In this document: piece after piece, positions 1 through 64,000 of the stretch
How the letters are laid out: each line of letters starts with the position of its first letter
Numbering within the stretch: position 1 is the first letter of the stretch
Assembly: GCA_001784175.1 (NCBI GenBank)
Contig: MFPR01000006.1
Span: 124,001 to 188,000, forward strand
DNA: 64,000 nt
Origin: Candidatus Lindowbacteria bacterium RIFCSPLOWO2_12_FULL_62_27
Lineage (GTDB): Bacteria; Lindowbacteria; 2-12-FULL-62-27
Direction: 5' to 3'
Notes under the pieces: generated by a model
The model's input: the letters and a program-made list of their open reading frames with translations, nothing else
What the model was told of the DNA's origin: nothing
The model's database searches: none
Position numbers and translations under genes: made by a program

Positions 1-1
1 C

Positions 2-3000
2 GGCGTGTCCGCGGCGAAGACCTACGTCGACGCAACGCCGAACGCGACGACTCAGCAGACGACCTATCAGGTGACGGGCCTCGTGAACGGCGACACCTAC
101 TGGTTCGTGGTGCGCGCCGAGGACGCGACGACCGGCAATGGCGGCCCGGGCGGCGGCAAGGAGGACACGAACCTGGTCGAGCGGCCGGCCCGGCCGACAG
201 GCGTGTCGTCGCCGGTGGTGAACGGAGCCGTGGCGACGTTCAATTATGTCGGCGGCGCCGTGGCGAAGGTCAAGGGGAGCTGGAAGGTGACGGGCGGGTC
301 GGCCGGCGTCTACACGGCGATCTACGACACGCAGTGGGACGGCGGGCTTGCGACGCCGATGGTGCTGAACGGCAGTGTATGGACGATCACGCTGACGCTG
401 GATCCGAACAAAACCTTCGAATACGGATTCGACATCGACGGCGCCTGGACGAACGATCCGCTGAACGCCAATCACGCCGCCAACGGCAACGACCAGCTCA
501 CGACCGCCCGGTCCGCCACCTCCGATTCGTCGGCGCCGGCGTTCGCGGGTCTTGCGAGCGCGACGGACGTCGCGTCGGGCGGGAAGGTCAATCTTTCGTG
601 GACGGCGGCGACGGACTCGACGCCGCCCATTACGTACAACATATATTTCACCAACGACACTGGCGCGCAGGTCTCGAAATCGTACGTGGACAATACGCCC
701 GACCTCACGACGGCCTCGACGAGCTATCAGGTCACGGGCCTCCGGAACGGCTGGACGTACTGGTTTACCGTGCGCGCTGAAGACGCGACGACGGGCAGTG
801 TGGGCCCGCACGGCGGCCTGCAGGACACCAACCTCGTCGAGCGGTCCGCGACGCCGTCCGGAAACACGGCGCCGGTCGCGAACGCGCAGTCGGTGAGCAC
901 GAACCAGAACACATCCAAAACGATCACGCTGACCGGTAGCGACGCCAACGGCGACCCGCTGACGTTCGCGATCGGTTCGGCCCCGGCGAACGGCGCTCTG
1001 GGCGCGGTAACGTCGGCGGGCGCGACGTCGGCGACCGTCGTCTACACGCCGAACGCCAACTTCAACGGCGCCGACAATTTCATCTTCACGGCAAGCGACG
1101 GCGTTCTGACGAGCGGCAGCGCGACCGTCTCGATCACCGTCAACGCCCCGCCGCAGGGCAAGCCCGCCATTTACATCGCGCACCACTGGCACATGCACCA
1201 GCCGATCTACTGGCCGGACGAAAACGTCGTCGCGACCGAGAACAACGGCCGGTACGGCTTCAGCGTCGTGTCCGTTCACAGCGACCGCACCGGCCCCTAC
1301 ACGACGTGGCCGGCGGACGCGGTCCAGAACGCGATGTGGAACGGCCTTGCGCACGGCGGCGCGTCGGTGAGTTTCACGGGGTCGCTGACCGAAAATCTGA
1401 ACACGCTGGAGGGTTCGGGCTGGGGATTCTACGGCTGGAAGAACCGCTGGCGCGAATCGCAGAACTGGACGACGTCTCTGGGCAACAAGCGTCTCGACAT
1501 CGTGATCTTCCCGTATTTCCACTCGATGCAGCCTCTGATTCCCGACAAGTGGGTGCGGTCGGGCATTCAGCGGTACAAGGGGATGTACGCGGGCACGTGG
1601 TCGACGGGGACGCTCTCCAAGGGCATGTTTCCCTCGGAAAATTCTCTGTCCCCGCACATGATCCCGGCCCTGGTCGACGAGGGCATCGAATGGGTGATGG
1701 TCGACAACGTCCATTTCGACCGCGCGACCCAGGGCTATCCGTGGAGTTCCAGCGGCAACCTCTACGAGCCGAATCCTTCCGACATCGTGAATCCGAATCC
1801 GAACGACTGGGTGCAGTTGACCAACATCTGGGCGCCGACGAAAATTTCCGGCCGGTGGGGACACCAGCCTCATTATGTGGAGTATGTGGACCCGACGACG
1901 GGCGTATCGAAGAAGATCATCGCGATTCCGACGGAACGCTACATGGGCAACGAGGACGGCCGCGGCGGTTACGGGGCTCTGCAGTACGAGTCGGTGATCT
2001 CGCAGCTTGAGCCTTACAACACCGACCCGTCGCATCCGGTCCTGGTGGTCCTGCATCACGACGGGGACAACTACGGCGGCGGGACGGAAGGGTACTACCA
2101 CGGCAACTACAGCGCGATGATCGACTGGTTGAAGGCCAACCCGAGCCGCTTCCAGCTCACGACCGTGCAGGATTATCTCTCGATGTTCCCGCCGGACCCG
2201 AGCGACATCATTCACATCGAGCCGGGGTCGTGGTCGGGCGCCGACAACGGCGATCCGGAATACAAGAAATGGAACGGCGACCCGGGCGCGGACGGATACA
2301 GCCCGGACCGCAACTCGTGGATGACGCTGATGGCGGCGCTCAACCGGATCGAAACCGCCGAGCAGATCAACGCGGGTCATCCGAACGTCGCGACCGCAAA
2401 GCGCCGGATCGAAGTCGGCATGACGTCCTGTTACTGGTACTGGGACGGCAGTCCGCCGTGGGACTACCATGTGACGCGCGCGTCGAACGAAGCCGTGTGG
2501 CTGGCCGATCAGGTGATCACAACGGGCCAGGACCGGACGCCGCCGTCGATTTATCTGCCGCAGCGCGATCCGTACAATCCCGCCGGCAAGGAGTGGGGCA
2601 TTCAGATGGGCAGCAACCTGAAAATATTCGGGCCCGTGTACGACGTCTCGGGGCTGCGCCGGGTCGAGCTGAAGTACCGGATCGACGACGACGGATTCAA
2701 TCCCGTGCCGGACCATGCCAACGAAGTGATCGCGGGCGGCGCCGGCGTCGGCGCGTGGCAGGTCTTGAGCATGACGGTCGATCCCTTCCCGGCCTCGCGG
2801 TCGAACCCGGCGCCCACGTATCGCGCGGACATTTACGCCGCGACGATCACGGGCCTCACGGACAAGCTGATCGACTACTATGTCGAGGCGGAGGATTTTC
2901 AGGGCAACGTGGCGAAATCGCCGATCCAGCACGTGAAATTCGGCGGCCTGGGCGGAGGCGGCACGGGCGGCGGTGGGCAGACGACGATTTTCATTCCGAG

Positions 3001-6000
3001 CAATCCGACGCAGAATGACACCATCCTGATCAGCGGCTCCAAGACCGGCAAGCTGCACTGGGCCGTCAACAACTGGACGCGGCCCGACACCGCCTACTGG
3101 CCGGCGGGCACGTTCGGTTACAACTCGCAGGCGGTCCAGACGCCGCTCGACGCGAATTTCAAGGTCGTGCTCGGTCCGTTCAATATCGCCGGCAAGACCG
3201 TGACGGAAATCAATTTTGTCTTCAACTGGAATGACGGCTCGTGGGACAACAACGGCGGGCTGAACTGGAAAATTCTCCTCAGCGTCGACGCCCAGGCCCC
3301 GGCCGCGCCGGCCGCGCCGGTCCTGACCGCGCGAAACGCCGCCGTCGATGTGTCGTGGCGCGCGAACGCCGAGGCGGACCTGGCCGGATACAAGCTCTAT
3401 CGCGCGAGCGGCGCCGCGTACGCGCTGATCGCGCAGCCGGCGAAAACGGCCGCGCTGTATCAGGACACCGGCGTGACGAACGGCACGACCTACACCTACG
3501 TATTGCAGGCGGTCGACAACGCGGGCAACGTCGGCGACAGCTCGCCGGCCGCGTCGGCCACGCCGCTGGCGACGGACACGGCCGCGCCTTCGGCGCCGGC
3601 GAGCCTCGCGATCCAGGCGCAGCAGTTGTCGAATCTGTTGACGTGGACCCGGAATCTGGAAACGGACCATCAGGATTACCTTCTGCTCCGCAGCAACTCG
3701 GCCGGCTCAGGATACTCGACGATCGCGACGCCCGACAGCACGGTGACGACGTACACGGACGGAAGCCTCACGGCCGGGGACACGAAATATTACATATTGA
3801 AAGCGCGCGACGTTACGGGCAACGCGAGCGACAGCTCGGCCGTCGTTTTCGCCGCCGCGCGCCCGGACCCGCCGCCCCAAGCGCCGACGGGCCTGACGGC
3901 ATGGCTCTGGGACCGGTCGATCCGGCTGACGTGGAACCGCAACGCGGAGTCGGACCTTGCGGGGTACAATCTTCTGCGTGCGACCGCCGCCGGCGGCCCA
4001 TACGCGCAGGTGAACGGCGCGCTGATCACAGACACTCAGTATACGGATTCGCCGCTGACGAACGGCACGGCCTATTATTACGTAGTCACATCCAAGGACA
4101 CCGCGAACGGCGAGTCGCCGAATTCCGCGGAGGCGACCGCGACACCAAAGCCGCTGATCGCCGTTCATTTCCGCGTGGACGTAACGGGCCAGATCGGCGT
4201 GAGCGTGGTGCGGATCGCCGGCGACCGGTTCACGCCGCCATGGAGCGCGGCCTCCAACGCGCTTCGGGACCTGGGCAGCGGCGTGTGGGGCGAGACCTTC
4301 CAGCTTCCGCTGGCGTCCCTTCAATATAAATATGTGGTCAACAGCGTGAGCTTCGAACCCGATTTCGCCACCGCATCCGGCAAGCGCGAACTCACGGTTG
4401 CGGACCAGTACGGGGACAGCCGGATGTTTGTGAGCAACCGCTGGGGCGTGTCGGGCGACGCGTATCCGGCCGCGCCGGCCGGCCTCACGGCGTCGTCCAA
4501 GACAGGGCGTGTGGACCTGCGCTGGAACCGCAACTCCACCGAATATGATGTGACAGGATTCAATGTCTACCGTTCGACCACGCCGGGCGCCGGCTACGTG
4601 AAAATCTCGTCCTTGTTGAACGACACCTCCTACGCCGACATCACCGTGACGAACGGCGATACGTACTATTACGTGATCCGTGCAGAAGACGCCGCCCGGC
4701 AGGAGGGGCCGGGTTCCAACGAAGTCCGCGCGACGCCGGGCCCAAACGTGCCGCCCGCGGTGCCTTCGGGCCTGAGCGCCGCCGCGGGCGACCGGCGCGT
4801 GACGCTGACGTGGACGGCGAACACGGAGCCGGACCTTGCGGGGTATCACGTTCTGCGGGGCGCGGCGTCCGGCGGCCCGTACACGCGGCAAAACGTCGAC
4901 ACGGTGCTGGTCGGCGCTTATGTGGACACCGGCGTCAACAACGGCGACACGTATTACTATGTCGTACAGGCCGTCGACCGCGAAGACTCACGCAGCGCGA
5001 ATTCCGCCGAAGTGTCGGCATCGCCCAAAGCGCCGGACACCACCGCGCCCGCCGCGCCCTCGGGCCTGACCGCCGTCGCGGGCGACCGGCGCGTGACACT
5101 GACCTGGACCGGCAGCGCGGAGTCCGACACGCTTGGATACAACGTCTACCGTTCGTCGTCCTCCGCGGGTGGCCCCTACGTCAAGCTGAACGGCGGGGTC
5201 GTCCTGTCGGCCGCGTATGCCGACGTATCGGTGACGAACGGCGTCAAATATTATTACATCGTCAAGGCCCTTGACCGCGTGTTGAACGAGAGCGATTCGT
5301 CCACGTCCGCGTCCGCGACGCCGATCGGCTCCACCGGCGGGATCGAGGAGCGGACGATCGACGGCGATTTTCTGGACTGGAAGCATTCCGACGTGCGTTT
5401 TCTGGATCCGGTGGCGGACAACAGCTACCTGTGGTGGGATGTCCTGTCTCCGAACCAGCAGGCGCTGGATCCGGCCCGGGACCTCATCGCGCTGTACAGC
5501 CGGGAGGGCCAGAACGATTATTACTTCCGCATCGATTTCCACGATCTCGCGTTCAATGTCGAGCAGACCGCGCTGGACTTTTACCTGGCGATCGATTTCG
5601 ACCCGACGCGCGGCCAGAGTTTCCTGCCGGATTTCGTGGACGCGACCACCGACCGGCCCTGGGAGCTGTGCATTGCCGTTTTCAACTCGACGGCCCAGGC
5701 CTTCTACAAGCCCGACTGGACGACGGTGACCTCGGTGGTGGTGAACGGCGTATCGGTCAATCCCATGCGCGGGATCAAGTATCACAGCCAGCAGGACGCC
5801 GTCGAGTTCGCGATCGCGAAGCAGGTCCTGATCAATCTCGGCTGGACGCCCGGCGCGCCGCTCAATCTCCAGGTGTTCAGCACGCGCGACGGTACCAACG
5901 GCGGTTTGGGCGAAGCGCCGCAACTGCCGGACATCACCGACGCCATTCCCGACAACGCGAGCATTCATGACGGTGTGATCAACGGCGCGGTCTCGACCGA

Positions 6001-9000
6001 CTCGACCGTCGGCCGCGCGAAATACTCGGTGATCCTGCACGGCAACCAGTCCCTGAACGAAGCGGGGAGCATCAACCGCTGGATCCGGGACGACGTCGCG
6101 GTGACGCCGAACAACAAGCCTTCGGGATATTTCCGCGCGTTGCAGAGCCACGAAGCCTACCGCGCGCCCGTCAACATCCACGTGTCCGGCTCGCTGGCCG
6201 CGGTGCTCGACATGGCGAACTCCAACAATCCCCTGAACGACGGCCCGACCTTCAACCAGCTCATCCGGCAGTTCGTGGACGACAACTGGAACGACAACCG
6301 GATGGGCCACATCATCGGCGGCGTCTACGCCGAGCACATCATGCCCTATTTCCGGGACGACGCGTCCATCGGCGTCTACGTGAACTCGACCGCGACCGAG
6401 TACAAGACAAAGGCCCTGACGAGCTACTACAGCCTGACGCGCCCGCCGCGCGTGTTCTGGATTCCCGAGCGCGTCATCGACGGCGCGACGCTCGGCAACA
6501 TCCTGACCGACGCGCGGACCGGCCAGCCGAGCGGCTACACCGCGACCGTGCTCGACCAGATCACGCATCTTCGGCTGTGGTTCGGCGAGAATCAGCCCCA
6601 CAAGATTCACAAGATCAACGGCGTTCTCTGTTTCATGATCAACGACATGCCCGACGACCGAAAGTTCTGGTCGCAGGACGGCGGCGCGAACTACCAGGTC
6701 CGCAAGCTTCTCCTCGACCTCGCGCGCGACACCGACCAGGAACAGCTCGTGCTGGTCTTCGACGACTGGGAGGCCTACGCCGGCCGGTCTTTCGCGTCGC
6801 AGACCGTCATCAACGAAAATCCGGACCAGTACGACAACACGATCCGGTGGATCGCCAACCACCCGTGGGTCGAAGTCGTGACGCTCGAGCAGGTCCTGGA
6901 CCGCAACTGGGGGCCGGTCGACCACGGCACGAACCTGAACCTTCCGAAATCGACGTACCAGTGGCTTCTGCATGCGACCGAGGGCAACTACGACAACTGG
7001 TATTTCGGCAGCAGCCAGGAGGCGTCGTTCCAGAACACCGTACCGGTACTGACCGGCAAGCAGTACGGCGTGAAAACGCCGATCGCGAGCGGCAAAAAAT
7101 ACGGATCGATCTGGGACGCCGGCACGATCCTCCGAGACGTGTGGGACGACATCAAGAATGCGCCGGCGAATGAGCTTAAGAAACTCGCCGAACTCGGCTA
7201 CACGCATCTCATCTACGAATCGGCCTGGCACGACGAGGACTACACCGAAAAGGCTTGGGACGCGAACTACAACTGGCTTGAGCCCGACCTCACCAGCGAC
7301 AATGTCGTCTTCTGGGCGCTCGATCTGCACGGGCACATCCGGCAGGTATCGGGGATCGTGGACGCCGCGAAGTGGGCGGAGGACGTGCGGACGGGCGCGC
7401 AGTCGGCGGGGACCGTCGTGCAGTCCAAGGACGTGGACCATGACGGGGAGAACGAATACATATTAAAGAACAACCGCGTCTACGCGCTCTTCGAAAACGA
7501 CGGTGGCCGGATGGTGATGGGATTCGCGTACGACGCCGCGCGCGGAGGCATTGAACTCATCGGCAACTCGATCGCCAACGCGGCCTTTGAGGGAGAAGAA
7601 GAGGACGTGGTCCGCCGGGTGTCGGCGCTCGCCGACATGAACGGCGGCGCGTATGTGAACGCGCTCTACAGCGTCACGACGGGCGCGGACACGATCGGTC
7701 TGGTTTCGCCGGACGGGCTCATCAAGAAAACGGTGCGGCTGCCTTCGGGCGCCGGCACGCTGGACGTGACCTACAACGAGTCGGTGACGGGCGCGTTGAA
7801 CGTTCGGATGGGCCTCGTGGGCAACCTTTACGACATGGTATTCACCGGCGAGCGCAAGATCCAGACGATCGGCAGCGCCGGCGGAAGTTTCTACGGCATC
7901 AAGAACACGAACGGCGGCCAGGTCTACGTGACCTTCAACCAGGCGACGCTCAACACCGGATTCACCGACGGTACGCCGGACAACACGAACTCGCCGTTCG
8001 TGCGGCAGATTGAATTGGCGGGCAACGGGACATTTTCGTTCAGCCTGACATTGAACACGAGCGACACCCTCTACATCCCGGACACCCCGGCCGCGCCGGC
8101 GGGCCTGGCGGCGGCGGCCTACAACGGCCGGGTGGCGCTGTCCTGGCAGGCGGTCCCGGACACGAACGTGGCGGGATATCACGTCTATAAGAGTGGAACT
8201 TCCGGCGGGCCTTACACGCAGTGCAACGCCGACACGGTGACGATCCCGGTCTATTCCGTGTACGGCCTGAACAACGGCGAGACGTATTACTTCGTCGTCC
8301 GCGCCGTCAGCCAGAAGGGCGTGCAGTCGCCGAACTCCAACGAGGTGCGGGCGGTCCCGGTCACTTCGATCAGCGTGACGTTCACGATCGACCTGCGAAG
8401 CCTCCCGACCTACGGGCTCGCGCAGATGGCGGGCAACGCGCTGAGTCCCGCCTGGACGCCGGGCCCGTTCACGATGCCGGCCAACGGCGGCGGGACATTC
8501 TCGATCACGCTCCCGCTGACCGTCGGGACCGTTCTGCAGTACAAATACGTACACGACACGACCGCGTGGGAGAGCGATTTTACGACAACGTCAAAAAACC
8601 GCGAGCTCACCGTCGCCGACCAGGGCGGCGGCAAGATGACCGTCAACAACAAATGGAACGTCATCGGCGATCCGCCGCCCGCCGTGCCGAACTCGGCGTC
8701 GCTGGAAGTCGGCTCGGACACGATCCGGATCAAGTGGGTCCACAGCGCCGATTTCGACGTCGTCGGATACAACGTCTACCGGTCGCAGACGACGGGCGGG
8801 CCGTACGTCCGCATCGCGTCGGCCGGCCGGATCGAAAGCCACCTCGATTCGGGCCTGACGAGCGGGACGCGCTACTATTACATCGTCCGGTCGCTGGACC
8901 AGATGGGCCAGGAGTCGGTCAGCACGCCGGAGCTGAACGGCCTGCCGGGCACGAACCCGCCGCCGGCGCAGGTCAGCGGCGTAGCGGCGACCGCCGGCGT

Positions 9001-12000
9001 CAACCAGATCACGGTGACGTGGAACGCGAACACCGAGGCGGACCTGGCCGGATACAACATCTATTTCACGGTCACCTTGAACGGCGTCCCGCAGAAACTG
9101 AATTCGGCGCTCATCACGGGCACGTCGTACCTGCATCAGAATCTTTCGTCGAGCTTCAGCTACACCTACTGGGTCTGCGCGGTCGACAACTCCGGATCGG
9201 AGGGCCTCTGGTCGGCGTCCGTCCAGCAGACGCCGACGCCGGCCGGCGGGTCCGTGCCGATCTACATCGCGTACCACTGGCACATGCACCAGCCGATTTA
9301 CTGGCCCTACGAAAACATCGTGACGACGTATTCGACCCGGTCGAACTACTCCTACGTGAGAGACGTGCTCGGCTGGCCGGACCGCGTCGACGCCTACACG
9401 CACAATCCGATCGACAATATTTCCCGGTTCAGCTACCTGCCCAATTGGGGCGCGCAGATCAGCTACTCGGGATCGCTGATCGAAAACATCGATAACATGT
9501 CCGCCGTCGGCCATTCCTATTACGGCGGCTGGAGCAACCGCTATGCGGAGGGCCACGGCTGGAGCACGTCCCTGGGCAACCGCCGCACGGACCTTGTGGC
9601 GTTCGGCTACCACCATCCGATGATGCCGTTCATTCACTATCGCGACCTGCGCCTGCAGGTGCAGATGCACCGCCGCAAGCTCACGAACCGTTTTGGCAAT
9701 CCGTACTCGAAGGGCATGTTCCCGCCGGAGAGCGCCTTTTCCGAGCGCATGATCCCGGCGCTTCTCGACGAGGGCATCGAATGGGTGATGGTCGACAACC
9801 TGCACCTAGATCACGCCAACAAGAATTTTCCGTGGAGCATCAGCGAAAAGGTCAACCCGCCGAACCGCGCGGAGCAGGTGAACAACCCGCAGGCCAACTA
9901 TCTGTCCCTGAGCTGTCAGACCAACACGTCCTACAAGGTGTCGGCGCCGTTCAGCGTCACGCCGCACTACACGAAATATGTCGACCCCGCCACCGGAACC
10001 GAGCGCAAGATCATCGTCGTTCCGCTGGAGCGGACGCTCGGCTACGACGACAGCTACGGCGACCGCACGCCGCAGCAGCGCCTGGAGGCCTTCCTGCCCT
10101 ACAACACCGACCCGAACCACCCGATGCTGGTCGTGCTCGCGCACGACGGGGACAACGCCGGCGCGAGCGGATTCCGGTATTACGTCGAAACGATGGGCTG
10201 GCTGGGCGGGGCCGACCCGAACAAATTCCGTTTCACCACCGTCCAGGATTACCTCTCGATGTTCCCGCCGGACCCGAACGATGTCGTTCACGTGACGGAC
10301 GGATCGTGGGTCGGCGCGGACCTCGGGGACCAGGAGCTGAAGAAGTGGATGGGCGACCCCTACAAGAACGGCGTCGTCGATTTCACCAACGGATTCAGTT
10401 CCGACTGGAACTCGTGGATGGTCATCACCGCCGGCAAGAACCGGATGATGCACGCCGAGAGCATCCAGCCGCCGTCGGGCGACATCGGCGCCATCATGGA
10501 CGGCACCGGGAACAACACCGACAAGGGCTGGCGCGAGTTTCTGGTCGGCGAGGCGAGCTGTTACTGGTACTGGGACGGCACGGTCCAGTGGGACGAGCAG
10601 CCGACGCGGGCAGTGAACGCCGCGATGAATTTCGCCGACGCCGTGATCGGCGCCGGTACGCCGCCGGGCAGCACGCCGGACAATGTCGGCCCCACGGTGT
10701 TCCCGCTTCTGCGCGAGCCGTACAACCCGGGCGCGGAGGAGGCGTTCAAGGGCCTTCAGCCGAGCGATTTCGACGTATTCACCTTTATTTATGACGCGAG
10801 CGGCCTGACGTCCGTCACGCTGAAGTACCGGATCGACGCCGACGGGGAAAATCCGCTGAGCGACAACGCGAACGAAGTCTACGGCGCCGGCGCGGGCGTC
10901 GGCCCGTGGCTGACGGCCGCGATGTCGATCAAAGCCTTTCCGAATCCGCCCGCGGCCCAGCTTCAGCCGCTCTATCGCGCCAGCATCTACACGGCGCGGG
11001 TAAGCGGCCTCACCAATTCATTGCTGGACTATTACGTCGAAGCCGTGGACGGCCGCGGGAACGTGACGAAGTCGGACATCCATCACGTCTACGTCGGCCA
11101 GACGGTGACCAGCAGTGTTGGCTCGGGCGTCTGGCAGCCGTCCGCACCGACGTCGAGCGACACGATCCTGATCACCGCCACGAAGGCCGGGTATCTCCAC
11201 TGGGGCGTGAACGGCTGGCTGAAGCCGGACTCGTCGTACTGGCCGTCCGCAACGGCGCCGTATGACAACTTCTCGGTGGAAACGCGGCTGGACGCGAACT
11301 TCCACGCCGTGATCGGACCGTTCAACAAGTCGCAGTCCGTCCCCCGCATCGATTTCGTGTTCCGCCATGACGACGGCACATGGGGCAAGAACAACGGCGC
11401 CGATTACCGGATCGATTTGATCGTCGACACGATTGCCCCGGCCGCGCCCACGGGCCTGACGGCGACGCCGGACAACCAGCGGGTGGTTCTCGTATGGAGC
11501 GCGCCGGTCGAGGCGGACCTCACCGGTTACCAGGTTTACCGCGCGGCCGACACCGCCGGCCCGTACGCGCTCCTCGTCACGACCGGCCGGATCGCGACTC
11601 ACACCGACACGTCGGTGACCAACGGCGTCGTGTACTATTACCGGCTGCGCGCCGTCGACGCCTCAGGCAACGCGAGCGACACCTCCGCGATGGTTTCCGC
11701 GACGCCCTCCGGCGTCGACCTGACGCCGCCGGCGCGCCCGACGGGCGTGACGTTGACCTCGCAGGAATTTGCGATTCGGGTCGCATGGACCGCGAACCGC
11801 GAGTACGATCTGTCCGGCTACCGCGTGTATCGTTCCACGTCGGCGGGGTCGGGCTACGCTCTGGCCCAAACGGCGGGCGCCGCGGCCACGTCGTACACCG
11901 ACGGAGGCATGGGCCTCACGGACACCTACTACTATGTCATCACCGCGTTCGATTCGGCCGGCAACGTCAGCGACACGACGGCCGCCATCGGCGCCCGCGC

Positions 12001-15000
12001 GCTCGCGGCGCAGCCGCCGGCGCGTCCGGCGAACGTGAGCGCCGCGCCCGGCGACTCGAAGGTCACGGTGAGCTGGTTCGCGAACACGGAGGCCGATCTT
12101 GCGGGCTACAACGTGTACCGGTCGCTGTCGGCGACGAACGGGTTCGTGAAGGACAACGGCTCGGTTCTGGTGCTGACCATTTACAACGTGAACAATCTGC
12201 CCAATGATTCGACTTATTACTTCGTCGTCACCGCTGTGGACACCGGCGGCAACGAGAGCGATTCCTCGACGGTCGTGAGCGCGACGCCGCACGGAGGGAT
12301 CCAAGTGAGTTTTCGGATGAACGCCTCGGCCGCCGGCGCCCTGAGCGCTGTTCAGATCGCGGGCGACAAATTCTCCCCGGCCTGGACGCCGTCCGCGACG
12401 ACCCTGACCAACGAAGGCGCCGGAATCTGGCGGGTGACGAAACAGTTCCTGGTCAACGAGCGTCTCCAGTACAAATACATCAAGGACACCACCGGCTGGG
12501 AGGGCAATTTCCCGGCCAACGAGTCGGTCAACCGAGAAGTCACCGTGGTCGACCACGGCGGCGGTCGGATGTTCGTGAGCAACGCCTGGAACGTCGACGG
12601 CGACCTTCTGCCGGCCGCGCCCACGGGCCTTGCGGCCACCGCCGGCAACGCCACCGCGCAGCTTACCTGGAACGCGAACACCGAATATGACCTCGCCGGC
12701 TACGACATCTACCGCTCGACGGTTTCGGGATCGGGGTTCACGAAAATCGCCGCGCGGGTTGCGGGCGCCGCGTACCCGTGCACCGGCCTGACCAACGGCA
12801 CGACCTACTATTTCAAAGTCTCCGCCGAGGATTCGGCGTTGCAGGAGGGCCCGACCTCGGCCCAGGTGTCCGCGCTGCCGTTCGTGCCGGACACGACCGC
12901 ACCCGCCGCGCCGTCGGGCGTGGACGCGGCGGTGACCGGCGGAACGATCCGCGTCACGTGGGCCCGGAACGCCGAGGCGGACCTTTCGGGCTATCGCGTG
13001 TACCGGAACACGGCCGCCGCCGGCCAGTTCACCGCGCTGGGCGGTTTGATTTCCGACACGAAATACACCGACGCCGCCTCGGCCGGCGTCACCTACTATT
13101 ATGTCGTTCGCGCGCAGGACAGCGCCGGCAACCTGAGCGACACGTCGGCCTCGGACACCGCGCTCATCAGCGGCAACGCCGTGGCCGTGGACGGCCATGC
13201 CGGCGAGTGGGTCGGCACAGCGCCGACGTCGGACAACACAATCGCGATCAGCGGCGGGGAATGGATCTGGAAGGACGCCGTCGGCGACCAGCGCAGCGAC
13301 GCGGCCGACCCGGACAGCAATTACGACCTCAAGGAGGTGCGCTTCACGGGCGACGTCGCCGGAATGTCGATGCTCGTCCGGATGGACAACATCACCGACA
13401 ACACGTTTCCCTATCTGACGCTGGGCGTGGACCGGGACCCGGCCGCCACCGGTGGAGAGCAGTGGTTCGGCCAGTACATCGAAGCGACGATGAACAACGC
13501 CGCATGGCGGGACTACGAGGTCATCCTCAACGGCACGAAGACCGGCCATTTCGGCGTCGGCGCCGGCGGCTGGACCTGGAAGGACACCGGCGCGTCCTTC
13601 ATCTCGACCGCCAACGACGTGATCGAAGCCAATTTCAAATGGTATTCCATCGGCGTCACCCTTCCCAAAAAATTGCGCATCACCATGGCTTCCGCCCGCA
13701 ACAACGCCGGCAACCCCGACGAGGTCTTCGGCGCCGACATCCTCGACGCCGTCACCACCGCCTCGGGCAACACGTGGTCGGACGTCGGCGACGGCCAGCT
13801 TGATTATTACTTCGACATCGGCTTCAACGCCGACGGCAAAGTCAACACCGCCCCGACGGCTCCGGCGTGGGCGGGGCCGGCCGACGGCAGCACGTTGTCG
13901 AGCGACATCGTGAATTTCGCATGGACCTGGAACGACGGCGACGGCCAGATCGCGGTGACGCCGATGTACGAGCTCCAGGTGGCGCGCGACACCGTCTTCG
14001 CGACTCTGGTCTTCACCGATTCCTCCACCGGATTCGTGACGACGCGCGGGCACGATTTCGGCGGCAATGGCGACTATTACGCGCGCGTCCGCACGCGCGA
14101 CGATTTCGACTGGTCACCGTGGAGCGCCGCCCTCAAGATCACCATCAGCATCACGAACCTGCCGGACGGCGACCCCGCCAACTGGCTGGGCGTCGCCTCG
14201 ACCGCGTCCAACACGCACACCGTGAGCGCCGGCGAATGGATCTGGACCGACGCGACGCTCGACGAGCGCACCGACGCCGCCGACCCCGACGCAAATTACG
14301 ATTTGAAGGAACTGCGGCTGGCCGGCGATTCGGCGCACCTCTACGTGCTCGCGCGGTTCCGGGACATCACGAGCGCGGCGTTGCCGTACCTGTCGATCGC
14401 GCTCGACAAGGACCGCGTGTCCGGCAGCGGCGAGCGCGCGTTCGGCGGGAGCAGCGAGACGCAGATGGATACGCGGGCCTTCCGTGACTATGAGCTTGTG
14501 ATGAACAACAACAAGGCCGGCTTTTACGGCGCGGGCGCCGGCGGCTTCACATGGTCGGAAAAAGGCAACGTCACCCTCAGCACAGCCAACGACGCGATGG
14601 AGGGCCGGTATCACTGGTCGGACCTCGGCGTCGCGCTGCCCGCGACGGTGCGGTTCACCGCCATGACGGCGTCGAACAGCGGCGGCAACACCGCCGAAAT
14701 TTACCAGAGCGACGCCGTGGACGCCGTGACGACCATCAACGGCAACACGTGGGGCGACGCGCAGGACGGCGTGATCAACAGTTCCTTCGACATCTCCTTC
14801 ACGCGCGACGGCCGTGTCAACGCGCCGCCGGGCAAACCCGTCCTGATCTCGCCCGCGGCCTCGGCCACCGCCAACACCTCCGCCGTCACGTTCGTGTGGT
14901 CCTGCCGCGACCCCGACTCGACGTCGACCGCCAGCCCGCGCTACCGCGTGCAGATCGCAAACGATTCCGCCTTCGCGCAGCTCGTCGTCGATTACGTGCG

Positions 15001-18000
15001 CGCCGGCCTGACCAGCGCCTACAGCTACACGTTTGCCGGCGGCGACCGGTATTACTGGCGGGTGCAGGAGATGGACGATTTCGAGACATCTCCCTGGAGC
15101 GACGCGCGCGACCTGACCGTCGACTTTTTCATCCCCGCCGTGACGCTCACCGCGCCCGCGAACGGACTGGAGACGTCGGCGAGTTTCGTCAAATTCGCCT
15201 GGAGCCAGCCGGCGGACGACGTCAGCGGATTTGATCTGTTCACGCTCGAAGTCAGCACGACGCCGGCCTTCACCGCGGTCGCCCACACGGTGCAGACCAT
15301 CGATCCGAACTCGTGGCTTCTCGTGACCAACGGGGACACCTCGTATTCCTGGCGCGTTCGCGCGCGCGACCGCGCGGGCAATGAGGCCGTGAGCAGCGTG
15401 CGGACGCTGCGGATCGACACGGGCGTGCGGGTGAGCCTGGCGGCGCCGGACAGCGGCGTGCGAACGGCTGACACGACGCCGTCGTTCAGTTGGTCGAGCC
15501 CGGACGCGGACACGTACCGGTTCGAGCTCTCCGTTGCGCCGACGTTTTCGCCGCTGGTCGACAACGCGCTGGTGACTTCCACCGCTTACACACCGTCGGC
15601 CCTGATCTATCCGAACAACACCTACTTCTGGCGCGCCGTGGCGCTGGACCGCGCCGGCAACCAGACCGCCGCGCCGGCCCGCGTGATCCACATCGACACG
15701 CAGGTTGCCGTCACGCTTGTTGCGCCGCCCGACCTCGTGGACACAAGCGCCGTGCGCCCGCCGTTCGCGTGGACCGGCGACGCCGACACGTACAATTTCC
15801 AGATCTCGAGGCAGACCACGTTCGCGACGCTGGTGGACAGCACGACCACGACCGGCCTCGCGTACACGCCGGGCGCGAATTATCCGGCGGACACGTTTTA
15901 CTGGCGCGTGATCGCGACCGATTTCGTCGGCAACGCCGCGACCTCGGCCTCCCGCACGATCGTGATCGACACCGGCGTCCGCGCGGACCTCTTCGGCCCG
16001 GCGGACCGCGTCGAGACGAACGACACGACGCCCGCGTTCAGTTGGACCGGCAGCGGCGAAACCTACACCTTCGAGATTTCGACCAGCGTCGGCTTTGCGG
16101 CCGTCCTGGACAGCGTCACGACCACGAGTCTCGCGTATACGCCGGCCCCGGGATACGCGGCGAACAGTTACTTCTGGCGCCTCACGGCGCGCAATTCGGT
16201 CGGCGGCGTGAAGATCACGCCCGCGTGGTCCATCGTCATCGACACCAAGGCGCAGGCGTCGCCCGCGTCGCCGGCCGATCTCTTCCGGACCAACGCGTTG
16301 CGGCCGGCGCTGAGCTGGACCGGTGACGGCAGGCAGTTCACCGTGCAGGTCTCGAAATCGGCGGGCTTCAGCCCCCTCGTGGACAACGTGACGGCGGCGG
16401 CCTTCGCGTACACGCCGACCGCCGATCATGCGGCCGACACGTATTTCTGGCGCGTCATCGCCGAGGACACGGCGGGCAATTTCGACACGAGCGCCGCCCG
16501 GACGCTGGTGATCGACACGTCGGTGGTCGTCGCGCTGGCCGGCCCCACCGAAGCCGAACGGACGAACCTCCGATCGCCGGCCTTCACGTGGACGGGCGAT
16601 GGCGACACATACGAGTACCAGATTTCGAAATCGAGCGCGTTTGGAATCGTGATCGACAGCCAGCTTCTGGCGGGGACGGCCCACACGCCGTCGACCGCCT
16701 ATGTCGCCGACACCTATTTCTGGCGCGTCCTGGTCTGGGACCGCGCCGGCAATTCCGCCGCGGCGGCATGGCGCGCGCTCGTCATCGACACGTTCGTGTC
16801 GGTATCGCTCACATCGCCCTATGATCTTTATCCCACCAACCATCTGCGGCCGGCTTTTGCGTGGTCTTCCGACGGAGAAACATTTGTCATCCAGATTTCG
16901 CGCGGGAGTTCCTTTACGACCCTCCATGACAGCCTGACGACGGCGGCGTTCGCGTACACGGCCTCCGCCGATTATCCGGCGGACACCTATTACTGGCGCG
17001 TCGTCGCGCGCGACCCGGCCGGCAACACCGAGACAACAGCGGCGCGCCGGGTTCTCGTGGACACCTTCGTGCAGGCGACGCTGGCGGGTCCTGCGGACGG
17101 CCATGAAACGAACGTGACGGCGCCGGCGTTCTCATGGACCGGAAACGGCGACACCTACACGATTCAGATTTCGAAGACCTCCGCGTTCACGACCCTGTCG
17201 GACGCCGCGACGACGGGCGGCCTGGCCCACACGCCGGCCTCCGGCTACGGCGCGGACACCTACTGGTGGCGCGTGATATCGCGCGATGCCGCCGGCAACT
17301 GGGACACCACGGCCTCGCGGCGGGTCGTGATCGACACGGGCGCCAGGGTCGTCCTGCTCGGCCCGGAACAGATGTTCCAAACGAGCGACACGCGTCCGAC
17401 ATTCACGTGGTCCGGCGACGCCGACACCTACACCGTCCAGGTGTCGCGCGCAAGTTCATTCTCGACGATCTACGACCAGAACGACACGACCGGCGGCAGC
17501 TACGAGCCGGCGCAGGTGTCCGCGTATCCGGCCGACACGTACTACTGGCGCGTGACGGGCGTGGACCGGCTGGGCAATCAGGAAACCAGCGCCGTGCGGA
17601 TGCTGTTTGTGGATACCGGCCTTGTCGTCAACGCGAACCTCCCGCCGGATCCGAACGAAACCAACGATACGACGCCGACGTTCACATGGAGCGGAAGCGG
17701 CGACACCTACACGTGGCAGATCAGTCTTTCGGCAGCGTTCGCGCCCGTCGCCGACAGCCTGACGACCGGCGGCGGGACGTACACGCCGTCTCCCGGCTAC
17801 AGGGCCGACACCTATTACTGGCGCGTGGCCGCGCGCGACAATGCCGGCAACTGGGACACCACGCCGGCCCGGAAACTCGTCATCGACACGGCCGCGCCGT
17901 CGGTCCCGACGGTGACGTCTCCCGCCGACCAGGCCGTGACGAACAAGCCGGCGCCGACCTTCGCCTGGTCCGGCGACGCGGACAGCTATGTTTTTGAGTT

Positions 18001-21000
18001 GTCAAAATCATCCGCCTTCGCGGCGCTCGTTTCCGCCGAAACGACGCTGACGTCCTCGTCGACGGTGTCGTCGCTCGCGCAGGACACGTATTATTACCGT
18101 GTCCGCGGGTATGACCGCGCCGGAAACGCCGGCGCCTTCTCGGCCGCCCGCACGCTTTATATCGACACGCAGATATCCGTCTCCCCCGCCGCGCCTGCGG
18201 ATCTTCACGAAACAAGCAACCCGCAGCCGGCTCTGACCTGGACCGGCGAGGCCGACACGTATGTGGCGCAGATCTCGACCTCCTCCGGATTCGGAACGAC
18301 GGTCGAAAGCGCGCTCACGACATCAAGCCAGTTTACCCCGTCTTCGGTCCTTGCGGCGAACACCTATTACTGGCGCATCCTGGCCCTGGACCGCGCGGGG
18401 AACGCGGACACCTCGCCGTCGCGCCGGTTTGTCATCGACACCGGCGTCCGCGTGTCGCTGGTGGCCCCTGCGGGATTCACCCGAACGAACGACACCACGC
18501 CCGCTTTCGCCTGGACAGGCGATGCCGACACCTACAAGCTCGAAGTGTCGCGTCTCAACGATTTCTCCATCCTGTTTGACAGTCTGACCACGACGGGCAC
18601 CACGTATGCCTCGACCCGAATTTATCCGCACGACACATTTTACTGGCGCGTCTCGGCCATCGACCGTTCGGGCAACAACGGCATCACGGGCCTGCGGGTT
18701 CTCCACATTGACACCATCGTTTCCGTGGCGCTTTTGACGCCGGCCGACACGTCCCGGACAAGCGCAGTGCGGCCCGTGTTCGCCTGGTCGGGCGACGCGG
18801 ACTCCTACAGGCTCCAGATTTCCACGTCCCCGGCATTCGGGACCACGGTGGACGACTCCATTGTGTTCACGACGAGTTTCGCGCCGGCCTTCAACTATCC
18901 GGCCGACACCTACTACTGGCGCGTGACCGGATCGGATCTTGCCGGCAACCAGATCACGGCGGCCTCGCGCCTGCTGGTGATCGACACGCATGTGTCGGTA
19001 ACGCTTGCGTCGCCGGCCAACGCGTTTGTGACCAACAACCCGCGGCCGGCGTTCTCCTGGACGGGCGACGCCGATACGTACACCGTCCAGGTTTCCTCCG
19101 ATGTCAATTTCGGCACGCTGGCGCATCAGAACACGGTATCGTCCACCACCCATACGCCGGCCGCCGGACTGCCCCCGGACACTTACTTCTGGCGCGTCGT
19201 CGCGCGGGACGTGGCCGGAAACATTCTCACGACCGCCGCGAGAGGGTTTGTCATCGACACGCTCGTCACGGTCCAGCTCTTGTCTCCGTCCCATCTGGCC
19301 AAGACGGGCGAGACGCAGCCCACGTACACATGGACGGGAACGGGAGACACCTACACCCTTCAGGCGTCGACCTCGTCGACCTTCGCAACGATCTTTGACA
19401 GCCGGACAACGACGTCCGTGACCTTCGCCGCGACCGCGACCTACGCGCCGGACACCTATTACTGGCGGCTGATCGCGATGGACCGTGCCGGCAACGTCGA
19501 GACCTCGGCCGCGCGGACGCTGACGGTGGTGTCGGGTGTCGTCGTCAACCTCCTGAGCCCGGAAGACACGACGTACACGAACAGCTTGCGGCCCGTCTTC
19601 GCATGGAACGGGAGCGGCGAGACGTTCACCTTTGAGATTTCCCGCACGTCGGCGTTCTCGACTTTGCTGGACGCCCGTTCGTCCGCCGGATCGACCCACG
19701 CGCCCGCGATCGACTACCCGGCCGACACGTACGTGTGGCGCGTGATCGTCCGGGACGGGCTGGGCAGAGTGGACACGTCCCCCGCGCGCCGCCTGGTGAT
19801 CGACACGGGCGTGTCGGTCAGCCTGGGCGATCCGGGCGCCGGTCATTCCACCAAGGCCACGTCTCCCGCGTTCGCGTGGTCCGGCGACGCGGAAACCTAC
19901 GTTTTCCAGATTTCGAAATCCGCGGCCTTCGTCCCGCTGGTCGACAGCCGCACCACCGCATTGACGGCCTATACGCCGGCCTCCGTCTACACCGCCGATA
20001 CTTATTTCTGGCGCGTGATCGCTTCCGACCGCGCCGGCAACGTCGAGACATCGGCCGCGCGGTCCCTGGCGGTCGACACGTCCGTCACGGTCGCGCTGTC
20101 CTTCCCGCCGGACCTGCAGCGCACCAGCAGCCGCCGGCCGGCGTTCACGTGGTCGGGCGACGCGGAGACCTACACGATCCAGGTCTCGACCTCGGGCGCC
20201 TTCGCGACGATCGCGGACGCGCAGGCCACGAACCTCACCGCCTACACGCCGGCCGCCGATTATGCGTACGACACTCATTTCTGGCGCGTCGTGGCGACCG
20301 ACCGCGCAGGCAATGTGGAAACGAGCGCGGCGCGGACGCTCGTGATCGACTCCGGCGCCGCCGTGGTCGTCACGCCGCTCGGCCCGGCGGATTTCCGGCA
20401 GACCAACGAGACGATGCCGGCCTTCACGTGGGCGGGCGACGCCGACACGTACGTGGTCGAGGTCGCGGCGAACGATCCGGCATTCGGAGCGATCTACGAT
20501 TCGAAGACGCTGACCGCGACGAGCTTCACGGCCTCGCGCGGATTTGTGTATGGCATTTATTTCTGGCGCGTCACCGGCTCGAAGACGCTGGGCGGCCGGA
20601 CCGTTTCGGCCGTACGAACGCTGTACATCGACACGGCCGTCCGGGTCATCCCGAGTTTTCCGCCTAATGATTCCGACCTGCAAACCCCGCGGCCGATGAT
20701 GGTGTGGAGCGGCGACGGCGAAACCTATCACGTCCAGGTCGCGCGCAACTACGAGTTCACGGCCCTGCATGACAGCCGGGTCCTCCGTGTCACGGCCTAC
20801 GCGCCGCCGTTCCCGTATCCGGCCGGCGCCTATTTCTGGCGCGTGATCGCCCGGGACATTGCGGGGAACGTCGAAACGAGCGCCACCCGCCGCTTCAATG
20901 TGACGCTGTCCTTCGACACGGTCACCGCGCGCGGCTTCCGGTTCATGCCGACCCTGCCGATCGACACGCGTCCCATCGTGGTTCTGCGGGGCCGCGTCAA

Positions 21001-22063
21001 CGAAACGGAGCCGGTGGTCGCGCTCACGGTCACGCAAAACGGCGACACCGTCTACACCGTGGGCATTGCGAGCGATAGCGCCGCCTTCAATATCGGCGTG
21101 GCGGTCGCGACGGTCCTCGGCCCGAACATTTTTGTGGCGCGCCTGACCGACTCGTACGGCCGCGCCTTTTATGACACCGTGCGGATCAACCGCCTGACGG
21201 GCGAGGTTTCGGCGATGTCGTTGCCGAGCGGCATGACCACACAGCTTCCGCAAAGCACGCGCTCCGAGACCTGGGTGGGCGTGCTGTCGTTTGCGGACAC
21301 CGCCGCGCCAGCGCGCGTGGCCGTTCCGCTCTACGACCCTGTCCGCGGCGCCTATACGAATTCATGGAACATCAACATTCAGCCGAAGGATTCCGGCACG
21401 AACCTGACCGTGCGCCGCGCCCCGGACACGGTGGCGCTCCGGCTGACGGCCGGCGCCTCGCTCGGATCCAGCTTCCAGTTCACCGCCTTCGAGTTCACGC
21501 TGTACGACGCCGCCGGAAGCAGCATCGGCGCCAGCGAGGGCAGTTTCCAGACGCTGTCGCTGTCGATCGATCCGACCGGCATGGATCTGGGCACGAGCCT
21601 CCTGACGGACCTGCGGCTCTTCACGTTCAACGAAGCGACGCTCGCCTGGGACCAGGTGGCGGGCAGCGGATACAATCCGGTGACCGGCCAGGTCGAAGGC
21701 AACCTGCAGCACTTGTCGTTCTACGCCGTCCTGCCGGCGGTGGCCGTGGCCGGCGACCTCAACAACGTCGTCGTCTATCCGAATCCCTTCAAACCCAATT
21801 CCGGCAACGCGCGCGCCGGCCGCGAATACGACGGCACGGTCGGGTCCGGCATCACCTTCTCGAACCTCACCGCCTTCGCGCGCATCACGATCTTCTCGCT
21901 CGACGGCGTCAAGGTCGACGAGTTCGAAGTCGCCGGCACGGGCCGGGTCCAGTGGGACGCCAAGAATTCCCAGGGCCGCCCGGTCGCCAGCGGCGTGTAT
22001 CTGTACCTCATCGAATCCGGCTCGGGAGAGAAATTTGCCGGGAAGGTCGCGGTGGTCCGGTAA
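2..22063 (+). CDS. Giant secreted multidomain GH57-like amylase/pullulanase-type protein with FN3, starch-binding-like and Ig-like repeats; 5' end outside window
   Basis: Uninterrupted ORF of at least 7352 codons; motifs HWHMHQPIYWP (twice), FP[SP]E[NS], HDGDN; FN3 signatures (LxWxxNxExDLAGYxVYRS); C-terminal FlgD/T9SS-like domain ending in ...GKVAVVR. Confidence 0.9.
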   Translation, partial: GVSAAKTYVDATPNATTQQTTYQVTGLVNGDTYWFVVRAEDATTGNGGPGGGKEDTNLVERPARPTGVSSPVVNGAVATFNYVGGAVAKVKGSWKVTGGSAGVYTAIYDTQWDGGLATPMVLNGSVWTITLTLDPNKTFEYGFDIDGAWTNDPLNANHAANGNDQLTTARSATSDSSAPAFAGLASATDVASGGKVNLSWTAATDSTPPITYNIYFTNDTGAQVSKSYVDNTPDLTTASTSYQVTGLRNGWTYWFTVRAEDATTGSVGPHGGLQDTNLVERSATPSGNTAPVANAQSVSTNQNTSKTITLTGSDANGDPLTFAIGSAPANGALGAVTSAGATSATVVYTPNANFNGADNFIFTASDGVLTSGSATVSITVNAPPQGKPAIYIAHHWHMHQPIYWPDENVVATENNGRYGFSVVSVHSDRTGPYTTWPADAVQNAMWNGLAHGGASVSFTGSLTENLNTLEGSGWGFYGWKNRWRESQNWTTSLGNKRLDIVIFPYFHSMQPLIPDKWVRSGIQRYKGMYAGTWSTGTLSKGMFPSENSLSPHMIPALVDEGIEWVMVDNVHFDRATQGYPWSSSGNLYEPNPSDIVNPNPNDWVQLTNIWAPTKISGRWGHQPHYVEYVDPTTGVSKKIIAIPTERYMGNEDGRGGYGALQYESVISQLEPYNTDPSHPVLVVLHHDGDNYGGGTEGYYHGNYSAMIDWLKANPSRFQLTTVQDYLSMFPPDPSDIIHIEPGSWSGADNGDPEYKKWNGDPGADGYSPDRNSWMTLMAALNRIETAEQINAGHPNVATAKRRIEVGMTSCYWYWDGSPPWDYHVTRASNEAVWLADQVITTGQDRTPPSIYLPQRDPYNPAGKEWGIQMGSNLKIFGPVYDVSGLRRVELKYRIDDDGFNPVPDHANEVIAGGAGVGAWQVLSMTVDPFPASRSNPAPTYRADIYAATITGLTDKLIDYYVEAEDFQGNVAKSPIQHVKFGGLGGGGTGGGGQTTIFIPSNPTQNDTILISGSKTGKLHWAVNNWTRPDTAYWPAGTFGYNSQAVQTPLDANFKVVLGPFNIAGKTVTEINFVFNWNDGSWDNNGGLNWKILLSVDAQAPAAPAAPVLTARNAAVDVSWRANAEADLAGYKLYRASGAAYALIAQPAKTAALYQDTGVTNGTTYTYVLQAVDNAGNVGDSSPAASATPLATDTAAPSAPASLAIQAQQLSNLLTWTRNLETDHQDYLLLRSNSAGSGYSTIATPDSTVTTYTDGSLTAGDTKYYILKARDVTGNASDSSAVVFAAARPDPPPQAPTGLTAWLWDRSIRLTWNRNAESDLAGYNLLRATAAGGPYAQVNGALITDTQYTDSPLTNGTAYYYVVTSKDTANGESPNSAEATATPKPLIAVHFRVDVTGQIGVSVVRIAGDRFTPPWSAASNALRDLGSGVWGETFQLPLASLQYKYVVNSVSFEPDFATASGKRELTVADQYGDSRMFVSNRWGVSGDAYPAAPAGLTASSKTGRVDLRWNRNSTEYDVTGFNVYRSTTPGAGYVKISSLLNDTSYADITVTNGDTYYYVIRAEDAARQEGPGSNEVRATPGPNVPPAVPSGLSAAAGDRRVTLTWTANTEPDLAGYHVLRGAASGGPYTRQNVDTVLVGAYVDTGVNNGDTYYYVVQAVDREDSRSANSAEVSASPKAPDTTAPAAPSGLTAVAGDRRVTLTWTGSAESDTLGYNVYRSSSSAGGPYVKLNGGVVLSAAYADVSVTNGVKYYYIVKALDRVLNESDSSTSASATPIGSTGGIEERTIDGDFLDWKHSDVRFLDPVADNSYLWWDVLSPNQQALDPARDLIALYSREGQNDYYFRIDFHDLAFNVEQTALDFYLAIDFDPTRGQSFLPDFVDATTDRPWELCIAVFNSTAQAFYKPDWTTVTSVVVNGVSVNPMRGIKYHSQQDAVEFAIAKQVLINLGWTPGAPLNLQVFSTRDGTNGGLGEAPQLPDITDAIPDNASIHDGVINGAVSTDSTVGRAKYSVILHGNQSLNEAGSINRWIRDDVAVTPNNKPSGYFRALQSHEAYRAPVNIHVSGSLAAVLDMANSNNPLNDGPTFNQLIRQFVDDNWNDNRMGHIIGGVYAEHIMPYFRDDASIGVYVNSTATEYKTKALTSYYSLTRPPRVFWIPERVIDGATLGNILTDARTGQPSGYTATVLDQITHLRLWFGENQPHKIHKINGVLCFMINDMPDDRKFWSQDGGANYQVRKLLLDLARDTDQEQLVLVFDDWEAYAGRSFASQTVINENPDQYDNTIRWIANHPWVEVVTLEQVLDRNWGPVDHGTNLNLPKSTYQWLLHATEGNYDNWYFGSSQEASFQNTVPVLTGKQYGVKTPIASGKKYGSIWDAGTILRDVWDDIKNAPANELKKLAELGYTHLIYESAWHDEDYTEKAWDANYNWLEPDLTSDNVVFWALDLHGHIRQVSGIVDAAKWAEDVRTGAQSAGTVVQSKDVDHDGENEYILKNNRVYALFENDGGRMVMGFAYDAARGGIELIGNSIANAAFEGEEEDVVRRVSALADMNGGAYVNALYSVTTGADTIGLVSPDGLIKKTVRLPSGAGTLDVTYNESVTGALNVRMGLVGNLYDMVFTGERKIQTIGSAGGSFYGIKNTNGGQVYVTFNQATLNTGFTDGTPDNTNSPFVRQIELAGNGTFSFSLTLNTSDTLYIPDTPAAPAGLAAAAYNGRVALSWQAVPDTNVAGYHVYKSGTSGGPYTQCNADTVTIPVYSVYGLNNGETYYFVVRAVSQKGVQSPNSNEVRAVPVTSISVTFTIDLRSLPTYGLAQMAGNALSPAWTPGPFTMPANGGGTFSITLPLTVGTVLQYKYVHDTTAWESDFTTTSKNRELTVADQGGGKMTVNNKWNVIGDPPPAVPNSASLEVGSDTIRIKWVHSADFDVVGYNVYRSQTTGGPYVRIASAGRIESHLDSGLTSGTRYYYIVRSLDQMGQESVSTPELNGLPGTNPPPAQVSGVAATAGVNQITVTWNANTEADLAGYNIYFTVTLNGVPQKLNSALITGTSYLHQNLSSSFSYTYWVCAVDNSGSEGLWSASVQQTPTPAGGSVPIYIAYHWHMHQPIYWPYENIVTTYSTRSNYSYVRDVLGWPDRVDAYTHNPIDNISRFSYLPNWGAQISYSGSLIENIDNMSAVGHSYYGGWSNRYAEGHGWSTSLGNRRTDLVAFGYHHPMMPFIHYRDLRLQVQMHRRKLTNRFGNPYSKGMFPPESAFSERMIPALLDEGIEWVMVDNLHLDHANKNFPWSISEKVNPPNRAEQVNNPQANYLSLSCQTNTSYKVSAPFSVTPHYTKYVDPATGTERKIIVVPLERTLGYDDSYGDRTPQQRLEAFLPYNTDPNHPMLVVLAHDGDNAGASGFRYYVETMGWLGGADPNKFRFTTVQDYLSMFPPDPNDVVHVTDGSWVGADLGDQELKKWMGDPYKNGVVDFTNGFSSDWNSWMVITAGKNRMMHAESIQPPSGDIGAIMDGTGNNTDKGWREFLVGEASCYWYWDGTVQWDEQPTRAVNAAMNFADAVIGAGTPPGSTPDNVGPTVFPLLREPYNPGAEEAFKGLQPSDFDVFTFIYDASGLTSVTLKYRIDADGENPLSDNANEVYGAGAGVGPWLTAAMSIKAFPNPPAAQLQPLYRASIYTARVSGLTNSLLDYYVEAVDGRGNVTKSDIHHVYVGQTVTSSVGSGVWQPSAPTSSDTILITATKAGYLHWGVNGWLKPDSSYWPSATAPYDNFSVETRLDANFHAVIGPFNKSQSVPRIDFVFRHDDGTWGKNNGADYRIDLIVDTIAPAAPTGLTATPDNQRVVLVWSAPVEADLTGYQVYRAADTAGPYALLVTTGRIATHTDTSVTNGVVYYYRLRAVDASGNASDTSAMVSATPSGVDLTPPARPTGVTLTSQEFAIRVAWTANREYDLSGYRVYRSTSAGSGYALAQTAGAAATSYTDGGMGLTDTYYYVITAFDSAGNVSDTTAAIGARALAAQPPARPANVSAAPGDSKVTVSWFANTEADLAGYNVYRSLSATNGFVKDNGSVLVLTIYNVNNLPNDSTYYFVVTAVDTGGNESDSSTVVSATPHGGIQVSFRMNASAAGALSAVQIAGDKFSPAWTPSATTLTNEGAGIWRVTKQFLVNERLQYKYIKDTTGWEGNFPANESVNREVTVVDHGGGRMFVSNAWNVDGDLLPAAPTGLAATAGNATAQLTWNANTEYDLAGYDIYRSTVSGSGFTKIAARVAGAAYPCTGLTNGTTYYFKVSAEDSALQEGPTSAQVSALPFVPDTTAPAAPSGVDAAVTGGTIRVTWARNAEADLSGYRVYRNTAAAGQFTALGGLISDTKYTDAASAGVTYYYVVRAQDSAGNLSDTSASDTALISGNAVAVDGHAGEWVGTAPTSDNTIAISGGEWIWKDAVGDQRSDAADPDSNYDLKEVRFTGDVAGMSMLVRMDNITDNTFPYLTLGVDRDPAATGGEQWFGQYIEATMNNAAWRDYEVILNGTKTGHFGVGAGGWTWKDTGASFISTANDVIEANFKWYSIGVTLPKKLRITMASARNNAGNPDEVFGADILDAVTTASGNTWSDVGDGQLDYYFDIGFNADGKVNTAPTAPAWAGPADGSTLSSDIVNFAWTWNDGDGQIAVTPMYELQVARDTVFATLVFTDSSTGFVTTRGHDFGGNGDYYARVRTRDDFDWSPWSAALKITISITNLPDGDPANWLGVASTASNTHTVSAGEWIWTDATLDERTDAADPDANYDLKELRLAGDSAHLYVLARFRDITSAALPYLSIALDKDRVSGSGERAFGGSSETQMDTRAFRDYELVMNNNKAGFYGAGAGGFTWSEKGNVTLSTANDAMEGRYHWSDLGVALPATVRFTAMTASNSGGNTAEIYQSDAVDAVTTINGNTWGDAQDGVINSSFDISFTRDGRVNAPPGKPVLISPAASATANTSAVTFVWSCRDPDSTSTASPRYRVQIANDSAFAQLVVDYVRAGLTSAYSYTFAGGDRYYWRVQEMDDFETSPWSDARDLTVDFFIPAVTLTAPANGLETSASFVKFAWSQPADDVSGFDLFTLEVSTTPAFTAVAHTVQTIDPNSWLLVTNGDTSYSWRVRARDRAGNEAVSSVRTLRIDTGVRVSLAAPDSGVRTADTTPSFSWSSPDADTYRFELSVAPTFSPLVDNALVTSTAYTPSALIYPNNTYFWRAVALDRAGNQTAAPARVIHIDTQVAVTLVAPPDLVDTSAVRPPFAWTGDADTYNFQISRQTTFATLVDSTTTTGLAYTPGANYPADTFYWRVIATDFVGNAATSASRTIVIDTGVRADLFGPADRVETNDTTPAFSWTGSGETYTFEISTSVGFAAVLDSVTTTSLAYTPAPGYAANSYFWRLTARNSVGGVKITPAWSIVIDTKAQASPASPADLFRTNALRPALSWTGDGRQFTVQVSKSAGFSPLVDNVTAAAFAYTPTADHAADTYFWRVIAEDTAGNFDTSAARTLVIDTSVVVALAGPTEAERTNLRSPAFTWTGDGDTYEYQISKSSAFGIVIDSQLLAGTAHTPSTAYVADTYFWRVLVWDRAGNSAAAAWRALVIDTFVSVSLTSPYDLYPTNHLRPAFAWSSDGETFVIQISRGSSFTTLHDSLTTAAFAYTASADYPADTYYWRVVARDPAGNTETTAARRVLVDTFVQATLAGPADGHETNVTAPAFSWTGNGDTYTIQISKTSAFTTLSDAATTGGLAHTPASGYGADTYWWRVISRDAAGNWDTTASRRVVIDTGARVVLLGPEQMFQTSDTRPTFTWSGDADTYTVQVSRASSFSTIYDQNDTTGGSYEPAQVSAYPADTYYWRVTGVDRLGNQETSAVRMLFVDTGLVVNANLPPDPNETNDTTPTFTWSGSGDTYTWQISLSAAFAPVADSLTTGGGTYTPSPGYRADTYYWRVAARDNAGNWDTTPARKLVIDTAAPSVPTVTSPADQAVTNKPAPTFAWSGDADSYVFELSKSSAFAALVSAETTLTSSSTVSSLAQDTYYYRVRGYDRAGNAGAFSAARTLYIDTQISVSPAAPADLHETSNPQPALTWTGEADTYVAQISTSSGFGTTVESALTTSSQFTPSSVLAANTYYWRILALDRAGNADTSPSRRFVIDTGVRVSLVAPAGFTRTNDTTPAFAWTGDADTYKLEVSRLNDFSILFDSLTTTGTTYASTRIYPHDTFYWRVSAIDRSGNNGITGLRVLHIDTIVSVALLTPADTSRTSAVRPVFAWSGDADSYRLQISTSPAFGTTVDDSIVFTTSFAPAFNYPADTYYWRVTGSDLAGNQITAASRLLVIDTHVSVTLASPANAFVTNNPRPAFSWTGDADTYTVQVSSDVNFGTLAHQNTVSSTTHTPAAGLPPDTYFWRVVARDVAGNILTTAARGFVIDTLVTVQLLSPSHLAKTGETQPTYTWTGTGDTYTLQASTSSTFATIFDSRTTTSVTFAATATYAPDTYYWRLIAMDRAGNVETSAARTLTVVSGVVVNLLSPEDTTYTNSLRPVFAWNGSGETFTFEISRTSAFSTLLDARSSAGSTHAPAIDYPADTYVWRVIVRDGLGRVDTSPARRLVIDTGVSVSLGDPGAGHSTKATSPAFAWSGDAETYVFQISKSAAFVPLVDSRTTALTAYTPASVYTADTYFWRVIASDRAGNVETSAARSLAVDTSVTVALSFPPDLQRTSSRRPAFTWSGDAETYTIQVSTSGAFATIADAQATNLTAYTPAADYAYDTHFWRVVATDRAGNVETSAARTLVIDSGAAVVVTPLGPADFRQTNETMPAFTWAGDADTYVVEVAANDPAFGAIYDSKTLTATSFTASRGFVYGIYFWRVTGSKTLGGRTVSAVRTLYIDTAVRVIPSFPPNDSDLQTPRPMMVWSGDGETYHVQVARNYEFTALHDSRVLRVTAYAPPFPYPAGAYFWRVIARDIAGNVETSATRRFNVTLSFDTVTARGFRFMPTLPIDTRPIVVLRGRVNETEPVVALTVTQNGDTVYTVGIASDSAAFNIGVAVATVLGPNIFVARLTDSYGRAFYDTVRINRLTGEVSAMSLPSGMTTQLPQSTRSETWVGVLSFADTAAPARVAVPLYDPVRGAYTNSWNINIQPKDSGTNLTVRRAPDTVALRLTAGASLGSSFQFTAFEFTLYDAAGSSIGASEGSFQTLSLSIDPTGMDLGTSLLTDLRLFTFNEATLAWDQVAGSGYNPVTGQVEGNLQHLSFYAVLPAVAVAGDLNNVVVYPNPFKPNSGNARAGREYDGTVGSGITFSNLTAFARITIFSLDGVKVDEFEVAGTGRVQWDAKNSQGRPVASGVYLYLIESGSGEKFAGKVAVVR
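185..500 (+). other. CBM48/AMPK-glycogen-binding-like module in ORF-A
   Basis: Translated GAVATFNYVGGAVAKVKGSWKVTGG...YGFDIDGAWTNDPLN resembles glycogen-binding early-set modules. Confidence 0.4.
1165..2530 (+). other. GH57-like catalytic module A
   Basis: YIAHHWHMHQPIYWP ... KGMFPSENSLSPHMIPALVDEGIEWVMVDN ... LVVLHHDGDNYGG. Confidence 0.75.
2978..3285 (+). other. CBM25/26-like starch-binding module, copy 1
   Basis: NPTQNDTILISGSKTGKLHWAVNNWTRPDTAYWPAGT...VFNWNDGSWDNNGG; duplicated at 11118. Confidence 0.55.
4158..4470 (+). other. CBM20-like starch-binding module, copy 1
   Basis: IAVHFRVDVTGQIG...LQYKYVVNSVSFEPDFATASGKRELTVADQ; three related copies in ORF-A. Confidence 0.55.
5980..7080 (+). 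other. Divergent GH57-like module B
   Basis: YSVILHGNQSLNE ... VNIHVSGSL ... RVFWIPERVIDG ... LVLVFDDWEAYAG matches the order of GH57 motifs. Confidence 0.5.
8367..8670 (+). other. CBM20-like starch-binding module, copy 2
   Basis: ISVTFTIDLRSLPTYGLAQMAGNALSPAWTPG...LQYKYVHDTTAWESDFTTTSKNRELTVADQ. Confidence 0.5.
9255..10660 (+). other. GH57-like catalytic module C
   Basis: YIAYHWHMHQPIYWP ... KGMFPPESAFSERMIPALLDEGIEWVMVDN ... LVVLAHDGDNAG. Confidence 0.75.
11118..11425 (+). other. CBM25/26-like starch-binding module, copy 2
   Basis: WQPSAPTSSDTILITATKAGYLHWGVNGWLKPDSSYWPSAT. Confidence 0.55.
12297..12603 (+). other. CBM20-like starch-binding module, copy 3
   Basis: IQVSFRMNASAAGALSAVQIAGDKFSPAWTPS...LQYKYIKDTTGWEGNFPANESVNREVTVVDH. 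Confidence 0.5.
15140..20915 (+). repeat. About 21 tandem Ig-like repeats of about 93 aa (~279 nt) in ORF-A
   Basis: Repeated V.V.L..P.D...T....P.F.W.GDADTY..Q.S....F......T....YTP...Y.ADTYYWRV.A.DRAGN..TS..R.LVIDT. Confidence 0.9.
21765..22063 (+). other. FlgD Ig-like / T9SS type A-like C-terminal domain of ORF-A
   Basis: VVVYPNPFKPN...ARITIFSLDGVKVDEFE...VQWDAKNSQGRPVASGVYLYLIESGSGEKFAGKVAVVR. Confidence 0.75.
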
Positions 22064-22992
22064 TGAAACGAGTTCTTTCTCTTGCCGTCCTGCTCATGCT
22101 GGCCGGTTGGACTGCCGCGCAGGCCGCCGGCCCGCACAAGAAGGCCGGGACGACCGGGGCGGCCTTCCTCAATATCTATCCCGGCGCGCGGTACGAGGCG
22201 CAGGGGGCGGCGGCCGTGGCGGACGCGGCCGGGGTCGACGCGATCTACTGGAACCCGGCGGGCCTTGCGGAGGCGAAGCGCCGGCAGCTTGCGTTTGTCC
22301 ATCACAATTATGTCCTCGACGTCAAAAACAATTATCTCGCGTACGCCCATCCCTCCGGCGGAAACGGCGTGATGGGGTTTGCGCTCTACCACGCGGACGC
22401 CGGCGTGCTCACGCGCACGGAAGTCGACGGCGCCGGCAATGCCGTGACGGGTCTTGGGTCCTTCGATGCCTACGATCTTGCGCTGTCGGTCTCGTACGCG
22501 AAGAAGCTGTTTGAGAACGCCTCCGTCGGGCTGACCGGCAAGTACATCCGGTCGGACATCGAATCGGAGCAGGGCGACGCCTGGGCCGTCGACGCGGGCC
22601 TGCAGTTCCGCCTGCTCGAAGCGTTTTCGGTGGGATTCGCCGCCCAGAATTTCGGCACGCAGATCAAGTTCCGCCAGCAGAAGGACGAATTGCCGCTCCA
22701 GTACAAGGCCGGCCTCGCCTACCACTTCATGCTGCGGTCCTGGAAGGCCCGGCTGGGCGCCGACATGACCGCGCCCGTGCGAAATCGCATGCACTACAAC
22801 GCCGGCCTGGAGGTTCGCCCCGTCGATTTCGCCGCGATCCGCGTCGGCTACGACCGCCGCAATCGCGACCTCAAGGAGTGGCTGACCGCCGGCTTCGGAC
22901 TTCAGATGGACAAGTGGACCCTCAATTACGCCTACGCGCCGCAGGGCTTCTTCAAGAGCTCCCACCGGATCGGCTTCGCCGTCGAATTTTGA
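22063..22992 (+). CDS. PorV/PorQ-family outer-membrane protein
   Basis: Signal peptide MKRVLSLAVLLMLAGWTAAQA; TGAAFLNIYPGARYEAQGAAAVADAAGVDAIYWNPAGLA; C-terminal beta-barrel with HRIGFAVEF end; TAATG overlap with ORF-A stop. Confidence 0.8.
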   Translation: MKRVLSLAVLLMLAGWTAAQAAGPHKKAGTTGAAFLNIYPGARYEAQGAAAVADAAGVDAIYWNPAGLAEAKRRQLAFVHHNYVLDVKNNYLAYAHPSGGNGVMGFALYHADAGVLTRTEVDGAGNAVTGLGSFDAYDLALSVSYAKKLFENASVGLTGKYIRSDIESEQGDAWAVDAGLQFRLLEAFSVGFAAQNFGTQIKFRQQKDELPLQYKAGLAYHFMLRSWKARLGADMTAPVRNRMHYNAGLEVRPVDFAAIRVGYDRRNRDLKEWLTAGFGLQMDKWTLNYAYAPQGFFKSSHRIGFAVEF

Positions 22993-23080
22993 TCCCGACT
23001 GCCGGCGCCGGTCTTCCGTACGCCGCCGATCTCTGATAAGCACACTAGCGACGACCGAAGACTGAGGATGGGAGACTGAC

Positions 23081-25594
23081 ATGGACCGCTACATCTGCGT
23101 GCACGGCCATTTTTATCAGCCGCCCCGGGAGAACCCGTGGCTGGAATCGGTGGAGCTGCAGGATTCGGCCCTTCCGTATCACGACTGGAACCGCCGGATC
23201 GCGCAGGAGTGCTACATCGCCAACCGCGCGTCGCGCATTCTCGACGGCGACGGCCGGATTCTCAAGATCGCCAACAATTACGCCAACATCAGTTTCGATT
23301 TCGGCCCCACCCTCCTCTCCTGGATGCAGGACAATATTCCCGACACCTACGAGTCGATCCTGGAGGCGGACCGGCAAACCCGGGAACGCTTCGGGGGGCA
23401 TGGCTCGGCGATGGCGCAGGGCTACAACCACATGATCCTGCCGCTGGCGAACGCGCGGGACAAATACACGCAGGTCCTGTGGGGCATCCGCGATTTCCAG
23501 AGCCGGTTCGGCCGTTTCCCCGAATCGTTGTGGCTTCCGGAAACGGCCGTCGATCTCGCGACGCTTGAAGTCCTCGCGGAACTCGGGATCAAGTTCACCG
23601 TGCTGGCGCCGCATCAGGCGGGAAAGACGAAACCGATCGTCGCGCCGCCCGGCGCCGTGCCGGCGGCCCGGCCCGGCGCGACGCCGGCGGCCGCAGCCGA
23701 CGCGCCGGCCGCGCCCCCCGAGCCTCCCCCGGCCGGCGTCGATCCCTCAACCGCGTATGTGTTGAAACTGCCGTCGGGCCGGACGATCAACCTGTTTTTT
23801 TACGATGGCCCGGTGTCGAGGGCGGTGGCGTTTGAAAAATTGCTGACGAGCGGCGAAACCTTCGCCGGCCGGCTGATGAGCGCGTTTTCCGACGCGCGCC
23901 AGCGTCCGCAGCTCGTCCACATCGCGACCGACGGTGAAACCTACGGCCACCACCATCCGCACGGCGACATGGCCCTGGCCTACGCGATGCATCACATTCA
24001 GGCGAAACAGCTCGCGCAGATCATCAACTACGGCCAGTTCCTAGAAAAATTCCCGCCGGCCCACGAAGTCGAGATCGTCGAGAACAGTTCGTGGAGCTGT
24101 TCGCACGGCGTCGAGCGCTGGCGCTCCGATTGCGGCTGCAATTCCGGCAATTTCCCCGCCTGGCGGCAGGCCTGGCGCGCGCCGCTCCGGGAGGCGCTCG
24201 ACTGGCTCCGGGACCGCCTCGCGCCGCTCTTCGAGGAGCGCGCCGGCCGGTGGCTCAAGGACCCGTGGTCGGCGCGCAACGACTATATTTCCGTGATCCT
24301 CCACCGCACGCCCGAGGAGACCGAACGCTTTTTGAGCGACCACGCCCTGCGTCCGCTTTCGGAGGACGAAAAAATATCCGTCACGAAACTCATGGAGATG
24401 CAGCGCCACGCGATGCTCATGTACACGAGCTGCGGCTGGTTTTTCGACGAGCTCTCCGGCATCGAAACCGTCCAGATCCTCCAGTACGCCGGCCGCGCGA
24501 TCCAGCTTGCGGACGATCTCTTTGACGCGCCCATCGAGGAGGAATTTCTGGCCCGGCTCGAAAAGGCCGCCAGCAACGTCCCTGAAAATGTGAACGGCCG
24601 CGTGACGTTCGAGAAATTCGTACGGCCCGCGATGGTCGACCTCTCGAAGGCCGGCGCGCACTACGTTATCAGCTCGCTGTTCGAAACGTACACCGAACGG
24701 CAGAAAATTTACTGCTATTCGCTGGAGCGCCGCGAGGAGAAGCGGCTCGAAACCGGCAAGACCCGGCTCCTCGTCGGGCAGGTCCAGGTCACCTCCGACG
24801 TCACGTGCGAGTCGACGCTCCTGAACTACGCCGTGCTGTATCTCGGCGGCCATCACCTGACGGGCGGCGTGAGGCCGGCGGACGGCCCCGGGTCGGCGGC
24901 GGCGATGGTCCGGGAAATTTCGGGCGCGTTCTCCAAATCCGATTTCCCCGCCGTGATCCGGCTGATGGAACGCAACTTCGGCTCGTCCAATTATTCGCTG
25001 AAGACGCTGTTCAAGGACGAGCAGCGGAAGATCCTGGATGCGATCCTCGAGTCGACCCTTGCCGACATCGAGACCGTCTACCGCCAGATCTACGAGCAGC
25101 ACGCGCCGCTCGCCCGGTTTCTGGCCGATCTCATGGTGCCGCTGCCGAAAGCCATCCACACGGCGGCTGAGTTCGTCATCACGGCGGGGCTCCGGCGCGA
25201 GATTCAAAAGGAGCCCGTCGATCTTGCGCGCGTCCGGGCGCTCCTCGAGGAGGCGCACAACGCCGGCGTCGCGCTCGACGCCGCCAGCCTCGCCTTCACG
25301 CTCCGCCAGCAGACCGAACACCTCGCGGGCATGGCGCTCTGCGACTCCCGCGATCCGGCCGCCGACGTCACAGACAGCGACCTTGCGGCGCTGGAAACCC
25401 TCGACGCGATGGTCAGCCTCGCGGCCCACCTGCCGTTTGACGTGTACTTATGGCGGACCCAGAACACGTATTACGATGCGCTCCATCGCCTCTATCCCGT
25501 GATTCAGGCGCGCGCGGCCCAGCACGACCTGTCCCGCCGGTGGGTGGGAGTGTTTCTCGGGCTCGGCGATAAACTCAAAGTCAAAACCGCGTGA
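23081..25594 (+). CDS. DUF3536-type glycoside hydrolase family 57 protein
   Basis: MDRYICVHGHFYQPPRENPWLE, LPETAVD, INLFFYDGPVSRAVAFE, ATDGETYGHHHPHGDMAL, SSWSCSHGVERWRSDCGC motifs. Confidence 0.85.
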   Translation: MDRYICVHGHFYQPPRENPWLESVELQDSALPYHDWNRRIAQECYIANRASRILDGDGRILKIANNYANISFDFGPTLLSWMQDNIPDTYESILEADRQTRERFGGHGSAMAQGYNHMILPLANARDKYTQVLWGIRDFQSRFGRFPESLWLPETAVDLATLEVLAELGIKFTVLAPHQAGKTKPIVAPPGAVPAARPGATPAAAADAPAAPPEPPPAGVDPSTAYVLKLPSGRTINLFFYDGPVSRAVAFEKLLTSGETFAGRLMSAFSDARQRPQLVHIATDGETYGHHHPHGDMALAYAMHHIQAKQLAQIINYGQFLEKFPPAHEVEIVENSSWSCSHGVERWRSDCGCNSGNFPAWRQAWRAPLREALDWLRDRLAPLFEERAGRWLKDPWSARNDYISVILHRTPEETERFLSDHALRPLSEDEKISVTKLMEMQRHAMLMYTSCGWFFDELSGIETVQILQYAGRAIQLADDLFDAPIEEEFLARLEKAASNVPENVNGRVTFEKFVRPAMVDLSKAGAHYVISSLFETYTERQKIYCYSLERREEKRLETGKTRLLVGQVQVTSDVTCESTLLNYAVLYLGGHHLTGGVRPADGPGSAAAMVREISGAFSKSDFPAVIRLMERNFGSSNYSLKTLFKDEQRKILDAILESTLADIETVYRQIYEQHAPLARFLADLMVPLPKAIHTAAEFVITAGLRREIQKEPVDLARVRALLEEAHNAGVALDAASLAFTLRQQTEHLAGMALCDSRDPAADVTDSDLAALETLDAMVSLAAHLPFDVYLWRTQNTYYDALHRLYPVIQARAAQHDLSRRWVGVFLGLGDKLKVKTA

Positions 25595-26886
25595 TGGACG
25601 CGGCGCTGAAGGAGATATTGGAAGCCGGCGGCGATTTCGCCGCGGCCCAGAGCCGGGTCGTCACCGCGCTCAAGGAAGCGTTCGGGTTGAGCCGCGTGAC
25701 CATCATGCTCTACAACAAATCCACCAACATGCTCGAGTCGGTGTCGGCCGCCGGCGTTCCGAACGTCGATCATCGCGACATCCGCGCGCCGGTCATCCGC
25801 ATCGACGGTATCTCGTCGCGCGCGGTGGAGGCGCGGGCCTTTCTGGAAAACCGGCCCATCGTCATCCGGGACCGGTCGGCCGATCCGCAGTACCGGATGA
25901 GGCGAAAGTTTCCGCACAAGACGTATTCGCGCGAATTCGCGATCTTTCCGCTGTCCGTGCGGTCCCGCAAGCTCGGCGTCCTGGCCGTTTCGAACGATGA
26001 AGGCAACCCCGCGCATCTGACGCGGAGCATCACCGGCCGCATCGCGCGTCTGGCGGGGCCGATCGCCAAGATCGTGTATTCGGCCATCCCGAAGGCGCGG
26101 ACCGACCGGGAGATGGCCGGCGTGTTGAACGACATCCTGCAGAAGGAACTCCTGTGGATGGCGTTTCAGCCGATCGTCGACATCGGAAAACGGGCCATCC
26201 ACGGCTACGAGGCGCTTCTCAGAGTCAACCATCCCGTCCTGAACGGCCCGGAAGTGCTGATCGGCTGCGCGGAGAAATTCAATACGCTGAGGGACCTCTC
26301 CTTTTTCGCGCATTCCACGGCGCTGCGGTCCCTGCGGTCGATGGGCGGCCACCGGAAACTGTTTCTGAACCTGCATCCCAGGGATTTCGTCGAATACGAG
26401 AACCTCGACCGGAAATCCAACCCGTTTTTCGGCCGGGATCTGTCCCAAATCGTTTTCGAAATCACCGAACGATACTGCCTCCACGCCACCGACCGGATTC
26501 TCTCCATCATCCGGTTTTTCAAGGGGCTGGGCGTGGGAATTGCGCTCGATGATCTCGGAAGCGGATACTCGTCCCTCGAAGTTCTGGCCGGGCTCGAGCC
26601 TGACTACATCAAACTCGACATGTCCCTCATCCGGAGCATTCACCAGAGCGACCGCAAGCAGAAGCTCGTCCGGTCCCTGCTCTATTACAGCGACCAGATC
26701 GGCGCGCAGTGTGTCGCCGAGGGCGTCGAGACGAAGGAGGAGTACGACGTCCTGAAAGGCATGAAGTGCCGCCTGATCCAGGGCTTTCTCCTCGCCATGC
26801 CGTCGGAGCGCCCCGCCTGCGACGCCGAAATCAAGGACCGCCTCCGGACGATCGAATCGTCGCGCGTCGTCGCCACGCCGAGGTGA
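25594..26886 (+). CDS. GAF-EAL domain protein (putative c-di-GMP phosphodiesterase)
   Basis: N-terminal GAF-like region; EAL motifs YEALLR, NLHP, FEITE, DDLGSGYSS, IKLD, EGVET, QGFLL; start overlaps upstream stop. Confidence 0.85.
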   Translation: MDAALKEILEAGGDFAAAQSRVVTALKEAFGLSRVTIMLYNKSTNMLESVSAAGVPNVDHRDIRAPVIRIDGISSRAVEARAFLENRPIVIRDRSADPQYRMRRKFPHKTYSREFAIFPLSVRSRKLGVLAVSNDEGNPAHLTRSITGRIARLAGPIAKIVYSAIPKARTDREMAGVLNDILQKELLWMAFQPIVDIGKRAIHGYEALLRVNHPVLNGPEVLIGCAEKFNTLRDLSFFAHSTALRSLRSMGGHRKLFLNLHPRDFVEYENLDRKSNPFFGRDLSQIVFEITERYCLHATDRILSIIRFFKGLGVGIALDDLGSGYSSLEVLAGLEPDYIKLDMSLIRSIHQSDRKQKLVRSLLYYSDQIGAQCVAEGVETKEEYDVLKGMKCRLIQGFLLAMPSERPACDAEIKDRLRTIESSRVVATPR

Positions 26887-26898
26887 CCGGCCCGGGCC

Positions 26899-26928
26899 TT
26901 GACAAATTGTCCCGCAATCGGGATAAAT
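26899..26928 (+). promoter_or_regulatory. Candidate sigma70 promoter with an internal palindrome
   Basis: TTGACA (26899-26904), 17-nt spacer, GATAAA (26922-26927); inverted repeat TCCCG-CAAT-CGGGA at 26910-26923. Confidence 0.45.
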
Positions 26929-26933
26929 ATGGC

Positions 26934-27335
26934 ATGGACGACGAGAAACCGCCGGACGACCTCTGGACCGTGCCGCGCGCGGCGAAATTTCTGAAGATCG
27001 ACCCAACCTTGGTGCGCCGGTATTGCCGGCAGGGGCGTTTGAAGGCCCGGCGGGCGGGCCGGGACTGGCTGTTCTCCCGGATCGAGGTCGAGGTCTTCGC
27101 GCTCGTCCTCAAAACCCACCGCCCGGGCCGCCCGAAAAAGGACAAAGAGATGGAGGCGCTGTGCCGCCGGTACCGCCTTCCGAACGACATCCGGATCACG
27201 CCGGAGGAGCGCGAGTCGATCCGGGAGAACATCGCGTGGTTCGCGAGGCTGACGCCGGACCGCCGGTGGAGTGCGACGGAAGAGGCGAACCGGTTTGATG
27301 AGGAGTTGAGACATGCAGGGCGACAAGCCGCTTGA
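26934..27335 (+). CDS. Helix-turn-helix (excisionase/MerR-like HTH) small protein
   Basis: LWTVPRAAKFLKIDPTLVRRYCRQGRLKARRAGRDWLFSRIEVE resembles HTH_17; overlaps the next gene. Confidence 0.7.
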   Translation: MDDEKPPDDLWTVPRAAKFLKIDPTLVRRYCRQGRLKARRAGRDWLFSRIEVEVFALVLKTHRPGRPKKDKEMEALCRRYRLPNDIRITPEERESIRENIAWFARLTPDRRWSATEEANRFDEELRHAGRQAA

Positions 27336-27819
27336 CGCGATGAAGTTCATCCGGGGCCTGAACAAAGCCGGGATCAAGTATCTCTTGATCGGTCGGAGAG
27401 CCTTGGTATTCCACGGTGCTCCCGTCCAGACGGTCGATTACGATTTCTTCATCTCTCATGAGAAGGAGAACCTGCGCCTCTTCTTGAATATTTGCGACCG
27501 CCTCGACATGGAGGTCATCCCCTTCGGCGCGGACGACCCGTTCAAGAGCTACAAGCTCTCCGTGTATTCAGGCGGCGAAAAAATCGACGTATTCCGGGCG
27601 AAAGGATACAGCCTGAAGTCTGGCGGGACCGTTGACTTCGGAGAAATGTGGGAAACTCGCGAGGTCATCCACTTGGACGACAATACCGCCATCAACCTCC
27701 CCAGCCTCGAATGCCTTGAGAAAACCAAGCGCATCCGGCTGTCCGCCAAGGATGTCGAGGACATCAAGTACATCCGGGAACTGATCCTGCGGCGGGACGG
27801 GCGGACAGAGGCGCCTTGA
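27313..27819 (+). CDS. Nucleotidyltransferase-fold protein (MNT/AbiEii-like)
   Basis: KYLLIGRRALVFHGAPVQTVDYDFFIS: G..A..HG...T.D.D pattern of NTase-fold proteins. Confidence 0.65.
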   Translation: MQGDKPLDAMKFIRGLNKAGIKYLLIGRRALVFHGAPVQTVDYDFFISHEKENLRLFLNICDRLDMEVIPFGADDPFKSYKLSVYSGGEKIDVFRAKGYSLKSGGTVDFGEMWETREVIHLDDNTAINLPSLECLEKTKRIRLSAKDVEDIKYIRELILRRDGRTEAP

Positions 27820-28043
27820 CCCCCTTTCAATACACTTTTTTTTCGAATTTTTTCCTTGACTTTCACCCCCAGTGCGGTATCCTAAGGGGGTGGATGGTTC
27901 ACCGTAAGCCGCCAATACGTTATGGACTTATGAATAGGCTGAATCGGCATGGCGGCACATTGGTTGGCTGGTTGTGGCTTCTGGGCGGTTATTAAAAAAC
28001 TACTTTGCCCATAGAATGTTTCTCCGCGCGTTGCCCTTCACTG

Positions 28044-28059
28044 TGATCTGCATCACATA
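28044..28059. promoter_or_regulatory. Perfect CRP-type palindrome TGTGA-N6-TCACA
   Basis: TGTGATCTGCATCACA about 50 nt upstream of the 28108 ORF, with TATATA further downstream. Confidence 0.55.
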
Positions 28060-28107
28060 TGTAACATTTGTATATATAGAACGGGCGGCCGGCGCCGTTT
28101 GTCCAGC

Positions 28108-28521
28108 ATGAACCCCGAATCCACAGCTGGAAATAACTTCAATAACTTAGGGGCTGGCACCGTAACACGGAGTAATAACGGGGAAGGCGGCGAACCGGCG
28201 ACCAAGGCTGACGTGGCCCCCGTCAAGGCTGACGTGACCGCCGTCCGGTCTGAAATGGCGGCCAAGATTGACATGGCCGTCACGAAGCTGGAATTCAAGA
28301 TCGAAGACAGCATCAACGTTGCCAAACAGGAAATGATCGAACACATGGACAAAAAATTCGGCGAATACATCGATCACGTCGACGCCGTGTTTGGGGAGAT
28401 CAAAACAAGCCGCGAAGAACAGTCGGCTCTCGCCCAGCACTCCCAGGACCACTCCGACCGGCTCGACGATCACGAAAAACGCATCGGCAAACTCGAAACC
28501 GGGGTTGGCGGCCGTGTTTAA
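28108..28521 (+). CDS. Small coiled-coil protein of unknown function
   Basis: ATG at 28108; heptad-like KADVAPVKADVTAVRSEMAAKIDMAVTKLEFKIEDSINVAKQEMIEHMDKKF. Confidence 0.6.
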   Translation: MNPESTAGNNFNNLGAGTVTRSNNGEGGEPATKADVAPVKADVTAVRSEMAAKIDMAVTKLEFKIEDSINVAKQEMIEHMDKKFGEYIDHVDAVFGEIKTSREEQSALAQHSQDHSDRLDDHEKRIGKLETGVGGRV

Positions 28522-28606
28522 CCTGCGACAATTATTTAACAACGCCCGAAGGGACTTTGCGGGCGATCCTTCGCGGCGCCGGCATCTCACCCGACGATTT
28601 TTTAAC

Positions 28607-28894
28607 ACGCTGATCGCTGTTTCACCGCCGCGCCGTCTCTCCGTCTCGATCCTTATCGCCCTTTCCACTTTCCTCTTTGCACTTTTCACTGGCCCCGCTT
28701 GGGGCGCGGGGCCGAACACCTGGTCCACCCTCGCGGCCGCGCCGGCCGGCGTCTGGTATGGTGGTGCGCTCGTGTATCCCGGTTCGGGTGACACGATTTA
28801 TGCTTTCGATGGAAGTGAAACAATGGGCAATGAACCAGTGAACCAATGCATCAATGAACCAATGGACAATGAGGACAATGGAGCGATGACATGA
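28607..28894 (+). pseudogene. Truncated copy of the ORF-B N-terminus (signal peptide + first kelch-like repeat) running into the AATGAACC array
   Basis: RLSVSILIALSTFLFALFTGPAWGAGPNTWSTLAAAPAGVWYGGALVYPGSGDTIYAFDG versus ORF-B RPAVSIFIALSTFLFTLSTDPASAAPNTWDTLAAAPGGVDLGGSLVYPGSGDTIYAFRG. Confidence 0.75.
28816..28889 (+). repeat. Left AATGAACC-type degenerate repeat array
   Basis: gtgaaacaatgggcaatgaaccagtgaaccaatgcatcaatgaaccaatggacaatgaggacaatggagcgatg. Confidence 0.8.
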
Positions 28895-29253
28895 AAGGCG
28901 ACGAACTCGCGGAACGGCTGGTTGATTTCGGCGCGGGGATTTTGGGGCTTGTGGAGGCGCTTCCGAAAACCGCATCGGGGCGGCATGTCGCCGAACAGAT
29001 CATGAGAGCCGGAACGTCCTGCGGGGCGAACTACGAAGAGGGCCGCGGGGCCGAATCCCGCGGGGATTTTGTGCATAAGTTGTCCGTCACGAACAAGGAA
29101 CTGAAAGAGTGCCGGTACTGGTTAAAACTCATCGCCAAAAGCAAGATGCTTGCGAACGGAACGGCAACGGACGCGCTCGACGAGTGCGAAGAACTCTGCG
29201 CCATCATCAGCAAAAGCATCGCGACGGCGAAGAAAAATCAGGCTGACCAATGA
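28891..29253 (+). CDS. Four-helix-bundle protein (23S rRNA intervening-sequence protein / S23 family)
   Basis: LVDFGAGILGLVEALPKTASGRHVAEQIMRAGTSCGANYEEGRGAESRGDFVHKLSVTNKELKECRYWLKLIAKSKML is characteristic of TIGR02436-type proteins. Confidence 0.85.
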   Translation: MKGDELAERLVDFGAGILGLVEALPKTASGRHVAEQIMRAGTSCGANYEEGRGAESRGDFVHKLSVTNKELKECRYWLKLIAKSKMLANGTATDALDECEELCAIISKSIATAKKNQADQ

Positions 29254-29397
29254 ACCAATGCATCAATGAACCAACGCACCGATTATCAATGAATTCAGTG
29301 AATCCGTTGCCCATTGGTTCGTTGGTTCATTGCCGCATTCTCAAAATGTTTTCTCGGCGTTCATTGGTCTATTGGTGCATTGGTTTATTGGTTCATT
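29247..29397 (+). repeat. Right AATGAACC-type array, direct then inverted units
   Basis: 24-mer TGAACCAATGCATCAATGAACCAA at 29251-29274 is identical to 28839-28862; then CATTGGTTCGTTGGTTCATTG and TTCATTGGTCTATTGGTGCATTGGTTTATTGGTTCATT (inverted). Confidence 0.8.
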
Positions 29398-29398
29398 C

Positions 29399-29535
29399 TC
29401 CCATCCACTGCCTCCGCAGCCCCGAACACCTGGTCCTCCTTCGCTGCCGCCCCGGCCGCCGTGGATGCCGGCGGCGCGTTGACGTATCGAGGTTCCGGTG
29501 ACACGATGATGTTTTCGATGGGAATGAAACAATGA
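29399..29535 (+). pseudogene. Second truncated copy of the ORF-B N-terminal kelch start
   Basis: STASAAPNTWSSFAAAPAAVDAGGALTYRGSGDTMMFSMGMKQ stop; same 3' junction (gatggRaRtgaaacaatgRgcaatg) as the first fragment. Confidence 0.7.
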
Positions 29536-29583
29536 GCAATGGGGCAATGAACAACGAGCAACGGAAAATATCCATTTTCACGA

Positions 29584-29616
29584 AGCCGACCCTTAAAGGT
29601 CGGCTGCGGGGTTTTT
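29584..29616 (+). terminator. Rho-independent terminator
   Basis: AGCCGACC-cttaaa-GGTCGGCT followed by gcggggttttt. Confidence 0.65.
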
Positions 29617-29630
29617 CTGGCTCCGGGGAA

Positions 29631-29663
29631 AAACGAAACGGCCTCGATTTCTCGGGGCCGTTT
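29631..29663 (-). terminator. Rho-independent terminator downstream of the minus-strand tRNA-Asp-like gene
   Basis: 12-bp stem AAACGGCCTCGA-tttc-TCGGGGCCGTTT with a T-rich tail on the minus strand. Confidence 0.6.
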
Positions 29664-29755
29664 GTGTCAAGCCGCGCACTGGTTCAATCAACCTATGAAC
29701 CACGAGCTGCCACAGAAACTATAGTGTATTTTCCCCGCTTTGTCAAATGAAAACG

Positions 29756-29823
29756 TGGAGCCGGCGGGAATTGAACCCGCACGGGCGGCTTGACAGGCAG
29801 CCCGTGGCTTCCGGCCCGGCCCC
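29756..29823 (-). tRNA. tRNA-Asp(GTC)-like gene with a shortened D arm; possible tRNA pseudogene
   Basis: Minus strand: acceptor GGGGCCG/CGGCTCC, T arm GCGGG-TTCAATT-CCCGC, loop CTGTCAA (anticodon GTC); D-arm region only about 15 nt. Confidence 0.5.
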
Positions 29824-29904
29824 ACGCCGTCAACGTACCATAAAATCGCGTTGGAAGAACTTAACAACTTACGGTCTGAGCATGATCACTCCTGTCTTCC
29901 CTTT

Positions 29905-29938
29905 AAAAAAGAAAGACCCGGATTTCTCCGGGCCTTTT
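29905..29938 (-). terminator. Rho-independent terminator downstream of the second minus-strand tRNA
   Basis: GAAAGACCCGGA-tttc-TCCGGGCCTTTT hairpin; minus-strand exit runs into TTTTTT. Confidence 0.6.
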
Positions 29939-30030
29939 CCTCTCGACCATCCGTGTGTAAAGGATACACACACTTCACGTCCCTCAAACGCCTACAATTT
30001 ACCGAAATCCCGGCCTTCTGTCAAGAGTAG

Positions 30031-30101
30031 CTGGCCCGCCCGGATTCGAACCGGGATCTCACGTTTGAGGGACGTCTGTGTTTCCCTTACACCACGGGCC
30101 A
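30031..30101 (-). tRNA. tRNA-like gene, anticodon read as CTC (Glu), atypical C33
   Basis: Minus strand cloverleaf: TGGCCCG/CGGGCCA acceptor, GTGT/ACAC D stem, ACGT/ACGT anticodon stem with CCCTCAA loop, CCCGG-TTCGAAT-CCGGG T arm. Confidence 0.65.
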
Positions 30102-30145
30102 ACATCGAACGCAGGCTGTCTGCGCCGAATTGGGTTGTCAATCAG

Positions 30146-33100
30146 ATGAATGGTCGAACCGCGCTTTCGCCGTTTCTCCGTCCCGCCGTCTCGATCTTTA
30201 TCGCCCTTTCCACTTTCCTCTTTACACTTTCCACTGACCCGGCCTCCGCAGCCCCCAACACTTGGGACACCCTCGCGGCCGCGCCAGGCGGCGTGGACCT
30301 TGGGGGCTCTTTGGTGTATCCCGGTTCGGGTGACACGATTTACGCTTTCAGAGGCAATAACACAACCACCTTCTGGGCGTATTCTATCGCAAATAACACA
30401 TGGGAAACAAAGGCTGCCGCCCCTGCCCCCGTGTACGACGGTGGCGCGTTGGCGTATCCCGGTTCAGGTGACACGATTTATGCTTTTGGAGGTAATTTGA
30501 CTACCACTTTCTGGGCGTATTCCATCGCAAATAACACATGGGAAACCAAGGCGGCCACCCCTGCCACGGTGGCTTCTGGTGGCGCGTTGGTGTATCCAGG
30601 TTCGGGTGACACGATTTATGCTTTCAGAGGCAATTCCTACACCAACTTCTGGGCGTATTCCATCACTAATAACACGTGGGAAACCAAGGCCGCCACCCCC
30701 GCCATCATTAATAGCGGTGGTGCGTTGGTGTATCCCGGTTCGGGTGACACGATTTACGCGTTCAGAGGCGCTGCGACCACCAACTTCTGGGCGTATTCCA
30801 TCGCAAATAACACATGGGAAACAAAGGCTGCCGCCCCCGCCAACGTTGACGGTGGTGCGTTGGTGTATCCCGGTTCGGGCGACACGATTTATGCATTCCA
30901 AGGAAACATCACCACCACCTTCTGGGGGTATTCGATCAAAAATAACACATGGACAACGATGGCAGCCGCCCCAAGCCCTGTATATAACGGTGGCGCGTTG
31001 GTGTATCCCGGTTTGGGCGACACAATTTATGCTTTCAGAGGCAACACGACCACCACCTTCTGGGGCTACACGGTTCCATTTTACTCCGGCCCGAACTGGT
31101 ACGTAAACGACGCATCAACCACCGGCGACGCGTTGACAACCGACGTTGGCGATACCACCGGCGACGGGTCGTCCGGCAGGCCGTTTTTGACGATCACGAA
31201 GGCGCTGACGAAGGCGAAGGCGGGGGACACGATTTACATCGACGCCGGGACGTACACCGAAACCGTCGTCATCAACATGGACAGCGTAGCGCTGATCGGC
31301 AAGGATTCGAACGCGACCGTCATCGACCCGCCGGGATCGAGCGCGACGGCCGGCCTCTACGGCATTTTCGCCGACACGCAGACCGGGCTTCTCATCAAGA
31401 ACCTCGGCGTGACGGGGGCGTATGACGGCATCCATTTTTACAACGTGGACGTTGCCACCCTCGAAAGCGACAGCGCAAGTACCTGCGGAAACGCCGGCAT
31501 TTACATGGGCGACAATTCGGACTTCAACACCATCAAAAGAAGCGCTGCGAATTCGATTTCGGGATACGGCATCTATCTCTATCAGAGTTCGAACAACAAC
31601 ACGGTGATCGACAACACGGCCAATTCGAATTCCCAGCACGGCATCTATCTGGCCGCCAGTTCGAACAACACATTGAACAGCAACACGTTCAATTCGAACA
31701 CGAACTACGGCATCTACCTGAATTCGAGCGCGGACAACAACACGGTGACGAACAACACCGTCAACTCGAATTCGCAGTACGGCATTCGTTTCTTGTCGAG
31801 TTCGAACAACCGGGTAGTTCAAAACGACCTGCGCCTGAATACCGTCTATCAGATCTACATCGACGGCACATCCTCCTCGGACACGATCCAGAAAAACAAC
31901 ATTCAGACGTCCGGGACGAACCCTGACAGCGGCGTCTACAACGCCTCGACGATGGCGCCGGTCAGATTCGATTTCAGCCGCAACTGGTGGAACACGACGG
32001 ACGAGTCAAGAATCAAGAAAATGATTTATCAGGCATCGAACGGCGACTCGATCACCTGGTCGCCGTACCGCATCGCTCAAGTCGACACCGCCTCCGGCGC
32101 CGATACGACCGCGCCGGCCCGGCCGATCTCCGTGACGCTCGACACAAGCGTCGGCGGGCAGATCAAAATCTCGTGGGTGATTCCGGCGATCAATGAAGAG
32201 ACCAACGGCGGGGCTGTCGGATACGACGGCGCGGCCATTTACCGCATCCGTAACCTCGCCGACACGACCCACTGGGCCAACTCCGCGAATAAAATCAAGA
32301 TGACGGGCCCGGCCGACACCTTTTACGTCGACACGGACGTCGTCGCCGGGGACACGTACTACTACCGTCTGACCTCCCACGACTCGGCGCCCTTCAGCAA
32401 CGAGTCCTTTTTCACCGACACCAAATTCATCACGGCCGTCGCCGCACCGCCGATAACGGCCTTGTTCACGGTTGTCAAGGCACCAGGCGCGGGAAAACGC
32501 GGCTTTGCCGATTTTTCCAAAGCAATCGTGTTTGACACGACGTCGAACCCGTGTCCGACGAATGCTGAAACGATCACGACCGGCACCGTCGCGAAGTCTT
32601 GCGCGATTCCCCTGCAGCCTGTGGGAGACGGGTCGTGGGTGTGTACGGCCATGGTCTCCAAGGGTACCGCCTACACCTACTACTTCGAGTACCGTATCCC
32701 GGCATTTGAGGACACGGGTGGCTGGAAAAAAGCGGGGCCGGGCGGGGCTCGTAATCAGGACAACAACCATATGAAAACGGTCACCGTGCCGTCCGGCGCG
32801 GGCGATGGGTACATCTTCTACAACAGATTCGGCGACGCGGATGTCCGCGGCGCCCAAGGGATGTCTGCCGCAGGCAGTTGGGACACAGAACTCACAACCG
32901 CCAACCCCGACCTGGCTCAAGTGAACGCCAATGTTTCGGATGTCAGCTCTTCGGGCAACGGTGACACGTTCGACATGGGTGGGAACAATAATTATGGTCT
33001 GTCCCTGATACAGACCGGAGACACCATCGTCAAGCTCTCTTGGACCTTTGGTTTCGGGGACGGGTTTGTGCCTTCAGTTGAAGGTGCGCGTGAGTTCGAC

Positions 33101-36100
33101 ACAACGTCGACGTACACTCCCTACGGGTTTCGGATTCTGCGTGCGCGGCTTCCGACGGGATGGAACACCGACACGACCAACCCGGCGCATCTGAAGTTCG
33201 AGGACACTGTGATCAACGAGGTGACGGGTGACACGCTGTGGTCGCCAAGCCGCACGAGCCAGGGAATCTCCTGGTACAGCGAGGCCATAAATTTCACCGA
33301 CACGTCACTGCCCAAAAATGTGTCGGTCGGAGACTCATTCATTTACACGGTACTTTGGGTAGACGCCCACGGAAATACGAACGACACCTTCGCCCAGAAT
33401 TTCGCCGGCGGAGCGGCGAAATGGGTTCGCAGCGGTCAGATCACCGTCATATTCAAGGACGCCAAGGCAACAGGAGCGGGGAAGCGCGGGTTTGCCGATT
33501 TTTCGAAGGCGATCGTGTTCGACACGACGACGAACCCGTGCCCTGCAAATGCGGAAACGGTAGTTGGCAGCGTGGTCGCGACTCGTCATTCGTGCGCCAT
33601 CCCGATGAATCCGGTCGGCGACGGTTCGTGGATATGCACGGCCGCGGTATTTGGAGGGAGCAATTACAGCTACTGGTTCGAGTACCGCATACCGGCGCAC
33701 GATGACACAAACAACTGGAAAGGCGTGGGTGCGACGGGAACGCGGAACCAGGACCAAGTCTCGATGAGGACGATCACGGTGCCGTCGACGGCGACTGGGG
33801 GATACATCCTCTACAATTATCTGGGCGACGCGGACGTGACGGGCAAGCAGGGCATGAACGTGACGGGGTCGTGGGACACAGAACTGACGACGGCCAACCC
33901 GGACGTGGCGTCGTACAACGGTGTGACGGATGTGAGTTCCAGCGGGAACAACGACACAACGGACATGGGCGGAAACAACAATTACGGCATGACGATCACG
34001 CAGACAGCCGACACGACCTTCAAGTTGAGTTGGCGCATGAAGATCACGGGCGCAGACGACATTGTGCCGCTCGTGGAAGGAGCGAGAGAGTACGATACAA
34101 CTTCGACGGCAACGCCGTACGGATTCCGAATCCTGCGAGCGCGGCTGCCCTCGGGCTGGAGCGCGGACACGACGACCCCCACGCACCTCAAGTTCGAGGA
34201 CACAGTTGTGAACATGGTGACGGGGGACACGCTGTATTCGCCGAGCCGGACGACGCTGGGGATCGCTTGGTACGACGATCTCTTGTCGTTCACGGACACG
34301 TCTCTGCCGACTAACGTGGCCGGCGGCGATTCGTTCATCTACACGGTGTTGTGGCAGGACGCCTACGGAAACTTAAACGACACCTCCCAGCAGAATTTCT
34401 CCGGAGGGGCGGCGAAAGCAATTCGGGGCAGCGGGGTAACCGTCATCTTCAAGGACGGTAAGGCAACAGGAGCGGGGAAGCGCGGGTTTGCCGATTTTTC
34501 GAAGGCGACCGTGTTTGACACGACGACGAATCCGTGCCCGGTGAATGCGGAGACGGTGGTCGGCAGCGCGACCCCGGCTACTCGTCATTCGTGCGCCATC
34601 CCGATGAATCCGGTCGGCGACGGTTCGTGGATCTGCACGGCCGCGGTATTTGGAGGGAGCAATTACAGCTACTGGTTCGAGTACCGCATACCGGCGTACG
34701 ACGACACAAGCAACTGGAAAGGCGTGGGTGCGGCGGGAACGCGGAACCAGGACCAAGTCTCGATGAGGACGATCACGGTGCCGTCGACGGCGACTGGAGG
34801 ATACATCTTCTACAATTACCTGGGTGACGCGGACGTGACGGGCAAGCAGGGCATGAACGTGACGGGGTCGTGGGACACGGAACTGACGACGGCGAATCCG
34901 GACGTGGCGTCGTACAACGGTATGACGGATGTGAGTTCCAGCGGGAACAACGACACAACGGACATGGGTGGAAACAACAACTACGCCATGACGGCCACGC
35001 AGATGGTTGACACGACCGTCAGATTGAGTTGGCGCATGAAGATCACGGGCGCAGACGACATTGTGCCGCTCGTGGAAGGAGCGAGAGAGTACGATACAAC
35101 TTCGACGGCAACGCCGTACGGATTCCGAATCCTGCGAGCGCGGCTGCCCTCGGGCTGGAGCGCGGACACGACGACCCCCACGCACCTCAAGTTTGAGGAC
35201 ACGGTTGTGAACATGGTGACGGGGGACACGCTGTATTCGCCGAGCCGGACGACGCTGGGGATCGCTTGGTACGACGATCTCTTGTCGTTCACAGACACGT
35301 CGTTGCCGGCCAACGTGTCCGTCGGCGATTCATTCGTTTACGCGATGTTGTGGGTGGATGCCTACGGGAACAAGAACGACACCGGCGACCAGAATTTCAC
35401 CGGCGGGGCGGCGAAATGGGTTCGAAGCGGTCAGATCACCGTCATCTTCAAGGACGCCAAGGCAGCGGGAGCGGGAAAGCGCGGATTCGCCGATTTTTCG
35501 AAGGCGCTCGTCTTTGACACGGCGGCGAACCCGTGTCCAGTGGGCGCGGAAACGATCGCGGTCAACGGCGGTGTCGGGAAATCCTGTGCGATTCCGATGA
35601 AGCCGGTGGGTGACGGTTCGTGGATATGTACGGCAACAGTTTTCCAGGGCAGCGACTACAAGTATTACTTCGAGTATCGGATCCCGGCGTTTGAGGACAC
35701 GAACGGCTGGAAGAATTCGGCGGCGACAGGAGTGCGGAACCAGGACATTGACCAAGTGAGGACAGTCACGGTACCGCCGGCCGCCACGAACGGGTACATT
35801 TTCTATAACATGCTGGGCGACGCGGATGTGAGAGGCAAGCAAGGAATATCCAACGCAGGGGATTGGGACACGGAACTGACGACGGCGAATCCGGACGTGG
35901 CGGCCTACAATGGGACAGTGGATGTGAGTTCGAGCGGCGACAACGACACGACGAACATGGGCGCCAACACTAACTATGCCATGACGCTCGTGCAGACGGC
36001 CGACACGACCGTCAAGTTGAGTTGGCGTTTGAAGTTCACGACCGCAGACGAAATCGTCCCAACCGTTGAAGGCATGCGGGAGTTCGACACGACGTCGATC

Positions 36101-39100
36101 TACGCGCCGTATGGGTTCCGGATATTGCGTGCGCGACTGCCGGCGGGGTGGAACGCAGACACGACGACGCCGTCGAATCTGAAATACGAGGACACGGTTG
36201 TGAACATGGTGACCGGCGACACGCTGTATTCGCCGAGCCGGACGACGCTGGGGATCGGCTGGTACGATACACTCTTGTCGTTTACGGACACATCGATGCC
36301 GGCCACGCCGGCCGGAGATACGTTTGTGTACACGGTGTTGTGGGTCGACGCCTACGACAACAAGAACGACACCAGCGACCAGAATTTCGTCGGCGGGTCG
36401 GCGAAATGGGTTCGAAGCGACACTGCGCCACCCTACGCCGGCCCCAACTGGTACGTGAACGACACGTACACGCCGTCGGACTCCTATACGTATGCGACGG
36501 GTAATGATGGAACGGGGGGTAACGGGTCGGCCCAGAAGCCCTACCGGTCGCTCGCCAAAGTCACGCAGAAGGTCAAGGCCGGCGACACGATCTACGTCGA
36601 CGCCGGAACATTCTCCGAGACTGTTGTGATCGACACCGACAACATCAGCCTCATGGGCGCGGATTCGCGCATAACCGTCATCGATCCGCCGGGCGCAAAG
36701 ACCACGGCGGGTCTGGTGGGGATCAAGGTTCTATCTCGCACCAACGTCCTGATCAAAAATATCGGCGTCACCGACGCCTATGACGGCATCTGGCTGACCG
36801 ACGCCGACAGCGCGATGGTCACGTCCGACAGCTTTTCCGGGATCGGCAATATCGGGATCCACGTCAAGTCGCGGTTCGCCAGGATCACCGACAACATCCT
36901 GTACAATGCCAACTCCGGCGGGTACACGATCCAGGTCGATTCCGGAGAGAACACCATCTCGGCCAACACCATCGACTCGACCTCTTACGGCATGCTGGTC
37001 TCGACCGAATCCAACACCATCTCGCGCAATACCGTCACCAACAGCCTCAACATCGGCGTCTACCTGAACGCCGCCGGCTCGTACGGCAATCTCATCGAGT
37101 CCAACACGCTGACCGGCAACGGCACGTGGGGCGTCTATCTCGCCGGGCCGGACAACCGTGCGTTCGGAAACATCGTCCGGCAGAACACGTCGGGCGGGTT
37201 CTATATTTCGGCGGCGGGCAACATTATCCGGTTCAATGCCATCAACAGCAACATCGCCGTCGGGCTGGAGATCGCCAACAATACCACCATCGTCGAGCAG
37301 AACGACATCATCGGCAACGACACCGGGGTCTTCTTTAATACCGCATCCCCCGGGATCGTCCTCCGGAAGAACAACATCGCCAACAACAACGTCAACAACG
37401 TCCGCAACGCCTACTCGGGATCGCAGACCGCCGACCACAACTGGTTCGGCACCGCCGATTCGGCCGCCATCGGCGCCAAACTCGCCGACGCCAACTCTGA
37501 TTTCGACCCTTGGCGGCTCGGCAAAGTCGACACCGCGCCCGGCGCCGACACCACCGCGCCGGACAAGCCTCTCAATGTCGCGATCGACACCGGGACGGCC
37601 GCCAAGGTTGTCCTGTCGTGGACGATCCCGAGTTTGAACGAGGAGACCAACGGCGGCAGTGTGGGATTCGGCGGGGTCAACATCTGGCGGCTCACCAACA
37701 CGGCCGACACCGGCCACTGGGCCAATTCGGCCAATCTCGTGAAATCGACCGCCGCCGCCGACACCACCTGGACCGACACGGTCGTCGTGCCCGGCAACAC
37801 GTATTATTACCGGTTGACCTCGAAGGACACCGCGTCGCCTGTCAACGAGTCGTTCTTCACCGACGTGGTTTCCGGCGAAGTCCAGCCCTTTTTCGACAAC
37901 GGCGCGACCACCGTCTACGTCTGCGACGCCGGCGACAGCAAAAACGCGACGGCCGGCGACACCGCCGGCGCCCTGCCGGACATTCTTTCCGCGCTCAAAT
38001 ACATCAAACCCGAAAACGGCTGGGACACGATTGTGGTGTACAAAACCATCAACGCCGACAGCTTCAGGCTGAATGGCAGCATCGCGCTTGAAACGGGCCT
38101 GACGGTGATCTCAGCCAAATCCCATTTCGGGTCCGACACCGGCGGCGGCGGCGACACGTACGCGCGAATCCACATGTCGTCCATCCAGACGCTGTTCGCC
38201 GGCGCCAAGTACGCGCGCGTTGAGGGAATGACGCTGTTCGGCGAAAACAACACCTCCGGCACCCTCAAGGGCGTGACCGGCGCCGACAGCATGATCATCC
38301 GGAACAACACGTTCTACACATGGCCCCGCGCCATCGAGGTCACCGGGTCGGTCACCAACGTCCTCATCGAAAGCAACACCATCTCGACCGCCGGCTCCGG
38401 CACGTTCTATCCCGTCGACCTCTCCGGCGGCGATTCGCTGACCGTGCGGTTCAACAAGCTCAGGAACGCCGGCGCCGACTACCAGATCTACATCGGCGGC
38501 ACGAACGTCACCTTGGAGGCCAACACGATCGACAGCGCGGTCAGCGGCATCAAGCTGACCGGGGCCGGCGCGAAAGTCGCGCGCAACGCCCTGAAAACGG
38601 GAACCAAGGTGGGCGTGTTCGCCGCCGCGTCGATGGACCTCTTCGTCCAGAACACAATCACCGGATATGACACCGGCCTGCAGCTTGGGGCGGCGCCGGT
38701 CACGCCCATCAGCAAGAACAACATCCACGGCAACATTGCCAACAACCTCGACAACCCGTCCAGCGTCAGCGCCACCCTCACCCGCAACTGGTGGGGCACG
38801 ACGGACGAAAACGCCATCGCGGCCAAACTCGTCGACAGCGTCAACAGCTTCCGGCCCTACCGGTTCGCCGCCGTGGACACGGCCGTGGGCGCCGACACGA
38901 CGGCGCCGGCCAAACCAACCGGCGTGACGCTCGACACGAGCGTCGCGGGGCAAATCAAGATCACGTGGGTCAACCCGGCGCTGAACGAGGAGACCAACGG
39001 CGGCTCGGTCGGATTTAACGGAGTGAAAGTCTACCGCCTGACCAACACGGTCGACACCACGCAATGGGCCAACACCGCCAATCTCGTCAAGACATTGAAC

Positions 39101-42100
39101 GCGTCCGACACGTTCTGGAAGGACACCGCCGTGCAGGACGGCAACACTTACTATTACCGGCTGACGTCCCGGGACGCCGCCACGTTCGTCAACGAGTCGG
39201 CTTTCACCGACACCGTGTTTGCCGTGTCGGACACGCCCCTTCTGAAACAGATTCAGGCCGGCGCGGGCCTGTCGGACGCCGCGGACGGCAACGGCTGCGC
39301 GTGGGCCGATTTCGACAGCGACACCGACCTCGACATCTTCGTCGTCAATTACGGCGCGGCCGACATTCTCTACCGCTACAACGGCGGCGACTCCTTCACG
39401 AACGTCGCCGCGAGCGCCGGCGTGAACGGCTCGGGCGACGGGGTGGGCCTGTCGTGGGGCGATTACGACAACGACGGCGACATCGACGTCTACGTGGTCA
39501 ACAACGGCGGCGGGCAGGATTACCTGTACCGGAACGAAGGCAACTCGACATTCACCGACGTCGCGACGAGCCTGGGCATGACCGAATCGAGCAACGGAGA
39601 CGGCGCGTCGTGGGGCGATTACGACAACGACGGCGATCTGGACATTTTCGTGAGCAACGCCTCCGGCGGGCAGGATCATCTGTTCCGCAACAACGACGGC
39701 AAGAACTTCACGAACGTGGCGACGTCGGCCGGCCTGACGGACGCCCTGACCAGCTACGCCGTCGCGTGGGCGGACTATGACAGGGACGGCGACCTCGATT
39801 TGTACGTGACGTTCGACGGAACCAATCAAGACCGGCTGTACCGCAACAACGGGCAAGGGTGGTTTCAGGATGTGTCGAACACTGCCGGCATGAACGACAC
39901 GACGAATTCCAATACCGCCGCCTGGGGCGACTACGACGCCGACGGCGACCTCGACCTTTTTGTGCCGGACGGATCGCAGACCAAGAATCACATGCTGTAC
40001 CGGAACAACGGCAACGGCACATTCACGAACGCGATTGCCGGAAGCGGCATCACCGACACCGCCGGCGGCGGGGTCGTGTGGGTCGATTACGACAACGACG
40101 GCGACATCGACCTGTACGTCAGCGGCTCCTTCATCGACGGCGGCACCCTGGGCGACGCCCTCTACCGCAACAACGCCGACGGCACCTTCACGCAGGAGGC
40201 CCCACACCGGGGCATCACCGTTTCGTCGACAGGATATGGCGGCGCGTGGGGCGATTATGACAACGATGGAGACATGGACGTTTACATCACACACCAGGCA
40301 GGCACCAAACAGGATTTTCTGTTCCGGAACAGGGGCACGGGCAAGAACTGGATCAAAGTGAACCCGCTGACCGACAAAGACGGCGACGCGGTCGAATCGG
40401 ACGCCGACACCGACCGGCTGGCGATCGGGGCGCTGGTGGAGATCGACCTGAACGGCGGCGCGAATTTCGACACGGGCTTCAACAAATACGTCTCAATGCT
40501 GCTTTCCGGAAACGGATTCCAGCAAACCGCCGCGCCGGTCCATCTCGGCGTGGACACCGCGGGCACCGTCGACGTGCGCGTGACGTTCCCGGACGGCGAC
40601 ACGGCCGTGCAGACGGGCGTCGCCGTCAACCAGACGATCACGATTCGCGACCCGCAATTTTACCCGGGCCCGATCTGGCACGTGAACGACACCGTCACGA
40701 CCGGCGACTCCTTCACGTACGCGGCCGGATCGGACCTGACGGGCAAGGGCAACGCGCAAAGGCCGTTCAAGACGATCACGCGGGCGCTGTCGTTCGCGAA
40801 AGCCGGCGACACGATTTTGATCGACGCCGGAACCCACACTGAAACCGTCGTGATCAGCCTGGACACGGTCAGCCTGATCGGCGTGGACTCGGGCGCCACG
40901 GTGATCAACCCTCCGGGATCGAGCGGCACGGCCGGCTTGTACGGGATCTACGCGACCGGCCGCCGGGCGCTTCTAATCAAGAACCTCGGCGTGACCGGCG
41001 CCTACGAGGGCATCCGGTTCGACAACGTGGACAGCTCGACGATCAGCGGCGACAGCCTGTGCTCCAACGGCGCGTACGGGATTTATCTTCTGACCGGTTC
41101 GGACGCGAACAAGATCGAAAACTGCAGCGTGAAATCGAATTCGAGCGGCGTGTATCTGGCGTCCGGCTCGAACAACAACACGCTGACCGGCAACACCGTC
41201 AACTCGAATTCGGACGCGGGCATCTATCTGGACTTCGCGTCGAACAACACCGTCAGCGGCAACACGGTGAACGGCAACTCGGTCAAGGGCATTTACATCA
41301 CGGGCACGGCCAACAGCAACAAGGTCAAGAACAACACGGTCCTGTCGAGCGGCCAGCACGGTTTTTATCTGTGGACGACGGATCGCAACGTGATTTCAAA
41401 CAACGTGATTCGATCGAGCCAGCTTGCCGGCCTGTGGCTCCGGGACGCGGAGACGAACGCGATCGGCCAGAACGACATCGACGGCGACACCGGGTTTCTC
41501 ATCTGGGGCGCGTCCCGCGGAAACGTCATCGGCAAAAACAACATCACGGGCGGCGCGTCCAATTTCGTGAAAAATCCGGCCGGCATCGCGCAGACCTTGA
41601 CCCGAAACTGGTTCGGGTCGGTCGATTCAGTGACGATCTCGGCGAAAATCAGCGACACGGCGTCGGCTTGGGCGCCGTGGCGGCTTGCGCTCGTCGACAC
41701 CGCCGCCGGCGCCGACACGACGGCGCCGAAAGCGCCGGACACGGTCGCCGTGATCGGCGCGCCCTCCGACACGTCGGTCATTCTGGAGTGGTCGGCGGTG
41801 AGCGCGCTGGAGGAGTCGAATGGCGGCGCGACGGGCCTGTCGGGCTACCGCGTGTACCGCAGCGCCGTGAAAGACACGTCGTCGTGGGTGAAGGTGGGGC
41901 AGACGGCGTCGGGCGTGATCCGGTGGCAGGACACGGACGCCGGGGTCGGGGTCCGGTACTATTACCGCGTGACGGCGTTCGACACGGCGGCGTTCGAGAA
42001 TGAGTCGTACTTCTCGGACAGCCAGCCCTCCGACAGCGTGGTGTTCACGACGACGGTGAACTGGTACGTGAACGACGGCGCGACCGCCGGGGACAGTTTC

Positions 42101-45100
42101 ACCTACGCGGCGGGCAACGACGCGACAGGCAAGGGCACGCCGGCCGCGCCGCTGGGGACGATCACGAAGGCGCTGCAGATGGCGACGACTGGCGACACGA
42201 TCTGGGTGGACGCGGGGTTGTTCGACTCCTACGCGCAGATTTCGCCGACGGAGACGGCCGTCGTGGTCATTGGAGTGGACAGCCTGTCGCTGATCGGGCG
42301 GGACTCGAACGCCACCGTGCTCGATCCGCCAGGTCCGAAGACTCAATCGGGCCTGTACGGAATTTACGCCTCGAACGTCACGGGGCTTCTCATCAAGAAC
42401 GTGGGTGTGACAGGCGCCTACGAAGGCATGCGGCTCAGCAATGTGGATGTTTCCATGGTCACGGGGGACAGCGTCAGTTCGGTCGGAAACATGGCCGTCT
42501 ATCTCTTGAGCGGCTCCGGAAATAACACGGTCAGCGCGAACTCGCTCAATTCAAATTACACCGGCATCTATCTTTCTTCCAGTTCGTCCAACACGCTGTC
42601 GAACAACTCGGTGAATTCGAATTCGTCCAACGGCATTGTCCTCCTGTCGAGTTCCAGCAACACGATCTCCGGCAACTCGGCTAATTCGAATTCGACTTAC
42701 GGCCTCACGCTGGCGTTCAGCACGAACAACACGATCTCGAACAATACCGCCAATTCGAACGCGACCGGCATCGACATCGCTTCGACGTCGACCGGCAACA
42801 TCCTGACGGGCAACACGGCCAATGCGAATTCGACGCACGGTGTCCGGCTGTCGTCGAGTTCGGCCAACATCCTGACGGGCAACGCTGCCAGCAACAACAC
42901 GCAGTCCGGAATTTGCGTGACCGGTTCGGATACCGGCGTGATCCGCCAGAACGATGTTTCCGGCAACGACACGGGCATCTGGATCGAGGGCGCGTCGCAG
43001 AACAACCTGATCTCCAAAAACAACCTCCCGTCGAACACGACCAATCACGTCTGGAACAAGGGCGGCCTGGCGAACACCATAACCCGCAACTGGTTCGGGT
43101 CGGCCGATTCGGTGACGATCAAAAACCAGATCAGCGACACGGCCAGCGCGTGGACGCCGTGGCGGCTTGCGATCGTGGACACGACCGCCGGCGCCGACAC
43201 GACCGCGCCGAAGGCGCCGGATACGGTTGCGATCATCGGCGCGCCGTCGGACACGTCCATCATCCTCGAGTGGGCGGCGGTGACCGCGAACGAAGAGACA
43301 GCGGCGGGCGGCGTGGGCCTGTCGGGCTACCGCGTGTACCGCAGCGGCGTGAAGGACACGTCGTCGTGGGTGAAGGTCGCGCAGACGGGGTCGAGTGTGA
43401 CGCGGTGGCAGGACACGGACGCCGGGATCGGGACCCGATACTACTATCGCGTGACGGCGTTCGACACGGCGACGCCGTTTGAGAACGAGTCGTTCTTCTC
43501 GGATTCCCAGCCTTCCGACAGCGCGGTGTTCACGGCGACGGTGAACTGGTACGTGAACGACGGCGCGACCGCCGGGGACAGTTTCACGTATGCAGCGGGC
43601 AACGACGCGACGGGCAAAGGCACGCCCGGGGCGCCGCTCGGGACGATCACGAAGGCCCTGCAGGTTGCGACGACCGGCGACACGATCTGGGTGGACGCGG
43701 GGCTGTACGATTCGTTTGTGAAAGTCTCGTCGACCGAAACGGCCGGGGTGAACATCGCCGTCGACAGTCTGACACTGATCGGCAGAGACTCGGGCGCGAC
43801 GGTCATCGATCCGCCGGGAGCGTCGACGGACAGTTTCCTCTACGCCATCTATGCCGACACGCAAGTCGGCCTCACGATCAAAAATCTCGGTGTGACGGGC
43901 GCGTTTCACGGCATTTATTTCCTGAACGTCGACCAATCGACGCTGACGGGCGACAGCGCCTCCGTGTGCGGCGGGAACGGCATTTATCTCCTGAATTCCG
44001 ACAGCAACACGGTCAGCAAGAACACCGTCGATTTCAACGTCGATGGCATCGAAATCAAATCGAGCGCAAACAACACGCTGAACAACAACACGGCCCGCTC
44101 GAACTCCTCGGACGGCATCGACCTGAATTCCAGCGCGAACGGCAACACCGTCAGCGCCAACACGGTCACGTCGAACACCGACGACGGCGTCTCCATGGAT
44201 CTGAATGCGGACAGCAACGTGGTGACCGGCAACACGGCCGATTCAAACACCGACGGCATCGACATGGACTTTAGCGCGAACAACCTGGTGACCGGAAACA
44301 CTGCCAATTCGAACACCGACTACGGAATCGTGCTGGGGTCGAGTTCAAACAACACGGTAAGCCACAACACGATCTCTTCGAATGTCAAATACCAGATCTA
44401 TATCGAAGGCGCATCCTCATCGGACACGGTTGTGAAGAACAACATCGTGCCGTCGGGATCGAATCCGGACAGCGGGGTCTATAACGGGTCGAGCGCGACG
44501 GCAAACAGATTCACGATGACGCGGAACTGGTGGGGTTCGGCCGACTCGGTGACGGTGCGCAAGCGCCTCGCGCAGCAATCGAACGGGGACTCGATCCTGT
44601 ATCAGCCCTACCGGTTGGGCGCGGTCGACACCGCCGTCGGCGCCGACACGACCGCGCCGAAAGCGCCGGACACGGCGGCGGTGGTGGGCGTGCCGTCGGA
44701 CACGTCGATCATCCTCGAGTGGTCGGCGGTGAGCGCGCTGGAGGAAGTCAACGGCGGCGCGGTGGGGCTGTCGGGGTACCGGGTGTACCGCAGCGCCGTG
44801 AAGGACACGTCGTCGTGGGTGAAAGTCGCGCAAACGGCGTCCGGCGTGATCCGGTGGCAGGACACGGACGCCGGGATCGGGACCCGATACTACTATCGCG
44901 TGACGGCGTTCGACACGGCGGCGTTCGAGAACGAGTCGTTCTTTTCGGACAGCCAGCCCTTCGACGCCGCGATGTTTGGCCCTCAGATCAACTGGTACGT
45001 GAACGACGGCTCCACCGCCGGCGACAGTTACACGTATGCGGCGGGAACCGACACCGCATCCGGCAAGGGATCCGCTTCGGCGCCGTTCAAGTCTCTCGCC

Positions 45101-48100
45101 AAAGTCATGCAATTCGTGACCGCCGGCGACACGATCTGGCTGGACGCCGGCACGTTCGGCGGGGACACGTGGGAAATGATTTCCGCGACGGAAACCGCCG
45201 CCGTGAATCTGGATACGGACAACCTGACGCTGATTGGGAAGGACTCGGGGGCGACGGTGATTGATCCGGCGGGGGCGAAGACGCAGGTCAACCTCTACGG
45301 CGTCTACGCTGACAGCCAGACCGGTCTTCAACTCAAAAACTTCGGCGTAACCGGCGCGTATCAGGGCATACGCCTGCACAACGTCGACTTGTCCACGGTG
45401 ACATCGGACAGCGTTTCGTCGAACGGGAATATCGGGATCTATCTCTACAACGGCTGCGAAACCAACACGCTGAGCAACAACCTCGTCCGTTCAAACACGA
45501 GTGACGGAGTGAACGTCGCCGGCGGACTCGGCAATACCCTGAGCGGCAACACACTGCTGTCCAATTCCGGGTATGGGTTTGTCCTGTCTTCCAGCCACGG
45601 CAACGCGATATCCGGCAACGCGTCCACGTCGAACACATCGACCGGTATCTTTCTCTTTTCCGGCTCAAAGCGAAACACGATCAGCAACAATACGACCAAC
45701 TCAAACTCCGGCGCAGGGATTGCCCTGTCATCCAGTCCGCAGAACACCGTCAGCGGCAACAGCATCGGTTCAAACGTCAGCTATGGGATAAGTCTCTCAA
45801 ACACGGGAAATGACACGATTTCAGGCAACACCGTGACGTCGAACGGATCGTCCGGAATCTATATGAACAACGACTCGAACGTCACCGTCATGAACAATGC
45901 CTCGGTCTCCAATTTCTTCGGAGTGGAACTCATATCCTCCTCCAACAACATTTTTGTTGCGAATGAATTGAGCGCAAACACGGATTATCAAGTCTACATC
46001 GACGGCACATCGGGCTCTGACACCTTCTCGAAAAACAACATCCTGCCTTCCTCCGGCAATCCCGACAGCGGCGTCTTCAACTCTACCAACAATTCCGCCG
46101 ACTTCACCCGCACGTGGTGGGGCACGGCCGATTCCGTCACGATCAACAGAATGATCTACGACACGGCGCCGGCCCAGCTTATCAAATTCCAGCCGTGGCG
46201 GCTCGGGCCGGCCGACACCGCCGCCAGCGCCGACACGACCGCGCCGAAAGCGCCGGACACGGTGGCGGTCATCGGCGCGCCGTCGGACACGGCGATCACG
46301 CTGGAGTGGTCGGCGGTGAGCGCGCTGGAGGAGTCGAACGGCGGCGCGGTGGGGTTGTCGGGCTACCGGGTGTACCGGAGCGCCGTCAAAGACACGTCGT
46401 CGTGGGTGAAGGTGTACGATGCGGGGTCGGGCGTGACGCGATGGCAGGACACGAACGTGGTTACCGGCCAAGTCTACTATTACCGCGTGACGGCGATTGA
46501 CACGGCGACGCCATTCGAGAACGAGTCGTTCTTTTCGGATTCCCAGCCGTTCGACAGCGCGGTGTACACGACGATCGTCAACTGGTACGTGAACGACGGC
46601 TCGACCTCCGGCGACAGCTACACCACGCAGGCCGGTTACGACACGTACGTCAGCGCCGGTGCAGGCAGGAAAGTCCCATTCCGGAGCATCAGCAAAGCGA
46701 TGCAGTTTGTGACGGCCGGGGACACAGTTTTTGTCGATGCCGGCTTGTTCGCGGAGACGGTCGTGATCAATGTCGACTCGATCAGCCTGATCGGCAAGGA
46801 CTCCGGCGCGACGGTGATCGATCCGCCCGGATCGAACGCGACCGCCGGTCTCTACGGCATCTTCGCCGACACGCAGACGGGCCTGCTCATCAAGAATCTG
46901 GGTGTGACGGGGGCGCTGGAGGGGATCCGGTTCGACAACGTGGACCGTTCCACCATCACGGGCGACAGCCTGTCCTCGAACGGGAACTACGGAATTTATC
47001 TTCTAGGCGGATCGGACACGAACACGCTGAGCAACAACATCGCGAACTCCAACAGCGTCGGCAGCGCCCGGGGGATTTACCTCGACGTGAGTTCCGGCAA
47101 CACGGTGACGAACAACACGGCCAATTCCAACGCGTCCTACGGCATCGTGTCGACCACCGGCGGAGGCAATACGTTCAGCGGCAACACGACCAACTCCAAC
47201 ACCAATTACGGTCTTTCGCTGTCGGGAAGTCCCCGAAACACCGTCACGAACAACACGGCGTCCTCCAACGGCCAGTACGGGATGCTGATCGAGTGGAATT
47301 CCGACACGAACACGATCACCGGTAACGCGGTCAGTCAGAACTCGATTTACGGGATCTTTTTCCGGGTGGCATCCAACAACAACCGGGTGGACAGCAACAT
47401 CGTCACCGGCAACACGCAGCACGGAATTGTGCTTGACGCCTGCACCCAAAACACGCTGACCGGCAACCTGGTGCGCTCGAATTCCCAGCACGGCGTCGTG
47501 CTGAAATCGAGCTTCAACACCGTCCTGGCCCAAAACACATTCGATGCGAACGTCCGCTATCAAGTCTACATCCACGGCTCCTCGACGTCCGACACGCTGA
47601 TCAAGAACAACATCCTGGCGTCGGGGACGAACCCGGACAGCGGCGTGGCGGTCACGTCGACGGTGACGGGAAACACCTTTTACCTGGCGCGCAACTGGTG
47701 GAACACGACAGACGCGGGGCGGATCACGAAGTTGGTCACGAGCGAAACCTACACCACGGCGACCGATTCCGTGGTCTACAGCCCGTTCCGGCTGGCACAG
47801 GTCGACACGGCGGCGGGCGCGGACACGACGGCGCCGGCGCCGCCAACGGGCGTGACGCTGGACACGAGCGCGGCGGGGCAGGTCACGTTCACGTGGACGA
47901 TCCCGACGATCAACGAGGAGACCAACGGCGGCTCCGTCGGGTTCAACGGCCTGAACATATTCCGGCTGGTCAACGTGGCCGACACGACGAACTGGGCGAA
48001 CTCGGTCAATCTCGTCAAGCAGACGGTGTCGACCGACACCACTTGGACCGACACGAACGTGACGGCGGGCAACACGTACTATTACCGGCTCACGTCCAAA

Positions 48101-51100
48101 GACGCGGCGACGTTCTTCAACGAGTCGTTCTTCATGGACACACGCGCGACCAAGCCGGCGTACGCCGGGCCGGTGTGGTACGTGAACGACACGGTCACGA
48201 CGGGCGACTCATTCACGTATCAGGTCGGCGGCGACGGGGGCAACGGCGACGCGGGGGCACCATTTTTGACGATCACGAAGGCGTTGTCGAAGGCGAAGGC
48301 CGGGGACACGATCCTGATCGACGCGGGGACGTACACGGAAACCGTCGTGATTGACACGAACAACGTCGCGCTCATCGGCAAGGACTCGAACGCGACGGTG
48401 ATCGATCCGCCGGGGTCGAACGCGACGGCGGGGCTTTACGGTATCTACGCCGATACACAGTCATGGCTTATGATTAAGAACGTGGGCGTCACGGGCGCGT
48501 TTGACGGCATCCATTTCTACAATGTGAGTTTCTCAACCATCGAGAACGACAGTGTGAGTTCCTGCGGCGATTTTGGCATTTACCTGCGCGGCAGCTCCAG
48601 TGACAATACCGTCAAGAACAATCTGGTTCTGTCAAACAGCAGCTATGGCATACATCTTGATGCGAGCCCGCTCAACACCGTAACAGGCAACCTGTCCAGT
48701 TCTAACACGTACGGAATTTTTCTGAACGCGAGTTCAAACAACAGGCTGACGAACAACACGACCAATTCGAATACGTATCACGGCGTCTATCTCAACTCGA
48801 GTTCGAACAACAACGTTCTCGCACGCGGCGTACTCAACAACAATGCCCAGGCGGGGGTGAGGATCGAGAGTTCGAACACAAATTATGTCAGTTTGTGTGA
48901 CGTGTCCGGGAATGACACGGGCGTCTGGGTTTTGGGGACGTCGAGCGGAAATACCGTAAGCAAGTGCAACCTCGTCAACAACACGGCAAAGAATCTGGCG
49001 GAGCAAAGCGGCATTGCCCAGGATCTCACTCGCAACTGGTGGGGCACGACGGATGAGGTGGCCATCGGCGCCAAGTTTCTCGATTCGGCGTCCATTCAGA
49101 CGTTCCGCCCCTACCGTTTCGGCGCCGTCGACACCGCCGCCGGCGCGGACACGACGGCGCCCGGCAAGCCCTTGAACGTGACGGTGGACACGTCCGTGTC
49201 GGGCCAGATCACGCTGACGTGGACGATCCCTTCGCTCAATGAGGAGACGAACGGCGGCGCGGTTGGATTTGTCGGCGTCAAAATATACAGGCTTAAAGAC
49301 GTGGTCGACACCTCCAACTGGGCGAACATCGTCAATCTCGTGCGCATTACCGGCTCGACCGACACCACCTGGATTGACACGACGGCGACGGCCGGCGGGA
49401 CCTACTATTACCGGCTGGCCTCGTTCGACGGCGCGGCGCCTGTCAACAAGTCGGCCTTGACCGACACGAAATCCGGCGCGTGGAAGAGCGGCGCGACCGT
49501 GCGGCTGTACGAGGACGCCGGGTTTGTGGACGAGACCGACACGCTTTTGACGCGGGACGTGGCCTACATCGAGGTGCGGGACAGCGACGAGAACAAGAAT
49601 TCGGGCGCTGTGGAGACAGTCACCATTACGGTTTTTGTCGGAAACGGCGCATTGGTGGCGTACGACGCGCTGGTCATCGACACCGAGACGATCACGCTGA
49701 TCGAGTCGGCGGCCGGCTCGGCGATCTTCCGCAGCGCTGCGGTCCACGCGGTCGACACGCTCTTTCCGGCGGTCGGAGACGGCCGGTTGTCGTGGGGTGT
49801 GGGCGACTCCCTCCATATCAAATATGCCGACGCCGACGATCCGGCCGACGCCGTGTTCGACACGGCCGTCGCGCTTGAAATCGCATCGGCCAGCTTGACG
49901 CGGATATACGAGAACTCCGCCTACACGGACGAAATCGACACGGCCTTCTCGCGCGACGTGCTGTACGTGGAGGTCACCGACACGGACGAGAACCGCAACC
50001 CGCAGTTGATGGATACGGTCGTCATCACGATCTTCGTCGGAGACGACGTAGCCGGCCTGGTCATCGACACCGAACAGATCGTGCTGACGGAATACTACGA
50101 GACCGCCGGGTTCTTCCGGTCCGGCGCGATCAACACGGTCGACACCGACGCGGCGGCGCTCGTCAACAACGGGCGGCTCGGCGTGGGGCGGTCGGACACG
50201 GTGCACGTGTCATACAGCGACGCCAATTCGACAGACGCCACATGGGACACGGTCCTGATTCTGGGCCCGTCCGTCGCGCTGACCGCGCCGGCGGACGCCG
50301 TCGAGACGACCGCGGCGACGATCCGGTTCGAGTGGTCGGGGACGAACGTCGACACTTACACGTGGCAGATGTCGCGGTCGACGACGTTCGCGACGATTGT
50401 CGACAGCGGAGTCGACACGATCGTGACATCGATGCTCCGGACGATCACCGTGGGCCAGGACACCTATTTCTGGCGCGTGATCGGCCGGCACGCGACCGGC
50501 AGCACGGACACGTCGGTTGTGCGCGGCTATATCCTGGACACGGGGGTCGGGCAGGTGGCGTTGTCGCAGCCGACGAGCAATCATGAAACGATGGCAGGCG
50601 TTGTTGTGGTGAGCTGGGCGGCGTTGGCGGACAGCGTCGGGATCGACAGTTACGCGGTTGAGGCGTCCAACAGCGCCGGCGTCCTCGTGTTCACGGACAC
50701 GATCGACGGCGCCTTCGTGAGCGACACCATCCCCGGCCTGTACAACGACACGTACGCGTGGCGCGTCCGCGCGGTGGACGATCTGGGCAATCAGGGCGCG
50801 TTCACGGCGCTTCGGAAATTCGTGACGGATACGCTGGTCGACCAGGTCACGCAGTCGCAGCCGGCGAACAATCACGAGACGACGATGACACTGGTGGTAG
50901 TGACCTGGAACGTCGTGGCGGACAGCGTGGGCGTCGACAGCTACGTGGTGGAATCCTTCAGCAGCGTCAGCACGCTGATCTTTTCGGACACAATTGACGG
51001 AACCCTCGTCAGCGACACGCTGACGGGACTTTATAATGACACGTATAACTGGCGTGTCCGCGCGATCGACGATCTGGGCAACCTTGGGCCGTTCTCCGCC

Positions 51101-54100
51101 ACCCGTGCCGTTCTGGTGGACACCGGGACCGGCCAAGTCGCGCTGTCGACGCCTGCGGACGGGACGCAGACGAACGTCGCGGCGGTCGCGCTGTCGTGGG
51201 CGGCACTCCTGGACAGCGCCGGGATCGATTCGTACGTGGTGGAGGCATCGACGACGACCGCGTTCACGGTCACGGTCTTTGTGGACACCATCGATGGGAC
51301 GAATACGACCGATACGTTCAATGCGGGTGGAAGCGACACATACTTCTGGCGAGTGCGAGCGATCGACGAGTTGGGCAACGTGGGCGCGAACTCGGCCGTG
51401 CGCGGGTTCGTGGTGGACACGGCCGCCGGCCAAGTGGTGCTGTCGAGCCCGGCGGACGGCGCGCAGACGACGAATCCGGCGGTGGGCCTCGTGTGGGTTG
51501 CGCTGGCGGACAGCATAGGGATCGACAGCTACGTGGTGGAGGTCTCGAAGACAAGCGGATTTTCGTCGACGGTCCTCGCGGACACGGTGGACGGCGTCGC
51601 GACCACAGACACGTTTACGGCGGGAAGCAGTGACACCTATTACTGGCGGGTGCGCGCGATCGACCAGCTCGGCAACGCAGGCGCCTACTCGATCACGCGC
51701 GGCTTTTTGATCGACTCGGGCGTCTCGCAGGTCAGCGTGAGTGCGCCGGCGGACGGGCACGAGACGACGAACGCGCTCGTGGTGGTGAGCTGGACGGCGG
51801 TGCAGGACAGTTCAGGGATCGACAGCTACGTGGTGGAGGCGTCGAAGACTTCGGCGTTCGGCGTGACGGTGTTTGCGGACACGGTGGACGGGGGCCTGAC
51901 AACAGATACGCTCACGGGTTTGTATAATGACACCTATTTCTGGCGGGTGCGCGCGATCGACTACGCGAAGAACGTCGGTCCGAACTCGACCGTGCGGGGG
52001 TTCCTCGTGGACACATCGGTTGCGCAGGTGTCGTTGTGGAGTCCGGCGGACGGTTATCAGACGGCGTCCGGGCTGGTCAGTCTGCAGGTGATCGCGGCAT
52101 CGGACAGCGCCGGGATCGACAGCTACGTCTTTGAGGTGTCGAAGACGCCGGCGTTCACGACGACGGAATTCGCGGACACAGTGGACGGCTCCGGGACGAC
52201 ATCGGCGTTCTCGCCGGCGACGAACGACACGTATTTCTGGCGCGCCCGCGCCATCGATGATCTGGGTCAGGCCGGCGCGAACTCCGCGTCGCGCGGATTC
52301 CTGGTCGACACGTCGATCGGCCAAGTCGCGCTCCTGGCGCCGGCCGACGGCCACGAGACGACGGCGGCGGCGCTATCGCTGACGTGGCAGGCAGTGTCGG
52401 ACAGCGTGGGAATCGACAGCTACGCGGTTGAGATGTCGAAGAACGCGTCGTTTACCAACTTGGTCCTGACCGACACGCTCGACGGCGTGCAGACGAGCTG
52501 CGGTGTGACCGGCCTGTTCAACGACACATACTACTGGCGCGTGCGCGCGATCGACCAGCTTGCGAACAGCGGCGCGTTTTCAGCCGCGCGCGGGTTTCTG
52601 ATGGACACGATCATCGGCCAGCCGGCGTCGGCCCTGCCCGCGGACGCGCACGAGACGACGAACGCGGCGGTCACCGTAAGCTGGACCGCGCTGGCCGACA
52701 GCGTCGGGATCGACAGTTACGCGCTGGACGTTTCAAAGAGCCCGGTGTTCACGGGTTCGGTGTTCGCGGACACCGTCGACGGCACGGTGACGGGCCGCGC
52801 CGTGACGGGCCTCTATAACGACACATATTTCTGGCATGTCATGGCGATGGACGATCTGGGCAACGTGGGGCCGTACTCGGCCGCGCGCGGATTTTTGGTC
52901 GACACGGCCGTCGCCAAACCGGCGCTGACCGGTCCGGCGAACAACCTGACCACCATCGACTCGATGCCGACCTTCACGTGGTCGGCCGTCACGGACAGCG
53001 TCGGGATCGACAGCTACGCGCTGGAGGTATCGTCGAGCCCGGCGTTCGCGTCGGTGGCGCTGGCCGACACGGTAGACGGCTCGGTGACGTCGTCCACGGC
53101 GCCGGCGCTGCAGTCGACGACCTATTACTGGCGCGTCCGCGCGATCGACGACCTGGCGAACGTGAGCGCGAATGCGGACTCGTTCGTGTTGACCGTCGAC
53201 ACCGCCGCCGCGACGGTGACGCTGGTGTCGCCGGCCGCGGGGTACCAGACGAAGGCCGGGACCGTCGCGTTTGCATGGTCCGGCACGAATGCCGACACGT
53301 ACACATGGCAGTTGTCGAAATCAAGCGCGTTCGGAACAATCGTAGACAGCGTGTCGGACACGACGGAGACCTCGGTCACGCGCGCGATACCGGAAAACGA
53401 CACATACTTCTGGCGCGTGATCGCGCGCAGCAGCAGCGGCCTGACGTGGGACACGTCGCCCGGTCGCGGGATCATGCTCGACACGGCCGTCTCGCAGGTC
53501 TCGGCGGCGTCCCCGGCCGACCTGATGGAGACGACGGCGACGACGGTGGTGATGACGTGGTCGGTGATCGCCGACAGCGTGGGGGTTGACTCGTACGTGG
53601 TGGAGGCGTCGAACGGGAGCGGGTTTACCAGCCTCGTCTTCGCTGACACGATCGACGCCTCGCAGACCGCCGACACGCGCTCGTCGCTGGCGGTGAATCC
53701 GTATTACTGGCGGGTCCGCGCGATCGATAACCTGGGCAACGTCGGGCCGAATTCGGTCACGCGGCTGTTCACGATCAACAGCCCGTACAACGGACCGAAA
53801 TGGTACGTGAACGACGTTCGCGCGGCAGGCGACTCGTTCACCTACGAAGGCGGCGCCGACACGAACTACGGCGAAGGCTCGCCGCAAAAGCCGTTCCGGA
53901 CGATCATGAAGGCGCTGTCCCGCGTCAGCACGGGCGACACGATCTACATCGACGCCGGTCTCTACACCGAAACCGTGGTAATTGACTCGAACCAGATCAG
54001 CCTGATCGGCGCCGGGTCCGACACCACGGCGATCGACCCGCCGGGGGATTCGGCCGTGGTGGGCCTCTACGGTATTTTTGCCGACGCGCAGACGGGTCTA

Positions 54101-57043
54101 CTGATTCGAAATCTCGGCGTGACCGGCGCGTACGACGGCATCCGTTGGAACAACGTCGACAACTCCGTGATCGATGGCGACAGTATGAGTTTCTGCGGCG
54201 AGGCGGGCGTTTCGCTAAGGCAGAATTCCGACAACAACACGGTTACCGGCTGCCAGACGCATTGGAATGCGGGCGACGGTATTGATCTCCGAGAGGCGTC
54301 GAACAATAACACGTTGTCCAGCAACACGTCCCGGTTCAGCAGATATTCCGGGATCAACCTGAACGGCAGCTCGAACAACGTCATCTCCGGCAACACGCTG
54401 ACGTCCAATTTCAGCGACGGCGTGTATCTGTGGCAGAGTTCGAACAACAGGATTGTCGGCAACGTCGCGAATTCCAATGTATACGGGATCTACATCGATT
54501 CCAGCTCCGGCAACATCGCCGCGCAAAATATCGCGAATCTCAATTCCAGCTACGGCATCCGATTGAGCAATGTGAGCGCAAACAACTCGGCCGTTCAGAA
54601 CGACGTCGCGCTCAACACAGCGTATCAGATACTCCTCGACGGCACGTCGATGTCGAACACGGTGCGGAAAAACAACATCCGGCCGTCGACGGCCAACCCG
54701 GACAGCGGTGTTTACAACAGTACGAACAACTCATTTGACATGTCCCGCAACTGGTGGGGCACCACGGATGAGACGAAGATCGACCGGATGATCGCCGATA
54801 CGGCGCCGGCGAAACTGGTCACGGTTCGCCCCTACCGCCTCACCCCCGTCGACACGACTGCCGGCGCCGACACGACCGCGCCGGCCGCGCCGACCGGCGT
54901 CGCGCTCGACACGTCCGAGGCCGGGTACATCACGGTGTCGTGGACGAACCCCACATCGAACGAGGAGACGAACGGCGGGACGCTGGGATTCCAAGGCGTG
55001 AAAATTTACCGCCTGACCAACGCGCCCGACACGACGCACTGGGGCAACGCGCTGGTCTGGACCGCCGGGGAAACGGCCACGTCCTGGCGCGACAGCACCG
55101 TGACAGGGCAGAACACCTACTATTACCGGCTGACCTCGCGCGACGGCGCGGCGTTCGTGAACGAGTCGTTCTTTACGCCCGACACGAAATTCGCGACGCG
55201 CATTCCGCCGCAGCCGTCGCCGGCGGATACGATCATGATCGTAAGCGGCAACCACCAGCTCGGCAATCCGGATTCGGCCCTGTCTTTGCGTGTCCGGGTC
55301 GTCGACACCGGGGGCGCGGGTTCGAGCGGCGCGCGGGTGATCTTTAAGATCACGTACGGCTCCGGCGCGCATCTGGGCGACACCGGCACGGCCACGACGA
55401 CCACGGCATTTGCGGACGCGTCCGGGTATCTCTCGGAGACGCTGGTGTTAGGCTCAGCCGCCGGCGTGTACCGGGTGGAGGCGCGCAACGACAGCGCGAC
55501 GCCGAACCGCGCCGTGGTATTCACCGCCTACGTGGACGGCCGGGACATCGCGGACTCGTCCTGGCGGATGGTGGCGGCGAACAAGGCTCTGATCACGAAC
55601 GATCCGGCCGGGCTGGTGAATCCGGACCTGGGCGCCGGCACGCTGATGTTCGAGTGGCGGGAGGACTTGGGCGTGAACTCCGGCCTGAACGGCGTGACGA
55701 CGAAATTCCACCGGCCGCTTTCGATGGAGCGCGGGCGCGGCTACTGGATGAAACCGGCGACGCCCGGCACGCAGAGGTGGGTGATCGACGAAGGGACGCA
55801 GGGCGTGTCGGGCTTTGACACGGTCCGGGTGTCGCTGAACGCGACCGGCAACGGCTGGAACCAGATCGGCAGCGGGCAGTATTTCTACATCGACTGGCAG
55901 AAATCTGTGAAGATCGACACGGGCATGGCGGGCGACACGTGGGTGGGAACCCTCGACACGATGCTCTCCATCGACTCGGCGCACGCCGCCGGCGTCATCA
56001 GCAAGATTCTGTACTGGTACGACGGCTCGCAGTACCAGTGGGGCCCGAACACGCTGACCAGTTCGGCCGGCGCCATCGTGACCGACACGTCGACGGTGAG
56101 CGCCGTGCAGATGAAGCCGATGGTCGGGTTCTGGGTGAAGGCATTGCAATCGTGCACGATGTATATATTCCCGAACCCGGCGGAGATCGGCGCCGCGGAC
56201 ACGGGGAATTTGAATCAGGCGCCGAAATACGGTCTGTCGGCGAAAGACAATGCGTGGGCGATACAGATCATCGCGAGTGGAGACGGGAAAACCGACGCGC
56301 AGAATTACGTAGGCGTCATGCCGGACGCGCGCGCGGCGGCGCTGGCGGCCGTGTACGAGCCACCGGCAGCGGCGGGCGGGTATGTGGCGGTGGCGGTGAG
56401 AAAGGCGGGAATGAGCAACAAAACAGAAACCCCCCACCCAGCCTCCCCCACAAGGGGGGAGGGGGGAGATGGAGACTGGCTGGCCGCGAGTTTTGCCGAG
56501 CCGGATCCGAAGGGGCGGACGTGGGACGTGATGGTGGCGTCGGACGTGGAGGGCCCGGTGACGCTGTCGTGGGACAACGTGGTGAATTTGCCGCCGAATT
56601 ACGAAGCGTATCTGATCGGCGGCCCGGACGGCCCGGTCAGCCTGCGCCAATCCTCATCTCTGGTTTTACAATCCAAAATCCAAAATCCAAAATCCAAAAT
56701 CCCATTGACTCTGGCCGTCGGCTTGCCCGAATACGTCGCGGCGTTTCTCTCCGCGCCGCTTGCCCCGGACCAGACCTTCGCCTATCCCAACCCGGGGCCG
56801 GACGGCGCGGGGAACATGATGTTCAAGTACAATCTGGGCGCCGCCGGTGATGTGACGATCAAGATATACGACCTGGGCGGCCGGCTGATCCGGGAATTGC
56901 AACAGGCCGGGCAGCCCGGCTCCAACACCGCCACGTGGGACACGACCAACAGGCATGGCCAGAAAATGGCCAGCGGCGTGTACATCTACATCCTCGAAAG
57001 CGGAGGCGCCCGGCTCGTCGACAAGCTCGCGATTGTCCGGTAG
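30146..57043 (+). CDS. Giant (~8965 aa) secreted adhesin-like protein: kelch + beta-helix + FG-GAP/UnbV + Ig-like repeats + C-terminal sorting-like domain
   Basis: Single ORF; signal-peptide-like MNGRTALSPFLRPAVSIFIALSTFLFTLSTDPASAAPNTW; the 29747 start in the ORF track would read through two tRNA genes. Confidence 0.85.
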   Translation: MNGRTALSPFLRPAVSIFIALSTFLFTLSTDPASAAPNTWDTLAAAPGGVDLGGSLVYPGSGDTIYAFRGNNTTTFWAYSIANNTWETKAAAPAPVYDGGALAYPGSGDTIYAFGGNLTTTFWAYSIANNTWETKAATPATVASGGALVYPGSGDTIYAFRGNSYTNFWAYSITNNTWETKAATPAIINSGGALVYPGSGDTIYAFRGAATTNFWAYSIANNTWETKAAAPANVDGGALVYPGSGDTIYAFQGNITTTFWGYSIKNNTWTTMAAAPSPVYNGGALVYPGLGDTIYAFRGNTTTTFWGYTVPFYSGPNWYVNDASTTGDALTTDVGDTTGDGSSGRPFLTITKALTKAKAGDTIYIDAGTYTETVVINMDSVALIGKDSNATVIDPPGSSATAGLYGIFADTQTGLLIKNLGVTGAYDGIHFYNVDVATLESDSASTCGNAGIYMGDNSDFNTIKRSAANSISGYGIYLYQSSNNNTVIDNTANSNSQHGIYLAASSNNTLNSNTFNSNTNYGIYLNSSADNNTVTNNTVNSNSQYGIRFLSSSNNRVVQNDLRLNTVYQIYIDGTSSSDTIQKNNIQTSGTNPDSGVYNASTMAPVRFDFSRNWWNTTDESRIKKMIYQASNGDSITWSPYRIAQVDTASGADTTAPARPISVTLDTSVGGQIKISWVIPAINEETNGGAVGYDGAAIYRIRNLADTTHWANSANKIKMTGPADTFYVDTDVVAGDTYYYRLTSHDSAPFSNESFFTDTKFITAVAAPPITALFTVVKAPGAGKRGFADFSKAIVFDTTSNPCPTNAETITTGTVAKSCAIPLQPVGDGSWVCTAMVSKGTAYTYYFEYRIPAFEDTGGWKKAGPGGARNQDNNHMKTVTVPSGAGDGYIFYNRFGDADVRGAQGMSAAGSWDTELTTANPDLAQVNANVSDVSSSGNGDTFDMGGNNNYGLSLIQTGDTIVKLSWTFGFGDGFVPSVEGAREFDTTSTYTPYGFRILRARLPTGWNTDTTNPAHLKFEDTVINEVTGDTLWSPSRTSQGISWYSEAINFTDTSLPKNVSVGDSFIYTVLWVDAHGNTNDTFAQNFAGGAAKWVRSGQITVIFKDAKATGAGKRGFADFSKAIVFDTTTNPCPANAETVVGSVVATRHSCAIPMNPVGDGSWICTAAVFGGSNYSYWFEYRIPAHDDTNNWKGVGATGTRNQDQVSMRTITVPSTATGGYILYNYLGDADVTGKQGMNVTGSWDTELTTANPDVASYNGVTDVSSSGNNDTTDMGGNNNYGMTITQTADTTFKLSWRMKITGADDIVPLVEGAREYDTTSTATPYGFRILRARLPSGWSADTTTPTHLKFEDTVVNMVTGDTLYSPSRTTLGIAWYDDLLSFTDTSLPTNVAGGDSFIYTVLWQDAYGNLNDTSQQNFSGGAAKAIRGSGVTVIFKDGKATGAGKRGFADFSKATVFDTTTNPCPVNAETVVGSATPATRHSCAIPMNPVGDGSWICTAAVFGGSNYSYWFEYRIPAYDDTSNWKGVGAAGTRNQDQVSMRTITVPSTATGGYIFYNYLGDADVTGKQGMNVTGSWDTELTTANPDVASYNGMTDVSSSGNNDTTDMGGNNNYAMTATQMVDTTVRLSWRMKITGADDIVPLVEGAREYDTTSTATPYGFRILRARLPSGWSADTTTPTHLKFEDTVVNMVTGDTLYSPSRTTLGIAWYDDLLSFTDTSLPANVSVGDSFVYAMLWVDAYGNKNDTGDQNFTGGAAKWVRSGQITVIFKDAKAAGAGKRGFADFSKALVFDTAANPCPVGAETIAVNGGVGKSCAIPMKPVGDGSWICTATVFQGSDYKYYFEYRIPAFEDTNGWKNSAATGVRNQDIDQVRTVTVPPAATNGYIFYNMLGDADVRGKQGISNAGDWDTELTTANPDVAAYNGTVDVSSSGDNDTTNMGANTNYAMTLVQTADTTVKLSWRLKFTTADEIVPTVEGMREFDTTSIYAPYGFRILRARLPAGWNADTTTPSNLKYEDTVVNMVTGDTLYSPSRTTLGIGWYDTLLSFTDTSMPATPAGDTFVYTVLWVDAYDNKNDTSDQNFVGGSAKWVRSDTAPPYAGPNWYVNDTYTPSDSYTYATGNDGTGGNGSAQKPYRSLAKVTQKVKAGDTIYVDAGTFSETVVIDTDNISLMGADSRITVIDPPGAKTTAGLVGIKVLSRTNVLIKNIGVTDAYDGIWLTDADSAMVTSDSFSGIGNIGIHVKSRFARITDNILYNANSGGYTIQVDSGENTISANTIDSTSYGMLVSTESNTISRNTVTNSLNIGVYLNAAGSYGNLIESNTLTGNGTWGVYLAGPDNRAFGNIVRQNTSGGFYISAAGNIIRFNAINSNIAVGLEIANNTTIVEQNDIIGNDTGVFFNTASPGIVLRKNNIANNNVNNVRNAYSGSQTADHNWFGTADSAAIGAKLADANSDFDPWRLGKVDTAPGADTTAPDKPLNVAIDTGTAAKVVLSWTIPSLNEETNGGSVGFGGVNIWRLTNTADTGHWANSANLVKSTAAADTTWTDTVVVPGNTYYYRLTSKDTASPVNESFFTDVVSGEVQPFFDNGATTVYVCDAGDSKNATAGDTAGALPDILSALKYIKPENGWDTIVVYKTINADSFRLNGSIALETGLTVISAKSHFGSDTGGGGDTYARIHMSSIQTLFAGAKYARVEGMTLFGENNTSGTLKGVTGADSMIIRNNTFYTWPRAIEVTGSVTNVLIESNTISTAGSGTFYPVDLSGGDSLTVRFNKLRNAGADYQIYIGGTNVTLEANTIDSAVSGIKLTGAGAKVARNALKTGTKVGVFAAASMDLFVQNTITGYDTGLQLGAAPVTPISKNNIHGNIANNLDNPSSVSATLTRNWWGTTDENAIAAKLVDSVNSFRPYRFAAVDTAVGADTTAPAKPTGVTLDTSVAGQIKITWVNPALNEETNGGSVGFNGVKVYRLTNTVDTTQWANTANLVKTLNASDTFWKDTAVQDGNTYYYRLTSRDAATFVNESAFTDTVFAVSDTPLLKQIQAGAGLSDAADGNGCAWADFDSDTDLDIFVVNYGAADILYRYNGGDSFTNVAASAGVNGSGDGVGLSWGDYDNDGDIDVYVVNNGGGQDYLYRNEGNSTFTDVATSLGMTESSNGDGASWGDYDNDGDLDIFVSNASGGQDHLFRNNDGKNFTNVATSAGLTDALTSYAVAWADYDRDGDLDLYVTFDGTNQDRLYRNNGQGWFQDVSNTAGMNDTTNSNTAAWGDYDADGDLDLFVPDGSQTKNHMLYRNNGNGTFTNAIAGSGITDTAGGGVVWVDYDNDGDIDLYVSGSFIDGGTLGDALYRNNADGTFTQEAPHRGITVSSTGYGGAWGDYDNDGDMDVYITHQAGTKQDFLFRNRGTGKNWIKVNPLTDKDGDAVESDADTDRLAIGALVEIDLNGGANFDTGFNKYVSMLLSGNGFQQTAAPVHLGVDTAGTVDVRVTFPDGDTAVQTGVAVNQTITIRDPQFYPGPIWHVNDTVTTGDSFTYAAGSDLTGKGNAQRPFKTITRALSFAKAGDTILIDAGTHTETVVISLDTVSLIGVDSGATVINPPGSSGTAGLYGIYATGRRALLIKNLGVTGAYEGIRFDNVDSSTISGDSLCSNGAYGIYLLTGSDANKIENCSVKSNSSGVYLASGSNNNTLTGNTVNSNSDAGIYLDFASNNTVSGNTVNGNSVKGIYITGTANSNKVKNNTVLSSGQHGFYLWTTDRNVISNNVIRSSQLAGLWLRDAETNAIGQNDIDGDTGFLIWGASRGNVIGKNNITGGASNFVKNPAGIAQTLTRNWFGSVDSVTISAKISDTASAWAPWRLALVDTAAGADTTAPKAPDTVAVIGAPSDTSVILEWSAVSALEESNGGATGLSGYRVYRSAVKDTSSWVKVGQTASGVIRWQDTDAGVGVRYYYRVTAFDTAAFENESYFSDSQPSDSVVFTTTVNWYVNDGATAGDSFTYAAGNDATGKGTPAAPLGTITKALQMATTGDTIWVDAGLFDSYAQISPTETAVVVIGVDSLSLIGRDSNATVLDPPGPKTQSGLYGIYASNVTGLLIKNVGVTGAYEGMRLSNVDVSMVTGDSVSSVGNMAVYLLSGSGNNTVSANSLNSNYTGIYLSSSSSNTLSNNSVNSNSSNGIVLLSSSSNTISGNSANSNSTYGLTLAFSTNNTISNNTANSNATGIDIASTSTGNILTGNTANANSTHGVRLSSSSANILTGNAASNNTQSGICVTGSDTGVIRQNDVSGNDTGIWIEGASQNNLISKNNLPSNTTNHVWNKGGLANTITRNWFGSADSVTIKNQISDTASAWTPWRLAIVDTTAGADTTAPKAPDTVAIIGAPSDTSIILEWAAVTANEETAAGGVGLSGYRVYRSGVKDTSSWVKVAQTGSSVTRWQDTDAGIGTRYYYRVTAFDTATPFENESFFSDSQPSDSAVFTATVNWYVNDGATAGDSFTYAAGNDATGKGTPGAPLGTITKALQVATTGDTIWVDAGLYDSFVKVSSTETAGVNIAVDSLTLIGRDSGATVIDPPGASTDSFLYAIYADTQVGLTIKNLGVTGAFHGIYFLNVDQSTLTGDSASVCGGNGIYLLNSDSNTVSKNTVDFNVDGIEIKSSANNTLNNNTARSNSSDGIDLNSSANGNTVSANTVTSNTDDGVSMDLNADSNVVTGNTADSNTDGIDMDFSANNLVTGNTANSNTDYGIVLGSSSNNTVSHNTISSNVKYQIYIEGASSSDTVVKNNIVPSGSNPDSGVYNGSSATANRFTMTRNWWGSADSVTVRKRLAQQSNGDSILYQPYRLGAVDTAVGADTTAPKAPDTAAVVGVPSDTSIILEWSAVSALEEVNGGAVGLSGYRVYRSAVKDTSSWVKVAQTASGVIRWQDTDAGIGTRYYYRVTAFDTAAFENESFFSDSQPFDAAMFGPQINWYVNDGSTAGDSYTYAAGTDTASGKGSASAPFKSLAKVMQFVTAGDTIWLDAGTFGGDTWEMISATETAAVNLDTDNLTLIGKDSGATVIDPAGAKTQVNLYGVYADSQTGLQLKNFGVTGAYQGIRLHNVDLSTVTSDSVSSNGNIGIYLYNGCETNTLSNNLVRSNTSDGVNVAGGLGNTLSGNTLLSNSGYGFVLSSSHGNAISGNASTSNTSTGIFLFSGSKRNTISNNTTNSNSGAGIALSSSPQNTVSGNSIGSNVSYGISLSNTGNDTISGNTVTSNGSSGIYMNNDSNVTVMNNASVSNFFGVELISSSNNIFVANELSANTDYQVYIDGTSGSDTFSKNNILPSSGNPDSGVFNSTNNSADFTRTWWGTADSVTINRMIYDTAPAQLIKFQPWRLGPADTAASADTTAPKAPDTVAVIGAPSDTAITLEWSAVSALEESNGGAVGLSGYRVYRSAVKDTSSWVKVYDAGSGVTRWQDTNVVTGQVYYYRVTAIDTATPFENESFFSDSQPFDSAVYTTIVNWYVNDGSTSGDSYTTQAGYDTYVSAGAGRKVPFRSISKAMQFVTAGDTVFVDAGLFAETVVINVDSISLIGKDSGATVIDPPGSNATAGLYGIFADTQTGLLIKNLGVTGALEGIRFDNVDRSTITGDSLSSNGNYGIYLLGGSDTNTLSNNIANSNSVGSARGIYLDVSSGNTVTNNTANSNASYGIVSTTGGGNTFSGNTTNSNTNYGLSLSGSPRNTVTNNTASSNGQYGMLIEWNSDTNTITGNAVSQNSIYGIFFRVASNNNRVDSNIVTGNTQHGIVLDACTQNTLTGNLVRSNSQHGVVLKSSFNTVLAQNTFDANVRYQVYIHGSSTSDTLIKNNILASGTNPDSGVAVTSTVTGNTFYLARNWWNTTDAGRITKLVTSETYTTATDSVVYSPFRLAQVDTAAGADTTAPAPPTGVTLDTSAAGQVTFTWTIPTINEETNGGSVGFNGLNIFRLVNVADTTNWANSVNLVKQTVSTDTTWTDTNVTAGNTYYYRLTSKDAATFFNESFFMDTRATKPAYAGPVWYVNDTVTTGDSFTYQVGGDGGNGDAGAPFLTITKALSKAKAGDTILIDAGTYTETVVIDTNNVALIGKDSNATVIDPPGSNATAGLYGIYADTQSWLMIKNVGVTGAFDGIHFYNVSFSTIENDSVSSCGDFGIYLRGSSSDNTVKNNLVLSNSSYGIHLDASPLNTVTGNLSSSNTYGIFLNASSNNRLTNNTTNSNTYHGVYLNSSSNNNVLARGVLNNNAQAGVRIESSNTNYVSLCDVSGNDTGVWVLGTSSGNTVSKCNLVNNTAKNLAEQSGIAQDLTRNWWGTTDEVAIGAKFLDSASIQTFRPYRFGAVDTAAGADTTAPGKPLNVTVDTSVSGQITLTWTIPSLNEETNGGAVGFVGVKIYRLKDVVDTSNWANIVNLVRITGSTDTTWIDTTATAGGTYYYRLASFDGAAPVNKSALTDTKSGAWKSGATVRLYEDAGFVDETDTLLTRDVAYIEVRDSDENKNSGAVETVTITVFVGNGALVAYDALVIDTETITLIESAAGSAIFRSAAVHAVDTLFPAVGDGRLSWGVGDSLHIKYADADDPADAVFDTAVALEIASASLTRIYENSAYTDEIDTAFSRDVLYVEVTDTDENRNPQLMDTVVITIFVGDDVAGLVIDTEQIVLTEYYETAGFFRSGAINTVDTDAAALVNNGRLGVGRSDTVHVSYSDANSTDATWDTVLILGPSVALTAPADAVETTAATIRFEWSGTNVDTYTWQMSRSTTFATIVDSGVDTIVTSMLRTITVGQDTYFWRVIGRHATGSTDTSVVRGYILDTGVGQVALSQPTSNHETMAGVVVVSWAALADSVGIDSYAVEASNSAGVLVFTDTIDGAFVSDTIPGLYNDTYAWRVRAVDDLGNQGAFTALRKFVTDTLVDQVTQSQPANNHETTMTLVVVTWNVVADSVGVDSYVVESFSSVSTLIFSDTIDGTLVSDTLTGLYNDTYNWRVRAIDDLGNLGPFSATRAVLVDTGTGQVALSTPADGTQTNVAAVALSWAALLDSAGIDSYVVEASTTTAFTVTVFVDTIDGTNTTDTFNAGGSDTYFWRVRAIDELGNVGANSAVRGFVVDTAAGQVVLSSPADGAQTTNPAVGLVWVALADSIGIDSYVVEVSKTSGFSSTVLADTVDGVATTDTFTAGSSDTYYWRVRAIDQLGNAGAYSITRGFLIDSGVSQVSVSAPADGHETTNALVVVSWTAVQDSSGIDSYVVEASKTSAFGVTVFADTVDGGLTTDTLTGLYNDTYFWRVRAIDYAKNVGPNSTVRGFLVDTSVAQVSLWSPADGYQTASGLVSLQVIAASDSAGIDSYVFEVSKTPAFTTTEFADTVDGSGTTSAFSPATNDTYFWRARAIDDLGQAGANSASRGFLVDTSIGQVALLAPADGHETTAAALSLTWQAVSDSVGIDSYAVEMSKNASFTNLVLTDTLDGVQTSCGVTGLFNDTYYWRVRAIDQLANSGAFSAARGFLMDTIIGQPASALPADAHETTNAAVTVSWTALADSVGIDSYALDVSKSPVFTGSVFADTVDGTVTGRAVTGLYNDTYFWHVMAMDDLGNVGPYSAARGFLVDTAVAKPALTGPANNLTTIDSMPTFTWSAVTDSVGIDSYALEVSSSPAFASVALADTVDGSVTSSTAPALQSTTYYWRVRAIDDLANVSANADSFVLTVDTAAATVTLVSPAAGYQTKAGTVAFAWSGTNADTYTWQLSKSSAFGTIVDSVSDTTETSVTRAIPENDTYFWRVIARSSSGLTWDTSPGRGIMLDTAVSQVSAASPADLMETTATTVVMTWSVIADSVGVDSYVVEASNGSGFTSLVFADTIDASQTADTRSSLAVNPYYWRVRAIDNLGNVGPNSVTRLFTINSPYNGPKWYVNDVRAAGDSFTYEGGADTNYGEGSPQKPFRTIMKALSRVSTGDTIYIDAGLYTETVVIDSNQISLIGAGSDTTAIDPPGDSAVVGLYGIFADAQTGLLIRNLGVTGAYDGIRWNNVDNSVIDGDSMSFCGEAGVSLRQNSDNNTVTGCQTHWNAGDGIDLREASNNNTLSSNTSRFSRYSGINLNGSSNNVISGNTLTSNFSDGVYLWQSSNNRIVGNVANSNVYGIYIDSSSGNIAAQNIANLNSSYGIRLSNVSANNSAVQNDVALNTAYQILLDGTSMSNTVRKNNIRPSTANPDSGVYNSTNNSFDMSRNWWGTTDETKIDRMIADTAPAKLVTVRPYRLTPVDTTAGADTTAPAAPTGVALDTSEAGYITVSWTNPTSNEETNGGTLGFQGVKIYRLTNAPDTTHWGNALVWTAGETATSWRDSTVTGQNTYYYRLTSRDGAAFVNESFFTPDTKFATRIPPQPSPADTIMIVSGNHQLGNPDSALSLRVRVVDTGGAGSSGARVIFKITYGSGAHLGDTGTATTTTAFADASGYLSETLVLGSAAGVYRVEARNDSATPNRAVVFTAYVDGRDIADSSWRMVAANKALITNDPAGLVNPDLGAGTLMFEWREDLGVNSGLNGVTTKFHRPLSMERGRGYWMKPATPGTQRWVIDEGTQGVSGFDTVRVSLNATGNGWNQIGSGQYFYIDWQKSVKIDTGMAGDTWVGTLDTMLSIDSAHAAGVISKILYWYDGSQYQWGPNTLTSSAGAIVTDTSTVSAVQMKPMVGFWVKALQSCTMYIFPNPAEIGAADTGNLNQAPKYGLSAKDNAWAIQIIASGDGKTDAQNYVGVMPDARAAALAAVYEPPAAAGGYVAVAVRKAGMSNKTETPHPASPTRGEGGDGDWLAASFAEPDPKGRTWDVMVASDVEGPVTLSWDNVVNLPPNYEAYLIGGPDGPVSLRQSSSLVLQSKIQNPKSKIPLTLAVGLPEYVAAFLSAPLAPDQTFAYPNPGPDGAGNMMFKYNLGAAGDVTIKIYDLGGRLIRELQQAGQPGSNTATWDTTNRHGQKMASGVYIYILESGGARLVDKLAIVR
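30275..31080 (+). repeat. Six kelch-like repeats, 138-nt period
   Basis: GGALVYPGSGDTIYAFRGNxTTTFWAYSIANNTWETKAAAPA; TTGG(T/C)GTATCC landmarks spaced 138/138/138/135/138 nt. Confidence 0.85.
31087..32450 (+). other. Right-handed beta-helix (NosD/DUF1565-like) + FN3-like module, first of 9-10
   Basis: NWYVNDASTTGD...KAGDTIYIDAGTYTETVVI...NNTVTNNTVNSNSQYGI...RNWWNTTDE...DTTAPARP; related modules start near 36433, 37900, 40663, 42055, 43540, 44985, 46575, 48166 and 53790. Confidence 0.8.
32458..36425 (+). repeat. Four tandem ~330-aa modules (period about 996-999 nt)
   Basis: GAGKRGFADFSKAxVFDTxxNPCPxxAET...GYIxYNxxGDADVxGxQGM...YGFRILRARLPxGW...DTLxSPSRT; near-identical DNA in copies 2 and 3. 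Confidence 0.9.
39235..40660 (+). other. FG-GAP/VCBS repeats followed by an ASPIC/UnbV-like segment
   Basis: Repeated AWxDYDNDGDLDxYVxN...LYRNNGxGTFT (Ca-binding DxDxDGDxD type), then NWIKVNPLT...RLAIGALVEIDLNGG...PVHLGVDTAGTVDVRVTFPDG. Confidence 0.85.
50265..53775 (+). repeat. About 12 tandem Ig-like repeats (~100 aa)
   Basis: VxQVxLSxPADGHETTxxxVxVSWxAxxDSVGIDSYVVEASKTxxFxxxVFADTVDGxxTTDTxxGLYNDTYFWRVRAIDDLGNVGxxSAxRGFLVDT. Confidence 0.9.
56430..56468. repeat. GC-rich palindromic repeat, copy A, in frame in ORF-B
   Basis: CCCCCCACCCAGCCTCCCCCACAAGGGGGGAGGGGGGAG; closely matches 58025-58062. Confidence 0.75.
56671..56702 (+). repeat. Heptanucleotide tandem repeat (ATCCAAA)4 + ATCC, in frame in ORF-B
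   Basis: atccaaaatccaaaatccaaaatccaaaatcc, translated within LQSKIQNPKSKIPL. Confidence 0.9.
56770..57043 (+). other. FlgD/T9SS-type C-terminal domain of ORF-B
   Basis: FAYPNPGPDGAGNMMFKYNLGAAGDVTIKIYDLGGRLIRELQ...TWDTTNRHGQKMASGVYIYILESGGARLVDKLAIVR. Confidence 0.75.
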
Positions 57044-57066
57044 GCCGCACTGATTTAACTTCCGCC

Positions 57067-57094
57067 TTGATTCAGCCGCCAAGTGCTATATAAT
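57067..57094 (+). promoter_or_regulatory. Candidate sigma70 promoter of tmRNA
   Basis: TTGATT (57067-57072), 16-nt spacer, TATAAT (57089-57094). Confidence 0.5.
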
Positions 57095-57174
57095 ATATAT
57101 TGTATATATTGAGCAAAAAGTGTGCCAGGGAGATATATCCATCGGACTTGGGGTCCCTGTTGCGAATCATGTAT

Positions 57175-57534
57175 GGGGGCGAACTGGTTTCGACGTGCTT
57201 CTTGTGGGTACGGTGGGCGCGCCGGGTCCTGTCGGGACGACCCGTTAAAAACCTTCCGACACACTCCATAAACGCCAACGATAATCTGGCGCTGGCGGCC
57301 TAACTAGGCCCCGGAGCGGGGGAAGGCGGTTTGGGCCTTCAGCGCCTCCCCGCTCCACGGAACTGAAGGTCTCCTGATCCGACAGCCTTCGGTCGGAATC
57401 TTGTACCTTGAAGGCTGGGCCTGGCCGGGGCTGCCTGCGGTCAACCGGTAGGCCGAGACACAATCGCGGGATACGCGCGTAGAACATCGTGTCCGGGATT
57501 CACGGACGGGGGTTCGATTCCCCCCGCCTCCACC
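57175..57534 (+). ncRNA. ssrA: tmRNA
   Basis: 5' GGGGGCGAACTGGTTTCGACG; 3' GGGGGTTCGATTCCCCCCGCCTCCACC; tag ORF GCC AAC GAT AAT CTG GCG CTG GCG GCC TAA (ANDNLALAA) at 57274-57303. Confidence 0.95.
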
Positions 57535-57572
57535 TTAATACTTGTTTCGTCGCTCCAAGGAGGGTTTGTGGT

Positions 57573-58832
57573 ATGGCAATTTTTGTTTGCATTCTTTCGG
57601 CCGCATGGCTCTCATTTTCAATGCCCGCCCACGCGTGGACGATTTTCGAGCGCGGCGAGCGGCGGCCGTTGATCTTGCACGGCGCCGGCGATGTGAGCAG
57701 CGGGGACATGCCGGACCGGGTGCGGGCGGCGATGCAGGTGGACGCGGTGGGTCGCACCGTCGAGTGGCGCGGCGACCGTGGATGGATTCGCGCCGCCGCA
57801 GGGGAGCGGTTGGCGATGAAGAACGGACGTCGGGTAGTGCTGCCGAGGCCCGTGCGGTTTCTGGAATCGGCGGTGGTCTTTCCTGAGGAGTTCCTCAAAC
57901 AATTTCCGGACATATTCTCGTTCGTCGAGGTGGCGGAGGCGGAGGATGGCGAAGTTCTGAAAGTCGGAGAGCCGGTGGCGGAGCCGGAGCCGGGGCTGCG
58001 GGAGGTCCCCCCATCGGAGCCTATCCCCCCACCCCAGCCCTCCCCCACAAGGGGGGAGGGGGAAGGGCGTCCCGTGCGAACCGTGGTGATCGATCCGGGA
58101 CATGGCGGGAGCGACCCCGGGGCGAAGGGGAAGGCGGGCGCGGTTGAGAAGGACATTGTTCTGGCGATCGGCCTGGAAGTGGCGCGTGAGCTTCGGGCGC
58201 GCGAGTCCGGCCTGAAGGTGATCCTGACTCGGTCCCGGGACGAGTTTGTGACGCTGTACGACAGGGCGAAGATCGCGAACGTGAACAAGGGGGACGTGTT
58301 TGTGTCGATCCATGCCAACAGCGTCAAGCGCAACACGGACGCAAGCGGGTTTGAGGTGTATCATCTCGACCTCGAAGGCGCCAACGACGACGCGCGGGCG
58401 GTTGCGGCGTTCGAGAACGCCGAGCCGGCGACCGGCGCCGGCCAGCCGGCCGCCGGCCGCGGCGCCGACCTCACAAAAATTCTGGGCGATGTCATGCAGC
58501 TTCAGTACCTCGACGCGAGTCTGGAGCTTTCCAAGCACATCGCCGACCGGATGGCGGCCGGGCTGGAGGGGGCGACGAAGTTTCGCGGCAGCAAGGGCGC
58601 ATTTTTTTATGTTCTCAAGGACGTGATGGCGCCGGCGGTTCTCGTCGAGGTGGGGTTTGTGACGAACGAATGGGAGGCGTCGTTTCTGCAGAAGGGCTGG
58701 TATCAGCGCAAGATCGCCGAGGGGATTCTCGACGGGATTTTAGATTTCAAGCGCGCCGAGGAGTCGCGTTTTTCCGCGCCCGTTCCCGCCGCCGATTCGC
58801 CTTCCCCGGCGGCGCCCCCCGGCGAGCCATGA
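57573..58832 (+). CDS. N-acetylmuramoyl-L-alanine amidase (Amidase_3)
   Basis: SD aaggagg then ATG 57573; signal peptide; VVIDPGHGGSDPGAKG, VSIHANSVKR, VLVEVGFVTNEWEA. Confidence 0.9.
   Translation: MAIFVCILSAAWLSFSMPAHAWTIFERGERRPLILHGAGDVSSGDMPDRVRAAMQVDAVGRTVEWRGDRGWIRAAAGERLAMKNGRRVVLPRPVRFLESAVVFPEEFLKQFPDIFSFVEVAEAEDGEVLKVGEPVAEPEPGLREVPPSEPIPPPQPSPTRGEGEGRPVRTVVIDPGHGGSDPGAKGKAGAVEKDIVLAIGLEVARELRARESGLKVILTRSRDEFVTLYDRAKIANVNKGDVFVSIHANSVKRNTDASGFEVYHLDLEGANDDARAVAAFENAEPATGAGQPAAGRGADLTKILGDVMQLQYLDASLELSKHIADRMAAGLEGATKFRGSKGAFFYVLKDVMAPAVLVEVGFVTNEWEASFLQKGWYQRKIAEGILDGILDFKRAEESRFSAPVPAADSPSPAAPPGEP
58025..58062. repeat. GC-rich palindromic repeat, copy B, in frame in the amidase gene
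   Basis: CCCCCCACCCCAGCCCTCCCCCACAAGGGGGGAGGGGG, encodes PPPQPSPTRGEGEG. Confidence 0.75.
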
Positions 58833-59350
58833 AGTGGTTCCTGACGCTTCTTGCGGTCGTCATTCTCGCGTTTGTGTTCCTCCTCGTATTGCGCCGTCCG
58901 GCGCACAAAGGCGGGGCGCCGATAGACGGCGCCGCGATGGCGCTGGCCTTTCCGCTTCGGGCCGGCGGCTGGACGCGCATCGAGCGCCGCGCCGCCGACT
59001 ACCCGCGGACGACGGAAGACCGCGCGCGCCGGCTGGTGCGGGAACTTTCGGCGCCGGACGAAAACCCGGCCGTGTTCGCGCCTCTGCCGGAAACATTTCC
59101 GTTGCGGTCGATCTATCTGGACGGCGCGCGGCTGTACCTGGACGTGTCGCAGGCCGCGCTGGCGGAGCTGGGCGGCGGGACCGAGGATGAGCGGATCGTT
59201 CTCGAAAGCCTTCGCCGCACGCTGGCATGGAACCTGCCGGATCTTGAGCAGCTTCAGATCCTGGTGGACGGCCGCGCGCGCCGGACGCTGGGCGTGGTGG
59301 GGGAAGACGCCGGCCATGTGGCCGTCGATTTTCCGATCCCGCTCAAATGA
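58829..59350 (+). CDS. GerMN-domain protein
   Basis: ATGA overlap with amidase; LRSIYLDGARLYLDVSQAALAELGGGTEDERIVLESLRRTLAWNLPDLEQLQILVDG. Confidence 0.75.
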   Translation: MKWFLTLLAVVILAFVFLLVLRRPAHKGGAPIDGAAMALAFPLRAGGWTRIERRAADYPRTTEDRARRLVRELSAPDENPAVFAPLPETFPLRSIYLDGARLYLDVSQAALAELGGGTEDERIVLESLRRTLAWNLPDLEQLQILVDGRARRTLGVVGEDAGHVAVDFPIPLK

Positions 59351-59922
59351 AGCGGTGTTGGGTTGTCACATTGGCGGCGATCCTGCACGCGGGTTGCGCG
59401 CAGCCGGCGCCGCCGAAGGATACGCCGGCGCTGGTGGTGGAGGGATTTTCGAGCATGGAGTCGAAAGGCGAGGAGCCGGTGTTTGATTTAAAGGCGTCGC
59501 AGGCGTGGCTGCGGCAGTCCGTCGCCGGCCGGATCAGCGCCTCCGGCGCCCCAAGTGCCGGCGTCTCCGACGCCGGCCGGCGCGGCGGCGCACCCCAAGA
59601 GGCGATGCACATCCGGGACGTGCGGTTCACGCTGTTTCGCGGCGGCCGGCCCTCGGCCCGGATCCGCGCCGACACCGGGACCTATCACCCCATGGACAAA
59701 TCCGTTGAACTTATCGGCCGGGTCATTTACAATGCTGTGGATGACAGCCTTTACGTCAGGGCGGAAAAAATGGCCTGGGATCCTGCCAGGTCGATCCTGA
59801 GTTGTGAGACTGATGTGGAAGGCGCTTTCAGGCAGTTTCAGTTCACCGGCGACCGGCTTGACATCACGCGCGGCCGCGACGTCCTCCATTTACACAACGC
59901 CACCTTCGTGGGGCCGGGGTAA
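59347..59922 (+). CDS. lptC: LPS export protein LptC-like
   Basis: Lipoprotein-like N-terminus; IRDVRFTLFRGGRPSARIRADTGTYHPMDKSVELIGRVIY; gene order before LptA/LptB. Confidence 0.7.
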   Translation: MKRCWVVTLAAILHAGCAQPAPPKDTPALVVEGFSSMESKGEEPVFDLKASQAWLRQSVAGRISASGAPSAGVSDAGRRGGAPQEAMHIRDVRFTLFRGGRPSARIRADTGTYHPMDKSVELIGRVIYNAVDDSLYVRAEKMAWDPARSILSCETDVEGAFRQFQFTGDRLDITRGRDVLHLHNATFVGPG

Positions 59923-59938
59923 GGCCGTGTCGCTGAGC

Positions 59939-60379
59939 ATGGCGGCGTTGCTGCTCCTGTCAACCCTTGCCGCGGCCGAACCCAAGCCCGCGGATCGCCT
60001 GAGGGTGACGTCGGATCTCATGTCGGTGTATCCCGACAAGAATTATTCGGAGTTCATCGGCCACGTGGAAGCCATTTATCAGGGGAGGCTTTTGCGATGC
60101 CGCCGGCTGAAGGCATTTTTTTCGAAGGAGGCCAAATCGCTGGACCGGATCGAAGCGGAGGAGGATGTGGTGCTGATCGACAAGGAGATCGAAGCGCGCT
60201 GTGCGCGGGCCGTGTATTACAAGGACCGGGACCTGGTGGTGCTGAAGGGCGATCCGCATCTCAAGTCGGGCGACAACATCTTTCGGGGTCAGGTGATCAA
60301 CGTGAACCTGACGTCGCGGCGCCTCACCATCGAGGGCGGCGTCGAAGCGGACATCGCGCCGGAGAAGAAGGCGGACTGA
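59939..60379 (+). CDS. lptA: LPS transport periplasmic protein LptA-like (OstA domain)
   Basis: Signal peptide [55 protein letters not shown]...[27 protein letters not shown]. Confidence 0.75.
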
Positions 60380-61122
60380 TGGCGGACGCGCAGAACGGCC
60401 AGGGGCTGCAGGTCGAGGGGCTGACCAAGCGGTATCAGCGCCGGTATGTGGTGCGGGACGTGGGGCTGGCGGTCCATCCCTCGCAGATCGTCGGCCTTCT
60501 GGGCCCCAACGGCGCCGGCAAGACCACGACCTTCAAGATGCTCGTGGGCCTGGTCCGTCCGACGACCGGCCGGGTCCTCTTCGGTGGGGCCGACATTACA
60601 AGCTATCCGATGTATCGCCGCGCGAGGTGCGGCATCGGGTATCTGCCGCAGGAGCCGTCGGTGTTCCGGGGCCTGACCGTCGAGGACAATCTCATGGCGA
60701 TTCTGGAGCTGGGCGGCGGCACGAAAGCCGGCCGGAAGGAGCGGCTGGACCAGATGATCGAGCGGTTTGATCTGAAGCTGGTCCGGAAGACGTTCGGGGA
60801 GAATCTGTCCGGCGGCGAGCGCCGGCGGGTCGAGATCGCGCGCGCGCTGATTCCAAACCCCAAGGTGCTGCTCCTGGACGAGCCCTTTGCCGGCATCGAC
60901 CCGATCGCCGTTTCGACCATCCAGGACATCGTGCTGGAGCTTCGGGAGGAGGGCTACGGCATCCTGATCACGGACCACAACGTCCGGGAGACGCTCTCGA
61001 TCACGCAGTACGCCTACATCGTCTATGACGGCCGGGTCCTGACCGCCGGCAGTTCCGCCGATCTCATCGAGGACGACCGCGTCCGGGGCGTGTACCTGGG
61101 CGAGCGGTTCCGGCTGGATTAG
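60379..61122 (+). CDS. lptB: LPS export ABC transporter ATP-binding protein LptB
   Basis: Walker [10 protein letters not shown], signature [15 protein letters not shown], Walker [28 protein letters not shown]. Confidence 0.95.
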
Positions 61123-61128
61123 GCACCG

Positions 61129-62631
61129 ATGGCGCCGGAGGTGCGGCTTGACGTAACGGTCAGGCAGGGTCTCTTTCTCTCACCCGAGCAGCGGCAGGCG
61201 ATCGAGCTCATGGTCAAGCCGGTCATGGACGTGGCCCTGTGGGTGCAGGAGGAGATGAACCAGAACCCGTTTCTTGAGGAGGTCGATGTCCTGGAGGAGC
61301 CGGAGAAGGAGCCGGCCGAGCTGCAGGACGAGGACAAGGAGAAGGACCGGAAACTGGAGGAGGACGACGGCTGGATGAAGAACTTCCACGACGGCGCCGA
61401 CCTCGGCTACGTTTCATCGCGGACCGTCCACGACGGCGACATCCAGTCGATCGAGCACATCAAGATCGAAGTCCCTTCGCTGGCCGAACACCTCTTGTGG
61501 CAGTACCGCCTCGTTGCGCCGCCCGTGCTCACGCCGGCCGGCGAGTACATCATCCAGAGCCTGGACGAGCGCGGGTTCTTCACGAGCACGCTCGAGGAGG
61601 TTTCCAAGCAGCTCTCGGTGTCTCCCGAGTCGGTCCAGTCCGCCCTGGATCTGGTCCACACGCTGGACCCGCCCGGGGTCGGCGCCCGGAACCTGCAGGA
61701 GGCCCTGCTGATCCAGGTGGACCATCTGGAGGAGAGCAGTCTGGATTACGTCCGGCCGATTATTCAGTACCATCTTGACGATCTGGTCCGGAAGAACTAC
61801 AAAAAAATCAGCGGGAGTTTGAAGATCAAGGTGGAGAAGGTGATGGAGGCGGCGGACCTGATCGGCACGCTGAATCCGCACCCGGCGCGGGATTACGGCG
61901 GCACGGAGACCCGGTATGTGGTGCCGGACTTGTTCATTCGCGAGGTGGCCGGGCGGCTGGAAGTCATCGTGAACGAGAACCCGATGCCCCGGCTGGGCGT
62001 GAACCCCCGCTATGTGGAGTTTCTCCGCCGGGAGGGGCTGTCCAAGGAGGAAAAAAGTTACTTGAAGGAAAAAATGAACAACGCGCGCTGGATCCTGAAT
62101 ACGCTTCACCAGCGCAATCTGTCGCTCTATCTGGTGGCCCGGTACATCGTCGACGTTCAGCCCGATTTTTTCCGCGGGCAGTTCGACAAGCTGCGGCCGC
62201 TCACGCTCAAGCAGGTGGCGGACACGCTGGCCCTGTCGATCTCCACCGTCAGCCGGCTCAGCAACCGGAAATACGCCGACACCCCGGTCGGCCTCTTTCA
62301 GCTCAAGTACTTTTTCTCCAACAGCGTCCTGACCGAGTCGGGACAGAGCCTGTCGAGCCGTTCGGTCAAGCAGAAGATCCGGATGATGATCGATTCGGAG
62401 GACGCGGCCGTGCCTCTGTCCGATGTCGACATTCTGGACCGGCTCAACACGGAGGGTATCCGGATCCAGCGCCGGACGGTCGCCAAGTACCGCGAATCGA
62501 TGAGCATTCTGCCCCGGCGGCTCCGCCGCACGGCTGCGGGCCCCGGTCCGCCGGACGCCGCGGAGCCCGTGGAAACCGACGGGGAATCATTCCAAGGAGG
62601 AACGCATGCAGCTCAAAGTGACAGGACGTGA
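61129..62631 (+). CDS. rpoN: RNA polymerase sigma-54 factor
   Basis: N-terminal LSPEQRQAIELM; LKQVADTLALSISTVSRLSNRKYADTP; RpoN box RRTVAKYRE. Confidence 0.95.
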   Translation: MAPEVRLDVTVRQGLFLSPEQRQAIELMVKPVMDVALWVQEEMNQNPFLEEVDVLEEPEKEPAELQDEDKEKDRKLEEDDGWMKNFHDGADLGYVSSRTVHDGDIQSIEHIKIEVPSLAEHLLWQYRLVAPPVLTPAGEYIIQSLDERGFFTSTLEEVSKQLSVSPESVQSALDLVHTLDPPGVGARNLQEALLIQVDHLEESSLDYVRPIIQYHLDDLVRKNYKKISGSLKIKVEKVMEAADLIGTLNPHPARDYGGTETRYVVPDLFIREVAGRLEVIVNENPMPRLGVNPRYVEFLRREGLSKEEKSYLKEKMNNARWILNTLHQRNLSLYLVARYIVDVQPDFFRGQFDKLRPLTLKQVADTLALSISTVSRLSNRKYADTPVGLFQLKYFFSNSVLTESGQSLSSRSVKQKIRMMIDSEDAAVPLSDVDILDRLNTEGIRIQRRTVAKYRESMSILPRRLRRTAAGPGPPDAAEPVETDGESFQGGTHAAQSDRT

Positions 62632-63148
62632 TTTTCCACTGACGCGATCATTGAAGGACTACGTCGAGCGGCGCCTGGAGCGGGTGGAGCGGCACGTGCC
62701 GCGGATCATCCGCGTGGACGCGATTTTACGGATGGAGCGGAACGACCACATCGCGGACATCCGGCTGAGCGCCGCCAAGTTCAAGCTCGCCGTGAGCGGC
62801 CGGTCGACGGAGAGCATGTACGCCTCGATCGACGACGCGATCGGCAAGCTCGAGCGCGTGTCGATGCGGCAGAAGGAGCGCAAGATCCAGACGCCGCGCC
62901 AGCGCGCCATCCGCGACCACCGGGCGCGGGCCGCCCGGCAGGACCGGGAGGCCGGCGCGGACGACGGGGATGTGGTGAAGGTGACGAAACTCTGGGTGAA
63001 GCCGATGAGCGTCGACGAGGCGATGCTGCAGCTCAAGACGCTCGACTATTCATTTTTTGTTTTTCAGGACGCGGAGGACAGTCACGTCAAAGTCATTTAC
63101 CGGCGAAACGACCTGACGATGGGTCTGATCGAGCCGGATGTTGCGTAA
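62606..63148 (+). CDS. hpf: Ribosome hibernation-promoting factor, long form (HPF/RaiA)
   Basis: MQLKVTGRDFPLTRSLKDYVERRLERVERH; C-terminal VVKVTKLWVKPMSVDEAMLQLKTLDYSFFVFQDAEDSHVKVIYRRNDLTMGLIEP. Confidence 0.92.
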   Translation: MQLKVTGRDFPLTRSLKDYVERRLERVERHVPRIIRVDAILRMERNDHIADIRLSAAKFKLAVSGRSTESMYASIDDAIGKLERVSMRQKERKIQTPRQRAIRDHRARAARQDREAGADDGDVVKVTKLWVKPMSVDEAMLQLKTLDYSFFVFQDAEDSHVKVIYRRNDLTMGLIEPDVA

Positions 63149-63175
63149 AAACGAAAGCGAGGTCTGCACCGAAGC

Positions 63176-63634
63176 ATGAGACTACTCGATATTTTGCCCC
63201 AAACGTGCATCAAGGCGGAGCTCCGTGGAAAGAACCGCCGGGAGGTCGTTCTGGAGCTTGTGGAACTTTTGACGAAATCCGGCGCCGTGAAGGACAAGGC
63301 GAAGGTGATCGACGCGGTGATGGAGCGCGAGAAGCTGATGAGCACGGGGATCGGCAACGGCGTTGCGATCCCGCACGCGAAGACCAGCTCCTGCTCGCGT
63401 CTCTGCGCCGCCCTGGGCCGCTCGAGCGGCGTTCCCTTCGACGCGCTGGACGAAAAACCCGTCAAGCTTGTTTTCCTGCTGGTCACCCCCGAAGCCGAAA
63501 CGGGCCCGCACATCAGCGCCCTAGCCCGCATCTCGCGGCTGCTCAAGCACAAAGTTTTCAAGGATTCCCTTCTTGCGGCGAAAGGCGAAGCCGAGATTTA
63601 CCGCATCATCGAAGAGGAGGAGCGGAAGCGCTAG
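63176..63634 (+). CDS. ptsN: PTS IIA (nitrogen-type) phosphotransferase PtsN
   Basis: VIDAVMEREKLMSTGIGNGVAIPHAKTSSC...PVKLVFLLVTPEAETGPHISALARISRLLK. Confidence 0.9.
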   Translation: MRLLDILPQTCIKAELRGKNRREVVLELVELLTKSGAVKDKAKVIDAVMEREKLMSTGIGNGVAIPHAKTSSCSRLCAALGRSSGVPFDALDEKPVKLVFLLVTPEAETGPHISALARISRLLKHKVFKDSLLAAKGEAEIYRIIEEEERKR

Positions 63635-63643
63635 GCGCCGCGG

Positions 63644-64000
63644 ATGGGACTTCCCGTCAGGGAACTATTCAAAAACGAGCGGAGCCTGCATCTGCAGTTC
63701 GTGGCCGGGGATGGCGGCCTGAGCCGGATCATCCGCACCTCGGAGATCGTGCAGCCGGCCGCCGCCTTCGCCTCGGGACTCTGGCCGCCCCGGTACCGGG
63801 GCCGGCGCCAGGCCGAGGCGGTGGGCCGGATCAATCGCCGGATCGCGCCGCGGTTCAAGATCGCCAAACCTCTGCAGGGCGCCGTCTGGGTCATCGGGTC
63901 CCTCGAGATGGCGGCGCTTTTGTCGGCGCCGGCGGCGCTGCGCACGCGATTCATTGAATTTTTCAAGCGCCTGAACCCCGCCGCCGCCGTCTTCACGGAC
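63644..64000 (+). CDS. hprK: HPr kinase/phosphorylase N-terminus (3' end outside window)
   Basis: MGLPVRELFKNERSLHLQFVAGDGGLSRIIRTSEIVQP; conserved position after rpoN-hpf-ptsN. Confidence 0.7.
   Translation, partial: MGLPVRELFKNERSLHLQFVAGDGGLSRIIRTSEIVQPAAAFASGLWPPRYRGRRQAEAVGRINRRIAPRFKIAKPLQGAVWVIGSLEMAALLSAPAALRTRFIEFFKRLNPAAAVFTD

What the first reader, a model, noticed from the sequence alone, without database searches (positions are those of the whole stretch)
2..22063. Megaprotein (at least 7352 aa) with three GH57-like modules and several starch-binding-like modules
GH57-like modules near 1165, 5980 and 9255 keep the HMHQP/HxNQ, glutamate (FPSEN, FPPES, WIPER) and aspartate (HDGDN, FDDWE) motif regions. 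They are combined with CBM20-, CBM25- and CBM48-like modules, FN3 spacers and about 21 Ig-like repeats. This looks like a single-chain, cell-surface glucan-degrading complex rather than a cellulosome-like assembly of subunits.
Basis: partly seen in the sequence, partly recalled or inferred. Interest (0 to 1): 0.6.

Follow-up and report, generated by a model that had tools for sequence, protein, structure and literature searches.

The report
Giant single-chain surface starch-degrading enzyme
A bacterium from a barely sampled phylum appears to build one enormous surface protein (8,166 amino acids) that carries four starch-cutting units and many starch-binding units on one chain, with its own outer-membrane docking partner encoded by the next gene; other bacteria make similar units as separate or much smaller proteins.

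Summary
Inside the window are three GH57 modules. A and C match Pfam GH57; A aligns to the catalytic Glu and Asp of T. litoralis 4-alpha-glucanotransferase (TlGT), and C keeps both. B has no Pfam match of its own, but its family profile and confident predicted structure both find TlGT first, with Glu2969 and Asp3068 placed as expected. The A and C blocks are an intragenic duplication (43% over 1,331 aa). Starch-binding modules are weak matches individually, but Sumerlaeota proteins with the same A+B core carry clear CBM25/CBM53 modules. The "~21 Ig repeats" are 20 of ~91 aa plus one. The C-terminus resembles a type IX secretion (T9SS) sorting domain, nearest PorZ's, and a PorV/PorQ-family barrel gene starts in the stop codon. 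Thirteen of 15 such barrel genes inspected follow a tailed gene, mostly overlapping it; no PorU sortase was detected. Best reading: a surface-anchored, one-chain alpha-glucan-degrading machine with a dedicated docking barrel. Activity and export are untested.

The parts
2..22063 (+). In-window part of the giant ORF. The full gene is G000:C6:121563-146063 (8,166 aa) and starts 2,438 bases before window base 1. Outside the window lie the signal peptide (aa 1-33, by eye), the GH13 alpha-amylase domain (aa ~55-540; D277, E311, D395; C6:121725-123182), a Big_5 domain and the first CBM48-like unit
   Evidence: GH13: PF00128 E=7.3e-42, best PDB match 4e2o alpha-amylase E=1.1e-34 with the triad aligned
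200..526 (+). CBM48/CBM20-like domain, second of a pair (the first lies upstream of the window)
   Evidence: sub-threshold CBM48/AMPK-beta/CBM20 matches for the first copy; the copies are 58% identical; AMPK-beta glycogen-binding domain among weak PDB hits
1172..2542 (+). GH57 module A; nucleophile E1359 (1637-1639), acid/base D1500 (2060-2062)
   Evidence: PF03065 4.3e-12; aligned to TlGT E123/D214; invariant in five sequences
2984..3292 (+). CBM25-like starch-binding module 1
   Evidence: PF23166 (glucan water dikinase N-terminal domain) 6.3e-10; weak alpha-amylase G-6 binding-module hit, 2c3v
4145..4462 (+). CBM20-like module 1
   Evidence: profile of the three copies hits glucoamylase starch-binding domain 1ac0, E=0.005
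5330..5995 (+). Unnamed beta-rich domain preceding B, also present in relatives
   Evidence: aligned in the G014 relative, query 11-908 of 921
5996..8092 (+). GH57 module B with TlGT-like C-terminal beta domain; E2969 (6467-6469), D3068 (6764-6766)
   Evidence: family profile hits TlGT 7.8e-06 with E aligned to E123; 26 of 49 family members match PF03065; AF2 pLDDT 91.8; Foldseek 1k1x E=1.3e-21
8354..8674 (+). CBM20-like module 2
9248..10678 (+). GH57 module C (47% identical to A); E4056 (9728-9730), D4195 (10145-10147)
   Evidence: PF03065 1.4e-16
11135..11437 (+). CBM25-like module 2 (51% identical to module 1)
   Evidence: PF23166 6.9e-10
12290..12607 (+). CBM20-like module 3
   Evidence: CBM_20 E=0.0024, below cut-off
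13169..14810 (+). Two similar beta-rich domains of unassigned family, with an Ig/FN3-like spacer
   Evidence: seen in the translation; no Pfam match to the domains themselves
15128..20884 (+). Ig-like stalk: one domain plus 20 repeats of about 91 aa
   Evidence: Big_13 E=2.9e-83, 13 stretches; 273-nt spacing
21758..22060 (+). C-terminal T9SS type A-like / PorZ-like sorting domain
   Evidence: NF052228 PorZ 3.3e-12, matching the last 93 positions of the PorZ model; TIGR04183 19.9 bits, cut-off 23
22063..22992 (+). PorV/PorQ-family outer-membrane barrel gene, ATG overlapping the giant gene's stop (TAATG)
   Evidence: NF033709 174 bits, cut-off 90; PorQ model scores above PorV model; PF19572; sequence
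23081..25594 (+). Neighbouring GH57+DUF3536 protein, probably intracellular
   Evidence: PF12055 2.7e-116, PF03065 8.5e-17

Best explanation
A single 878-kDa, surface-displayed alpha-glucan (starch/glycogen) degrading machine. Sec exports it by its signal peptide; an outer-membrane translocon distantly related to SprA passes it across; its uncleaved PorZ-like C-terminal domain is then held by the PorV/PorQ-family barrel encoded by the next, overlapping gene. The Ig repeats form a stalk that lifts the catalytic part off the cell. There, one GH13 amylase and three GH57 domains, interleaved with starch-binding modules on FN3 linkers, cut the same bound polymer. An overlapping upstream LacI-family gene probably regulates it. 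Shown: domain content, catalytic residues, gene order and overlap. Inferred: activity, substrate, export route, anchoring, stalk role, regulation.
For: GH13 with complete triad; GH57 A/C by Pfam and catalytic residues of TlGT; GH57 B by profile, family Pfam matches and fold. Starch-binding signals inside the protein and clear CBM25/CBM53 in Sumerlaeota relatives with the A+B core. T9SS-like tail, overlapping PorV/PorQ-family gene, divergent SprA-like gene, no PorU catalytic domain found. Genome-wide tail-barrel pairing: 13 of 15 barrel loci inspected follow a tailed ORF, 11 with overlapping stop/start; 8 pairs in which both members are called by HMM, against 0.02 expected by chance; also seen in both sister genomes. 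Cognate CTD-barrel handling is shown or proposed for SprB-SprF, PorP-PG1035 and PorZ-PorQ (PMC9143113, PMC12618676, PMC10202324). LacI upstream.
Against: No catalytic or localisation data. CBM20/48 matches are below curated cut-offs. The SprA hit covers only positions 350-706 of 2,319 and is below cut-off. GldM was not found, but that search had no working control. The tail itself is below the type A cut-off. GH57 includes transferases, branching enzymes and alpha-galactosidase, so specificity is open. Modules A and B are not found in the two sister genomes, though these are only 81-88% complete.
Confidence: 0.62

Rival explanations
1. It is exported and active on alpha-glucans, but proteases cut it into separate enzymes after secretion: a polyprotein rather than one working machine.
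For: FN3/Ig linkers and four separable catalytic domains; relatives carry A and B as separate ~1,000-aa proteins.
Against: No repeated cleavage motif was noticed between modules (not searched systematically); only one C-terminal anchor exists, which release would waste.
Confidence: 0.15
2. It is mainly an alpha-glucan-binding or remodelling surface protein (glucanotransferase, branching or own-glycogen turnover) rather than a degrader.
For: TlGT is the nearest structure for B; GH57 holds transferases and branching enzymes.
Against: N-terminal GH13 resembles alpha-amylases; CBM25/53-rich relatives; LacI-family regulator.
Confidence: 0.12
3. The long ORF is partly an assembly or decay product and is not made as one protein.
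For: Fragmented assembly of 44 contigs; repeats present.
Against: No stop in 8,166 codons, strong codon-position signal, repeats too divergent to be collapsed or looped (60-83%), intact overlap with the next gene.
Confidence: 0.03
4. Export does not use a type IX-like route; the tail is a generic FlgD-like domain and the barrel a general transporter.
For: Weak tail score; core T9SS parts mostly undetected; FlgD_ig and FadL/TodX matches.
Against: Strong PorV/PorQ-family score, SprA-like gene, and repeated pairing with overlapping genes.
Confidence: 0.2

Closest known systems
Sumerlaeota A+B GH57 proteins (L034 2,062-aa, L083 2,341-aa, L161 3,160-aa frames; L160 4,040-aa frame)
   Same: Fuse an A-type and a B-type GH57 with starch-binding modules on one chain
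   Different: At most half the size; one A and one B; no GH13 found in the two scanned with Pfam (the 4,040-aa frame read in its first 3,462 aa)
GH57 enzymes, nearest Thermococcus litoralis 4-alpha-glucanotransferase (1k1w/1k1x) and Staphylothermus marinus amylopullulanase (7e1y)
   Same: Fold of B, catalytic Glu/Asp of A and C, nucleophile Glu of B
   Different: Single catalytic module; low sequence identity (10-13% in the structural alignment of B)
Ruminococcus bromii amylosome
   Same: Many starch-active units and binding modules gathered at the cell surface (PMC9112005, abstract)
   Different: A complex of separate proteins; here a single polypeptide, with no dockerin/cohesin seen in the parts scanned
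T9SS cargo-barrel pairs: PorZ-PorQ, SprB-SprF, PorP-PG1035
   Same: C-terminal domain held by a cognate FadL-type barrel; sprB and sprF adjacent (PMC9143113, PMC12618676, PMC10202324)
   Different: In F. johnsoniae all type A tails use one PorV and only type B tails have own PorP/SprF barrels; here type A/PorZ-like tails often have their own PorV/PorQ-family gene

Membership tests
GH57 (modules A and C) | Family profile match | tested here: met
   PF03065 46.4 and 61.1 bits, cut-off 21.2
GH57 (modules A and C) | Catalytic Glu (beta4) and Asp (beta7) | tested here: met
   A: E1359 and D1500 align with TlGT E123/D214 (weak pairwise alignment); C: same columns in alignment
GH57 (modules A and C) | (beta/alpha)7 barrel fold | tested here: inconclusive
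   AF2 model of A with four sequences failed, pLDDT 36.8
GH57 (module B) | Family profile match | tested here: met
   Not by itself; family profile hits TlGT E=7.8e-06 and 26/49 relatives match PF03065
GH57 (module B) | (beta/alpha)7 barrel and catalytic pair | tested here: met
   pLDDT 91.8, Foldseek TlGT E=1.3e-21; E2969 aligned to E123, D3068 at the end of the seventh strand and invariant in 49; no residue-level superposition for D3068
GH119 (sister family of GH57) | Own sequence signature | not testable with these tools
   No GH119 profile appeared in the libraries searched; A and C could be nearer to it
GH13 alpha-amylase | Profile match and D/E/D triad | tested here: met
   PF00128 7.3e-42; D277, E311, D395 align with 4e2o
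CBM20 / CBM25 / CBM48 | Curated profile score | tested here: not met
   Best CBM_20 18.1 bits (cut-off 23.3), CBM_48 14.2 (22.4); CBM25-like units pass only PF23166. Described as like, not as members
T9SS type A cargo | C-terminal sorting domain over cut-off | tested here: not met
   TIGR04183 19.9 bits, cut-off 23; PorZ model 45.7 bits over its C-terminus
PorV/PorQ family (partner gene) | NF033709 over cut-off | tested here: met
   174 bits, cut-off 90
Complete T9SS | SprA/Sov translocon | tested here: inconclusive
   69.9 bits, partial, cut-off 200
Complete T9SS | PorU sortase | tested here: inconclusive
   PF01364 no hit, but no control genome rang; NF033707 matches only the tail region, never the catalytic part
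Cellulosome/amylosome | Dockerin-cohesin assembly | tested here: not met
   None in Pfam scans of most of the protein; a few FN3 stretches not scanned

The most novel reading that the evidence does not exclude
This phylum uses a sortase-free, type IX-like display system in which many cargos, giants included, each have their own PorV/PorQ-type barrel as outer-membrane dock; the 878-kDa amylase is a one-chain counterpart of an amylosome displayed that way.
Probability: 0.35. Interest if true: 0.72.

Novelty: new variant of a known kind. Interest (0 to 1): 0.55.

Why it matters
It would be a natural one-gene alternative to the amylosome, with two unrelated amylase families (GH13 and GH57) joined in fixed order and stoichiometry. 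The barrel pairing bears on an open T9SS question raised in PMC10202324: how some C-terminal domains escape cleavage, with cognate PorV-like barrels as the proposed answer. This genome offers 13 candidate pairs to test. B-type GH57 modules (no Pfam match here, widespread across phyla) become a testable enzyme group.

Tried and rejected
Direct profile comparison of the B and A families with few sequences found nothing; a 49-sequence B alignment gave only a weak match to A but a significant one to TlGT. Structure prediction of module A with four sequences failed (pLDDT 36.8) and was not used. Foldseek against viral proteins gave nothing of use. GldM and C25 searches rang in no control genome, so their negatives are weak. 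The relative named Thermococcus (L061) was not used as an archaeal example because a small contig may be contamination. Papers: no report of GH13+GH57 on one chain or of per-cargo PorV was found in the held library, which is incomplete. A mis-framed coordinate for the barrel gene was corrected. The assembly-artefact idea was rejected on repeat divergence and codon signal.

Full report
Setting. The window is C6:124001-188000 of a 4.39-Mb, 44-contig genome. Only two other genomes of its phylum are held, both in the same family. I could not name the organism: the one scan of named genomes returned relatives of module B but not this genome.

Gene. The frame 2-22063 is the 3' nine-tenths of a gene that starts upstream at C6:121563. 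The ATG overlaps the stop of a LacI-family gene (ATGA) and is followed by a typical signal peptide, judged by eye. The product is 8,166 aa, 878 kDa. Codon-position GC of 0.571/0.509/0.873 shows coding throughout.

Catalytic domains. (i) GH13: aa ~55-540, PF00128 7.3e-42; nearest PDB chains are alpha-amylases and cyclodextrin glucanotransferases; D277, E311, D395 match the triad. (ii) GH57 A and C: over Pfam's cut-off. In A the Glu of FPSEN and the Asp of HHDGDN align with E123 and D214 of TlGT; both are invariant in A, C and three relatives. (iii) GH57 B: no Pfam hit alone. A 49-member family from many phyla keeps P-E-R and the second D of DDWE invariant. Its profile hits TlGT at 7.8e-06 with PERV on TERV, 26 of 49 members hit PF03065, and a confident AF2 model (pLDDT 91.8) finds TlGT first in the PDB. 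In the model E2969 follows the fourth barrel strand and D3068 ends the seventh, as GH57 requires (PMC6037648). Foldseek gave no residue-level superposition, so the D3068 equivalence rests on strand order and conservation.

Other modules. CBM25-like pair: PF23166, the N-terminal domain of glucan water dikinase, at 6e-10 and 7e-10. CBM20-like triplet: profile hits the glucoamylase starch-binding domain at 0.005. CBM48-like pair: sub-threshold. Sumerlaeota proteins with the same A+B core carry CBM25 and CBM53 at up to 5e-33, the best support for an alpha-glucan substrate. Blocks A (aa 1195-2589) and C (aa 3894-5202) align colinearly at 43% over 1,331 aa: an internal duplication. The stalk is 20 repeats of ~91 aa plus one domain, 60-83% alike in DNA.

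Export and anchoring. The C-terminus matches PorZ's C-terminal domain (3.3e-12) and, below cut-off, the T9SS type A tail. The next gene, 22063-22992, starts inside the stop codon (TAATG) and is a PorV/PorQ-family barrel, nearer PorQ (115.6 bits) than PorV (82.4). The genome has at least 29 tailed ORFs, 8 with frames over 4,000 aa, and about 18 PorV-family genes. Of 15 barrel loci inspected, 13 follow an ORF ending in such a tail, 11 with overlapping start and stop. Eight pairs do not depend on my reading of the tails (both members called by HMM), against 0.02 expected. The sister genomes show it too. Many tailed ORFs have no barrel beside them, the second giant in this window included, so a shared barrel must serve those, or another route. 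A divergent SprA-like gene exists. PorU was not found: the sortase model matches only its tail region. In F. johnsoniae type A tails share one PorV, while type B tails have cognate PorP/SprF barrels (PMC12618676); PMC10202324 suggests that cognate PorV-like barrels protect tails from cleavage. The arrangement here resembles that second mode with PorZ/PorQ-like parts.

Comparison. A- and B-type modules usually occur as separate ~1,000-aa proteins. Sumerlaeota fuse one of each (2,062 to at most 4,040 aa). No GH13 was found in the two of these scanned, although the 4,040-aa frame was read only in its first 3,462 aa. The present protein adds GH13, a second A block, a long stalk and the barrel partner.

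Verdict. Parts are known kinds; the combination, and above all the per-cargo barrel pairing, is a new variant. Enzyme activity, substrate, export and anchoring are inferred.

Noticed in passing
window 29747-57043: Second giant ORF, up to 9,098 aa: Kelch, FG-GAP, many beta-helix/NosD blocks, FN3, and a T9SS-type tail over cut-off. No PorV-type gene was seen directly after it; a tmRNA follows.
   Followed up: partly
window 30030-30101: A predicted tRNA-Glu on the minus strand lies inside the first part of the second giant ORF, so that ORF's true start is probably downstream of 30101.
   Followed up: no
G000:C2:54861-55280 and G000:C40:24895-25299: T9SS-tail-like matches lie in open frames of 22,286 and 10,454 aa: even larger giants in this genome.
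   Followed up: no
G000, 13 loci: L009, L109-L117, L120, L122, L123: Genome-wide pairing of PorV/PorQ-family genes with the tailed gene just upstream, mostly with overlapping stop/start codons.
   Followed up: yes
window 23081-25594: GH57+DUF3536 protein directly after the barrel gene, probably intracellular; further GH57 genes on C41 and C4.
   Followed up: partly
L051-L057: Verrucomicrobial proteins of about 2,700-2,850 aa carry a B-type module that lacks the DDWE motif and, in most, HGNQ: possibly altered or inactive relatives.
   Followed up: no
window 57489-63634: Ordinary conserved block: amidase, germane-domain protein, LptC-like, ABC ATPase, sigma-54, ribosome hibernation factor, PTS EIIA.
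   Followed up: no
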